DNA from: Helicobacter pylori PMSS1
Lineage (GTDB): Bacteria > Campylobacterota > Campylobacteria > Campylobacterales > Arcobacteraceae
Reading direction: 5' to 3'
DNA length: 42,700 nucleotides
Assembly (NCBI GenBank): GCA_945883785.1
Contig: CAMCYD010000006.1
Coordinates: 1-42,700, forward strand
This document shows positions 1-42,700 of this stretch, piece by piece. The notes beneath the pieces are model-generated. The model saw only the letters and a list, made by a program, of their open reading frames with translations, did not search any database and was not told the origin of the DNA. The translations under genes were made by a program, and so were the position numbers. How positions within the stretch are numbered: the stretch's first letter is position 1; each line of letters opens with the position of its first letter.

Positions 1-929
1 TTCATATACATACATGTTCCTGTCATTGAGTTATCCAAAACATCGACTGGTGCATTCACATACTCTTTTTTTGAGAGTATTTTTGAAGCCTCTTTTCTAT
101 TTTCACAACTTGCATCAAGCCACATAGAAGCTTCTAAAATAGCTTTGATAACTGCTTTTGTCGTTTCTGGATTTGTTTTTACAAAATCTGCTTTACTTCC
201 TAAAACTTTTTCTGGTCCATTGTTCCAAATCTCATGTTTTGTAACAATAGCATTTCCAAGTTTTGCCATTACAGCTCTTTCATTCCAAGGTTCCCCTACA
301 CAATACCCATTTGTATTTCCAGCTTGAAGATTTGATACCATCGTTGGTGGTGGGAAAACTTTGAGTGTCACATCTGTATCAGGGTCAATTCCACCAGCAG
401 CAAGCCAATATCGTAATTCATAATTATGTGTCCCTGTTGGATATGTCATCCCAAACTCTACAGTATCTTTATTTCCAGTTTTTTTTCTAGCTTCGAGTGC
501 TTTTTTAAGATAACTTGCACTTACAGGTCGCACCGCTTCATTCATCCCTTGAGCTTTCATCTCTTCGATAAGTTTATTTTCTAAAGTGATTCCATTTCCA
601 TTATAGTCAAGACTCATAACGGCATTCATAGGGATATTTCCATTGATTCCCAATGTTGAAGCGATAGGCATCGGTGCTAACATATGAGAAAAATCATACT
701 CACCATTTCCAACTTTTTGTTGGATTCCAGCCCAACCGCCACCCTCTTTTACAACATCAACATTGAGCCCATGTTTTGCAAAAAAACCTTTTTCTTTTGC
801 TATAACAATTGGAGCACAATCTGTTAAAGCGATAAAACCTATTTTGAGATTTGGTTTTTCAACCGCTGCTAAAAGTGAACTTGCAAGAAGCGAAAGCCCT
901 AAACCTATTTTTAAACAACCTTTTTTCAT
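1..929 (-). CDS. nrtA: NrtA-like nitrate ABC transporter substrate-binding protein (partial, 3' end off window)
   Basis: This reading frame starts with ATG at 929, preceded by an AAGGA ribosome site, and runs off the left edge, so only about 309 residues are visible. The N-terminus is a Sec-type signal peptide ([21 protein letters not shown]). The mature part starts '[27 protein letters not shown]' style, followed by '[18 protein letters not shown]', '[20 protein letters not shown]', '[12 protein letters not shown]' and '[13 protein letters not shown]'. These are hallmarks of the NrtA/CmpA nitrate/nitrite/bicarbonate binding family. The protein should bind nitrate in the periplasm and pass it to an ABC permease, whose genes would lie to the left of the window. 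It diverges from the nitrate reductase gene at 1100, which supports nitrate rather than taurine or bicarbonate as ligand. The specificity itself is inferred. Confidence 0.85.
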
Positions 930-1005
930 TTTATTTTCCTTAAATATTTCTAAGAGTAAATCTTGTATTGAAACTATACCAATTTAATACTCTATTTTAT
1001 ACACA

Positions 1006-1032
1006 TTAACTGTGTATTTATTATACAGTTAA
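1006..1032. promoter_or_regulatory. Operator-like palindrome in the nrtA/nitrate reductase divergent gap
   Basis: TTAACTGTGTA (1006-1016) and TATACAGTTAA (1022-1032) form 11-bp arms with one mismatch around a 5-bp spacer. The site is midway between the divergent starts at 929 and 1100. A TATGAT box at 1051-1056 could be the -10 for the rightward gene, and GAGGA at 1091-1095 is its ribosome site. The position fits a shared operator for nitrate genes. The regulator is not identifiable from sequence. Confidence 0.45.
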
Positions 1033-1099
1033 GCTTAAAATAAATTAAGTTATGATGTTACAATACAAAATAAAATGAAAAAAAGATAAAGAGGATACG

Positions 1100-3136
1100 A
1101 TGATAAAATCAGTTTGCGGATATTGTGGAGTAGGGTGTGGGATAGAGTTTGAGGAATCAAAACTTGTAGGTGATTTGGCATATCCTACCAATGAGGGGCT
1201 TATTTGTTCAAAAGGTGCTAGTGAATTACAATCTATATTAACAGTAACAAGACTTTTAAGACCAAAACAGAGAGATACTATAAACGACAACTTTCAAGAG
1301 ATAAGTTGGGATGAAGCGATTCAAAAAATAGCACTTACAATCTCACAAACAAGCCCCAATAAAATAGCTTTTTACCTCTCAGGGCAATTAATGACAGAAG
1401 ATTACTATATAGCTAACAAACTAGCAAAAGGATTTATCGGGACAAATCATCTTGATACCAATAGCCGAACCTGTATGGCTTCAGCGGTTGTTGCACATAA
1501 AAAGGTTTTTGGAGTAGATTATGTCCCTGTACGAATGGATGATTTAAAGAAATCAAACCTCCTTATTCTTATAGGTGCAAACCCAGCAGAAGCTCATGTC
1601 GTACTTTTTAATAAAATAAAAAAACTCAAAAAACAAGGGCTTAAACTTATAGTTATCGACCCAAGACTCACAGAAAGTGCAAAATATGCTGATCTTTATC
1701 TTCCTATAAAAGTAGGCATTGATATAGATTTTTTGAACCTTGTAGCAATAAGGCTTATCGAAGATAATAAAACAGATGAAGAGTTTGTCACAAACCATTG
1801 TAATGATTATGAGAGTTTGAAAAAACAGCTCCTAAAGTTGCCAAAAACAAAATTACTCAAACGAACAGGACTAAGTAAAGAGTTGTTTGAGGAGTTTATT
1901 AGCCTCTTTTATGAAAATGAAAATATCGTAAGTGCTTGGACTATGGGGCTAAATCAAAGTAGCCAAGGGGTTGATAAAAATATAGCTCTTATCAATCTTC
2001 ATCTTCTTAGTGGAAAAATATGTAAAAAAGGGAATGGTCCTTTTTCCTTAACTGGTCAGCCAAATGCGATGGGGGGAAGAGAAGTTGGTGGGCTTGCCAC
2101 TATGCTTGCAGTTCATTTGGATTATAATGAAGAGAATGTACAAAAGGTAAATGAGTTTTGGGGAACTTCAAAAACACCTAAAAACAATGGCTTAACAGCA
2201 GTTGAAATCTTTGAAGAGGCACTGAATGACAATATCGAGGTGCTTATCATTTGTCATACAGACCCGATTTATCATCTTCCAAACAGAAGAAAAATGGAAA
2301 AAGCACTCTCAAAAGTTGGGTTAGTTGTAGAGATAAATGCTTATGAAAATAGTGAAACATCAGCTTTTGCTCATATCAAACTCCCAGCATCTCCATGGGG
2401 TGAAAAAGAGGGAACTCAAACAAATCTTGATAGAACTATCACAAAACAAGAGAGGCTCACAAGAAGATCGATTGATTGTAAAGATGATTGGGAGATTTTT
2501 CAACTAATTGCTCAAAAATTAGGATATGGAGCTAAATTTAAGTATAGTTGCTCAGAAGATATTTTTAAAGAGTATCAAAAAATGTGCTATTTGAGTAAAG
2601 ATGCCCATCTTGATATTTATAAAACAAGTTATGAAGAGCTTAGGATAAAACCATTTGTTTGGGGAAAAGGATTGTTTGATGGGAAAGAGTTTATGACACC
2701 AAATAAAAAAGCAAATCTTTTTTTTGTAACCAATAAATTATTATCAGAAAAAACCAATAAAATCTATCCTTTTATCCTTTTAACAGGACGAACACGAGAC
2801 CAATGGCATAGTGGTACAAAAACAGCTTTTGTCGATAGTTTGAATAAATTTAAAAAACAAAACTTTGTTGAAATCAATGATGATGATGCAAAAGAATTGA
2901 ATATAAAAGATGGGGAAAAAGTGATTGTTCAATCTGCTCGAGGAGAACTTATCTCTTATGCAAAAGTAGTTGATACTATCCTACCAAAAACAATTTTTAT
3001 CCCAATTTCCAATAGAGAGATAAACTTTTTGACAGATGATTTGCTTGACCCACTTTCAAAAGAACCAGACTATAACCATAGTGCAGTAAAGATTAAAAAA
3101 GTCTATACCACAAATTATGAAGTTAAAGATTCGTGA
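1100..3136 (+). CDS. narB: Assimilatory nitrate reductase catalytic subunit (NarB/NasA type)
   Basis: This 678-residue molybdopterin oxidoreductase has no signal peptide and should be cytoplasmic. The N-terminus carries the [4Fe-4S] motif with Cys 6, 9, 13 and 36 (VCGYCGVGCG ... LICSKG). Residue C125 in 'SRTCMASA' is at the position of the Mo-ligating Cys of nitrate reductases. 'GQPNAMGGREVGGLA' is a strong NarB/NasA signature, and 'GRTRDQWHSGTKT' lies in the C-terminal cofactor-binding domain. The length matches the short, ferredoxin- or flavodoxin-dependent NarB class. The extra C-terminal [2Fe-2S] region of longer NasA enzymes is absent. The reaction would be nitrate to nitrite. The divergent NrtA-like gene supports assimilation rather than respiration. 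No nitrite reductase is in the window. NapA is less likely because there is no Tat signal and the protein is short. Confidence 0.88.
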   Translation: MIKSVCGYCGVGCGIEFEESKLVGDLAYPTNEGLICSKGASELQSILTVTRLLRPKQRDTINDNFQEISWDEAIQKIALTISQTSPNKIAFYLSGQLMTEDYYIANKLAKGFIGTNHLDTNSRTCMASAVVAHKKVFGVDYVPVRMDDLKKSNLLILIGANPAEAHVVLFNKIKKLKKQGLKLIVIDPRLTESAKYADLYLPIKVGIDIDFLNLVAIRLIEDNKTDEEFVTNHCNDYESLKKQLLKLPKTKLLKRTGLSKELFEEFISLFYENENIVSAWTMGLNQSSQGVDKNIALINLHLLSGKICKKGNGPFSLTGQPNAMGGREVGGLATMLAVHLDYNEENVQKVNEFWGTSKTPKNNGLTAVEIFEEALNDNIEVLIICHTDPIYHLPNRRKMEKALSKVGLVVEINAYENSETSAFAHIKLPASPWGEKEGTQTNLDRTITKQERLTRRSIDCKDDWEIFQLIAQKLGYGAKFKYSCSEDIFKEYQKMCYLSKDAHLDIYKTSYEELRIKPFVWGKGLFDGKEFMTPNKKANLFFVTNKLLSEKTNKIYPFILLTGRTRDQWHSGTKTAFVDSLNKFKKQNFVEINDDDAKELNIKDGEKVIVQSARGELISYAKVVDTILPKTIFIPISNREINFLTDDLLDPLSKEPDYNHSAVKIKKVYTTNYEVKDS

Positions 3137-3181
3137 ATACTCTGTAGAAATTGATATAAGTCATATAAAAAAGTATCTAAT

Positions 3182-3349
3182 TTTAGAGCCACTTACAAAT
3201 TCAAACAAATGATTATAAACAGTTTCAATCATCATCTTTTCACTTTAAAAATAACCATTTACAGGGAGTAAATAGTGATTTTTAAAGTGAAAATCTAATA
3301 ATTGCTACTATTCATACTCAAAATCTTTGAATTTGCAAGTGACTCTAAA
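3182..3349. repeat. Nested inverted repeat between convergent genes (MITE-like or long hairpin)
   Basis: The outer arms 3182-3205 and 3326-3349 are 24 bp each with two mismatches (left starts TTTAGAGCCACTTACAAATT). Inside, TTTTCACTTTAAAAA (3237-3251) pairs perfectly with 3279-3293. At the core, ATTTAC (3257-3262) pairs with GTAAAT (3268-3273) around AGGGA. The whole 168 bp therefore folds into one interrupted hairpin. It sits between the nitrate reductase stop at 3136 and the convergent gene end at 3358. It could be a non-autonomous mobile element or a large bidirectional termination structure. Confidence 0.6.
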
Positions 3350-3357
3350 GATTCTCA

Positions 3358-4341
3358 CTAGTTTTTTAGGGAGTTTTCCAGTACTGCTAAATCTTTTGTG
3401 CTTTTTACAGCAAAGCCTACATAACTTTCATCAAGTCCATCAAAATTTGAACAATCTTGAATGAGAATTTTGTGTTTTGCTACAATTTTTTGAAGTTCAT
3501 TTGCTTTTATTTTTGCTAACTTTCCTAATATAAAATTGCTACTACTTGGATAAACTTTTTCAAATAAATTTGAATCGTGTAGGATTTGTTCCAATACGAT
3601 ATTATTTTTTGCATTGAGTGCTTTGGCTATTTTCTTAAAACTTTTGTCCTTGAGTGCTTCGCTTAGATAGTGCATATCAAACTGCGATATTTTCCAAAGA
3701 GGTTCTGTCAGTTTGAGTTTCATAATAGAGATTTTATTTGAAATAATTGCACTGATTCGTATCCCAGGACTCCCATAAAATTTTGTCATAGATTTTAAGA
3801 TATAAAGTTTCGGATAACATTTTATAAATTCTATTGCACTTTTTTCATTTGTAAAATCTAAAAATGACTCATCAATAAGTACTGTTGCATTTGCTTTTGT
3901 CCATTCTGCAAAAAGTATTTCCAATGAATAATATGTCCCATCTGGAGTTGAGGGATTTGCAAAAATGACTAAAGAATCTTTAGGAAAAGAGGGAGGTTCG
4001 TTTGTATCAAGAAATCGATTGATTACTGTTGTTTCGTATCCAAATAAAGTAGCAGCACTTTTGTACTCTAAATAAGCAGGTGCATAGAGAATACATTTTT
4101 TTAAACCAAGATGTCTAAAAAGTGAAAATATCGCACTACTTTCCCCATTAAAAAGCTCAATTTCACTTTTTTTTACACAATAGAGTTTACTAATATTATC
4201 ATAGAGTTTTTCATAATTTGGATAAGAAGTTATTTCTATACTATTGAAATCAATGTTTATTTGTGGTTTTACAAAATTGATATTTGAAGAAAAATCGATA
4301 TATTCGTTCATATGTTTAACAATATTTTGCCAAAAGAGCAT
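3358..4341 (-). CDS. PLP-dependent aminotransferase, CobD/HisC-like (threonine-phosphate decarboxylase family)
   Basis: This 327-residue fold-type I PLP enzyme has 'YIDFSSNIN' near the N-terminus, as in cobalamin-pathway CobD (L-threonine-O-3-phosphate decarboxylase). It then has 'FANPSTPDGTYYS' (substrate loop), 'VLIDESF' with the cofactor Asp near 157, and 'SMTKFYGSPGIRIS' with the Schiff-base Lys near 187. The likely role is making the aminopropanol-phosphate linker of the cobamide loop. Histidinol-phosphate aminotransferase is the main alternative. The start is uncertain. ATG 4341 overlaps the upstream gene by 26 bp, while ATG 4311 leaves a 4-bp gap. Neither has a clear ribosome site, and tight coupling to the PfpI gene upstream suggests translational coupling. 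Confidence 0.75.
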   Translation of the reverse strand: MLFWQNIVKHMNEYIDFSSNINFVKPQINIDFNSIEITSYPNYEKLYDNISKLYCVKKSEIELFNGESSAIFSLFRHLGLKKCILYAPAYLEYKSAATLFGYETTVINRFLDTNEPPSFPKDSLVIFANPSTPDGTYYSLEILFAEWTKANATVLIDESFLDFTNEKSAIEFIKCYPKLYILKSMTKFYGSPGIRISAIISNKISIMKLKLTEPLWKISQFDMHYLSEALKDKSFKKIAKALNAKNNIVLEQILHDSNLFEKVYPSSSNFILGKLAKIKANELQKIVAKHKILIQDCSNFDGLDESYVGFAVKSTKDLAVLENSLKN

Positions 4342-4876
4342 TTTTTATTGTTACATATTTTTCAACTCCAGCAAGTTTTTTTACTATCTCTAAAGCAAAA
4401 CATATGGCAGTTGCGGGACCTCTTGAAGTTAAAATATTTCCATCTTCAACAACCATTGCACTATCACCTTTGTATCCATCTAGTCTAATTTCATTTTCAA
4501 CAGATGGATAACAAGTGTAATTTTGTTTCAAAACTCCAGCAGTATAGAGTGCAAATGGAGCTGCACAAATAGCACCGATTAATTTATTTTGTTTATTCAT
4601 AGTTTGTAAAATATTTTGGATCGTTTCATCACTTGCGAGTGTTTTTGTACCACCCCAACCACCAGGAAGTACTATCATATCAAGTGAAGCAACATCTATA
4701 TTTTTGATATGAATATCCCCTTGTACTGTAATCCCATTTGCACCAAGGACAAGATGAGACTCCCCTAAATATCCAACAATCACTTCTATTTCTGCTCGTC
4801 GTAATATATCAATGATACTCACAGCTTCAATCTCTTCAAATCCACTTGCAAGTGGAACTAAAACTCTTTTTTGCAT
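4316..4876 (-). CDS. DJ-1/PfpI (YajL/ThiJ) family protein
   Basis: This 186-residue cytoplasmic protein has the complete DJ-1 fold signature. 'VLVPLASGFEEIEAV' carries the conserved Glu near residues 14-15, and 'VLPGGWGG' follows. The nucleophile elbow 'GAICAAP' has Cys at about 104, and 'ILTSRGPATAICFALEIV' lies near the end. Members act in protein or nucleotide deglycation or oxidative-stress responses, and the exact substrate cannot be read from sequence. GAGGTAAAAG precedes the ATG. It is the first gene of a two-gene minus-strand unit with the CobD-like aminotransferase, and nothing in their functions obviously links them. Confidence 0.88.
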   Translation of the reverse strand: MQKRVLVPLASGFEEIEAVSIIDILRRAEIEVIVGYLGESHLVLGANGITVQGDIHIKNIDVASLDMIVLPGGWGGTKTLASDETIQNILQTMNKQNKLIGAICAAPFALYTAGVLKQNYTCYPSVENEIRLDGYKGDSAMVVEDGNILTSRGPATAICFALEIVKKLAGVEKYVTIKNALLAKYC

Positions 4877-5053
4877 CTTTTACCTCTAATCATAATGTCT
4901 CACTGTAAAAGTTTGCCATAAATTGTTAGAAAATTTCATTTAAAATCAAAAATATAACTATGCAAAAATAACCTTTAGTTTGTTTTGGATAGCTATAAAA
5001 TGGCTAAAAATAGAAATTATAAGTTACACGATATTTATTTATATTGTCATCAT

Positions 5054-5170
5054 AAAGCAAACTAAAGCTTATATTATATGTCATTGCGAGGAACGAAGCA
5101 ATCCAAGAAGCCGACTTTTGGATTGCTTCGTTCCTCGCAATGACTGGAGCATAAAACCATAGTTTGCTTT
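5054..5170. repeat. REP-type palindrome nested in a longer inverted repeat
   Basis: The inner arms 5080-5106 and 5118-5144 are a perfect 27-bp inverted repeat (starting GTCATTGCGAGGAACGAAGC) with an 11-bp loop. This is the widespread 'CATTGCGAGG' repeat, whose spurious translation reads CHCEERSNP. Outer arms AAAGCAAACTA (5054-5064) and TAGTTTGCTTT (5160-5170) enclose it, with weaker pairing beyond. The same family recurs at 38329-38481 and 38792-39005. The stretch 4877-5304 otherwise holds no gene I can support. Confidence 0.85.
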
Positions 5171-5210
5171 GGGACGACTATAGTAACTAAAATCAATTTT
5201 GTAACCAAAA

Positions 5211-5300
5211 TAGATGAAAATAGATGAAAATAGATGAATAATACACTATATAATATATCTATAAGTTTACTGTAAGTAACATTATCTTTTACAAAGGAGA
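5211..5300 (+). promoter_or_regulatory. Candidate promoter region of the long operon, with three 10-bp direct repeats
   Basis: TAGATGAAAA occurs at 5211-5220 and 5221-5230 and as TAGATGAATA at 5231-5240. It is followed by TATAAT at 5249-5254, a good -10 box. AAAGGAGA at 5293-5300 is a strong ribosome site for the ATG at 5305. The direct repeats occupy the -35/upstream region, where an activator or repressor could bind. No later promoter is evident before 38316. Confidence 0.5.
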
Positions 5301-5304
5301 AATT

Positions 5305-5856
5305 ATGGTATTACTAATAGTAGGTGCAGTGGTTGAAACACTTGCAAAACATATGACCCAAAAGTTTTTAGATAATATGGATGGGGTTAAAATAGGTGGT
5401 GCTCCATCGTGGTATATGGAACCTGTAAAAGACCAAATGTGTGTATTTACGCATGATGCTGGCGGATTAAACTCTATAGAAATCGCAAAAGAAAATGCAC
5501 ATTTAAAAATGACAAAAAAAATAGATGGGATTATTGATATTGTTGTTTATGAAAGTGTTGCCGATGCAAAAGATGCGAAATCTAAAGCTGTTTTGGCTGA
5601 GTTTAAAAAAGATTCAAATTTAGATTCATTTGTGAAAAAGAATATGAATTACAGTAAAACTGTGTATGAAGATGAGATAAAAACAGCTTTTGTTAGGGCT
5701 TGTATACCAGTTCTTACAATGCAAGACTACCAAAAAGGAAGATTAATGAGTATAAATGAAGCAGTTTTGAGTAATAAATCAAATGCAGCTTTTGACTCTT
5801 TAGGTGAAGAATATGGTGACGATAAGTCTAATAAAAAAGATAAATTTGATTTTTAA
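5305..5856 (+). CDS. LPP20-like envelope protein, first gene of the operon
   Basis: This 183-residue protein contains 'GGAPSWYMEPVKDQMCVF', which resembles the 'P-x-W' entry of the LPP20/FlgP-like domain. A block 'GGLNSIEIAKENAHLKMTKKIDGIIDIVVYES' follows, where such domains place a long helix and a beta strand. The N-terminus is a short hydrophobic segment (MVLLIVGAVVETL) without a lipobox Cys, so it may be a membrane anchor or an uncleaved signal. The tail is charged (GDDKSNKKDKFDF). It has the best ribosome site in the operon and lies 9 bp before a true LPP20-like lipoprotein, so the two may act together. LPP20 membership is a motif-level judgement. Confidence 0.55.
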   Translation: MVLLIVGAVVETLAKHMTQKFLDNMDGVKIGGAPSWYMEPVKDQMCVFTHDAGGLNSIEIAKENAHLKMTKKIDGIIDIVVYESVADAKDAKSKAVLAEFKKDSNLDSFVKKNMNYSKTVYEDEIKTAFVRACIPVLTMQDYQKGRLMSINEAVLSNKSNAAFDSLGEEYGDDKSNKKDKFDF

Positions 5857-5865
5857 GGGGATAAT

Positions 5866-6426
5866 ATGAAAAGTATAAGTAAAAAAGTAAAGTTTGCATT
5901 TGGCTCATTGGCTATAGCGATAGGTTTAGTAGGATGTGGTCAGCCAGAAATTTATGTAAATCCAGAGTACGACGGAGCTCCAAAATGGGTACAAGTTCCA
6001 AATGTTGAGGGTAAAATAGCTGAACTTGGAAGTGCTCCAAAAAATAATATGAATAATGTTGGATTTCAAAGAGAATTAGCTATGGCAAATGGTAGAAATA
6101 ACTTAGCAAAAAGATTAGAAATCAATGTTAAATCAATGTTCAAATCATATGCTTCTCAAACATCTGCAAATGGTGGAACGATGGATATGACAGCTGAGTC
6201 TGTTTCAAAACAAATTACAAAACAATCATTAAGTGGAACTTCACAATATGATGCATGGACAAGTAAATCTGGTACGCTTTATGTACTTATGGTTCTTGAT
6301 ACTGCGTCTGTAGCAAAATTAGTTGAAGAAAATGCAAAAACATCATTCGCAAGCGATGAAGCAGCATACCAAAGAGTTCTAGCAGCAAAAGCACAAGGCG
6401 AATTAACTAAAGAATTAGAAAAATAA
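5866..6426 (+). CDS. LPP20 family lipoprotein
   Basis: This 186-residue lipoprotein has a classic lipobox 'GLVGCG' with Cys 24. The mature part has 'GAPKWVQVPNVEGKIAELGSAP', then 'RELAMANGRNNLAKRLEINVKSMFKSYASQT', then 'YDAWTSKSGTLYVLMVLD'. This is the order seen in LPP20/FlgP-type outer-membrane lipoproteins of Campylobacterota: a PxW entry, an alpha-helix rich in Ala/Arg/Asn, and a paired strand ending in 'LYVLMxLD'. Such proteins form rings or assemblies at the outer membrane. An AAGGGGA ribosome site precedes the ATG. Its partner here is unknown. Several other genes of the operon also encode lipoproteins. Confidence 0.75.
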   Translation: MKSISKKVKFAFGSLAIAIGLVGCGQPEIYVNPEYDGAPKWVQVPNVEGKIAELGSAPKNNMNNVGFQRELAMANGRNNLAKRLEINVKSMFKSYASQTSANGGTMDMTAESVSKQITKQSLSGTSQYDAWTSKSGTLYVLMVLDTASVAKLVEENAKTSFASDEAAYQRVLAAKAQGELTKELEK

Positions 6427-6452
6427 AAATATTTGTGAAGTGAGGAAAACAA

Positions 6453-7520
6453 ATGAAGAGGTTGCTGACATTATTGTCATTATCTGTTGCCGTATTTGGT
6501 GCAGATAATGGATTATTGTATAAAGTTGTTGATAATGGGAAATCGTTAGGGTATTATCAGATTAATTACAATAACAACGGAAAAGCTATTGAAACAAAAT
6601 CGTATGGTATGGCTGATAAAATCGATTTCTTTGTGGACAAAGATATAATTGAAAAAAATGCTGGCACAAGAGAGATAACATTTCAAAAAAATGACACAAA
6701 AGAGATATTTAAAATCCAAACAAAAATGTCTTTAATGGATAAAGCTACAAAAGAAGAATTTGATAGAAAACTCAATAAAGTTGAAGGTGACGATATGTTG
6801 CTTATCACAAAAAAAGGGGATGAATCTATTGAATTATTTAACAAGCGAAAAACTATTATATTTACCCTTGAAGAAGTTTTAGAACAAACAATGAAAAATA
6901 AAATTGATGAAGATATTCTCTTATTTGATCAGCTTGGAGTTATGAAAATGATAGCTGCAGTTCAAAAAACTTCTAAAGGTTTTGATATCATCAACAAAAC
7001 AAAAGAGAGCAAATATATTGGTATTGAGATGAAAAATAAATTTCCTTATAAAGTGAAATCATATGTTTCTGAATGGTCACTTGAATTGATAGGTGCAGGT
7101 GAAATGCAGGGATATGAAGCAAATATGGATAGTGTAAATGATAAAGTAAAGCTTGATATTGAAAATAAAATAAAAGACAATAGCAATATTTCGTTTGGAA
7201 GCATAGCAACTCTTTCTCTAAAAGGTGACAAACTTTTTGCAGATGCTACTATAAAAGTAAATTATGGAGAAAAACTTTCACAAAGTGATGGTAGAAGTTT
7301 TTGCAACAAAGCTTATAAAGAAATCTTTAAAAAAGGTAGCAAAATTGTGTATGGCGAAGATAACTGCATGGTTCAAGTTCAAACAATTTTGTCAGCACAA
7401 GATACAATAAATCCTTTAATAGCCGAACTTACAAGTAAGCATGAGCAATTAAAATTCACAAAAAATTATGAAGTGTCTAAAAATGTTTTAGTATATAAGC
7501 TGATGAATGAAATAAAATAG
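6453..7520 (+). CDS. Periplasmic protein of unknown function
   Basis: The protein has 355 residues with a Sec signal peptide (MKRLLTLLSLSVAVFGA) and no lipobox, so it is a soluble periplasmic or outer-membrane-associated protein. The mature part is lysine-rich with alternating short strands ('GLLYKVVDNGKSLGYYQINYNNNGKAIETKSYG'). This start resembles beta-sandwich lipid- or substrate-binding folds. Two Cys near residues 283 and 302 ('SFCNKAYKEIF', 'DNCMVQVQ') could form a disulfide. I do not recognise the family. It lies 26 bp after the LPP20 lipoprotein gene and 11 bp before the next exported protein, well inside the operon. Confidence 0.6.
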   Translation: MKRLLTLLSLSVAVFGADNGLLYKVVDNGKSLGYYQINYNNNGKAIETKSYGMADKIDFFVDKDIIEKNAGTREITFQKNDTKEIFKIQTKMSLMDKATKEEFDRKLNKVEGDDMLLITKKGDESIELFNKRKTIIFTLEEVLEQTMKNKIDEDILLFDQLGVMKMIAAVQKTSKGFDIINKTKESKYIGIEMKNKFPYKVKSYVSEWSLELIGAGEMQGYEANMDSVNDKVKLDIENKIKDNSNISFGSIATLSLKGDKLFADATIKVNYGEKLSQSDGRSFCNKAYKEIFKKGSKIVYGEDNCMVQVQTILSAQDTINPLIAELTSKHEQLKFTKNYEVSKNVLVYKLMNEIK

Positions 7521-7531
7521 GGAGAGAATGA

Positions 7532-8314
7532 ATGAAAAGAAAAATAAATTCAAAAATGTCTTTGATTGGAGTTGGATTGCTTTTTGGTACAACCTCTCTT
7601 ACCTCGGCGACACTAAATAATAAAATGTTTTGTGAAAAAGATAAGGCTCATTATAAATATTGTGATAATTTAACGAAATATCATCATGTAAAAAAAGATG
7701 ATTTGGAAAATATTATGTATATGACTGACAGTCTTAAGTATCTATCAAATGCAAATTCAAGAGACCCAATAGAAAGAGACCTTGCTGATAAAATTTTTGA
7801 AGTGATGAAAGATATCAATAAAACAATTAAAATAGCTGCAAATGAAGTTAGAAAAGAAAAATACAAAGCACTTGGAATGGTTGTTGTTCCGGTTCAGTAT
7901 GGTTCTAACGAAAAGTTGATTTATCAAGAGTTAAGAGATATGGCAAGAGGAGATTTGAGAAATTCTATTGATAAATTTTATACTGAGTATAAAGCTCATG
8001 ATGATGAGTTTTTGACAGATTTACTTCGTGCGAATGGTTCTACATTTGTTATTCTTCCTGAAATAATTCAATATGATGAGATGAAAAAAAATCTAGCACA
8101 AAAAAAAGAAACAGATTTTGAAATAGCACTTGATGGTTTTTTTGGACTTGAAAAAGGGATGAGTGAATCAGTGATTACCTTATCTTTAAAAGTGGATAGT
8201 GAAGGAAATGTTAGAAGAGTTTTTGATAGAAAACAAGAATATGAAAAAGTGAGAAAAGCTATCGTGGACCTTATTGATAACGCACTTGGCGATATTGCAA
8301 GTCAGGATTTATAA
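7532..8314 (+). CDS. Exported protein, possible TolB-N/CsgG/LpoB-like fold
   Basis: The 260-residue protein starts with a signal-like N-terminus (MKRKINSKMSLIGVGLLFGTTSLTSA) after a GGGAG ribosome site. Three Cys lie near residues 34-44 of the precursor ('MFCEKDKAHYKYCDN'). The middle has 'ALGMVVVPVQYGSNEKLIYQELRDMARGDLRNSI', then 'FLTDLLRANGSTFVILPEIIQYDE', and the end is 'VRKAIVDLIDNALGDIA'. A strand, a dimerisation-like helix, a second strand, and a closing amphipathic helix recall the small periplasmic folds of CsgG, LpoB and TolB N-termini. That assignment is structural guesswork. The stop is one base before the next start. Confidence 0.6.
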   Translation: MKRKINSKMSLIGVGLLFGTTSLTSATLNNKMFCEKDKAHYKYCDNLTKYHHVKKDDLENIMYMTDSLKYLSNANSRDPIERDLADKIFEVMKDINKTIKIAANEVRKEKYKALGMVVVPVQYGSNEKLIYQELRDMARGDLRNSIDKFYTEYKAHDDEFLTDLLRANGSTFVILPEIIQYDEMKKNLAQKKETDFEIALDGFFGLEKGMSESVITLSLKVDSEGNVRRVFDRKQEYEKVRKAIVDLIDNALGDIASQDL

Positions 8315-8315
8315 T

Positions 8316-8774
8316 ATGAAAAAGATATTGATATTATTTTTTTTATGTTCTACCTTTTTATTTGCTGGAGATGAGTTAAAAGTTCTTATGAGTGAAAAAG
8401 TGCCTTCAGGATATGATGATGAAGCTTATAAAAAAGCTATTGTCCTTATGACAGAGGGAAGATTGTATCTTCAAGAGAAATACAAAAAAAAGATTACATT
8501 CTTATATGATAAAAACCTTGTAACGAGCAAAGACGATATTGAAGCAACTCTTCAAAAGAATGGGGCAGATTTTTATGTTTATTTAACAATAGATAAAAAA
8601 GAAACTAAAGATAATTTAGAAGATTGTTTATACAATCTTGAAATTTACAATCTTGAAAATAAAAGAAAAAAGACAGTAAAAACAAAGGCGACTATTAGAG
8701 ATAAAAAAGTTGTTCAGATTGAATATGGAGATTTGAAAAGTACTGCTAAGAATATAGCGAATGCTTTTAAATAA
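8316..8774 (+). CDS. Small periplasmic protein, same broad class as its upstream neighbour
   Basis: This 152-residue protein begins at the ATG at 8316, directly after the previous stop. A longer start at 8274 would overlap that gene and lose the signal peptide. The signal peptide is MKKILILFFLCSTFLFA. The mature part reads 'DELKVLMSEKVPSGYDDEAYKKAIVLMTEGRLYLQEKYKKKITFLYDK', then 'TLQKNGADFYVYLTIDKKE' and a closing helix 'YGDLKSTAKNIANAF'. The strand-helix-strand order with 'GADFYVYL' resembles the CsgG/TolB-N-like pattern of the gene before and of the one at 12379. No family is recognised with confidence. Confidence 0.6.
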   Translation: MKKILILFFLCSTFLFAGDELKVLMSEKVPSGYDDEAYKKAIVLMTEGRLYLQEKYKKKITFLYDKNLVTSKDDIEATLQKNGADFYVYLTIDKKETKDNLEDCLYNLEIYNLENKRKKTVKTKATIRDKKVVQIEYGDLKSTAKNIANAFK

Positions 8775-8792
8775 AAACTAAAAGAGGAATAC

Positions 8793-9878
8793 TTGTATTT
8801 ATATATTTTTAGAACATATTATTTTGCTCTTAAAATAATTTTTATTATTTTAAATAAAGTAACTCAATATATCAGTTTTGTATCTATTACTTTATTTATA
8901 ACATTCTTTTTGTTGATTAAGCAAGGATTGTTTATATATGAAGATATATTTATAAATTCGCTTAAAGGGCTATATCCAGAATTTATAACAAATTCAAAAA
9001 CGATTGCAGGTGAGCTAGAAGCAACTTATCAAGATAAAATTACAATTAGAGATGAAGTATTTGTTCATAGTGAAAAAATCGAATTTAGTTATGATGGAGA
9101 TAAAGACATAACTAAATTTATAAATGTGAGAACATACGACAATGACTACAAAGAACAGTTATTTTCTACCCTTAAGATTACTGAAGAGTGCAAAGAAACT
9201 GACAAAACTATTTGGATTAGTTCAAGGCTATATGATAATTTAGCTCAAGATGGAACTTTTAATAAAACAACACTTTATTTTAAAAATGACAATGATGAAT
9301 ACCTTCCATACTCAATATGTAAATTTCAATTAGACAATAATGAAAAGTGGATACTTGTATCAAATAAGGGACGCAAAGATATAGCGTATTTGCCTTTTCC
9401 AAAAAAAGTGATTTATACAAATAATCAAGAGTTAAAACAAAGTTTATATACAGCATCTGGCGTGGATAATTGGAAAAAATATATTGATTATGATGATTTA
9501 GGTGTATTCTTACTCGCTCAAGAAGTTTCTGGAACTTTCTTAATGACATTTTTTATTTTCTTAGTGTCATTTATGGTTATAGCTTTTTCCTCTTTAGGAA
9601 AAGAGTTTGAGTCTTCAGTATTTTTAATTAAATTGTATGGATTAAATATTTATAGAACAGTTGTTTTATATACATTCTTTTTTATTATTTATTCATTTTT
9701 TATAGCAGTTTTTGTGTATTTAGAATATTCATTTATAACATATTTAATAGATGTATCATTTAACTTTACCGTAGAATTAGACTATAAATTATTTATTTCT
9801 ATTTTTGATTCTCTTCTGTTGTTAGGTTTTTTTGTAGCATTATTTTTATCTTTAAGATACCATAGGTTGCCATTATGA
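8793..9878 (+). CDS. FtsX/MacB-like ABC permease, subunit 1
   Basis: The 361-residue inner-membrane protein starts at TTG 8793, which has AGAGGA placed correctly upstream and no competing ATG nearby. One membrane helix lies near residues 29-50, a periplasmic domain of about 190 residues follows, and three helices come near 247-270, 288-318 and 335-357. This 1+3 topology is that of FtsX/LolC/LolE/MacB permeases. 'FLIKLYGLN' between helices 2 and 3 matches the coupling-loop position 'LLKxxGxS' that contacts the ATPase. It overlaps the next permease gene by 4 bp. Together with the ATPase at 11639 it would make a type VII (mechanotransmission) ABC complex. The substrate is unknown. Confidence 0.75.
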   Translation: MYLYIFRTYYFALKIIFIILNKVTQYISFVSITLFITFFLLIKQGLFIYEDIFINSLKGLYPEFITNSKTIAGELEATYQDKITIRDEVFVHSEKIEFSYDGDKDITKFINVRTYDNDYKEQLFSTLKITEECKETDKTIWISSRLYDNLAQDGTFNKTTLYFKNDNDEYLPYSICKFQLDNNEKWILVSNKGRKDIAYLPFPKKVIYTNNQELKQSLYTASGVDNWKKYIDYDDLGVFLLAQEVSGTFLMTFFIFLVSFMVIAFSSLGKEFESSVFLIKLYGLNIYRTVVLYTFFFIIYSFFIAVFVYLEYSFITYLIDVSFNFTVELDYKLFISIFDSLLLLGFFVALFLSLRYHRLPL

Positions 9879-11638
9879 CAAAATTAAGTGTTATATTTTT
9901 CATATTAAAGCAAAGGATTCCAAATATTATTTTGCTTTCAATTATGTTCTCATCCTTAATCATAATTTTTATGGTAGGAATAGGCGTTCAAAATGTTTTT
10001 TATAATTATTTGCGTTCGAGTTATGGAAATATTCCAGAATATAAAATTAAATTGAGTGACATAAGCGATGAGAAAATTTTGAAGCTTCGGGATGAAATGA
10101 AACAAAGTTTTCCAAGTAAAAAAATGGATGCGTTGCTAGGTTTTGAAACTATGCAAAATGTTTCTTTGGTTGATGGCGAAGGTCTGATGTTAACTCGTGG
10201 ACTTGATTTGTTTATCAAAGGGTTAAAGTTTAAAAAAGATTTAATGCTTCAAATTGATGGAAAATTGGTTTCACTTCCAATTGAAAGAATAGAATATCAA
10301 GAAGAGATGAGTATAAGTTTGCATCTTAATGGACAAACTATAAAAGACCCACAAAGTGTTCAATTTATTTCAACAACAACCAATGAGGCATTAGAGTATG
10401 GATTTTGCAAAAAAATAAGTGTCGAAGATGACCTCTTAACCATTCAAGCAATTGACTGCAAAACTAAATCAGATGATTTACAAGATATTTTGGAAAAAGA
10501 CAATGCGAAAAGCGTAAAAATAGAACTTGATGGCAATGTGTTTGAAACAGGTATTATTTTCAATGATACAAAATACCAATCATTAGTTTTAGATGCAAAA
10601 CAAATAAAAGAAGCAAAAAATATTTCTTTGTCTTATAAAGATATTGAAATTGACAATAGTATGGTTTCAAAGCTTGAAGTCTCAAATAATGAGCTTATTG
10701 TTGATTTTAGAAGCGAAAATAATACTGGAAAAAAATATAAATTATTTTTATCCAAGATTTTAAGAGATTTTATTAATTACAATCGGATGGTTTTAAAATT
10801 GCAACTTCATGCTTTTGAGGATGATGATGCAAGTGAAAAACAAGATAAAGAGTTGGTTTATCTTGATGAATTAACTGATTTAATTGACTTAATTTTTGCA
10901 AAAGAAAAAGGTAACTTAGCGATATCATCAACATTTTTAGCACAAGATTTGAATAATTTCGGTATTTTGGATAATTTTAATATCCAAACTAAAGATGGAA
11001 AATTTGACATAAATATTAGAAGTACGCTTGATTATCATCCTGAAAAGTTATATGATAAAAATATTTTGATAGTAAATAAAGATTTATTAGATGAGCAGTT
11101 TCAAACAAACAATAAAAATAACTTTATAGATTTATACCTCGATGAATCTTTTAACAAAGAGGAATTAGAAAAACTGAGTAGCATTATTAAAAAATATGAC
11201 ACTTATTTTAAAATCATTTCGCAAGATGAAATTATCCCTTCCATAGGAGCCAAAAAAGTTGTATTTAATGCAGTTGTTTTTGGTGGGGGAGCTTTTATTT
11301 TGGTGATATTATTTATTGCTATGTATATTGTTCTTAGACAATTTTATTCAAATTTTAGTTCAGAGTTGTCACTTTTAAAACTCTATGGTTCAAAAATTCC
11401 ATTTCAAGCTTTTATAAATTCAGTCAGTTTCTTTATTTCTGCTGTTTTAAACTATATTTTTCTCCTTCAAGAGGAAGAAGTTATCAACAAAATAATGTTG
11501 CAGTATTTTTTTATTGAATATCAAATTAGTATTGTTGATTATTTCATTTCAATAGGAATATTACTTTCATATGTAGTTGCGATGTATTATCTTGAATATC
11601 AAGAGATAAAAAAATTAAATCTAATTAAGGGACAATAA
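9875..11638 (+). CDS. FtsX/LolCE-like ABC permease, subunit 2
   Basis: The 587-residue inner-membrane protein has a first helix near residues 17-42 and a very large periplasmic domain of about 420 residues. Three C-terminal helices lie near 465-489, 510-534 and 553-575. The coupling loop reads 'SLLKLYGSK', like its partner's. The periplasmic domain is much larger than in LolC or LolE, which suggests it grips a specific client or partner. The Lys/Asp-rich mature domain shows no enzyme motif. The stop abuts the ATPase start with no gap. Two unequal permeases plus one ATPase is the LolCDE arrangement. No MacA-like adaptor or TolC-like protein is present in the operon. Confidence 0.75.
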   Translation: MTKLSVIFFILKQRIPNIILLSIMFSSLIIIFMVGIGVQNVFYNYLRSSYGNIPEYKIKLSDISDEKILKLRDEMKQSFPSKKMDALLGFETMQNVSLVDGEGLMLTRGLDLFIKGLKFKKDLMLQIDGKLVSLPIERIEYQEEMSISLHLNGQTIKDPQSVQFISTTTNEALEYGFCKKISVEDDLLTIQAIDCKTKSDDLQDILEKDNAKSVKIELDGNVFETGIIFNDTKYQSLVLDAKQIKEAKNISLSYKDIEIDNSMVSKLEVSNNELIVDFRSENNTGKKYKLFLSKILRDFINYNRMVLKLQLHAFEDDDASEKQDKELVYLDELTDLIDLIFAKEKGNLAISSTFLAQDLNNFGILDNFNIQTKDGKFDINIRSTLDYHPEKLYDKNILIVNKDLLDEQFQTNNKNNFIDLYLDESFNKEELEKLSSIIKKYDTYFKIISQDEIIPSIGAKKVVFNAVVFGGGAFILVILFIAMYIVLRQFYSNFSSELSLLKLYGSKIPFQAFINSVSFFISAVLNYIFLLQEEEVINKIMLQYFFIEYQISIVDYFISIGILLSYVVAMYYLEYQEIKKLNLIKGQ

Positions 11639-12382
11639 ATGCCATTAGAATGTAAAAATATTAGCTTTTCATTTTATGATAAAGAGACAAAGAAGATGAA
11701 AGATATCGTAGAAGATTTATCTTTTAGTCTTCAAGATAAAGGTGAGATAAAACTAGTTTATGGACATATCGGTGTTGGAAAATCGACATTGATATATATC
11801 TTAGCGGGACTCCTTGATAATTTTAAAGGTGATGTTATTTGGGATGATTTTAAATTCAACAAACTTAATTATAAAATAGATACTTTAAGAAGCAAATATA
11901 TGAGTATCAATTTTTCAAACTTTTTTTATATAAAAGATATGACAGTCGAAGAAAATGTCATTTTCCCAGCTGTATTTGCAAGACGAAAGCAAAAAGATAT
12001 TGATGAAAGACTTGAAAAGATTTATCACAGTTTTTATCATATTCAGTTAAGTCCAACTGAAACATTTAGCTTAAAAGATTATAGGCACAAAAAGATAGGA
12101 ACACTTTCAAATGGTCAAAGAGAGATTGTGATGTTAGCAAGGATGTTGATTAGTGATTCTAAATACTTATTGGCAGATGAGATGTTAAGATCGTTTAATA
12201 CTGATGTAAAAAAACAAATGCTTGAAATTTTATTTAATAATTTTAATTTGGGAGTTGATAACTCAATGCTCTTGATTACACATGATGATAATATGAGAGA
12301 ATATATGGAGTATTACGCTAAGGGTAGAGTGAATATAGAGGCTTATGATTTTAAAAATAAAACTTTGGTAAAGAGGGTATGA
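11639..12382 (+). CDS. ABC transporter ATPase, LolD/MacB-like
   Basis: The 247-residue ATPase has Walker A GHIGVGKST (42-50), signature LSNGQ (156-160), Walker B 'KYLLADE' with catalytic Glu 181 and H-loop His 215. It should power the two FtsX-type permeases encoded just upstream. Three positions are unusual. The signature is LSNGQ instead of LSGGQ. The residue after the catalytic Glu is Met instead of Pro (ADEM). Where LolD has its Q-loop Gln, this protein appears to have Asn 91. All ATP-hydrolysis residues are otherwise in place, so it is probably active but diverged. It overlaps the next gene by 4 bp at ATGA. Confidence 0.85.
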   Translation: MPLECKNISFSFYDKETKKMKDIVEDLSFSLQDKGEIKLVYGHIGVGKSTLIYILAGLLDNFKGDVIWDDFKFNKLNYKIDTLRSKYMSINFSNFFYIKDMTVEENVIFPAVFARRKQKDIDERLEKIYHSFYHIQLSPTETFSLKDYRHKKIGTLSNGQREIVMLARMLISDSKYLLADEMLRSFNTDVKKQMLEILFNNFNLGVDNSMLLITHDDNMREYMEYYAKGRVNIEAYDFKNKTLVKRV

Positions 12383-12891
12383 TGAAAAAGATATTGATTG
12401 TTTTGGCACTTAGTTTGCAGTTGTTTTCGTATGATTTTGTGTTGTTAAATAATTCATCCGTACAAGATGATTTTATAATTTCAACGATAGAAGACCAGAT
12501 GAAAAATTATTATTTTGATGATAAAAATAAAATTGTTTTTCATGAATTAAGTGCCAAAGAAGCAATTATTAAGCTTTTGAAGAATTATGATTATACAGAT
12601 GATAAGCAAGTTCAAGATGAGATGATTAAAAAAAATGAAGAGCTTGAGGATGATTTGAGACTTATTTTTGAAACAAAATACTTTTTGATTGTATCAGAAT
12701 CAATAGACAGAGAAGGGCGACCAGAGCTTCGTGTTGAATTAAAAGTGGATAATGTAAATTATTTGGATACCCAATTTATTATGCCAAGATTGGAAGACAA
12801 AGAATTACATTATGTCAATACAATAGCAAATATTGTACTTACCTATATCGCTTATAAAGACAATGCTTTTATAAAAGTACAACAACTCTAA
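12379..12891 (+). CDS. Small periplasmic protein of unknown function
   Basis: The 170-residue protein starts at ATGATG, so the first or second ATG could be used. It has a signal peptide (MMKKILIVLALSLQLFS) and no lipobox. The mature part is 'YDFVLLNNSSVQDDFIISTIEDQMKNYYFDDKNKIVFHEL', then 'IFETKYFLIVSESIDREGRPELRVELKVDNVNYLD' and a final helix. Strand and helix order is similar to the proteins at 7532 and 8316, which suggests a family of three diverged periplasmic partners flanking the ABC genes. Translation is coupled to the ATPase. The similarity is by pattern, not by a recognised domain. Confidence 0.55.
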   Translation: MMKKILIVLALSLQLFSYDFVLLNNSSVQDDFIISTIEDQMKNYYFDDKNKIVFHELSAKEAIIKLLKNYDYTDDKQVQDEMIKKNEELEDDLRLIFETKYFLIVSESIDREGRPELRVELKVDNVNYLDTQFIMPRLEDKELHYVNTIANIVLTYIAYKDNAFIKVQQL

Positions 12892-12901
12892 AAGGACTCG
12901 A

Positions 12902-14914
12902 ATGAAAAAATATGCATTATTTTTACCGTTGTTTTTTACTTGTTTATTGGGTGATATAAGTTTAAAAGGGAAAGAAAAAACGATAAATTTGGAAGTAAAT
13001 ACGGTAGATACAAAAGCTATATTGGAAACCGTCAATAAAACAATAAGTACCATAAATAGTAAAGAACTTAAAAATGCAAGCAGTGATATTTTAAATCACA
13101 AAGAAAGAATTGAATTAGCTCAAAAAAATATCAAGCAACTAGCGGCTTTTCGAGGTGAGTTGGAGATTAATTTTATTGATATCAAAAATATGAGAAATGA
13201 TTTGGAAAAAGCTGTAACACTTTATGATAAAGAGATTGATAAAGTATATAAAAATAATGAGCATATTGATAGAGATGCATATATTTTGGTTGGATTTAAA
13301 GATGGAGTTCCATATGAAAATGTATTGGAAAATTATTTAGTCGAAAAACTTGCTATTAAAAAGTATGACCAAACAACCACTCTTAAAAAATCTTTGGCAA
13401 GTACGCAGATGCAAAGTGTCATCAAAACAGAAAAAGATTTTGGACAAAAAACCGTTGATACTGCTTATGAATATATCATACGAGCAGACAATACAATTTT
13501 TAAAGTTGTAAAAATCACTCAAAATCCCTTTAAAAAATCATCAAAAGAGCTGAAAAATATCGAAAATTCAGCAGAAGCACTCTATCAAAATAATGATATT
13601 TACATTCAAGATATGGAATTAGTGGATTTTGAGTCAATAGGATTTGAATTATCAAAAAAACTTCAAGTGAGTATGCAATCATTAGAACCATTTTTACTTG
13701 CTTTAAAAACAAAAGTTGATATCAATAAAAACAAAATTGAATTTGCTAAAAAAACAAAAGATGTTTCAACAGTGTTGCAAAAGCTAGATAAAATTCATAA
13801 TGAACAAGCATTAAAAGTTATCAATCTTCAAAATAAACTAGATGCAAAAATCGAACGACAAAAGATAGTTGAAACATCTTTGGATGAACTTTTGGTGCAA
13901 ACACAAGAATTATTAAGCCCATACAAAATACCTTTATCAAAAGAAACTATTGGAAATATCACTCTTTTGGAACCAAAAAATTATACAGAATCAGTTTATT
14001 TGGGGGAAGAGAAAGATTTTATAAATAGAAAAATCAAGGGTTTTGTATCAAATCTGAATGTGACAGATTTGGAACAATCTGAAACTTTGATAGACTTTTC
14101 TGACCTTTCAAGCACAACGAAGAAAAAACACAAAACAGTCCGATTTGAAACACTTCACTTTCTCCCATATTTAGCTCCAAACAATAAACTTGGATTATTT
14201 ACTTTTGCTTCAATCTCTTTAAAAGATGAATCAAACGAAGCTGATATCGTAACTTTTAATTTCAAATATGGAAAAATGAAATTTGTTCCAATAAAAAGAG
14301 GCTATAAAACTTTATTTGTATCACAAAATGAATTGACGATTGGTATAGTGAAAGAATTTTTAGAAACAAATTCTGTTAAAAAATATTTTGACCAATATTG
14401 TATTGATAACTCATTTTTACCAGAAAGTGCAAAAGATTTCAAAAATGCAAAAGATGAAAATTTAGAGTACCCAGCTGTTTGTTTTAAGGTTGATGCGATG
14501 AATGATTTTATGACTTGGCTTTCAAATAAAACCAATAGAGAGATGGTGATTCCAACTGTTGATGATTGGGCGTATGTGGCTTCAAATGGTGATACAACTA
14601 ATTTTTGTTGGGGAAATCAAACACCTGGAGAGTTAGAAGATGAGGAGTTATTGCCTGAAAACATATATCTTAAAACACACAAAGACCAAGCAATTATGAA
14701 AGTACAACAATTTCCAAAAAGTAAATCTGGAATCTATGATATGTGTGGAAATGTTTTTGAATTGACTGTTGAAGACAATGATTTAAAATACAAAGGAAAT
14801 TCATTTTCGAGCTACATAGAAAATTCAAGAGATAAAGCCTCAAGATATAGTGATGATATAAATCAAAACTTAGGGCTAAGACCATTTTACATCAAGGATG
14901 TGACAAATGAATAA
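12902..14914 (+). CDS. Exported coiled-coil protein with C-terminal FGE-sulfatase-like domain
   Basis: The 670-residue protein has a signal peptide (MKKYALFLPLFFTCLLG), then about 320 residues of mostly helical, Lys/Glu/Asn-rich sequence with heptad-like stretches. From about residue 458 there is a formylglycine-generating-enzyme-like domain: 'GYKTLFVSQNELTIGIVKEFL', 'REMVIPTVDDWAYVASNGDTTNFCWGN', 'SGIYDMCGNVFELTVED', 'NLGLRPFYI'. These match the family pattern 'LPTEAEWEYAA..GLYDMxGNVWEW..GxR'. Many such domains are structural and bind ligands instead of making formylglycine. A SUMF1-like domain in an envelope complex recalls GldK/PorK of the type IX system. The domain does not show the variable-region sequence found at 38169. 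It overlaps the next lipoprotein gene by 8 bp. Confidence 0.75.
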   Translation: MKKYALFLPLFFTCLLGDISLKGKEKTINLEVNTVDTKAILETVNKTISTINSKELKNASSDILNHKERIELAQKNIKQLAAFRGELEINFIDIKNMRNDLEKAVTLYDKEIDKVYKNNEHIDRDAYILVGFKDGVPYENVLENYLVEKLAIKKYDQTTTLKKSLASTQMQSVIKTEKDFGQKTVDTAYEYIIRADNTIFKVVKITQNPFKKSSKELKNIENSAEALYQNNDIYIQDMELVDFESIGFELSKKLQVSMQSLEPFLLALKTKVDINKNKIEFAKKTKDVSTVLQKLDKIHNEQALKVINLQNKLDAKIERQKIVETSLDELLVQTQELLSPYKIPLSKETIGNITLLEPKNYTESVYLGEEKDFINRKIKGFVSNLNVTDLEQSETLIDFSDLSSTTKKKHKTVRFETLHFLPYLAPNNKLGLFTFASISLKDESNEADIVTFNFKYGKMKFVPIKRGYKTLFVSQNELTIGIVKEFLETNSVKKYFDQYCIDNSFLPESAKDFKNAKDENLEYPAVCFKVDAMNDFMTWLSNKTNREMVIPTVDDWAYVASNGDTTNFCWGNQTPGELEDEELLPENIYLKTHKDQAIMKVQQFPKSKSGIYDMCGNVFELTVEDNDLKYKGNSFSSYIENSRDKASRYSDDINQNLGLRPFYIKDVTNE

Positions 14915-15368
14915 ATTTTTAGCAAATATCGTATCATTTTTAATTTTTCTCTTTTTTACAGGTTGTGGAAGTGAATCGGTGCAAAATCAAATCACACAAA
15001 TAAAAACAACCGCAGTAAATTACATAGCTCCTCAAAAAATAGAACCACCAAAAGACACTAGGCCAAAATGGGTCAATAATCCAGATTTTGGTGGTAATGT
15101 AGGGGTTGTATCTATTGTAAGCAAAGAAAAGATAAAAGATAGAGCAAAGCTCGAATATATAGCAAAAATGAAAGCTCAAGCCGAATTTGAAACAAGAAAA
15201 GGTACAAATGTTGACTCATCAACAAAAGTAAAAACAAACAATGATGGTGAGATGAATTTGGAAGAAAATATAAAAATTTCTTCAAGCAGTATCCAAACGG
15301 CAAAACTTGAAGTCGAAGATACTTATGAAGATGAAGATAATTTTTATTTATGGATGGTTAAAAGATGA
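14907..15368 (+). CDS. LPP20-like lipoprotein
   Basis: The 153-residue lipoprotein has the lipobox 'FFTGCG' with Cys 20. It has a linker of about 30 residues and then an LPP20-type module: '[23 protein letters not shown]', a helix '[22 protein letters not shown]', a strand-rich block and a final '[18 protein letters not shown]'. The final 'FYLWMV' is the usual paired strand before the stop. It overlaps both neighbours (8 bp and 4 bp), so it is probably made in step with the FGE-like protein and the first giant protein. It may be an outer-membrane-bound partner of either. Confidence 0.7.
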
Positions 15369-18300
15369 AACTTCTAAAAAAAATCTTTTTGTTTTTAGTC
15401 CTTTTGGTTGGATTAAAAGCTGGTGTTCCTATAGTAACTATAATTGATGATACAACTGCAACTACTACGAAAGACCCAGTAACTTTTACATTTACTTGGG
15501 GTGAAACTGTAACGGGCTTTGATAGTAGTGATATTTCTGTAACTGGTGGTACGAAAGGGACTTTGAGTGGAAGTGGAACAAACTATACTTTAGAAGTAAC
15601 ACCTAATGCAAATATACAAGAAGGAGTAATCTCAGTATCCATTCCTGAAGGTGCAGCGATAAGTAGCGATGGAAACCAAAGTACAGCAAGTGCTACTGTA
15701 ACTCAAAATTACGATACAAAAGCACCAACTGTTTCAAGTGTAGCAATTAGTTCAGCAACTGGTATTCAAAATAACTTTTTAAATGTAGGAGATGTGATAA
15801 CAGCATCGGTTACAATGAGTGAAAATGTGACTGTTACTGGTACTCCTCAACTAGCTTTGAGTATCGGTGGGACAATTGTTCAAGCAAATTATAGTGCAGG
15901 AAGTGGAACCTCGCAATTAACATTTACATATACTATTTTAAGCACACAAACAGATACTGATGGAATAAGTATAGCTGCGAATAGTTTAGCTTTAAATGGT
16001 GGAACTATACAAGATACGGTTGAAAATGTTGCAACGATTACCCATTCAGCAGTTGGAGCAAATGCCAATTATAAAGTAGATACAACAGTTCCCACTGTTT
16101 CAAGTGTAGCGATTAGCTCAGCAAGTGGAGTTCAAAATAGCTTTTTAAATGTAGGAGATGTAGTAACGGCAACAGTTACTATGAGTGAAATAGCAACAGT
16201 AACTAGTACTCCTCAACTTACTTTAAATATTGGTGGGACAGATGTTCTAGCTGATTATAGTAGTGGTAGTGGAACTACTCAGTTGAAATTTACTTATACT
16301 ATACAAGCAGGACAAACAGATGCTGATGGAATAAGTATAGCTGCGAACAGTTTAGCTTTAAATAGTGGAACTATTACAGATTTAGCTTCAAATACAGCAA
16401 CGATTACACATACTTTGGTTGGAAACAGTGCAAGTTATAAAGTAGATACAACAGCTCCATTAGCTCCAACTATTGGTTCTTTAAGTGATACTGCCTTGAA
16501 AGTTGGAGAAACAACATCTTTTACTCTTGTATTTGGTGAAAGTGTATCTAATTTGGATGCAACAGATTTTACAGTTGCAAATGGAACAGTGACAATTTCA
16601 GGAAGTGGAGCAAATTATACAGTCACTTTTACACCAACAGTAAATAACGAAAGTAGTTCAAATACTATTGTTCTCAATACAGGAAACATTACAGATTTAT
16701 CTGGTAATGCACTTGTGTCAGGAGTAACAAGTACAACATTTGGAATAGATACTTTACCTCCAACAGTTACTATTTCATCTACAACAAGTGGATATTCTGA
16801 TGGAGCATATTCTACAGATAACTACATCAATAAAAATGAAAGTAATGCAACCTTCACTATCGTTGGAAGCACAACAAATCTTGCAACGGGAGCAAATGTA
16901 CATATTAACTATAGTGGTACAGACTATAATGTTACAACAGATGCAAATGGTAATTTTAGTCATACGATTTCGGCGAGTGATATGTTAAATCATAGTACTA
17001 ATACAGTGTCGGATAGTTTAATAATACATGTTACAGATAATGCTGGAAATACTGCAACACCTGCAACAAAAATATTTACAGTTGATTTAGAAAGCACTAT
17101 AAATGCAAGTTACACACAACAAAAGATTAGTTTGTCTGGAAAAACGAATGGTTTTTCAATAAGTGGAAATACTGATATAGCATCAGGTTTACCAATCTCA
17201 CTCACTTTTAATGGAAATACATATTCAAATCCAACTGTAAATGGTACAAGTTGGAATATCTCAATACCAAGTGTCGATATAGCTAATCTAGCTGATGGAC
17301 AAAAATATGATATCAATATCAGCAAAACACTCAAAGATATAGCTGGAAATATCGCTGTTACAACGGATAATTTTATTATTTATGATGAAATAACAGATTA
17401 TTATTATGATTCTAAAGCTTTTGATCTAAATGCATCTACATCATCAAATATTCATGATGAGATAAATGGAATACAAGATAATGATTACTTTAAAATTATT
17501 TTACCTTCAAGAGGATTTTTAACTCTTTCAATTGGCTCTGATAAAAATATTTCACTTTATAATACTAATAATGTAAATATTATTGAAAATACAAATACAA
17601 TTAATAAAGTTTTAGGAACGGGAACATATTACATAAAAGTCAATGGAACAGCGGGAAGTTATACACTTACAAATACATTTACCCCTTTTGAAAAAGAGAT
17701 TGATGCGATTTCAAGTATTCGATTTGATGTCAATACAAGTGCTTCAAATATTTCAGGGATAGAACATAATGCCACTCATAATGGTTATACATATGAAAGA
17801 AATAGTACAACCTCATTTATAGAAATAAAACAAGGTAAAAATATTATTTATACACTTGATAAATACAAAGCAGATTATTTTTTCATAAAAGGTAATATGC
17901 TTTATACTGTCTCTTCGACTTCTGGTATGGTCGTATATGACATTTCAGATGAAACAAGAATTTATGTAGTTGGAATAAAATCAAATGCTAATAATAATAT
18001 CAGTAGTATAGATGATAGGTATATTTATGATGGCACAAATGGCGGAGTCGATATCCGACAAGATTTTAAAGACACGATGCCAACAAGCAAAATGACTTTA
18101 AATATTTTCCCACTTAATAAATCTGTAAGTATGAATAACTGGGCGGGTGAAATCGATACTGATATTTTCAAAGTTGTTTTAGAAAAGAGTGGAACTTTAG
18201 GATTCGTCGCATCCAATCAATTAAATGGAAATGATTTGAATATCACAGTTTCAAAAAATAGTGATTTTAGTTCCCCATCATTATCTGATTTTAATACAAT

Positions 18301-21300
18301 TGTAAGTCTATCAGCAGGAACATACTATGTCAAAATCGTAGGAAATGCAAACACAGTTGATGGAAAATATGACTTAATTGCAAACTTTACAACAACTGAT
18401 GATAAGATAGATAAAGTGCAAAACTATAGTATTTCACCAGTTTCAGATATTACATTAGACGGTAGTGCAAATAGTACAAGTGGAAATTTACTAACTGATA
18501 ATGATGTAGATTTGTATAAAATCAAAGTAGCTTCAAGTGGTATTTTGGAACTTAATAGTACTGGATATACAGTTTCACTTATACAAGTAAATCCAAATAA
18601 CAATGATGATTTTACAACAGAAATAAATCAGTCTATCGGATATGTTGAAAGTGGGGTGTACTACATAAAAGTAAGTGGCACAGCTGGAGATTACACTATA
18701 GCTACAAAATTTACACAAGATATTCCTGACAGTAGCACTATAAATGTTTCCAATTATGATGCACTAAACCTTGGAACAACTGCACTAAAAGATTTTTATC
18801 TCAATCAAAATAGTGGTGAAATAGTGTATATAAACTCGGAAACAAATAAAACTTATTTGTATGATATAAATACTAAATCTAGCAAAGAAATCATTGTAAA
18901 TACACCTTATAACTACACTTACGAAAGAGCTTCAATCAATGATGGAAACCTAACTTTAGAGTATAGTTACGCAGCAGCAAAAGGAAGTATGATTGTAGAT
19001 GTTACAGATATAAATAATTCAATTATTTTGACAAATAATACAATCACAACATTGACACCAAGAACAAAAGAATCTGTCACTATAAATGGAACAACATACA
19101 AAATAGAAACAGCAAAAGGTGTTTTAGTTTATGATAGTAACAATAGATATATTAGGAAAATAACCAATATCCAAAAACCTGACTATCTTTACAGTTTTGG
19201 AGAAAAATTATTTATAGTCGGGGAGGGGAAAATTGCTATTGTTGATGTTTCAAATGATTATAGTGATTATAAATTAGAAGCAAATGCAATTTATGTGGGA
19301 ACAACAACGACTGGAACAGTTGTCACAAAAGATATAGATGTTTTTAGTATTATGATAAATGGAACGGGAGATTTTAATATTACAGGACTTTCAAATGATA
19401 TCAACTGTACATTAAGTGATGCAAATGGGAGTTTTTCTCAAAGTTGCAATTCACAGATTTCTAATCTTTCAAGTGGATTGTATTTTATCTCTTTGGTAAA
19501 TAATGATACCTCAAAAATCACACAATACAGTTTTACTCCAAATCTAACTTATGATGACTATCTTGATACTATGAATTTTGATACGAACACAACACATATA
19601 CAAGTGGTGAAAGATGTAAATGTGAGTGGAAATATTGTTGCCATATCTGATAAAGATTTCTTTAAAATAGAAATAAGTGAAACTTCACAATTAAGCATAG
19701 ACAATTTACCAGCAGGCTTTATTGGAAAAGTTTATTTTGAAGGTGGAGATGAAGTTACTAAAGTTGATGGGAAATACGATATTTTTAAAGCTGGAATGTA
19801 TTATATAAGTATTGAAAGTAATGGAACTGCAACGGGCGATTATTCATTTATCCCAAGACTTATTACTGGAAGTGCTTTAGCATTTACTGACAATGCTTCG
19901 GCTCAAAATAAGTATCTTTCATTTTTCCAATCAAATGGAGAAATTAAAGATATAAAAGTTTTTGGAAAATACATCTATATGACAGATACCGTGGATGGAT
20001 TTATAGTTTTAGATATCAGCGATCCTGAAAATCCACAAATTGCAACAAAATACCAAACATTAGGAACTGCTAGAAATATCCTTATAGACGGGAGTTTTGC
20101 ATATATTTCGCAAGGGGAAAGCGGAATAGAGATATTTGATATTAGTGATAAAAAAGCTATAAAATATATAGGTGGATATGATACAAATGGAACTGCGTAT
20201 GAAACTGATATTAATAGCACTTCTAAAATACTTTATGTTGCAGATGGGGAAAATGGAATTGTGAAACTTGATATTTCAAATCCATCGAAAATAGTAGCTT
20301 TGAAAACTATCACTGAAGCTGATAATAATATATCAAGTCTAAAACTTATAAATGGAAAACTTGTTGTTGCTGATTATAAAAATGGATTAAAAGTTTACAG
20401 TGATGATAGTGCAAATTCTAAAATTGAGGCACTTACAAAAACAGGCTCAAAATACACAAAAGTTTTAAACAATGGTGACTATATCTATGTATCAAACGAC
20501 AAAACTTTGAGCGTATATGATAAAAATTTAACAAAACAAGATTCTATAGCAATAAACTATGAAATACAAAACATAGCGTATGTTGATGATTTGGTCTATG
20601 TCACAACTGCAAGTAATGTGGCAGTTATTAATGTGAGAAATAAAACCCAGATTATTAATGAGAAAGAATTTAGTCAAATTAAAAATGGTGAAGTTGTAGC
20701 TGGAGAGATGCCTATTTTGGCAATAGATAATTCAAAAGATAATTTATTTTATGCTCAAAATCAAAAACTTCATATTCTAGAACTTTCACCAGATTATGCA
20801 GATAATTTTAAAGAGGCACAAAATATAGATGCTTTTCCAAATACTCAAAAAGGACAAATAGTAACCTCAAGACCAGATGATAAAGATATTTTTAAAATTA
20901 CTACAAAATATTCTGGATATCTCAATATAACTTCATCTTCAATGGGTGTTAATGGAAAAGTATCTTTTTATAATGCTACAGATAGTGGAATGGCAAATGC
21001 TATAGCTCAAGAAGATTATAAAAAAATAGATTGGACTACAATTAACCCAAAAGAAACTGATGCTAAACCCTTGACAAAAGATTTCTCTTTAACAAATGTT
21101 ACAGTCAATAAAGGAACTTTTTATGTCGTTGTAGAAGACGCACTTGCAACGAATAAAACGGGTGGAAATTATCAATTAAATATTGATTTTAATACTTCAT
21201 TGGACAAATATGCAGATGGAATATATAGTGATATTACAAATTCAATCGCTTCAAATGGTGGAGTTATTGAGGATTCATTATTTGGAGATGGCGGAGATAT

Positions 21301-22888
21301 TGATTTTATCGATATAAATGTTTCAAGTAGAGTTAATTTGACATTTGCTTTAAGTGGAGCTGTAAAACCAAGAATCACAATTTTTTATCCAGATGGAACA
21401 CAAGCAAATATCTCAACAGATGAAAATGCATCATCGTTTACAACTGAACTTAGTAGCGGAAATTATAAAATAAGATTTGATGGGTACAAAGCGACTGATA
21501 ATGGTAGTTATAAAATAACATTATCCACAGAACCAGTTGATGATATTATGGTAGAAAATGGTCTTAGTAAAGAAAATATAAATACCATAAATGATATGAA
21601 TCATTTAGGAAATAATATTTATGTTATCACAAAAAATACGATTTCAAGATACAACCATCTTTTAGAAAAGATTACAACTAAAGAAACCAATTTTATAATA
21701 AATAATGATGAAAATAATAGTAAAAATAACAGAATTTTTACTTATGTTGGAGATGAGGAAAATAGTATTGTAAATTATGTAGTGGCTACAAATAATGATG
21801 GGCTTCAACCAATTATTTTTGAAGTATCTATGAGCACATTGGATACTGAAATGGTGAGAACTCAGCAAATAGCGACTAATATTTTGCCATATCTTGAAGT
21901 TAAATATGTCTCAAAAAATAAGATTATATATATGTATGATGGAAGCAATATCCAAGTGAGAAATATCTACGACTCAAATAATGGAAATATGTACTCATAT
22001 TCATTTGGAAATTTACAAGATATAAAAGTAGTGAGTTATAGTGGATATGATATAGCATATATTGTGAGTAGCTCAGGGAAATTAGAAATTTTAAAAATTA
22101 TGACTGGGACAATAAGTTCAACAGTTTTACATACAAATTATTCATTTAGTAAAATTAATTCAATTCTTGTGGATACGAAAAGCAACAGACTTTTTATGGG
22201 AGTGGATAAAAAAATCATAGCATATAGCTTAGCTAATATATCTAATCCAACTGAACAATTTAGATTGTCATTTGAGGGAAAAGAATATGAAGGTACACCT
22301 AGCGATATGTATGCGAAAGACAATAGATTGTATGCGATTATCCCATCAGTTGGAATCGTTGTCGTTGATATCACAGACATAAGTGCTATCACATACAAAA
22401 CAATACTCAATCTTGGAAAAGATATCGATAATATTTTCAGTGCAGATGATAGAACCATCAACTATACAAATGTAGAAAATGGTACCAAAAGACTGAAAAT
22501 GTATTTTTTTGAGGATACATTTTCAGATGGGCAAAGTGATGGGGTTTATTCTGGGATGGATGAAACAGCACCTCCAAAAGAGGGATGTTTCATCGCGACA
22601 GCTGCTTTTGGAAGCTATTTTGAGCAGCATGTAAAAGTGTTAAGGGATTTTAGAGATCATGTGTTGCTTACAAATTTCATTGGGAGAGAATTGGTGAAAA
22701 TTTACTATGAGTACTCACCTTCAATTGCAGAATATATAGCCAATAGTGAATCTTTAAAACTAGTTGTAAGAGTAGTCTTAACGCCTGTTGTGTATCTTAT
22801 AAAATATCCACTATATGCAATGTTGCTGATTTTGTTGCTGTTGTTTGCTAGAAGAAAATTTAATAATAAAGGGGTAATTGTTAGATGA
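15365..22888 (+). CDS. Giant exported CFI-box-CTERM protein with Ig-like, PPC-like and LVIVD-propeller repeats
   Basis: The 2507-residue protein starts at ATGA overlapping the previous stop. The signal peptide is [20 protein letters not shown]. Residues about 24-670 are bacterial Ig-like modules, including two near-identical 122-residue units (about 119-240 and 241-362). From about 674 on, beta-sandwich modules like pre-peptidase C-terminal domains ('[20 protein letters not shown] ... [16 protein letters not shown]') alternate with LVIVD-type propeller stretches ('[20 protein letters not shown]'). A Pro-rich hinge leads to '[12 protein letters not shown]' with Cys 2408, then 'VKVLRDFRD' and '[13 protein letters not shown]', a hydrophobic helix near 2478-2500 and a basic end (ARRKF). 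This is the CFI-box C-terminal sorting-type domain, as I know it from annotation usage. A cell-surface adhesin or scaffold is likely. No protease or autotransporter barrel is visible. Confidence 0.8.
15722..16453 (+). repeat. Tandem 366-bp direct repeat inside the giant gene
   Basis: Two adjacent units of 366 bp (exactly 122 codons) begin near 15725 and 16091. They are alike at DNA level: GTTTCAAGTGTAGC, then TTTTTAAATGTAGGAGATGT in both, and GGAATAAGTATAGCTGCGAA in both. The in-frame unit and the high identity indicate a recent duplication and a site for length change by recombination. Edges are approximate. Confidence 0.75.
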
Positions 22889-23388
22889 AAATAATATTAG
22901 GAGTGGTGATTCTTATTGGAGTTGCTACAAATGTTTTTGGAATGAATATGGACTATGTGAAGTTTTATGATGCAGATAGAACTGAAAATGATAAGTTGGA
23001 GACAATGTCAAAAGAATTGAAACTTTTTATAACATCTGAAGCAAATACAAGTTTGATATCAGACTATAAATATGGAGAACTTGTCTTAAACGAAGAGGAG
23101 CTATTAGCGCAGGAGGAACGATTAAAAGAGTCACAAGAAGCTGAAGCACAACTAAATGAAGTGAAAACAAACCAAAAAGAAACACCAAAAGTACCTACAG
23201 AAGAAACAGTGCAAACAGATGAAAAAGCTGGATTTTTTGCAAGGATGTTAGAAAAAGTTGGTATTGGAAGTACAAAAAAAATTGTTCAAAAAGAAACAAA
23301 ACCAGATAAACCTATAGAAACACAAAATGAATTACCTCAAAATGAAGAAATAGCGAAACCAAAAGAAGAAGTAACAAATGAAAAATAA
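22885..23388 (+). CDS. Small exported protein with charged low-complexity tail
   Basis: The 167-residue protein starts at an ATGA overlap with the giant gene. The signal peptide is [19 protein letters not shown]. The first part ('[35 protein letters not shown]') is compact. The rest is Glu/Lys/Gln/Pro-rich, probably helical and then disordered ('[22 protein letters not shown]', '[18 protein letters not shown]'), with one short hydrophobic patch '[15 protein letters not shown]'. I recognise no family. It overlaps the barrel gene by 11 bp. A periplasmic linker or chaperone between the giant protein and the barrel is possible, but nothing proves it. Confidence 0.6.
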
Positions 23389-24448
23389 TACAAATATTCA
23401 ATTACTGCAAAAATACAATAAAAAGATTTTGGCACCAATATTCATAGGGATGATAGTGATGAGTCAGTCGCTTTATGCTGGTGATACTTTGACAGAACAA
23501 GAAAAACAAATACTCCTTGAAAACGCTTGGGTTAATATCGGCTATAGCAATGCAAAAGATGTGATGATGAGTGGAGCTACTACTGCGACCACAAAGGGAT
23601 ATAGTTCACTTTTTACAAATCCAGCTGGGTTATTTTCAAATTATGCTTGGGGTGTTTATACACATACTTCAAATGTAGAGCACAAAAATTCTACTAGCAC
23701 AACATCGGACGAAGAAAAATTTGCAACTACCAAAGAGGTTGATTTTGCTGACAATTTGGCAGTGGGAGTGTTCTATAAACATCTTGTTTTAGAAGCAAAA
23801 CCAGATGTTCACAATGCTATTGGGCTTGCGTATGGAATTGAGAGTGAGTATGGTCTTTTTAGTGTTGGGGCAAACTATGTGATGGATGCAACAAAAATAG
23901 CAAAAACTACTACGAATGATGAGATTAATAAGTACAGAACATTTGCGACAGGGGATTATTATACAGCTGGGGTGCAATGGCAAAAAAGTTTTATCGGGAT
24001 TGATGATTTTTATGCACTCTATCTTGGATATTCCCAAAAAGGACAAGGGGTCAATATCGTAGAGGGTGAGCAATTGGCAAGAGTATCTCCGATTGTGAAA
24101 CGAGCCGGGGTTGGGTTTGAGACAAATATGTTTTCCTCGACGGTGTTACTCACTTATGATGTCAGTAACCAATCTTGGACTCATGAAGATGATATGCTCG
24201 ATACACAAGCTGTTGGATTGAAATGGATGCCATGGAGTGGTTTAGCTATAGGATTGGGTGTAAGTAATAGTACTTATACGACAGAAGTTAATTTTGATAC
24301 AGCTTCAACCATCAGTGCTGGGGTTGAATTTGCTTTATGGAAGATGAATGTCGCTTTAGCTGCTCTTAAAAAAGAGGTGCTAAACAAAGCTGGTGATGTA
24401 TATATGCAAGACAACAATGTTCATGTTGATTTGTCATTTGCGTTTTAG
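23378..24448 (+). CDS. Outer-membrane beta-barrel protein, PorV/FadL-like
   Basis: The 356-residue protein has a long-n-region signal peptide ending 'MSQSLYA' (cleavage near 34/35). The mature N-terminus contains 'AKDVMMSGATTATTKGYSSLFTNPAGLFSNYAWGVY'. This matches the 'MGGAxxAxxxxxSAxxxNPAGL' entry shared by PorV/UPF0164 and FadL-type barrels. The rest is a run of amphipathic strands ('YTAGVQWQKSFIGIDDFYALYLGYSQKG', 'TISAGVEFALWKMNVALAALK'). The protein ends 'VHVDLSFAF' with the terminal Phe typical of Bam-inserted barrels. It is the only evident outer-membrane barrel in the operon. It lies between the genes for the two CFI-box giants, so a PorV-like role in their export or anchoring is a reasonable hypothesis. 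Confidence 0.75.
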   Translation: MKNNTNIQLLQKYNKKILAPIFIGMIVMSQSLYAGDTLTEQEKQILLENAWVNIGYSNAKDVMMSGATTATTKGYSSLFTNPAGLFSNYAWGVYTHTSNVEHKNSTSTTSDEEKFATTKEVDFADNLAVGVFYKHLVLEAKPDVHNAIGLAYGIESEYGLFSVGANYVMDATKIAKTTTNDEINKYRTFATGDYYTAGVQWQKSFIGIDDFYALYLGYSQKGQGVNIVEGEQLARVSPIVKRAGVGFETNMFSSTVLLTYDVSNQSWTHEDDMLDTQAVGLKWMPWSGLAIGLGVSNSTYTTEVNFDTASTISAGVEFALWKMNVALAALKKEVLNKAGDVYMQDNNVHVDLSFAF

Positions 24449-24457
24449 GAGTAGGGT

Positions 24458-25285
24458 ATGAAAAAAGTGCAATATATAATATTTTTTATTTTAGTAACAA
24501 TAGCAACTGGATGCGGAGGGAAAAATAAACCCAATCCAGAAGTGATTGTTGAGTCCAATACAACAGTACAAGAAACTGAAAAGTCGAGTGACATAAAAGA
24601 AAAAAATGAAACTAAAATTATTAAATCAGTTGTGAGTGAAAATAATACAACTATAAAATTAGATGAAAATGAAACATTAAAAACAATAGCTGATATGAAT
24701 ATCACAAAAGCAGATGAAATAAAAGCACAAGAACTAGTGAAAAGTGACAGAAAACTTTCTTCTTTTGAAAAATCATTTGTATATCATATCGGGTACAATC
24801 ATTACGCAAAAGCTATTAAATTAATGTATGCAAAAAATCACAAAGATGCTTATAGTGAAGCGATGAGTGCAAAAAATATTTATGATGCAAATGCAACACA
24901 AAAAGAGATAGTTCTTCCCTATTTACCTGGGTATGTTAGGGAAAGTGCTCAAACACCAAGAAGAATTTATTATAAAATTTTAGTTCCAAAAAACTATGAA
25001 TTATATAGATTGATACGAAAAATTAAACTTCTAAATCCTCCAATTCCAATGGTAGTCCTCAATCAAACAAGTACTTATGTTGATATTGAAATAAAAAACT
25101 ATGGAGATTTGCCTCTTGATAAATTTGGAATTGAGATAAATGATGAAAAAGTGTATCAATTTCCTAAAATCAATCCAAACCAATCTGTGACATATAGATA
25201 CAACAAATCGTTATCTGTCGAGCATATAAAATTTAGTGAAGAATTTGGTTTTGCACCAAAAGATATCATATTTGAAAATAAATAG
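24458..25285 (+). CDS. Lipoprotein of unknown function
   Basis: The 275-residue lipoprotein has the lipobox 'IATGCG' (Cys 19) and AGGAGTAGGG before the ATG. Residues about 22-80 are a Glu/Asn/Thr/Lys-rich linker. Then come helices ('SSFEKSFVYHIGYNHYAKA', 'KDAYSEAMSAKNIYD') that could be one TPR-like hairpin. A beta-rich end ('YKILVPKNYELYRLI', 'STYVDIEIKNYGDLPLDKFGIEINDEKV', 'INPNQSVTYRYN') looks like one Ig/MSP-like sandwich. No catalytic motif is visible. It lies directly after the barrel gene and before another lipoprotein. Confidence 0.65.
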   Translation: MKKVQYIIFFILVTIATGCGGKNKPNPEVIVESNTTVQETEKSSDIKEKNETKIIKSVVSENNTTIKLDENETLKTIADMNITKADEIKAQELVKSDRKLSSFEKSFVYHIGYNHYAKAIKLMYAKNHKDAYSEAMSAKNIYDANATQKEIVLPYLPGYVRESAQTPRRIYYKILVPKNYELYRLIRKIKLLNPPIPMVVLNQTSTYVDIEIKNYGDLPLDKFGIEINDEKVYQFPKINPNQSVTYRYNKSLSVEHIKFSEEFGFAPKDIIFENK

Positions 25286-25294
25286 GAGATGAGA

Positions 25295-25978
25295 ATGGTT
25301 AAAAATATACTTTTAATAGCATTAAGTGCAATACTTTTGAGTGGTTGTTTCTCGTCTAATCTTTTGCGATTTGGAGAACTTGATAGTGATGTAGCAAACA
25401 AAGGGACGATAATAAATAATTTTGAAGGAAATATTTTAAATCTTGAAGTTAAAGAAGATACTGAGGCTATGAATATTTTATTGCCAAAAGATAATTTAAC
25501 TTTGAGATTAAAAATAAAAGTATCAAATATTGAAGATGTTCTTTATATGAATCTTGTGGATAAATCTGGGTTTAAAATAAATAAAATTGCGAAAAGGGTT
25601 TCTAGTCTTGATCAGCTCAATGTTACCCAAGATGGCTGGATGTTTGAACCATCACTTGAAAAAGGGGTGGTGACACTTCAGCTGTACCTTCCTGAAATGT
25701 ATCTTTATAAAACAATTTTTAGTGAAGATTTACTCTTTTCATACAAACGAAGTGGAAGGTCAGTCCAAGAATCTATTAAATTTAATTTTATTAGACAAAG
25801 ATATTTTCCAACAAAAGATGACAATGGATATGAAGTACCAGCTTACAATGATCTCAAAGAGTATTGTAATGCGACAGACAAAGGTTTGAGCTTGGAGTAT
25901 TTAGATCAAGTTGAAAAGTTAAATACAAATAGGCTAAAAGCAGATTTTAAAAAGACTCTCAAAGGTATATGTGATTAA
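25295..25978 (+). CDS. Lipoprotein of unknown function
   Basis: The 227-residue lipoprotein has the lipobox 'LLSGCF' (Cys 18). An ATG at 25289 is in frame, but AGGAG touches it directly. The ATG at 25295 has AGGAG at 6-nt spacing, so it is chosen here. The mature protein is beta-rich ('GNILNLEVKEDTEAMNILLPKDNLTLRLKIKVSN', 'GVVTLQLYLPEMYLYKTIFSEDLLFSYKRSG') with a helical end containing two Cys ('LKEYCNATDKG', 'LKGICD') that may pair. I do not recognise a family. The stop is 2 bp before the next start. Confidence 0.65.
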   Translation: MVKNILLIALSAILLSGCFSSNLLRFGELDSDVANKGTIINNFEGNILNLEVKEDTEAMNILLPKDNLTLRLKIKVSNIEDVLYMNLVDKSGFKINKIAKRVSSLDQLNVTQDGWMFEPSLEKGVVTLQLYLPEMYLYKTIFSEDLLFSYKRSGRSVQESIKFNFIRQRYFPTKDDNGYEVPAYNDLKEYCNATDKGLSLEYLDQVEKLNTNRLKADFKKTLKGICD

Positions 25979-25980
25979 CT

Positions 25981-28900
25981 ATGAAAAAAATAATAACTAT
26001 TTTATTTTTATTTTTGAGTGTTGGGTTGTTTGTAGGTTTGTTTGCAGAAGATAGTGCTACAACACCCACTTCCAAAAACGATGAAAATATTTCACAAGTT
26101 TCAAACGATGCAAATATTTCAGAAGCTAAAAGTACTCAACTAGTACAACCAAATATACTCAATACAAATTTAAAAGCTAACGAAAATGAGGTTTTGATAG
26201 ATGGAAATGCAACTGCAAATCAAGAAGTGGAAATCGTCATACTTTTAGGTAGTGAACGAATAGTAAAAAATACAACTGCAAATAACGAAGGAGTTTGGAA
26301 GCTTGTAGGAAACGATTTTGCAACACCTCTGAGAGATGGAATGTATGATATTTTTGTTTCTAGCAAAGACGAAAATGGTTCAAAAAGTGAAGTTGCAAGT
26401 TTGAAATCTATCCTAAAAGATACAAAAATCAATGGAAAAATAGCATTTGATGACGGAAGTGAGGCAAAAGATAGCTATATAAATCACACTGAATTAAGTA
26501 CATTTTTTATACTTGGAACGATAGATAGCGATAGTAAAATAGTTAATATCACGATAAAGGATGAGGCAACAAAAAAGGAGACAATCCTTGATTCTAAAAT
26601 TGTTTCTTTTGATAAAGCATTTAATTTTACAATTAAAAGCAAAGATATTCCATTGAAAGACTTTGCAGATGGTGAACTTGAATTGAAAGTTGATGTAGAA
26701 GATAATTCTGGAAACAAACTAACTCTTCAAGCTAAATGTATAAAAGATACAACAGCTCCAGTTCTACCACAAATCACAAAATCTATTAAAAATGAAAATA
26801 TGCTCAACGCTCAAGTGCAAAATATTTTAGTTTTTTTGGGAACGGGAGAAAAAGACAATAAAATTGAAGTTACTTTGTACAATAAAAAAAATCCAACACT
26901 CAAAACTACTGGTTTTGCTAAAGTAGATAATTCATCAAATTGGACTATGGTGGGGAGAGATTTTGAAGCAAAAAAATTAGAGTATGGAGATATTGTTGCT
27001 GAAATAGTTGCAATTGACCAAAGTGGCAATAAATCAGAAAAACTCATTTTAAACTACAAAAAAGAGCCAAATCCTATTTTTCCAAAACACCCAGTGATTA
27101 TTTTGCCTGAAGAATATATGACGGTAGATAGTATAAAAGATGTTGGTGATGTCATAAAATCAATTGTTGTAAATGATAATTATGTTATCGCAAGTACTTA
27201 TGGAATGATTTATTATTTTGATAAAGAAAAATGCAAAGTGCAAAAAAAGATTGAGATTAAACAACATTGGATAAATAGTCTAGCACTGTATGAAGACAAA
27301 TTGATAGTGGCTCTTGATAATGGGCAAATACAAATAAGAGATTTGAACTCAACTAAACTCATAACAACACTCGATGGTGAAAATCTTCCTGTATTGTTTT
27401 TGAAACTCAGTGGAAATAATCTAGTTTCATCTAGTTCAGATGGGACGATTACAGTTTGGGATTTGAAAGAAAAAAAACAAATCTATACATTGAGAAAACA
27501 TCAGTGGGATGTTTCCGCTATAGCGATTCAAGATGGAAAAATATACTCTGGAAGTGATGATTATAGTATCAAAATATGGGATATGAAATCTGGAAAATTT
27601 GAGAAAAATCTTAAATCCGCACACAAAGGGACGATTAATGCACTTGTTATTTATGAGAATAAGCTGATTTCTGCTTCAGATGATGGAACAATTCAAATAA
27701 GAGATATCAAAACAAATGCTCTTATTAAAGTGCTTGATGAACACAAAAAAGGGGTAACAGCACTTAGAATAAATCATGACAAATTAATTTCAGCTTCAAA
27801 TGATAGAACACTTATCGTATGGAATTTAAAAACTTACAAAAAAGAGAGACAACTAAGAGGACATAGCAAAAGTATTGTAAGTCTTGAAGTAAATAATGAA
27901 AATATTATCACGGGTTCTTTGGATTATACGATGAAAGTTTGGGGTGTCGATGAAACGATGGATAAATCTGGGGATGTTGATGAAGCGATATTAGCTAAAT
28001 ATGATTTGATTAAAAGTTTGAATGTGAGTGATGATATTGTGACTTCATTGGCACAAACACAAAATGAAATAATTTTTTCAACTTTTGGAAATATTTATTT
28101 TTACAATAATGTAACTTACCTTCCAACGAGAAAATATACAACTCTTGATGAGGTAAGAACCATAGCAAAAAAAGACAAAAAAGAGGAATCTTCTAAAAAA
28201 GTGGAAGTATCTAGTGGAGAAGCTGTTATTTTTGATGCAGTTTTGGACCAAAAAAGAAAGATTATGGATGAGGAAGCTTCAAAAAATCCTCAATGGGTCA
28301 ATAGCATCAACCTACAAGGAAATAGACTTTTTGCAGCACTTGGATATAAAAATCTTAAAATTTGGGACTTAGAAGCAAATAAAGCGATAAAAGAAGTAGA
28401 TGGGCACGAAAGCTCAGTACTCAATATCATACGAAGTGATGACCGTATCATCAGTAGTTCAGCAGATGGTGCTATAAAAATTTGGGGTCAAGAAAAAATG
28501 GATTTGATGATGTCAATAGATGCACACCAATGGGATATAAAAACAATGGTAGCAGAAGATGGCACACTTTATACTGGAAGTGATGATTATAGCATCAAGA
28601 TATGGGATATGGAAACTGGGGATTTGCTAGAAAATATAAAATCAGCACATAATGATAAAATCACTGCATTAGGAATATACAAAAATCTTCTTATCTCTGG
28701 AAGTATTGACGGAAAGCTGATATTTAAAGATAAAGAAACATTGACAACACTAAAAGAGATAGATGTGAAAAGCCCAATAAATAAATTTGTAATCGATGGA
28801 AAAATGATTATCAGTGGAAATGAAGATGGTTCAATCACTGTTGTTGATATAGAAAAACTCAAAAAAGTCAAAACAATAGAAAAGGCTCATATAGGTGGGA

Positions 28901-28983
28901 TAAGTGCTATTATGACCACAGATGACTATATCATCTCAGGTGGAAAAGATAAAAAAATCAATATTTGGAAATACTATGAATAG
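25981..28983 (+). CDS. Exported Ig-like/WD40 double-propeller protein
   Basis: The 1000-residue protein has a signal peptide (MKKIITILFLFLSVGLFVGLFA) and a Ser/Asn/Thr-rich linker. Three Ig-like modules lie at about 52-140, 145-255 and 260-360 ('VLIDGNATANQEVEIVILLG ... GVWKLVGNDFATPL'). Two WD40-type arrays follow, at about 380-660 and 730-1000, with repeats such as 'GSDDYSIKIWDM' and 'SASDDGTIQIRDI'. A Lys/Glu-rich spacer near 730 separates them. The propellers should serve as protein-binding platforms in the periplasm or at the surface. There is no lipobox or CFI-box end. The two arrays are internal paralogs offset by 342 codons. The stop overlaps the next giant's start by 8 bp. Confidence 0.78.
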   Translation: MKKIITILFLFLSVGLFVGLFAEDSATTPTSKNDENISQVSNDANISEAKSTQLVQPNILNTNLKANENEVLIDGNATANQEVEIVILLGSERIVKNTTANNEGVWKLVGNDFATPLRDGMYDIFVSSKDENGSKSEVASLKSILKDTKINGKIAFDDGSEAKDSYINHTELSTFFILGTIDSDSKIVNITIKDEATKKETILDSKIVSFDKAFNFTIKSKDIPLKDFADGELELKVDVEDNSGNKLTLQAKCIKDTTAPVLPQITKSIKNENMLNAQVQNILVFLGTGEKDNKIEVTLYNKKNPTLKTTGFAKVDNSSNWTMVGRDFEAKKLEYGDIVAEIVAIDQSGNKSEKLILNYKKEPNPIFPKHPVIILPEEYMTVDSIKDVGDVIKSIVVNDNYVIASTYGMIYYFDKEKCKVQKKIEIKQHWINSLALYEDKLIVALDNGQIQIRDLNSTKLITTLDGENLPVLFLKLSGNNLVSSSSDGTITVWDLKEKKQIYTLRKHQWDVSAIAIQDGKIYSGSDDYSIKIWDMKSGKFEKNLKSAHKGTINALVIYENKLISASDDGTIQIRDIKTNALIKVLDEHKKGVTALRINHDKLISASNDRTLIVWNLKTYKKERQLRGHSKSIVSLEVNNENIITGSLDYTMKVWGVDETMDKSGDVDEAILAKYDLIKSLNVSDDIVTSLAQTQNEIIFSTFGNIYFYNNVTYLPTRKYTTLDEVRTIAKKDKKEESSKKVEVSSGEAVIFDAVLDQKRKIMDEEASKNPQWVNSINLQGNRLFAALGYKNLKIWDLEANKAIKEVDGHESSVLNIIRSDDRIISSSADGAIKIWGQEKMDLMMSIDAHQWDIKTMVAEDGTLYTGSDDYSIKIWDMETGDLLENIKSAHNDKITALGIYKNLLISGSIDGKLIFKDKETLTTLKEIDVKSPINKFVIDGKMIISGNEDGSITVVDIEKLKKVKTIEKAHIGGISAIMTTDDYIISGGKDKKINIWKYYE

Positions 28984-31900
28984 AAAAAATATATTGCAAA
29001 AGTTTTTAATTTTAGTTGCATTGTTGTTTTCAAGTGCTCTTTATGGGGATGAAGGAACTGTAACTTTTACAAATAAAAGTTCGTACACTTCTTCTATGAC
29101 ACCACAAGCTATTAAGAAAATAGGTAATAATACTTATGGTGCAAATGGTGTAAATGGAGTAGTTATCTTTAGTGATGATGGCGGGATGCTTAGTTTAGTA
29201 AAATCACAAAGTATAAGTGGTGATACGATTAAAGATATAGCAGTTGAGGGTGAAAATATTTATGCGGTATCTACAACGAAATTGTATGTATTGGATTCTA
29301 ACCTTACAATAAAAGGAACTATTCTTTTATCTGGTGAAGTCAATAGTGTAGAAGTAAAATCAAATATTGTTTTTATAGCAAATGGTACAAATGGGATAGT
29401 TTTAGTTGATGCAACAACAAAAACAGCACCTTCCAATGTCGGAAAGTTGTCAACTACAGATGCTAAAAAAATGATTATCAAAAACAATACTCTTTATTTA
29501 GCGGATGGTTGGGGAGGATTGAAAGTTATTGATATAACTACACCTACTTTTCCACGAGTGGTAACTACTGATGACACTGAAACATACACAGATATAGCAT
29601 TTGACACGACCAAGTTATTTGCATTGTCAGGATCAAAAATACGACCTTTTGACATAACAAATGAAATTTTACCTATTAAAAAAACTCTTTTTGACACAAC
29701 AAAAGTTATTACTTCTATTACTTCTATTTTTTCATATGATTCAAATGTTTATATTGGAACAACTAGTGGGATTAGCTCATATTCAACAGTGGATATGAAT
29801 AATTTAGTTTCGAGTGGAACTTATAGTATTTCAAATGTAAATGATTTGTTTATAGTAGGGGGGTATGGATATATCGCGACATCAAATAGTATCAACTTGG
29901 CTTTGTTTGATTCTGATTTTGCAGATGATCTGACAAAAGCACATATTGCCACATCAATTGGAGGATTGCCTCAAAAGATTGAAGGAACCTTGCCTGATGA
30001 TGAAAATGATGTAGATTATATTAAATTAATTTTACCTAATTTTGGGATTTTTTCATTAAGTGTTGATACAAAAATAGGAAATCTAAAAGTAACTCTTTTT
30101 GATGAAAATAATGAAACAATAGCTGAAACAAATAATACAACATCGGCTATTACAGATTTTCAAAAGTCACTGACCGATGGAACATATTTTTTGAAAATAG
30201 AATCAACAACAAATAGTTCAGGTATTTATAATTTATCTATGAGCGTAGCAAGTGATGATTTTACAGATAGTAAAGATGGAGCATTGAGTGTTTTTGACAA
30301 GGATACTATTGCAGGAAATATCTCAACAACTGCAGATAAAGATATTTTCAAAATATTTATAGCAGATGCTGGAAAATTAACACTCAATAGCTCTGAGGCA
30401 TGGTTGAAAGCAAGCATATTAAAAAACAACAAAGATGGTGTGATAAACGGAACTGGAAGCATAGAAGAGGAAGGGATATTCTTCGATATTCCTTATGGTG
30501 GAACTTATTTTATTGAAATTTCTGGTGATATTACAGGGGATTATAGTTTTACAAATAATTTTTCAACAGAGGGTACAAATCCATACGAGGATGTTGATAA
30601 GCCTCAATTGACAAAGCTTCAAGAGCAAATTTTTACTGGAAATAAAGTTATTACAAACTCTGATTTCGTATTTGTCTCAGATAGTGGAAAAGTAATATAT
30701 ACAAAAGATCAAAAAACACTAGGATCTGTTGATACACTACCAAATACAAAAGCTAACATAAAAGATATGGTTATTGCTGGTGAATATCTCTATTATTCTC
30801 TTGAAGGTACTTTTGGAATAGGAATAGCGAAAGTTGGATCAAATGGAGCACTGACCGTACAAAAAGAAAGTTTTTCAGTAGATAATGGAGTTTCAATATC
30901 AAAATTAGTCCTTGATGGAAACTTTTTGTATGCATTTAGTGGAACGAAACTTTATAAAATAAATATCGCTACTAAAACAGCTCCTGTTTTGGATTCAGCA
31001 AATATTTATAATATAGGTACTGAAATTTACGACATTGATATCAAATATTCAGCTTGGAATAGGGTAGGCGCACCAACAAAAACAAGAAATGGTTATATAT
31101 ATATAGCTACACAAAATGGCTTAAAAGTTTTTGGGATAGATGATAAAGCACTTCTTACAATTTATGAAGGTATAGATACGAATTCAACAGCTAAATTAAA
31201 AATATACAATAATAGAATGTACACAATGAATAATTCTACTAAAAGTTTAAATATTTATGACATTAGTGTTCCTGTGTATGCCTCAAAGTTAGGTTCTGTG
31301 AGGGTAGATGAGAACACCTCTTCCATAGAAGTGACAAAAAATAGATTATTTCTTGCACCAAAAATGCAGGTTATCGATATTAGTGATGAAAAAAATCCAA
31401 ATCCAATAAATAGTCTTCCATCTTTAACTGGGCAAAAAGATATCGCACTTTTTGGAGGGGTTGCATATAGTATTGGTTCTAACTTAACTTCGTATGAAAT
31501 CCAAAATGACTACAACAATAGTGCATTATCTGTGGGTACAACTATCAAAGGAAATATCTCAAAAATAGTAAAAGAGTATGGAACAGGTAGTGATACAGAT
31601 AAATTTATAATAACAGCGACAAACAGCGGAACAATTACTCTTGATTTTAATGGAACCGTAGGGTTGGATTTCAATACAACACTTACTTCAAAAACATCGT
31701 CAGATATCTCTGTGGGGACTTATGAGGTAGAAGTTTTTAGTACAAATGGAACAGATGGGAATTATACTTTAAATACAACATTTGCCAAAGATGATTTTCC
31801 AGATGAAATAGCAAACGCAACATATTTAGACTTTGATAGTAATGGGATAGTTGTAAAAAGTGGGAATTTAAGTAGTACGGGTGATGATAAAGATTATTTT

Positions 31901-34900
31901 AAAATTGATTTGACAAGAAGAGGAACATTAACACTAAAATTAACAGGGAATGTTAATGCTAAAGTTGAGCTTATCGATAAAAATAAAAAAACTATTTATA
32001 GTAAAGAATATAATACAATCAATGGTACAACAGAATACAAAGTTGAAACTACTTTAAATCCAGACACATATTATCTTTTGGTAACAAAGGAAGATAATAA
32101 TACTACAAAAGTAGAAGGTAACTATAGTTTAGAGGTTATTTTTACTCCAAATGATGACTTCGTACTCAATGAAAAGATACCATATGATCAACTTATTTAT
32201 GGAAATAGTTTTATATATACAATGCTTGGAAATAAACTCAATGTCTACAGTCATCTTCTCCAAAAAGTTTCACAGAAAGAATTAACTTATGATACTACTA
32301 AAATGTGTTCTAAACCGATTGTTGTTGGAAACTATATGTACTACAATCAAAAAAGTACAGATACTCAGACAATAAATCCTTGTGATCAAACAAAATATAC
32401 ACTCTCAAACGGTGGATATGTAAAATACAATCTCAATGTTGGTGAAGATGATAGAAATGAAATATCTTCAGAATATTATAGAGTGTATCAAGAAGCATTT
32501 ATGACAATGGAATATGAAAAAGATCCATATATGGGTATCACAGCACTAGCAAATATAGATACAAATTCTCTTGTGATGATAGACTCTAGTAAAATAGCAA
32601 CTTATACTATCCCAACTGATAAAACACAACAAATGACTCCACTTGACAGCGAGAAACTAATAGCAAGCAATAAAGTGATAGTTGATGGAAATTATTTGTA
32701 TTCATTGGATAGGGATGGGAATAAATTAAATATTTATGATATATCAGATAAAGCACATCCAATTTTGAAAAAAGACTTTGATACCTATACATATTCGAGA
32801 GATATGATTTTAAAGGGAAATTATTTATATCTTGCATCGAACAGTGGAATAATCCATGTCCTTGATATTAGTAATAAATCTGCACCAACCAAAGTATTTT
32901 CTGGACTGAAACAAGATCAATGGAATTATTACTATGATACAGTTTACAATATGGTTTTAAACAGTGATGATAATAAAACACTTTATTTGCAACACAATAC
33001 TGGATTTTATATAGTTGATATTTCAGATCCAACGGCACCTGTATATAAATTAAAATATTATAGTCAATCATATTCCTCTGATGGTATAAATAGAAGTCTC
33101 AAATACTTGAACAAAAAAGTTTATAATCTTTATGCTTATTCTTTAGATGTTGTGGATGTTAATAATAGTACGAATCCAGCATTGTACGCATTTAAGTCTA
33201 ATGGAATTAGTGCTTCTGATATTGTTGTTGTTTCTGAAGATACAATCTATATCAAAAATTCAAGTAATATTGTAAAAACTTCATTAGCGAAGATAAAATC
33301 AAATGATAGTAATGTATCTAATATATCAAGTATTTACGACACAATAAAATATCAAAATGGTGTGATATATCAAGCTTCATCTTCTAAAATAGATGAATAT
33401 GATGAAAATCTAACATTTATAAAAAATGATATCAATATTACGCAATCACCAGCAGATTTTACACTCAATGATGGATATATTTATGTTGCCAATTCAGATT
33501 TGGGATATTCGATTTATCGTGATGGTAACTCTACTAGGCTCAATGTTGTAGGATACAATACTACGACAAATAATTTTCAAGATATGGTACTCAAAAACAA
33601 CATCGCTTATGTAGCAAATAGCAATAGTGAAGCTGGAATAAAAATATATGACATAAGTGATAAAGCAAATATTGTTTATAAATCACTAGTAAAAGTGACA
33701 GATAATTCTAATTATGGTCAATCTATTTCAAAAGTCGCAATTGATGGAAATAATATTTATCCTTACAATACATATTTTTTAGCAAAATATAGTATTTCAA
33801 ATCCAACAAATCCTACGAAAGTTTTAGGTGTAAGTAATTTAAAATCTTCGTCAAGTCTATATTATTCTGATATAAGTATAGGCAAAATGATAATCGATGG
33901 TAATTACGGTTACATCGCAAATCAATACTATAATAACTATGGGTTAACAATTATAAATCTTACTGACTTTTCAATAGTGAAGAATTTTAAAATATCAACT
34001 ATAGGTACGCCAAAAGATTTGGTCAAAAAAGGAAATACTGTTTATATCGGTGGAAGTAGTGGTTTTGCAGCTGTAGATGTGTCTTCGTTATCAACTCCAA
34101 GTTTGAAAAAAACTATAGATAAATACCAATATGTAAATACTTTAGCACTTGATGGAGATTTTCTTTATGTTGGGACAAGTGGAAATTTAATTAAATATGA
34201 TATTTCAGACCCACAAGTACCAGTTATAAAAGAGATAGCTGCAAAAGAAAACTCTAATTATCCTAGCGATACTTCTAGCTTTAGTGTGGATAAAATGCAT
34301 ATTTATAATGGAAAAATTTATGGAAATGTTACTAAGGAAGATAAACTAAAAATTATCGATTTAAATAGTTCACATCAGTTGCCATACTATACATATTTGA
34401 GTAAACTCAATATTTTGTATGGTGATGATAAGTATCTCTATGAATATGGGACACTCACTTCTGACAGTTTTGGAAATAGTGTAAATAAAAGTATCCTTAG
34501 TAGAATTTTAAATACAAATGACACTAATAATTACGAATTGACCGAAAGTAAAGGTCAATACGAAGTTTCTGGTATCACGATAGTAAGAAGCAATGGGGAA
34601 GATTTGTATATTGCATTAGGAAAGACATTGCAAGTTGTTTCGTTTGATAGTTTCAATAAAGCAACAGTAAAATCAGAAATAACATTTGATAATAATATCA
34701 CCCATATGGAAGTTTTGGGAACTAAGAAAACTCTCTATATTCATATAGAAGGGACAAAATATATCAAAGTGTATGATATTAAAGACAATTCAAATCTTGC
34801 AAAAATACAAGAATATGATACAAATGAAATATTAAATAGCATCTTCTTTAGAAGCAATAAAGTCTATATATCTTCTCCAAACTATGGTGTAAAAATAGCT

Positions 34901-35434
34901 TATACAGATGAAAAAGGGATACTCGTTCCAGATAAAGATTTTGAAAATATAGGAGTAAGTGTCGATAATGTATATAGTGTTGACAATAGTACTTTTAACT
35001 ACACAGCTACAGATGGAAATATTTCAAAACTGAATGTATTTATTTTGAAAGAGAAACTCTCAGATGGGATATCAGATTCTTCATATTCTCAAGGAAGTGA
35101 AACAAAACCTCCAAAAGAAGGGTGTTTTATAGCAACAGCTGCATTTGGAAGTTATTTTGAAAAACATGTAAAAGTGCTTCGAGATTTTAGAGATAGATAC
35201 CTCAAAACAAATCCAATAGGACTTGCTTTTGTTGATTTTTATTATACCTATTCACCTGCAATTGCCGATATGATAGCGGATAATGAAATAGCAAAAGTTG
35301 TGATTAGATCGATATTGACACCGATTGTGTATCTTATAGAGTATCCATTGTATGGATTCTTACTGATTGGATTGTTATTTGGAGTGCGAAGAGAATATAG
35401 AAAATCAAGAGCGGAAGGGACGGTAGCACAATGA
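28976..35434 (+). CDS. Second giant exported CFI-box-CTERM protein with LVIVD-propeller and PPC-like repeats
   Basis: The protein has about 2152 residues. The ATG at 28976 is chosen over an in-frame ATG at 28922 because it gives an immediate signal peptide (MNRKNILQKFLILVALLFSSALYG) and a tight overlap. Residues about 25-340 are LVIVD-type propeller ('NNTYGANGVNGVVIFSDDGG'). Pairs of PPC-like sandwiches lie near 344-423 and 455-528, and near 872-935 and 970-1055. Propeller repeats ('LYLADGWGGLKVIDITTP', 'DGNYLYSLDRDGNKLNIYDISD') fill the rest. The end is '[12 protein letters not shown]' (Cys 2050), '[13 protein letters not shown]', 'FYYTYSPAIADMIA', a hydrophobic segment and a basic tail. It is a paralog of the giant at 15365 without the N-terminal Ig block, and the last about 100 residues are the most alike. 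Confidence 0.8.
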   Translation: MNRKNILQKFLILVALLFSSALYGDEGTVTFTNKSSYTSSMTPQAIKKIGNNTYGANGVNGVVIFSDDGGMLSLVKSQSISGDTIKDIAVEGENIYAVSTTKLYVLDSNLTIKGTILLSGEVNSVEVKSNIVFIANGTNGIVLVDATTKTAPSNVGKLSTTDAKKMIIKNNTLYLADGWGGLKVIDITTPTFPRVVTTDDTETYTDIAFDTTKLFALSGSKIRPFDITNEILPIKKTLFDTTKVITSITSIFSYDSNVYIGTTSGISSYSTVDMNNLVSSGTYSISNVNDLFIVGGYGYIATSNSINLALFDSDFADDLTKAHIATSIGGLPQKIEGTLPDDENDVDYIKLILPNFGIFSLSVDTKIGNLKVTLFDENNETIAETNNTTSAITDFQKSLTDGTYFLKIESTTNSSGIYNLSMSVASDDFTDSKDGALSVFDKDTIAGNISTTADKDIFKIFIADAGKLTLNSSEAWLKASILKNNKDGVINGTGSIEEEGIFFDIPYGGTYFIEISGDITGDYSFTNNFSTEGTNPYEDVDKPQLTKLQEQIFTGNKVITNSDFVFVSDSGKVIYTKDQKTLGSVDTLPNTKANIKDMVIAGEYLYYSLEGTFGIGIAKVGSNGALTVQKESFSVDNGVSISKLVLDGNFLYAFSGTKLYKINIATKTAPVLDSANIYNIGTEIYDIDIKYSAWNRVGAPTKTRNGYIYIATQNGLKVFGIDDKALLTIYEGIDTNSTAKLKIYNNRMYTMNNSTKSLNIYDISVPVYASKLGSVRVDENTSSIEVTKNRLFLAPKMQVIDISDEKNPNPINSLPSLTGQKDIALFGGVAYSIGSNLTSYEIQNDYNNSALSVGTTIKGNISKIVKEYGTGSDTDKFIITATNSGTITLDFNGTVGLDFNTTLTSKTSSDISVGTYEVEVFSTNGTDGNYTLNTTFAKDDFPDEIANATYLDFDSNGIVVKSGNLSSTGDDKDYFKIDLTRRGTLTLKLTGNVNAKVELIDKNKKTIYSKEYNTINGTTEYKVETTLNPDTYYLLVTKEDNNTTKVEGNYSLEVIFTPNDDFVLNEKIPYDQLIYGNSFIYTMLGNKLNVYSHLLQKVSQKELTYDTTKMCSKPIVVGNYMYYNQKSTDTQTINPCDQTKYTLSNGGYVKYNLNVGEDDRNEISSEYYRVYQEAFMTMEYEKDPYMGITALANIDTNSLVMIDSSKIATYTIPTDKTQQMTPLDSEKLIASNKVIVDGNYLYSLDRDGNKLNIYDISDKAHPILKKDFDTYTYSRDMILKGNYLYLASNSGIIHVLDISNKSAPTKVFSGLKQDQWNYYYDTVYNMVLNSDDNKTLYLQHNTGFYIVDISDPTAPVYKLKYYSQSYSSDGINRSLKYLNKKVYNLYAYSLDVVDVNNSTNPALYAFKSNGISASDIVVVSEDTIYIKNSSNIVKTSLAKIKSNDSNVSNISSIYDTIKYQNGVIYQASSSKIDEYDENLTFIKNDINITQSPADFTLNDGYIYVANSDLGYSIYRDGNSTRLNVVGYNTTTNNFQDMVLKNNIAYVANSNSEAGIKIYDISDKANIVYKSLVKVTDNSNYGQSISKVAIDGNNIYPYNTYFLAKYSISNPTNPTKVLGVSNLKSSSSLYYSDISIGKMIIDGNYGYIANQYYNNYGLTIINLTDFSIVKNFKISTIGTPKDLVKKGNTVYIGGSSGFAAVDVSSLSTPSLKKTIDKYQYVNTLALDGDFLYVGTSGNLIKYDISDPQVPVIKEIAAKENSNYPSDTSSFSVDKMHIYNGKIYGNVTKEDKLKIIDLNSSHQLPYYTYLSKLNILYGDDKYLYEYGTLTSDSFGNSVNKSILSRILNTNDTNNYELTESKGQYEVSGITIVRSNGEDLYIALGKTLQVVSFDSFNKATVKSEITFDNNITHMEVLGTKKTLYIHIEGTKYIKVYDIKDNSNLAKIQEYDTNEILNSIFFRSNKVYISSPNYGVKIAYTDEKGILVPDKDFENIGVSVDNVYSVDNSTFNYTATDGNISKLNVFILKEKLSDGISDSSYSQGSETKPPKEGCFIATAAFGSYFEKHVKVLRDFRDRYLKTNPIGLAFVDFYYTYSPAIADMIADNEIAKVVIRSILTPIVYLIEYPLYGFLLIGLLFGVRREYRKSRAEGTVAQ

Positions 35435-38316
35435 AAAAAATAATACATATAATTTTTATCACTCTCTTGTATGTAGTTTTGATGACTGGATGCGGTGGTG
35501 GAGGCTCTACTTATAAAGAAGATGTTGCTCCAGCTCAGGATGCAAAAAATATCGGGACAGGGTATTTTATCGATTCACCAGTTTCTGGAATATTTTATAG
35601 AAGTGGAAAAATCAGTGGAGTAACTGATGTGAATGGAACTTTCAAATATGATGCAACACCAGATGTCGCCTACAATACAGATATTTCATTTAGTGTAGGA
35701 AATATCAAACTAGGAACGCTTCAAGTAACTGATATAAATGAAACTGACCATAAATTGTATCCAAATGAGCTTCTTGGGTTTGACAGAAAAGATACAAACA
35801 ATACCCAAACAATTATGATGCTACGACTTTTACAATCTTTAGATGATGATGGAGATACATCACATGGTATTCATATCTTATCTACACTTCAAAATAAACT
35901 CGAAATAAGCCCAATTAACTTTGAAAATAATGTAACAGAAGCGAATTTACATAAGACTATGTCAGATGTGAAAATGAAGCTAGTGAATGAATTTGTAGCC
36001 AGAAATCATTTTGAGAAAGGCTTAAATGATACTTTTGGATGGAATGTTGATACTATCGGACCTTTGGTTCCCGTTGTTTTAACTACAAATAATCTTACCA
36101 ATGAAGATACTTTTGCATTGGCATTGAGTGGGGAGGCAAATAGCACAATCTATATCGATAATGTCGATAGTGGAATCGTTCTAGATTCTTCAGGGATAGC
36201 AAATCTTTCGCTCAATACTTCAGGGAGTGATGGCAATAAAACATTTCTTATTTATTTAAAAGATACAAAAGACAACCTAGGTGAACACTTAACATATTTA
36301 GTGAAAAAAGATAGCACACCACCGCAAATAACAGTGCCATCTTCAATAGATATGTTTGAAAAAATTTCAAAAGTTCCATTAACTATCAGTGCAACAGATG
36401 TGAGTCCTCTCACCTATTCTCTAAGCGGAACAGATGCAAGCAGTTTTACTCTTGGAAGCGATAGAGTGCTTAACTTTAAAACAGCTCCTAGTTATGCAAC
36501 AAAATTATCTTACAGTATCAATATTGATATTTTTGATGGGATAAATAGTGTAAGTGTTCCATTAACTATCAAGATTTTGCAAACAGACTATGATTTTAGT
36601 GGTGATACTACTTGGGAACAAGATAGTGTAGCAATGAAAAGCGGGAAGATTTCAGGCAATCAAATCACATGTATAGAAAAAAAAGTAACTGGAAATATTT
36701 CATTTGACTGGAAAGTTTCTTCAGAATATTATGCTGATTATCTAAAATTTTATATCGATGGTTCAAATTATAATTCAATATCAGGAGAACAAGATTGGTC
36801 GAGTCAAAGTTATTATCTAGTAGGTAATCATACAGCAAAATGGTGTTATACAAAAGATGGAGCTTCTTCAAGTGGTGAAGATGCTGGATGGATTAGAAAT
36901 GTAGTTGATGAAAATACTACGACACATATCCCATATTTTACCAATAGTAATTATGCACATGTAAATGAAAATCAAAAAAATGCGATAACTTTAACTGCAA
37001 CAGATGCAGATAATAACCCATTGACTTATTCTATTTCAGGGGTAGATGCAAGTTATTTTGATTTGAATAGTTCAAGCAGAGTAGTGACATTTAAAGTTGC
37101 ACCTGATTATGAAGATGAAAATCGAACCTCTCATCGATATCAATTTACAGCTACTGTAAGCGACGGGATCTATAGCAAGGCACAATATATTTTTATTTAT
37201 ATCAATAATACTGGAGAAGATACAATTCCGAATAGTTTTAGTTTCACATCGCAATCGAATGTTGCACTTTCAAGTGCAATTGAATCAAACAGCATAACTA
37301 TTTCAGGTATTGATGCATCTGCTCTAATATCTATTTCAAATGGAGAATATAGTCTTAATAGTGGTGCTTGGACAAATGCAGATGGATCGGTTTCAAATGG
37401 AACTATTGTAAAAGTAAGACATACAAGCTCAGGAACATCAGAATCAAATGTGACTACAACATTGACAATTGGTGGAGTAAATGGGATGTTTACTTCATCA
37501 ACACTCAAAGAGGTAGGTTTATATATTCGTTCTGCAGTGTATGACAATAACCGTACAGTCACACCAAATGATGATGAGCTTTATATTTATTTTAGTAAAG
37601 AGATAAATCCATCTTCAATCAGTAGCGATATGAGCCAAAACTATGATATTAATGGAACAGGAGCCATAGGTAGTGCGTCAATTGGAGAGTATAATAGCAC
37701 AATTTTTTATAGGCATAAAGTATCTTTAAACTCAAATGGAACATCCTCTGTTGCCTTAGACAATAATGGTAGTACAAAAATAGTGTTGCATCAAAGTGTG
37801 ATTAGGGATATAAATGGGAGCTACCCATTGGATTATAATCAAACGATTGTAGATACATTGACCCCAGTGCTAAAAACTGGGCAAACTACTAGTTATGCAA
37901 CAAATGATGACGGTACTTATAAAAAAGGGGTAGCAAGAAGCTATACAAGAGATGCTGGCAAAGCGGTAGTCACAGACAACGTCACAGGCTTACAGTGGCA
38001 AGATGACAACACCACTACACCATCAACTCTGACTTGGGATTATGCGATAACTTATTGTACAAACTTAGAGTTTGGTGGATTTAGCGACTGGCGACTCCCA
38101 TCAAAAGAAGAGCTAGAAACTATCGTTGATTATGGAAAATATAGCCCTAGTATTGACCAAACTTTTACAAATGTTACCTCTAGCTATTATTGGAGTTCTA
38201 CTACCGATGCGAGCTACACTAGCTATGCTTGGCTTGTCTCTTTCAACTATGGTTATACGCGCAACGACGTTAAGACGGATAGCTATTATGTTCGGTGTGT
38301 TAGAGACGGACAGTAA
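35431..38316 (+). CDS. DUF1566 lipoprotein with cadherin-like modules and a DGR-type variable C-terminus
   Basis: The 961-residue lipoprotein starts at ATGA overlapping the giant gene. Its lipobox is 'LMTGCG' with Cys 21. Residues about 38-190 are a 'GYFIDSPVSGIFYRSG...SGVTDVNGTFKYD' carboxypeptidase-regulatory-like region. Cadherin/Ig-like modules follow ('PLTYSLSGTDASSFTLG', 'AITLTATDADNNPLTYSISG'). Residues about 840-961 are a DUF1566 (Lcl C-terminal, C-type-lectin-like) domain: 'GLQWQDD', 'FGGFSDWRLPSKEELETIVD', 'SSYYWSST', 'YYVRCVRDGQ'. The last 46 codons (from residue 916) differ from the paralog at 39070 almost only at first and second codon positions, the pattern of a retroelement-mutated variable region. 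It is the last operon gene, and a displayed, diversified ligand binder is the natural reading. Confidence 0.85.
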   Translation: MKKIIHIIFITLLYVVLMTGCGGGGSTYKEDVAPAQDAKNIGTGYFIDSPVSGIFYRSGKISGVTDVNGTFKYDATPDVAYNTDISFSVGNIKLGTLQVTDINETDHKLYPNELLGFDRKDTNNTQTIMMLRLLQSLDDDGDTSHGIHILSTLQNKLEISPINFENNVTEANLHKTMSDVKMKLVNEFVARNHFEKGLNDTFGWNVDTIGPLVPVVLTTNNLTNEDTFALALSGEANSTIYIDNVDSGIVLDSSGIANLSLNTSGSDGNKTFLIYLKDTKDNLGEHLTYLVKKDSTPPQITVPSSIDMFEKISKVPLTISATDVSPLTYSLSGTDASSFTLGSDRVLNFKTAPSYATKLSYSINIDIFDGINSVSVPLTIKILQTDYDFSGDTTWEQDSVAMKSGKISGNQITCIEKKVTGNISFDWKVSSEYYADYLKFYIDGSNYNSISGEQDWSSQSYYLVGNHTAKWCYTKDGASSSGEDAGWIRNVVDENTTTHIPYFTNSNYAHVNENQKNAITLTATDADNNPLTYSISGVDASYFDLNSSSRVVTFKVAPDYEDENRTSHRYQFTATVSDGIYSKAQYIFIYINNTGEDTIPNSFSFTSQSNVALSSAIESNSITISGIDASALISISNGEYSLNSGAWTNADGSVSNGTIVKVRHTSSGTSESNVTTTLTIGGVNGMFTSSTLKEVGLYIRSAVYDNNRTVTPNDDELYIYFSKEINPSSISSDMSQNYDINGTGAIGSASIGEYNSTIFYRHKVSLNSNGTSSVALDNNGSTKIVLHQSVIRDINGSYPLDYNQTIVDTLTPVLKTGQTTSYATNDDGTYKKGVARSYTRDAGKAVVTDNVTGLQWQDDNTTTPSTLTWDYAITYCTNLEFGGFSDWRLPSKEELETIVDYGKYSPSIDQTFTNVTSSYYWSSTTDASYTSYAWLVSFNYGYTRNDVKTDSYYVRCVRDGQ

Positions 38317-38329
38317 CTTTGATACTTTG
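38169..38329 (+). other. Candidate DGR variable region 1 (VR1)
   Basis: This 161-bp segment aligns without gaps to 39411-39571 (offset 1242) with 19 differences: 11 at codon position 1, 7 at position 2 and 1 at position 3. Thirteen of fourteen changed codons change the amino acid. Ten of the 19 sites have A in one copy, and the other nine have A in neither. All are compatible with an adenine in a common template. The last 43 bp, from TATGTTCGGTGTG to the shared TTTGATACTTTG, are identical and would hold the IMH-like end. Confidence 0.8.
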
Positions 38330-38481
38330 TCATTGCGAGTGAAACGAAGCAATCCATCTTGTCATTGCGAGGAATGAAATGACGAAGTAATCCATAAAGC
38401 CGACTATGGATTGCTTCACTTCGTTCGCAATGACAACCCGTCACTGCGAGGAACGAAGCAGTCCATTTCGTTCACAATGAC
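38329..38481. repeat. Cluster of three REP-type repeats
   Basis: A half unit at 38329-38356 starts GTCATTGCGAGTGAAACGAA. A complete hairpin spans 38361-38434, from GTCATTGCGAGG to CGCAATGAC. A shorter hairpin lies at 38440-38481. All belong to the family at 5080. The first begins exactly at the end of variable region 1. Confidence 0.85.
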
Positions 38482-38499
38482 TAAAAAAAGGAGAACCAA

Positions 38500-38787
38500 A
38501 TGAAACAAGGGTATGTTTATATCATGACCAATCAAAAAAATGGAACACTTTATATCGGAGTAACCAATGATTTGATTCGTAGAGTATATGAACATAAAGG
38601 ATGTTTACAGGAGTGTTTTACTAAAAAATATGGTTTGAAAACACTTGTATATTATGAAATATTTGATGATATTGAAGAAGCTATCAAAAGAGAAAAACAA
38701 CTCAAAGCTGGAAATAGAGCTAAGAAAATATCACTTATTGAAAGTATAAATTCAAATTGGGAAGATTTGTATGGTAGTATTTTGTAA
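38500..38787 (+). CDS. GIY-YIG family endonuclease (UvrC-N-like, REP-associated)
   Basis: This 95-residue single-domain GIY-YIG nuclease contains 'GYVYIMTNQKNGTLYIGVTNDLIRRVYEH', holding the two motif halves (YVY and YIG) and the catalytic Arg. It also has 'EAIKREKQLKAGNRAKKISLIESINSNWEDLY', with the Glu of the active site. The length is complete, and AAAGGAG precedes the ATG at 38500. REP units lie directly on both sides (ending at 38481 and starting at 38792). I have the impression that small nucleases of this type often sit inside such repeats, which suggests a mobile unit. It is unlikely to be part of the upstream operon's function. Confidence 0.88.
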   Translation: MKQGYVYIMTNQKNGTLYIGVTNDLIRRVYEHKGCLQECFTKKYGLKTLVYYEIFDDIEEAIKREKQLKAGNRAKKISLIESINSNWEDLYGSIL

Positions 38788-38791
38788 AAAA

Positions 38792-39005
38792 GTCACTGCG
38801 AGGTATGTGAAAGCCGTTAAAAAAGTAAACTGCTTTACTTTTTTAGGCTTGGAACCAAAAGCGATGTGCTTTAGTACCGCTGGAGGTAGTCCAAGAAGCG
38901 GACAGTGGATTGCTTCACGATGTTCGCAATGACAGAATCGTCACTGCGAGGAACGAAGCAGTCCATAAAGCGGACTATGGATTGCTTCACGGCGTTCGCA
39001 ATGAC
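38792..39005. repeat. Two further REP units, one carrying an insert
   Basis: Unit one spans 38792-38933 (GTCACTGCGAGG to CGCAATGAC), with about 70 bp of extra sequence in its loop. Unit two spans 38940-39005 and is a compact hairpin. Both share the repeat family at 5080 and 38361. The stretch 38788-39069 holds no gene I can support. Confidence 0.8.
38818..38845. terminator. AT-rich perfect hairpin, possible bidirectional terminator
   Basis: AAAAAAGTAAA (38819-38829) pairs with TTTACTTTTTT (38834-38844) around CTGC, plus one more T-A pair. It has A and T tracts on the two sides, 30 bp after the GIY-YIG stop. The stem is GC-poor, so termination strength is doubtful. Confidence 0.35.
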
Positions 39006-39069
39006 AAGGCTATAAGCCATTGCAAACATGCAAATAGTTACAATTTAATAAAAAAGGTAGGAACAATAG

Positions 39070-39558
39070 ATGAAAAACAACCACGAAGTTGAAGTTTTAT
39101 CAACTAAAGTAAAAAAAATGAAAAACAGTGCACTTATCCGACTCGTCTTAGTTGGTAGCTTGACACTTTCACTGCAAGCTGAATTTTTAAGAGACGCCAC
39201 AAAAGAAATAGTACTCGATACCAAAACAAACTTAGTATGGCAAGATAATAGTGAAGCAAAAACAATAACAAAAACTTGGAGTGAAGCGATAAGTTATTGT
39301 GAAAATCTCACATTTGCTTCATATGATGACTGGCGACTCCCAAACATAAATGAACTAAAAACTATAGTTGATAGTTCAAGATATAGTCCAGCTATCAAAT
39401 CACAGTTTGTAAATGTTGCCTCTAGCTATTATTGGAGTTCTACTACCTATGCGAGCTACACTAGCTATGCTTGGTTTGTCTATTTCAACGTTGGCGGTAC
39501 GGACGACTACGATAAGGCGCTTAGCGGTTATGTTCGGTGTGTTAGAGACGGACAGTAA
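39070..39558 (+). CDS. Small secreted DUF1566 protein with DGR-type variable C-terminus
   Basis: The 162-residue protein uses ATG 39070, with AGGTAGG 8 nt upstream. An in-frame ATG at 39118 would give a standard-length signal peptide and cannot be excluded. The hydrophobic core is 'LIRLVLVGSLTLSLQA', and there is no lipobox. The mature part is a bare DUF1566 domain: 'NLVWQDNSE', 'TWSEAISYCENL', 'YDDWRLPNINELKTIVD', 'SSYYWSST', 'YVRCVRDGQ'. The domain is only moderately similar to that of the 961-residue lipoprotein up to residue 113. From there the DNA becomes nearly identical except for adenine-type changes. It forms its own transcription unit behind the repeat cluster. It is probably a free or loosely bound diversified binder, or a spare variable cassette. 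Confidence 0.82.
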   Translation: MKNNHEVEVLSTKVKKMKNSALIRLVLVGSLTLSLQAEFLRDATKEIVLDTKTNLVWQDNSEAKTITKTWSEAISYCENLTFASYDDWRLPNINELKTIVDSSRYSPAIKSQFVNVASSYYWSSTTYASYTSYAWFVYFNVGGTDDYDKALSGYVRCVRDGQ

Positions 39559-39571
39559 CTTTGATACTTTG
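39411..39571 (+). other. Candidate DGR variable region 2 (VR2)
   Basis: This is the gapless partner of the segment at 38169-38329. Variable codons cluster between residues 117 and 155 of the small DUF1566 protein. Taking A at every differing site, the template would read NNGNTNNNDKTNSN across the core, the Asn-rich (AAT/AAC) coding typical of DGR template repeats. The fixed 3' end covers 'YVRCVRDGQ', the stop and 13 further bases. Confidence 0.8.
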
Positions 39572-39580
39572 GTTTCGGAA

Positions 39581-39598
39581 CCCCAAACTTGTTTGGGG
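39581..39598. other. GC-rich hairpin just downstream of VR2
   Basis: CCCCAAA (39581-39587) pairs with TTTGGGG (39592-39598) around CTTG. It begins 10 bp after the end of the shared variable-region block. DGR target sites such as that of Bordetella phage BPP-1 have a short GC-rich hairpin just after the IMH, which this resembles. It could also be a weak terminator, but no T-tract follows. Confidence 0.45.
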
Positions 39599-39622
39599 CA
39601 TTGTAAAAAACAGGAGTCATAA

Positions 39623-39805
39623 TTGCATACAAAACTTCCTCACTTAAATCTTCACGACCACTATCAATTCATCACTTTTCGCACACTTGATAGTATCGAT
39701 GATTATGTAAATACAATCCAAAATAATACAAAATTTGATACTAAAACAAAACAATTTTTATCCCCTCTATCAAATAATCCTCATCCACTTCTAGTTTTAA
39801 AGTGA
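39623..39805 (+). pseudogene. 5' remnant of a RAYT-like (Y1/REP-associated) transposase
   Basis: The reading frame begins at TTG 39623 after CAGGAG and encodes only 60 residues. 'KLPHLNLHDHYQFITFRTLDSIDDYV' resembles the N-terminus of REP-associated tyrosine transposases. These start with a short 'H..YQFITFRT' strand and carry their HUH and Tyr motifs further on, and those are missing here. The last about 18 residues are read from DNA that in the opposite strand is tex coding sequence, so the gene was cut there, near 39745-39760. A full-length copy elsewhere could move the REP repeats found nearby. Function is lost in this copy. Confidence 0.6.
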
Positions 39806-40291
39806 TTTGTTTCTCATTTACCGCTCGAAATATCGCCAAAAGTCGATGCGATTTGAGGTAACTCGCTTTTTGATGTATCTCTTCAAGGGTGTATTTCACC
39901 CCACTTATCATATTTGCTAAAGGTTCAAGCCCATTTACAAGGGCAATATCCGCTCTTGTATTTTTGGACTCTTTGTAAGGTTCGTAAATGTCTTCCAAAG
40001 CTGTCAATGTAGTAGCTTTGTTTAAAAGCTCTTGCAGAGTTGTGGTTAAAGACACCTCTCTTTTAAAATATATTCAATCTCCTCTTTTCGTTTGAGGGGT
40101 TTGAGACTATATTCATAAATCTCTTGAAATTTCAAAAGTGCTTCATCGGTAGCATTTCCAGTATTGTCTTTTCGATATCTCGCAATAAACGGGATAGTAC
40201 ACCCCTCTTCAAGAAGAGCGATGATGTTTGTGATATATTTTTCATTTAGCGATGTTTTCTCTTTTAGGAGAGTGAGTAAGTTAGTGTTCAT
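39741..40291 (-). pseudogene. tex: Broken tex (transcription accessory protein) remnant
   Basis: Two overlapping frames make up this remnant. The first, 40291-40046, encodes 81 residues with the Tex N-terminal signature 'GCTIPFIARYRKDNTGNATDEALLKFQEIYEY'. It ends after 'IEYILKERCL'. The second, 40055-39741 in another frame, continues with 'LQELLNKATTLTALEDIYEPYKESKNTRADIALVNGLEPLAN', which is contiguous Tex sequence, so a frameshift lies near 40046-40055. It then jumps to 'SHRLLAIFRAVNEKQITLKLEVDED', which in full Tex comes many residues later, so an internal segment is deleted. The remaining roughly 500 residues, including the S1 domain, are missing. The gene cannot make Tex. Confidence 0.85.
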
Positions 40292-40379
40292 TTTTGCCTT
40301 GGTTGTTTAGATTATTTTAGTGATATGTATTGCTTATCTTAGAAAAGATTCAGTAAATTTAGAAAATTAAAATGATATT

Positions 40380-41039
40380 TTATTGAGAAAGTTGATTTAA
40401 AAATTCTTTTAAATCATCTAAAATTTCATGGTCAAAGTTCCAAATCTTTTTCTCTTTTAATGCATATTCAAAAATACAATATGTATCTTTTTTCCCTTTA
40501 TGTTTACTTGCAGTACAAGTATCATACATAATGTAATTATTTATCCAAAATTTATTAAAGATTTTCTTGGTTACGGCTTCACCTTTTTGTTCTATACATT
40601 CTTTCCATTCTGACAAACAATCTGCATAATTTGATTTTTCGGTTTTTATACTTTTTAAAATATCTTCAAGTTCACCTTTACCATTTAAGTTCATTATATA
40701 AATTTGAAACTCAATATTCTTTTCTTCATCAAAAACTAAATTGATTTTTTCTTTAATTTGTCTTGTTCTTACTTCAACACCAACTTCATCAGCATCAAAA
40801 ATAATTCCTATTTTTTGAATGGATTGTTTTTGTGTTTGATTAGATACGAACTTTAATTTTTGCTCTAAATTATCTATACCACCGATACACTCAAAATCAT
40901 TTACCAAGCATATAGGTTTATCAATCTCTATATGTAGATTCATATGATTTAATAATGCTTGAATAAAAAACTTATCGTTATTACTTTCAACAATTAAAAG
41001 ATTATTCACCTCGAAGCCTTTCATTATTAGATAATCCAT
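40380..41039 (-). CDS. TOPRIM-domain protein (DUF3226/RloB-like), partner of an AAA ATPase
   Basis: The 219-residue protein has 'NNLLIVESNNDKFFIQALLNHM' (TOPRIM Glu) near the start and 'QKIGIIFDADEVGVEV' (DxD) in the middle, the two halves of a TOPRIM metal site. The end is 'IMYDTCTASKHKGKKDTYCIFEYALKEKKIWNF', typical of small stand-alone TOPRIM proteins such as DUF3226. An internal ATG at 41021 could be the true start, since the first codons overlap the upstream ATPase gene by 38 bp. Such a protein next to an SMC/ABC-like ATPase resembles a split OLD nuclease. Nuclease activity and a defence role are inferred. Confidence 0.75.
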   Translation of the reverse strand: MDYLIMKGFEVNNLLIVESNNDKFFIQALLNHMNLHIEIDKPICLVNDFECIGGIDNLEQKLKFVSNQTQKQSIQKIGIIFDADEVGVEVRTRQIKEKINLVFDEEKNIEFQIYIMNLNGKGELEDILKSIKTEKSNYADCLSEWKECIEQKGEAVTKKIFNKFWINNYIMYDTCTASKHKGKKDTYCIFEYALKEKKIWNFDHEILDDLKEFLNQLSQ

Positions 41040-41964
41040 ATTCTAATTGTTCACTATCAATTTGTGATATAAAGATTTTATTTGTTTGTACATTTCTAGC
41101 CATCTCAAAATAATAAGTTTCTTTATCTTGTAATTTTAGTTGAACACGATTAAAAGACTCTATGCACTCTTTAGAATGGGTTGTCGCAAAAACTTGAACT
41201 TTTTGTTCTTTAGAAACAGAAAGGATAATCTCCCATAATTCATCAAGTTGAGTGTAATGGATGCCATTGTCAATCTCATCAATAAAAAGATAGCCATTTT
41301 CACACTGAAAAAGTGAACTTACAATAGAAACTAAATGTTTCGCACCATCACCAAGCTCAGTAAGTTCTAGCCATTCACCATTTACTCTACATTGGGGTAC
41401 ATCACCAGCTATAAATTTTTCAATTCTATTATCAAATTGATGTAAAATATTATTAAGAAATTGTTCTTTGTCTTGTTTCTGAACTAATAAATAGGCATCT
41501 TTAATTTGACTATTGCAAAATCCAAAATTATCAATAAATATAATATTTTGTATTTTTCCAGATTCAAATGAGAAATCATTTTTATTCACATCAATAGTTT
41601 GATTATTAAATTCAAAATGGTATTTTTTAACTCCCTCATTTTCATCAATTCTAAAATGGATTTGATTCATATTTGAAGTGACAAAAATATTATTACTTTG
41701 TTCCAGAAATTTCTTAGTATTGTTTATTTGTTCATTTTCTAAAATATTGATATTTTCTCTCATAAATTTAATACCTTGTAGCGAATGACTCAATCCTTTA
41801 ATATTTTGCCCATAAACATTCACATAACATGCTTCCATAAAAGCAGTTTTTCCAACATTATTTTTCCCACCAATAAGATTGACTCTTCCAAATCCATCAG
41901 CTTGAAAATCTTTAAAACATTTAAAATCTTTAATTGCTATAGTGTTTATAAAATGATTTTCCAT
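41002..41964 (-). CDS. AAA_15/AAA_21-type ATPase (OLD/SMC-like)
   Basis: The 320-residue ATPase starts at ATG 41964, which has AAAAAAAGGG at good spacing. A TTG at 41982 would only add six codons that contain this site. 'INTIAIKDFKCFKDFQADGFGRVNLIGGKNNVGKTAF' gives the RecF-like entry and Walker A (GKNNVGKT, about 33-40). 'ELTELGDGAKHLVSIVSSLF' is the signature region, 'GYLFIDEIDNGIHY' is Walker B, and 'VFATTHSKECIESF' is the H-motif. The coiled-coil arm is short. It overlaps the TOPRIM gene downstream, so the two are made together. Such pairs occur in anti-phage systems (PARIS-, Gabija- or OLD-like). The subtype cannot be set here. Confidence 0.85.
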   Translation of the reverse strand: MENHFINTIAIKDFKCFKDFQADGFGRVNLIGGKNNVGKTAFMEACYVNVYGQNIKGLSHSLQGIKFMRENINILENEQINNTKKFLEQSNNIFVTSNMNQIHFRIDENEGVKKYHFEFNNQTIDVNKNDFSFESGKIQNIIFIDNFGFCNSQIKDAYLLVQKQDKEQFLNNILHQFDNRIEKFIAGDVPQCRVNGEWLELTELGDGAKHLVSIVSSLFQCENGYLFIDEIDNGIHYTQLDELWEIILSVSKEQKVQVFATTHSKECIESFNRVQLKLQDKETYYFEMARNVQTNKIFISQIDSEQLEYGLSNNERLRGE

Positions 41965-42032
41965 CGTGACCCTTTTTTTCAATATGGTACATTGTACTAA
42001 ATTTTTGATTGTATCTTATTGATGTTGAAAAT

Positions 42033-42575
42033 TTATTGTATCAACTTCTTCTCCCTCATACATTTGAGTATTTCATAACATTTACTCACATCATAAGTGG
42101 CACTGTGGTAGGCATTTTGGTCGAAATTTATCCCGTAAAAGTTACAGGTTTCATCGAGTTTTGGATTTTTGATAGCACCGTTTTTATTGAGGGCTTTGAC
42201 TATATGTTTATTCTCTTTCATCGTGCAAAAGTGATTTTCAAACTTCACGATTTTCTCACAATGGCGAAGTTCAAAGCTGATATTGTGAGCGACTAAAGTG
42301 TTTGCTCCCTTGCAAAACTGTGCAAACTCTTCATCTTCTTTGAAGTAGGCTGGATATTTTATTTCATTTTTATTTCGATGTTCCAAGATAAGTTCTGGGG
42401 TGAGTTTATGGACATTAAAAGAGTGGAAGTTTACAGGGTATCGTGAAAGATAGTATCTATGAAACATCTCTTTGACTTTGAGTTCTCCATCAAGCTCTAT
42501 TCTTACAGCTGCTACCTCTATCACATCATATTGGTTGTGGGTGTTTGTTTCAACGGACATTTTCCAACCAAACAT
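42033..42575 (-). CDS. DnaQ-like DEDDh 3'-5' exonuclease with altered first motif
   Basis: The 180-residue protein starts at ATG 42575 with AAGGGG upstream. Two TTG codons precede it. 'YDVIEVAAVRIELDGEL', 'HKLTPELI', 'NTLVAHNISFELRHCEKI' and 'NAYHSATYDVSKCYEIL' match motifs around Exo I, the core, Exo II and Exo III. The first catalytic Asp-x-Glu is 'SVET' instead of 'DxET', and the Exo II acidic residue is Glu (HNISFEL). The N-terminus is also short before that motif. Either the true N-terminus is damaged by a frameshift near 42560, or the protein has lost part of its metal site. The final His-Ser-Ala-Thr-Tyr-Asp is intact. Upstream of 42575 nothing further can be called to the window edge. 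Confidence 0.65.
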   Translation of the reverse strand: MFGWKMSVETNTHNQYDVIEVAAVRIELDGELKVKEMFHRYYLSRYPVNFHSFNVHKLTPELILEHRNKNEIKYPAYFKEDEEFAQFCKGANTLVAHNISFELRHCEKIVKFENHFCTMKENKHIVKALNKNGAIKNPKLDETCNFYGINFDQNAYHSATYDVSKCYEILKCMREKKLIQ

Positions 42576-42700
42576 CAACAAACCCCTTATTTAAGGGATC
42601 TATTTAAAAAAAATTCTATTTTTCGTAACTACAGCTTATAAATTACCTTAAATTCTTGATGGGAGTTTGAAATTCATAATTTTAAATAACTTTAACAATC

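Follow-up and report, generated by a model that had tools for sequence, protein, structure and literature searches.

In the layout described for MacB and the type VII ABC systems, a single TM helix is followed by a large periplasmic loop and then by three further TM helices (PMC5985334), and the task of such a system is set by its partner protein (PMC12646458). The locus analysed here shares with FtsEX-EnvC, LolCDE-LolA, MacAB-TolC and YbbAP-TesA a separate LolD-like ATPase, permeases of the TM1-loop-TM2-4 type and an adjoining candidate for the periplasmic partner, the product of g10. It differs from these systems in that its core lacks permease sequence similarity, EnvC, LolA, MacA, TesA and the Q-loop Gln, and in that the putative partner carries an FGE domain. 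At its 3' end, the locus also resembles DGR target lipoproteins of the Legionella and Treponema denticola TvpA type, which have a C-terminal lectin-like fold and variable-region changes at codon positions 1 and 2. In contrast to an intact DGR, it has no RT, avd or template repeat and retains only the tail of an RT gene, comparable to the similar DGR remnants found in T. denticola (PMC4891356). With a probability of roughly 0.6, we interpret the locus as a composite operon of separable parts, the core of which would be an undescribed type VII-like ABC system.

Organization of the Gene Run

The window, by which we mean the whole contig C6 (42,700 bases) of the G000 assembly (2.65 Mb, 193 contigs) from an uncultured bacterium of the Arcobacter family, carries 19 consecutive ORFs (g1-g19) on the + strand between positions 5305 and 38316, none of them with internal stops; all genes and other features of the window given below lie on the same strand. 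The widest gap in the run is the 26 bp between g2 and g3. Overlaps occur at eight junctions and measure 4 nt at five (g6/g7, g8/g9, g11/g12, g12/g13 and g18/g19) and 8, 11 and 8 nt at the other three. The gene map of the preliminary description, with 19 same-strand genes, a maximum gap of 26 bp and ATGA-type overlaps (here at the five 4-nt junctions), was therefore correct, except that two starts were moved: g5 was reassigned to the ATG at 8316, and g18 starts better at 28976.

A scan for terminator-like sites revealed no convincing + strand terminator inside g1-g19, and the first tidy site on this strand was located at 39936-39960, past g20. A single strong promoter had also been proposed in front of the run. 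The top + strand promoter-like site directly 5' of g1 scored 9/12, and sites of this kind were not commoner in the window than in shuffled sequence (115 vs. 120 and 113 vs. 102), which does not bear the proposal out.

HMM searches (Pfam, NCBIfam) identified LPP20, ABC ATPase, FGE, Ig-like, LVIVD, WD40, CFI-box (twice) and Lcl_C domains, in support of the FGE-like, WD40 and two CFI-box proteins noted previously; about 10 genes of the run had no clear family match. Lipoboxes were present in g2, g11, g15, g16 and g19, in line with the several lipoproteins expected. Exported N-termini had been ascribed to every product except the ATPase, which was an overstatement, as g1 has no clear signal peptide. 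No Rfam families were detected in the window, and the literature search returned no paper on an LPP20/ABC operon in Arcobacter.

The run opens with g1 (5305-5856), whose relatives adjoin LPP20 genes in other Campylobacterales without ABC genes, and g2 (5866-6426), an LPP20 lipoprotein with lipobox Cys24 (Pfam PF02169, E = 4.7e-14). Genes similar to both occur together, again without ABC genes, in genome G004. Then follow g3 (6453-7520) and g4 (7532-8314), predicted to encode exported proteins without a family and not found in the seven genus mates searched.

The ABC Core

The putative core comprises seven genes. The small exported protein g5 (8316-8774) opens the block, followed by permease 1 (g6, 8793-9878), permease 2 (g7, 9875-11638), the ABC ATPase (g8, 11639-12382; Pfam E = 2.4e-19) and a second small exported protein (g9, 12379-12891). 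Next comes g10 (12902-14914), an exported coiled-coil protein with a C-terminal FGE/SUMF1-like domain (Pfam PF03781, E = 4.4e-10), and the LPP20-like lipoprotein g11 (14907-15368) closes the block.

Hydropathy analysis placed the TM helices of g6 at residues 30-48, 238-256, 286-304 and 333-351, and those of g7 at about 19-43, 467-485, 513-531 and 551-569. The type VII layout, with four TM helices of which the first and second are separated by a large periplasmic domain, is present in both permeases. Neither protein matched any Pfam family, FtsX included, at E ≤ 10; hhalign comparison with E. coli LolC, LolE, FtsX and MacB detected no similarity (probability ≤ 1%), and the search against PDB profiles returned nothing. 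For the coupling-helix motif, the segment between TM2 and TM3 ranked 1st to 3rd of 339-565 segments per permease, with scores far below those of true members. The low-confidence AF2 model of g6 (pLDDT 52.7) gave no fold match, and the Foldseek matches for this protein were meaningless. The label "FtsX-type" previously attached to the permeases thus finds no Pfam or hhalign support; what fits is the 1 + 3 TM topology and, weakly, the coupling-helix motif. Since sequence similarity of the permeases to type VII members is absent, we describe g5-g11 as working like a type VII system and do not file the block as a member.

The ATPase keeps the Walker A motif GHIGVGKST, the Walker B Glu (LLADE) and the H-switch THD. 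The Q-loop Gln is replaced by Ser, the signature reads LSNGQ instead of LSGGQ and the D-loop contains Asn, and these substitutions are the same in both species that carry the block. The ATPase is closest to LolD (26% identity). Two unlike permeases combined with one ATPase nearest LolD, in an operon with five lipoproteins, would suit a LolCDE-like system serving these lipoproteins. However, the permeases lack sequence similarity to LolC/E, the ATPase scores 94 bits against a LolD cut-off of 308, the periplasmic loops are of unlike size (about 190 aa in g6 and 420 aa in g7), and the block of the sister species described below includes only one lipoprotein. We regard a LolCDE-like system as unlikely.

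In g10, long helices were predicted at about 54-118 and 243-341, and its AF2 model was of low confidence (pLDDT 46). The protein is a candidate partner of the ABC complex. A T9SS reading, based on a GldK-like FGE domain together with a barrel, was considered and dropped: of the expected set of GldK/PorK, SprA and GldL/M/N, the FGE domain matched GldK below threshold (E = 0.045, 13 vs. 350 bits), and no other part was found among the operon genes.

Conservation and Distribution of the Core

The order g5-g11 is kept in a sister species represented by the MAG "Arcobacter sp. CSMAG_1765" (DAOVXU01; G003), and it is the sole stretch of the run with conserved gene order. In this MAG, g5-g6-g7-g8-g9 are located on contig C127 and g9-g10-g11 on contig C214; the contig break falls inside g9, the pieces continue each other, and the junctions within the block are nearly the same as in the window. 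A DUF4160 gene is located 38 bp 3' of g11, followed by the start of another small gene, which is not g12. Amino acid identity between the two species is 85% for g8, 66% for g6, 59% for g7 and 51% for g10. The dN/dS values, obtained with dS near saturation, were 0.06 for g8, 0.18 for both g6 and g7, 0.20 for g9, 0.33 for g10 and 0.44 for g11. Judged by these ratios (0.06-0.44), the block is under constraint between the species.

Among about 100 family genomes, the permeases were found in G000 and G003 only, and none was detected in the other genomes of the order that were sampled. A pattern scan of 85,000 genomes, which reaches close relatives only, yielded no permease beyond G003, and tblastn against plasmids returned nothing. 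By this distribution, g5-g11 looks like an undescribed, lineage-restricted ABC module. The earlier suggestion of an undescribed system appears to hold for the ABC core alone, with permeases present in 2 of about 100 family genomes and no sequence relatives detected.

The sister species lacks g3, g4, g14, g15, g16, any CFI box and any barrel, at the sensitivity of the searches; for g14 and g16, the absence was also obtained in a family-wide survey. The MAG is fragmented, with the block on two small contigs, and giants could sit on an unbinned contig.

Giant Proteins and Accessory Genes

Directly downstream of the core lies g12 (15365-22888), encoding a giant protein of 2507 aa with a signal peptide, Big_12/Ca_tandemer Ig-like domains, LVIVD repeats and a CFI-box C-terminus followed by a TM helix and a basic tail. 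The second giant, g18 (28976-35434; 2152 aa), also has LVIVD repeats and a CFI-box C-terminus. The C-terminal CFI-box matches (NF041770, cut-off 40) scored 98 bits in g12 and 94 bits in g18, and over their C-terminal 187 aa the giants share 50% identity.

The genes between the giants encode a small exported Glu/Lys-rich protein (g13, 22885-23388), a putative outer-membrane barrel (g14, 23378-24448), two lipoproteins with lipoboxes (g15, 24458-25285, and g16, 25289-25978, the latter absent elsewhere in the family genomes surveyed) and an exported protein of 1000 aa with Ig-like domains and WD40 repeats (g17, 25981-28983). The barrel gene named in the preliminary description is present; its identity as a barrel comes from inspection, with no match in Pfam, NCBIfam or the PDB, and of 104 family genomes surveyed, G000 alone contained g14.

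CFI-box proteins were detected in 17 of 299 genomes of the order, the window's own included, and in neither G003 nor six other genus mates. The literature search found no paper using CFI-box as a term. None of 13 other CFI-box loci in Campylobacterales contained a homologue of g3-g7, g9-g11 or g13-g16, and generic ABC ATPases were present in three. In those inspected, the protein bodies differ too, with metalloprotease-like, PKD/ASH or TPR domains. Elsewhere in the order, CFI-box-CTERM proteins are single and stand-alone, whereas here two giants lie in the same operon as WD40, barrel-like and lipoprotein genes. Because they combine a signal peptide with a C-terminal CFI-box, TM helix and basic tail, g12 and g18 are predicted to extend into the periplasm from an inner-membrane anchor, unless a processing enzyme transfers them outward; no candidate for such an enzyme was recognised in the window.

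These observations bear on the original proposal of one dedicated export-and-display machine, in which the ABC and barrel part would export or anchor the giants and g19 would form the tip. Such a machine would agree with the close spacing and the overlaps seen throughout the 19 genes, with the location of both CFI-box proteins of the genome in this run and with the barrel and lipoproteins placed between the giants. However, the ABC block occurs in G003 without giants or a CFI box, CFI-box proteins occur at 13 loci without the block, and no MacAB-TolC-type adaptor or TolC-like channel was found among the 19 genes (Pfam/NCBIfam). The gene-neighbourhood comparison put forward as a check for co-occurrence of the ABC set, the barrel and the CFI-box proteins revealed that the genes occur independently in relatives, which makes a single machine very unlikely.

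Remnants of a Probable DGR Cassette

The last gene of the run, g19 (35431-38316), encodes a lipoprotein with a C-terminal Lcl_C (C-type-lectin-like) domain (Pfam E = 7.3e-34), and its variable region, recognised by codon-position pattern, spans 38170-38316. Outside the reported operon, g20 (39070-39558) encodes a short exported Lcl_C protein (Pfam E = 2.7e-34). The two probably correspond to targets 1 and 2 of a DGR.

Another contig of the same genome, C46, carries a DGR composed of a target lipoprotein (2720-3925), bAvd (Pfam E = 5e-12), a template repeat, an RT gene interrupted by a frame break and, at 436-876, a short second target. Compared with the template, the variable regions of this DGR are changed at 17/49 and 22/49 A and at 1-3 sites for each of the remaining bases, and these A-specific changes are the DGR signature. 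The products of g19 and g20 are 37% identical (over 401 aa) and 58% identical to targets 1 and 2 of C46, respectively, and at both loci the core position has a target on either side.

Between g19 and g20, the final 50 codons contain 12, 8 and 1 differences at codon positions 1, 2 and 3, compared with 19, 19 and 16 in the preceding 50 codons. Mutation of AAC/AAT codons in a template common to both genes would be expected to give the former pattern. The C46 template was ruled out as the source of the two variable regions because many differences fell on bases other than A (8-12 each for C, G and T), and no template repeat for them was found in the assembly.

Between g19 and g20 there is neither avd nor RT. 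The expected site of the DGR core is occupied by a GIY-YIG ORF (38500-38787) flanked by copies of a GTCATTGCGAG-type repeat. Repeats of this type were also observed in the 3' portion of the RT region on C46. Apart from a 49-nt tail remnant, RT is absent from the window. This remnant, at 39030-39078 directly 5' of g20, is identical to the 3'-terminal stretch of the RT gene on C46 at 42 of 49 positions (HANSYNLIKKVGTIDEKQ in the window vs. HGDSYNLKQKVGIIDEKQ on C46); the best of 2,000 shuffles reached 31 and the next-best site in the window 28. The reading of the sequence preceding g20 as nothing more than a conserved leader was rejected, since the g20 homologue of genome G005 lacks it upstream.

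Given the RT tail on the g20 side and the absence of avd and RT, deletion of the core of a former cassette is the simplest account: a target-avd-TR-RT-target cassette probably once ended the operon and then lost its core. Pairs similar to g19-g20 occur elsewhere without the operon. The earlier view of the last gene as a diversified lectin-fold lipoprotein therefore stands; the DGR core behind the diversification is now gone from the locus.

The 3' end is also relevant to whether the locus is a gene island, that is, acquired envelope genes without a shared task that chance insertion joined in one strand direction. The repeats and GIY-YIG ORF located here, the patchy spread of the core (2 of about 100 family genomes) and the finding that g1/g2, CFI-box proteins and Lcl_C pairs each occur independently are all compatible with an island; the 4-nt overlaps at the module borders g11/g12 and g18/g19, in contrast, suggest old translational coupling. 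We consider this origin doubtful.

Discussion

In the composite operon that we favour, three parts can be distinguished, and from their sequences we infer biochemical roles and surface placement of the products. The first, g5-g11, would be an ABC system of two unlike 1 + 3-TM permeases, one LolD-like ATPase, two small exported proteins, g10 and an LPP20-like lipoprotein. ATP binding would move the periplasmic loops of g6 and g7 and thereby perform work in the periplasm, as in FtsEX, LolCDE and MacB, and the task would be defined by g10 (and g11) as partner. This task would probably be the placing or remodelling of envelope lipoproteins and not secretion of the giants. The second part, g12-g18, would supply the giant propeller/Ig proteins and their accessory genes. 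The third, g19 with g20, would represent the targets of the former DGR cassette, with lectin-fold tips diversified in the past; the tip would now be frozen unless an RT elsewhere acts on it.

The tight spacing in G000 makes co-expression of the core with g12-g19 likely, and a strain-specific partnership is possible. In its strongest form, an undescribed type VII-like ABC machine without the Q-loop Gln and with a coiled-coil/FGE partner would have been recruited in this strain to bring the giants, along with the variable lipoprotein, to the cell surface, which seems quite unlikely.

The long gapless gene run cautions against taking such a run as one machine. At its 3' end, what is probably a DGR cassette is seen after loss of its engine with both variable targets intact, which helps to explain DGR-type variable proteins without a nearby RT. 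If the core is confirmed, it would represent an ABC complex of type VII-like design whose periplasmic partner is new and whose ATPase motifs are non-canonical, and would test which motifs mechanotransmission needs.

ATPase motifs and genes neighboring the conserved block

The ABC ATPase gene g8 (window 11639-12382) encodes serine in place of the Q-loop glutamine, the signature LSNGQ and asparagine in the D-loop, and all three features are kept in the sister species. In the fragmented genome of that species (G003), g11, the LPP20-like lipoprotein gene, is followed by a DUF4160 gene and a small neighbor gene (L045, 2642-3044). On contig C69 of the window's own genome, G000, a DUF4160-like gene adjoins a small gene resembling this neighbor (L095, 2940-3509).

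Lcl_C genes, the retroelement cassette and shared repeats

The diversity-generating retroelement cassette on contig C46 of G000 (L010, 436-3925) comprises two Lcl_C targets, bAvd, a template repeat and a reverse transcriptase (RT) broken into two ORFs. Its 3' part contains GTCATTGCGAG-type repeats. The palindromic repeat of this type found close to the C46 RT is also present in the window, where several copies (38327-39007) surround a GIY-YIG ORF (38500-38787).

Additional Lcl_C-like proteins of 487-758 aa are encoded in G000 on contigs C83 (L092), C183 (L093) and C31 (L094). On C83, an LPP20/DUF4384 gene comes after two Lcl_C-like genes; thus, Lcl_C and LPP20 genes are adjacent more than once in this genome.

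A possible anti-phage pair and an RT-DUF3800-like gene

On the reverse strand of the window (40380-41982), a DUF3226 protein gene adjoins that of an AAA ATPase. An RT-DUF3800-like protein (576 aa; PADLOC RT-DUF3800_VII-A1) is encoded on a different contig (L009, G000:C138, 3578-5308). The AAA ATPase and DUF3226 protein match the PADLOC candidate pair PDC-M38A/B together with an AbiLi-like assignment, and they possibly constitute an anti-phage pair.

Follow-up and report, generated by a model that had tools for sequence, protein, structure and literature searches.

An overlapping ATPase-TOPRIM gene pair with an exchangeable ATPase segment and an exchangeable effector as a candidate combinatorial defence cassette of Campylobacterota

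The window, a stretch of 42,700 nucleotides, carries toward its end two overlapping minus-strand genes for an ATPase and a DUF3226 TOPRIM protein. That the middle segment of the ATPase and the TOPRIM effector are exchanged independently of each other is well supported by sequence comparison with related pairs. We give about even credence to a wider reading in which the two genes, about 1.6 kb in all, form a combinatorial immune cassette with two independently replaceable slots. One slot would be a trigger sensor, placed between the Walker motifs A and B, and the other the TOPRIM together with its matching ATPase tail. The module would occupy fixed housekeeping junctions, above all hisH-hisA, where homologous recombination across the seams and the flanking core genes would keep making new sensor-effector pairings across Campylobacterota families. 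How small ATPase-nuclease innate defence modules change their recognition is, to our knowledge, little understood. The PDC-M38 candidate to which the pair belongs is already known; what looks new is the exchange in two slots and the hot spot in operons, and no literature on middle/effector exchange or on hisH-hisA insertion was found in a search of titles and abstract starts (without preprints and most subscription journals).

The gene pair and its family

The ATPase gene (41002-41964, minus strand) encodes 320 amino acids from an ATG, and an in-frame TTG at 41982 would extend the product to 326 amino acids. Its 3' end overlaps by 38 nt (41002-41039, minus strand) the 5' end of the gene for a TOPRIM protein of 219 amino acids (40380-41039, minus strand). 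A sequence-only reading of the window had described this overlapping pair, and Pfam confirms its DUF3226 assignment with 79.7 bits against a cut-off of 27. An overlap of 1-38 nt is present in all 31 complete pairs of the first comparison set. The assignment of the ATPase as a PDC-M38A/AbiLi-type protein, and putative sensor or regulator, draws on the open reading frame, Pfam, PADLOC and a structural model, and that of the TOPRIM protein as the putative nuclease and effector on Pfam, PADLOC and a model. Between 40200 and 42200 there are 19 promoter-like sites where 13.9 are expected (sd 3.7), and a terminator search there gave nothing. A scan of 36000-42700 likewise gave no Rfam family.

Pfam matches the ATPase to AAA_15 (61.1 bits, cut-off 32.1), with SMC_N below threshold (25.7 versus 40). 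The ATP-binding motifs are intact and comprise GGKNNVGKT (residues 32-40), GDG (205-207), LFIDE (226-230) and His-263; the first and third we take to be Walker A and Walker B. The TOPRIM residues Glu-18, Asp-22, Asp-82 and Asp-84 are unchanged in 33 of 33 aligned partners. Comparison of the copies divides the ATPase into four parts, all on the minus strand. The N-terminal part (residues 1-46, 41827-41964) with Walker A and the C-terminal part (residues 221-270, 41155-41304) with Walker B and His-263 are constant, as judged by identity in 33 copies, and the former is identical in protein sequence in the relative L006. The exchangeable middle segment between them (residues 47-220, 41305-41826), proposed here as the trigger sensor, is delimited by identity, DNA break points and AU tests, and the tail (residues 271-320, 41002-41154) is distinguished by a Spearman correlation with the TOPRIM partner.

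AlphaFold2 models of both proteins are confident (pLDDT 90.1 and pTM 0.90 for the ATPase; pLDDT 85.6 and pTM 0.83 for the TOPRIM protein), and the middle segment of the window ATPase is modelled as folded, mostly with high confidence. Relatives of solved structure were sought by sequence, which gave weak matches at most. The ATPase model superposes on Rad50/SMC heads (Z 17.5, rmsd 3.4, 251 residues aligned), on retron/Septu PtuA ATPases (Z of about 16, rmsd 3.6-4.4, 251-261 aligned) and on AriA (8v46_B; Z 15.8, rmsd 3.9, 245 aligned). The best match of the TOPRIM model is PH0156 (Z 12.3, rmsd 3.5, 182 aligned), followed at a lower score by the C-terminal domains of OLD proteins (Z 9.2-9.3, rmsd 4.5-4.8, about 160 aligned). 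Foldseek returned no match to the TOPRIM model at E<=0.001, and AriB is absent among the matches listed for it by VIA-align, an absence that excludes nothing.

Profile searches, which the sequence-only reading had proposed, identify the pair as a member of PDC-M38, itself a catalogued computational candidate. The ATPase matches PADLOC PDC-M38A with an E value of 3.3e-44, nearly tied with AbiLi (8.6e-44) and far stronger than AriA (1.3e-17), with GajA at 3.1e-10; the TOPRIM protein matches PDC-M38B (5.2e-10). Membership is assigned from the E values of the M38A and M38B matches in overlapping genes, independently of PADLOC's own system thresholds. A literature search found no paper naming PDC-M38 and none on DUF3226.

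The sequence-only reading had likened the pair to split-OLD, PARIS and Gabija systems. The likeness to the first two holds for layout, the pairing of an ABC-type ATPase with a separate TOPRIM protein being PARIS/OLD-like, and the folds align; sequence, on the other hand, places the pair in neither PARIS nor Gabija. PARIS (AriA/AriB, OLD class 4) has the split arrangement in common and the window ATPase model aligns to AriA, although its sequence match to AriA is comparatively weak; the family name is rejected since the TOPRIM protein has no match to the AriB sequence profile at E<=1. Gabija and class 2 OLD systems also combine an ATPase with a TOPRIM, whereas the window has two separate genes flanked by DnaQ-like and tex genes with no UvrD-like GajB helicase adjacent. 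AbiL of Lactococcus (AbiLi/AbiLii) is a two-gene abortive-infection system according to PMC10440598. The window ATPase is of AbiLi type, but the effector, a DUF3226 protein, has neither an AbiLii match at E<=1 nor an RloB match in Pfam, and so AbiL is not adopted as the family name. One relative (L007) gives a weak AbiLii match (0.0056).

Exchange of the middle segment and of the effector

The nearest relative, L006 in genome G004, has the same neighbours, with the cassette between a DnaQ-like gene and tex. Scored in 50-nt steps across 42550-39751, the DNA of the window and L006 is 82-100% identical apart from a stretch of about 41800-41301 with 42-68% identity. This stretch has sharp borders, at about codons 47 and 221 of the ATPase gene, and so falls between the two Walker motifs. 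The proteins are correspondingly 100% identical over residues 1-46, 36% over residues 47-200 and 98% over the TOPRIM protein. The middle segment of the window is 73% identical to that of L002 and 71% to that of L009, both of which are located elsewhere and in other organisms. Residues that the window shares only with L006 or only with L002 number 10 and 0 in the N-terminal part, 15 and 76 in the middle segment, 4 and 0 in the constant C-terminal part, 33 and 1 in the tail and 129 and 1 in the TOPRIM protein. AU tests reject a clade of the window with L006 for the middle segment (p 2e-5) and a grouping of the window with L002 for the tail and TOPRIM (p 1.5e-5). With flanks, seams and effector at 82-100% DNA identity and one ATPase segment differing, the two loci offer a natural comparison for locating the putative phage sensor. 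The sequence-only reading, confined to the window, could not have revealed that middle segment and effector are exchanged independently, the most informative property of the pair. In HsdS of Type I restriction systems a target-recognition domain is replaced between conserved seams; here the swapped segment belongs to an ATPase, and a second slot, separate from it, serves for exchange of the effector.

The same mosaic is seen across related pairs. The first set kept 31 of 33 ATPases and a later one 62 of 67, those dropped being under 290-300 amino acids or lacking a full TOPRIM; one of the five left out of the 67 is a duplicate-region ATPase without a TOPRIM (L186). The larger set took at most 30 matches from each of families f7 and f4, and further copies lie outside the 62. 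In 33 ATPases residues 1-45 have a mean pairwise identity of 59-93%, residues 46-225 of 13-39%, residues 226-270 of 64-86% and the remainder of 24-45%. The identity of the tail follows that of the TOPRIM protein (Spearman 0.72 in 31 pairs; 0.71, p 0.002, in 62 pairs). The middle segment is nearly uncorrelated with the TOPRIM protein (rho 0.09, p 0.02, 62 pairs), and this residual correlation counts against full independence. Within this set of 62, TOPRIM proteins are at least 70% identical in 37 comparisons, of which 30 have middle segments below 50%, and conversely the TOPRIM is below 45% in nine of the 15 comparisons with middle segments at least 65% identical. Clustering at 45% sorts the middle segments into 26 types and the TOPRIM proteins into 7, which occur in 36 combinations; at 55% there are 42 and 17 types in 53 combinations.

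Individual chimeras illustrate exchange of either part. L012 has its middle segment in common with L011 (92 residues versus 4) and its TOPRIM in common with L010 (78 versus 7); the AU test rejects L011 with L012 for the tail and TOPRIM (p 2.7e-7), and for the middle segment L010 with L012 is not rejected (p 0.058). The pair L110/L199 has middle segments 99% identical and TOPRIM proteins 33% identical. Its DNA identity is 88-100% through the ATPase gene to approximately nucleotide 840, drops to 35-68% over the tail and most of the TOPRIM gene and returns to about 90% around the hisA start, which makes these two loci a natural comparison for the independence of the putative sensor and killer. 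The copy L165 in genome G586, a single contig of about 2.6 Mb, is also chimeric, its middle segment sharing 106 residues with L013 versus 2 with L056b and its TOPRIM 68 residues with L056b versus 9 with L013. In genus g27, where the copies are more distant and many genomes are in one contig, no middle swap was seen, and the four comparisons with TOPRIM identity of at least 70% have middle segments 78-92% identical; exchange of the middle segment is therefore documented only for the close subfamily. One g27 comparison (L133/L159, genomes of 1 and 2 contigs) combines 72% identity in the middle segment with 37% in the TOPRIM protein and resembles a replacement of the effector.

Genomic sites and distribution

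The cassettes usually sit tightly inside runs of housekeeping genes. The commonest site is between hisH and hisA, with hisA directly downstream in 30 of 62 pairs and the TOPRIM stop codon overlapping the hisA start by 4 nt in several copies; hisH and hisA were named by Pfam in L005 (GATase, His_biosynth) and by similarity at the other loci. In family f4, hisA was present in 35 of 41 genomes searched and 30 loci were examined. Ten contain a cassette, three retain a remnant of the TOPRIM 3' end (one judged by eye), 16 are plain junctions of 8-162 nt and one has no hisH in reach. L055 and L056 each hold two tandem cassettes, with middle segments 41-46% identical in DNA, L207 likewise holds two, in L109 hisA is flanked by a cassette on either side and L116 has a decayed cassette between hisH and hisA. 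Other sites include an mtnA-like/aldolase junction, an FGGY-kinase/radical-SAM junction and a methyltransferase gene. In 11 hisA-linked copies the DNA of codons 8-45 is more alike than that of hisA in 42 of 45 comparisons (median 85% versus 77%), with the middle segment at 45%. The raised identity fits a recombination seam, and strong selection on Walker A would raise it too. Most copies lie in housekeeping gene runs and not in defence islands, which counts against a defence reading; the hisH-hisA junction is in turn a place to seek such modules beyond defence islands.

In the window the cassette is flanked upstream by a DnaQ-like exonuclease gene (RNase_T; 42033-42581, minus strand) with an altered 5' end and downstream by remnants of tex (Tex_N and central region; 39741-40291, minus strand), which is broken in the window and intact in L006. 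Compared with L006 the window tex lacks about 170 nt internally and the match stops at 39755; an intact tex was found neither in the genome of the window nor in six of seven other genomes of the genus. An empty copy of this site was sought, and genome G001 has the DnaQ-like gene without a cassette but lacks tex as well, so that it does not show the exact insertion point. None of ten other window genes scanned with Pfam looked like defence, and the annotated parts of the window show no defence island. The mobile-element debris that the sequence-only reading had placed beside the pair is partly borne out, downstream, with short dispersed repeats, a GIY-YIG gene and the broken tex; the upstream neighbour is the DnaQ-like exonuclease gene.

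Several minor features of the window were observed in addition. The first codons of the DnaQ-like gene differ between the two loci, encoding LDFETN in L006 and MSVETN in the window, and the sequence upstream is unrelated (42553-42700); the divergence, 147 nt before the contig end, could be a truncation, a rearrangement or an assembly edge. The repeats at 38327-39007 are dispersed units of 28-55 nt with inverted 31-nt arms, adjoining the GIY-YIG gene (38500-38787). A 130-nt stretch (38200-38329 and 39442-39571) is shared at 86% identity by the ends of the genes 35431-38316 and 39070-39558, the latter encoding an Lcl_C domain, and reads as a partial gene duplication. Very large proteins are encoded at 15365-22888 (2507 amino acids, Ig-like and LVIVD repeats) and 25981-28983 (1000 amino acids, many WD40-type repeats).

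A core gene at a fixed locus in all relatives, the finding that the sequence-only reading had set against its own proposal, is contradicted by sporadic presence. The cassette occurs in 3 of 8 genomes of the genus, in the close form in the genome of the window and in G004, and G001 has longer relatives of 722-725 amino acids. The ATPase is present in 33 of 397 genomes of the phylum (E<=1e-20). At E<=1e-40, family f7 has it in 22 of 228 genomes and family f4 in 41 of 175. The pair is also present in a Neisseriaceae genome (L008), and both genes are on six of the ten viral-contig loci found. More distant relatives of the ATPase occur on plasmids (149 records, including 133 from Klebsiella), and in the one plasmid record examined (L018, 4167 bp, ColRNAI) a DUF3226 partner lies beside the ATPase relative.

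The two long ATPases of G001 (L073:134-2302 and L074:655-2832) have an N-terminal extension of about 390 amino acids without a Pfam match, and each adjoins a DUF3226 protein (319 and 187 amino acids), a different architecture with the same effector family. The record L019 (CAKLQH020000003.1) is labelled as an Acinetobacter phage; its stretch with glyQ, glyS, transporter and regulator genes looks like a bacterial chromosome, and the ATPase-DUF3226 pair follows directly after glyS. In L009 (8954-9211) the TOPRIM protein is cut to 85 amino acids by an internal loss that includes the DxD region, and the ATPase is intact.

Proposed mechanism and alternative explanations

The reading we favour, with a little more than even confidence, is that the two genes form an AbiL/PDC-M38/PARIS-type cassette that protects against phage by abortive infection and resembles a toxin-antitoxin system. 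Its sensor and its TOPRIM toxin would both be exchangeable, and the ATPase seams around the sensor constant. This reading builds on the pair, its motifs, its mosaic structure, its sporadic distribution and its insertion into operons, all read from sequence, and on folds taken from models, with the pairs on viral contigs also in its favour; the defence function and the steps that follow are drawn by analogy. In PARIS an ATPase hexamer sequesters a tRNase that is released by a phage protein and cleaves tRNA (PMC11455837), and PMC12409363 likewise describes sequestration of the TOPRIM tRNase by the ATPase until a phage protein binds, and cleavage of tRNA. AAA/TOPRIM_OLD pairs that were validated by toxicity neutralisation (PMC10440598) are a second published analogue. 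In the window pair the ABC-type ATPase may similarly oligomerise and keep the TOPRIM nuclease inactive, with the C-terminal tail as part of the interface. The co-variation of tail and TOPRIM supports such an interface, and the physical linkage of the tail with the TOPRIM gene would give the same result. The middle segment is assigned the role of recognising a phage product because of its position, variability and exchange. Recognition would release or activate the TOPRIM protein, which would cut an essential cellular nucleic acid, with tRNA the likeliest, and so stop the infection; tRNA as the substrate is a guess taken from PARIS. Recombination at the conserved Walker A and Walker B seams would replace the middle segment and provide new specificities, and the tail and TOPRIM would be replaced separately by recombination.

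An addiction cassette of toxin-antitoxin type, in which the ATPase neutralises the TOPRIM toxin without dedicated phage sensing and weak constraint lets the middle segment vary, is an unlikely alternative. The operon-embedded sites and decayed copies fit a selfish element, the L009 locus retains its ATPase beside a TOPRIM of 85 amino acids, and AAA/TOPRIM_OLD pairs are described as acting as toxin-antitoxin systems, validated by toxicity neutralisation, in PMC10440598. Drift, however, cannot make the middle segment of the window converge on L002 (76 residues shared only with it versus 15 with L006), nor can it yield the 99% identical middle segments with 33% identical TOPRIM proteins of L110/L199, and the middle segment of the window is modelled as a folded and mostly high-confidence structure.

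We also doubt, to a similar degree, that the two proteins form a complex of OLD/Gabija type that cuts phage DNA directly and has no tRNA target, the middle segment being an insert for DNA recognition or for regulation. Such a complex would agree with the best structural matches of the ATPase model, which are Rad50/SMC heads, retron ATPases and PtuA, and with the match of the TOPRIM model to OLD nucleases, of which TsOLD cuts DNA (PMC10568477). Fold matches nevertheless reveal no substrate, and PARIS, a split ATPase/TOPRIM system with a known target, cuts tRNA (PMC11455837; PMC12409363).

That the mosaic is an artefact of metagenome contigs joined through conserved stretches is improbable to a greater degree. 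Most of the genomes are fragmented and such stretches could confuse assemblers; genome G214 has two contigs each with hisA or part of hisA. Single chimeras, including window/L006, could be assembly errors and need read support because most genomes are fragmented. Against an artefact as the general explanation, the one-contig genome G586 is also chimeric, the matching parts differ by 9-34% in most chimeras rather than by about 0% (L110/L199, at 1%, being the exception) and the near-independence of middle segment and TOPRIM extends across 62 pairs from many assemblies.

It is very improbable that the pair serves housekeeping regulation or repair in place of defence and is expressed together with operons such as his. 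Although the tight spacing before hisA in 30 of 62 pairs would suit this and PMC12796447 reports an archaeal OLD-family ATPase in the cell cycle and not in defence, the pair is sporadic (33/397, 22/228 and 41/175 genomes), 16 of 30 hisA loci have a plain hisH-hisA junction without it, and it occurs at many unrelated sites, in tandem copies with different middle segments and on viral contigs.

A further observation concerns three related viral contigs from one metagenome, which encode an ATPase of 143 amino acids without the entire middle segment (L127:6001-6432, L128:6001-6432 and L129:524-955). No TOPRIM partner was found for it on these contigs. In L129 the Walker B motif reads DGID in place of DEID, and in L127 and L129, the two contigs examined, the gene lies amid phage tail-like genes. 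This short viral ATPase could serve as a decoy for TOPRIM toxins, binding or neutralising them.
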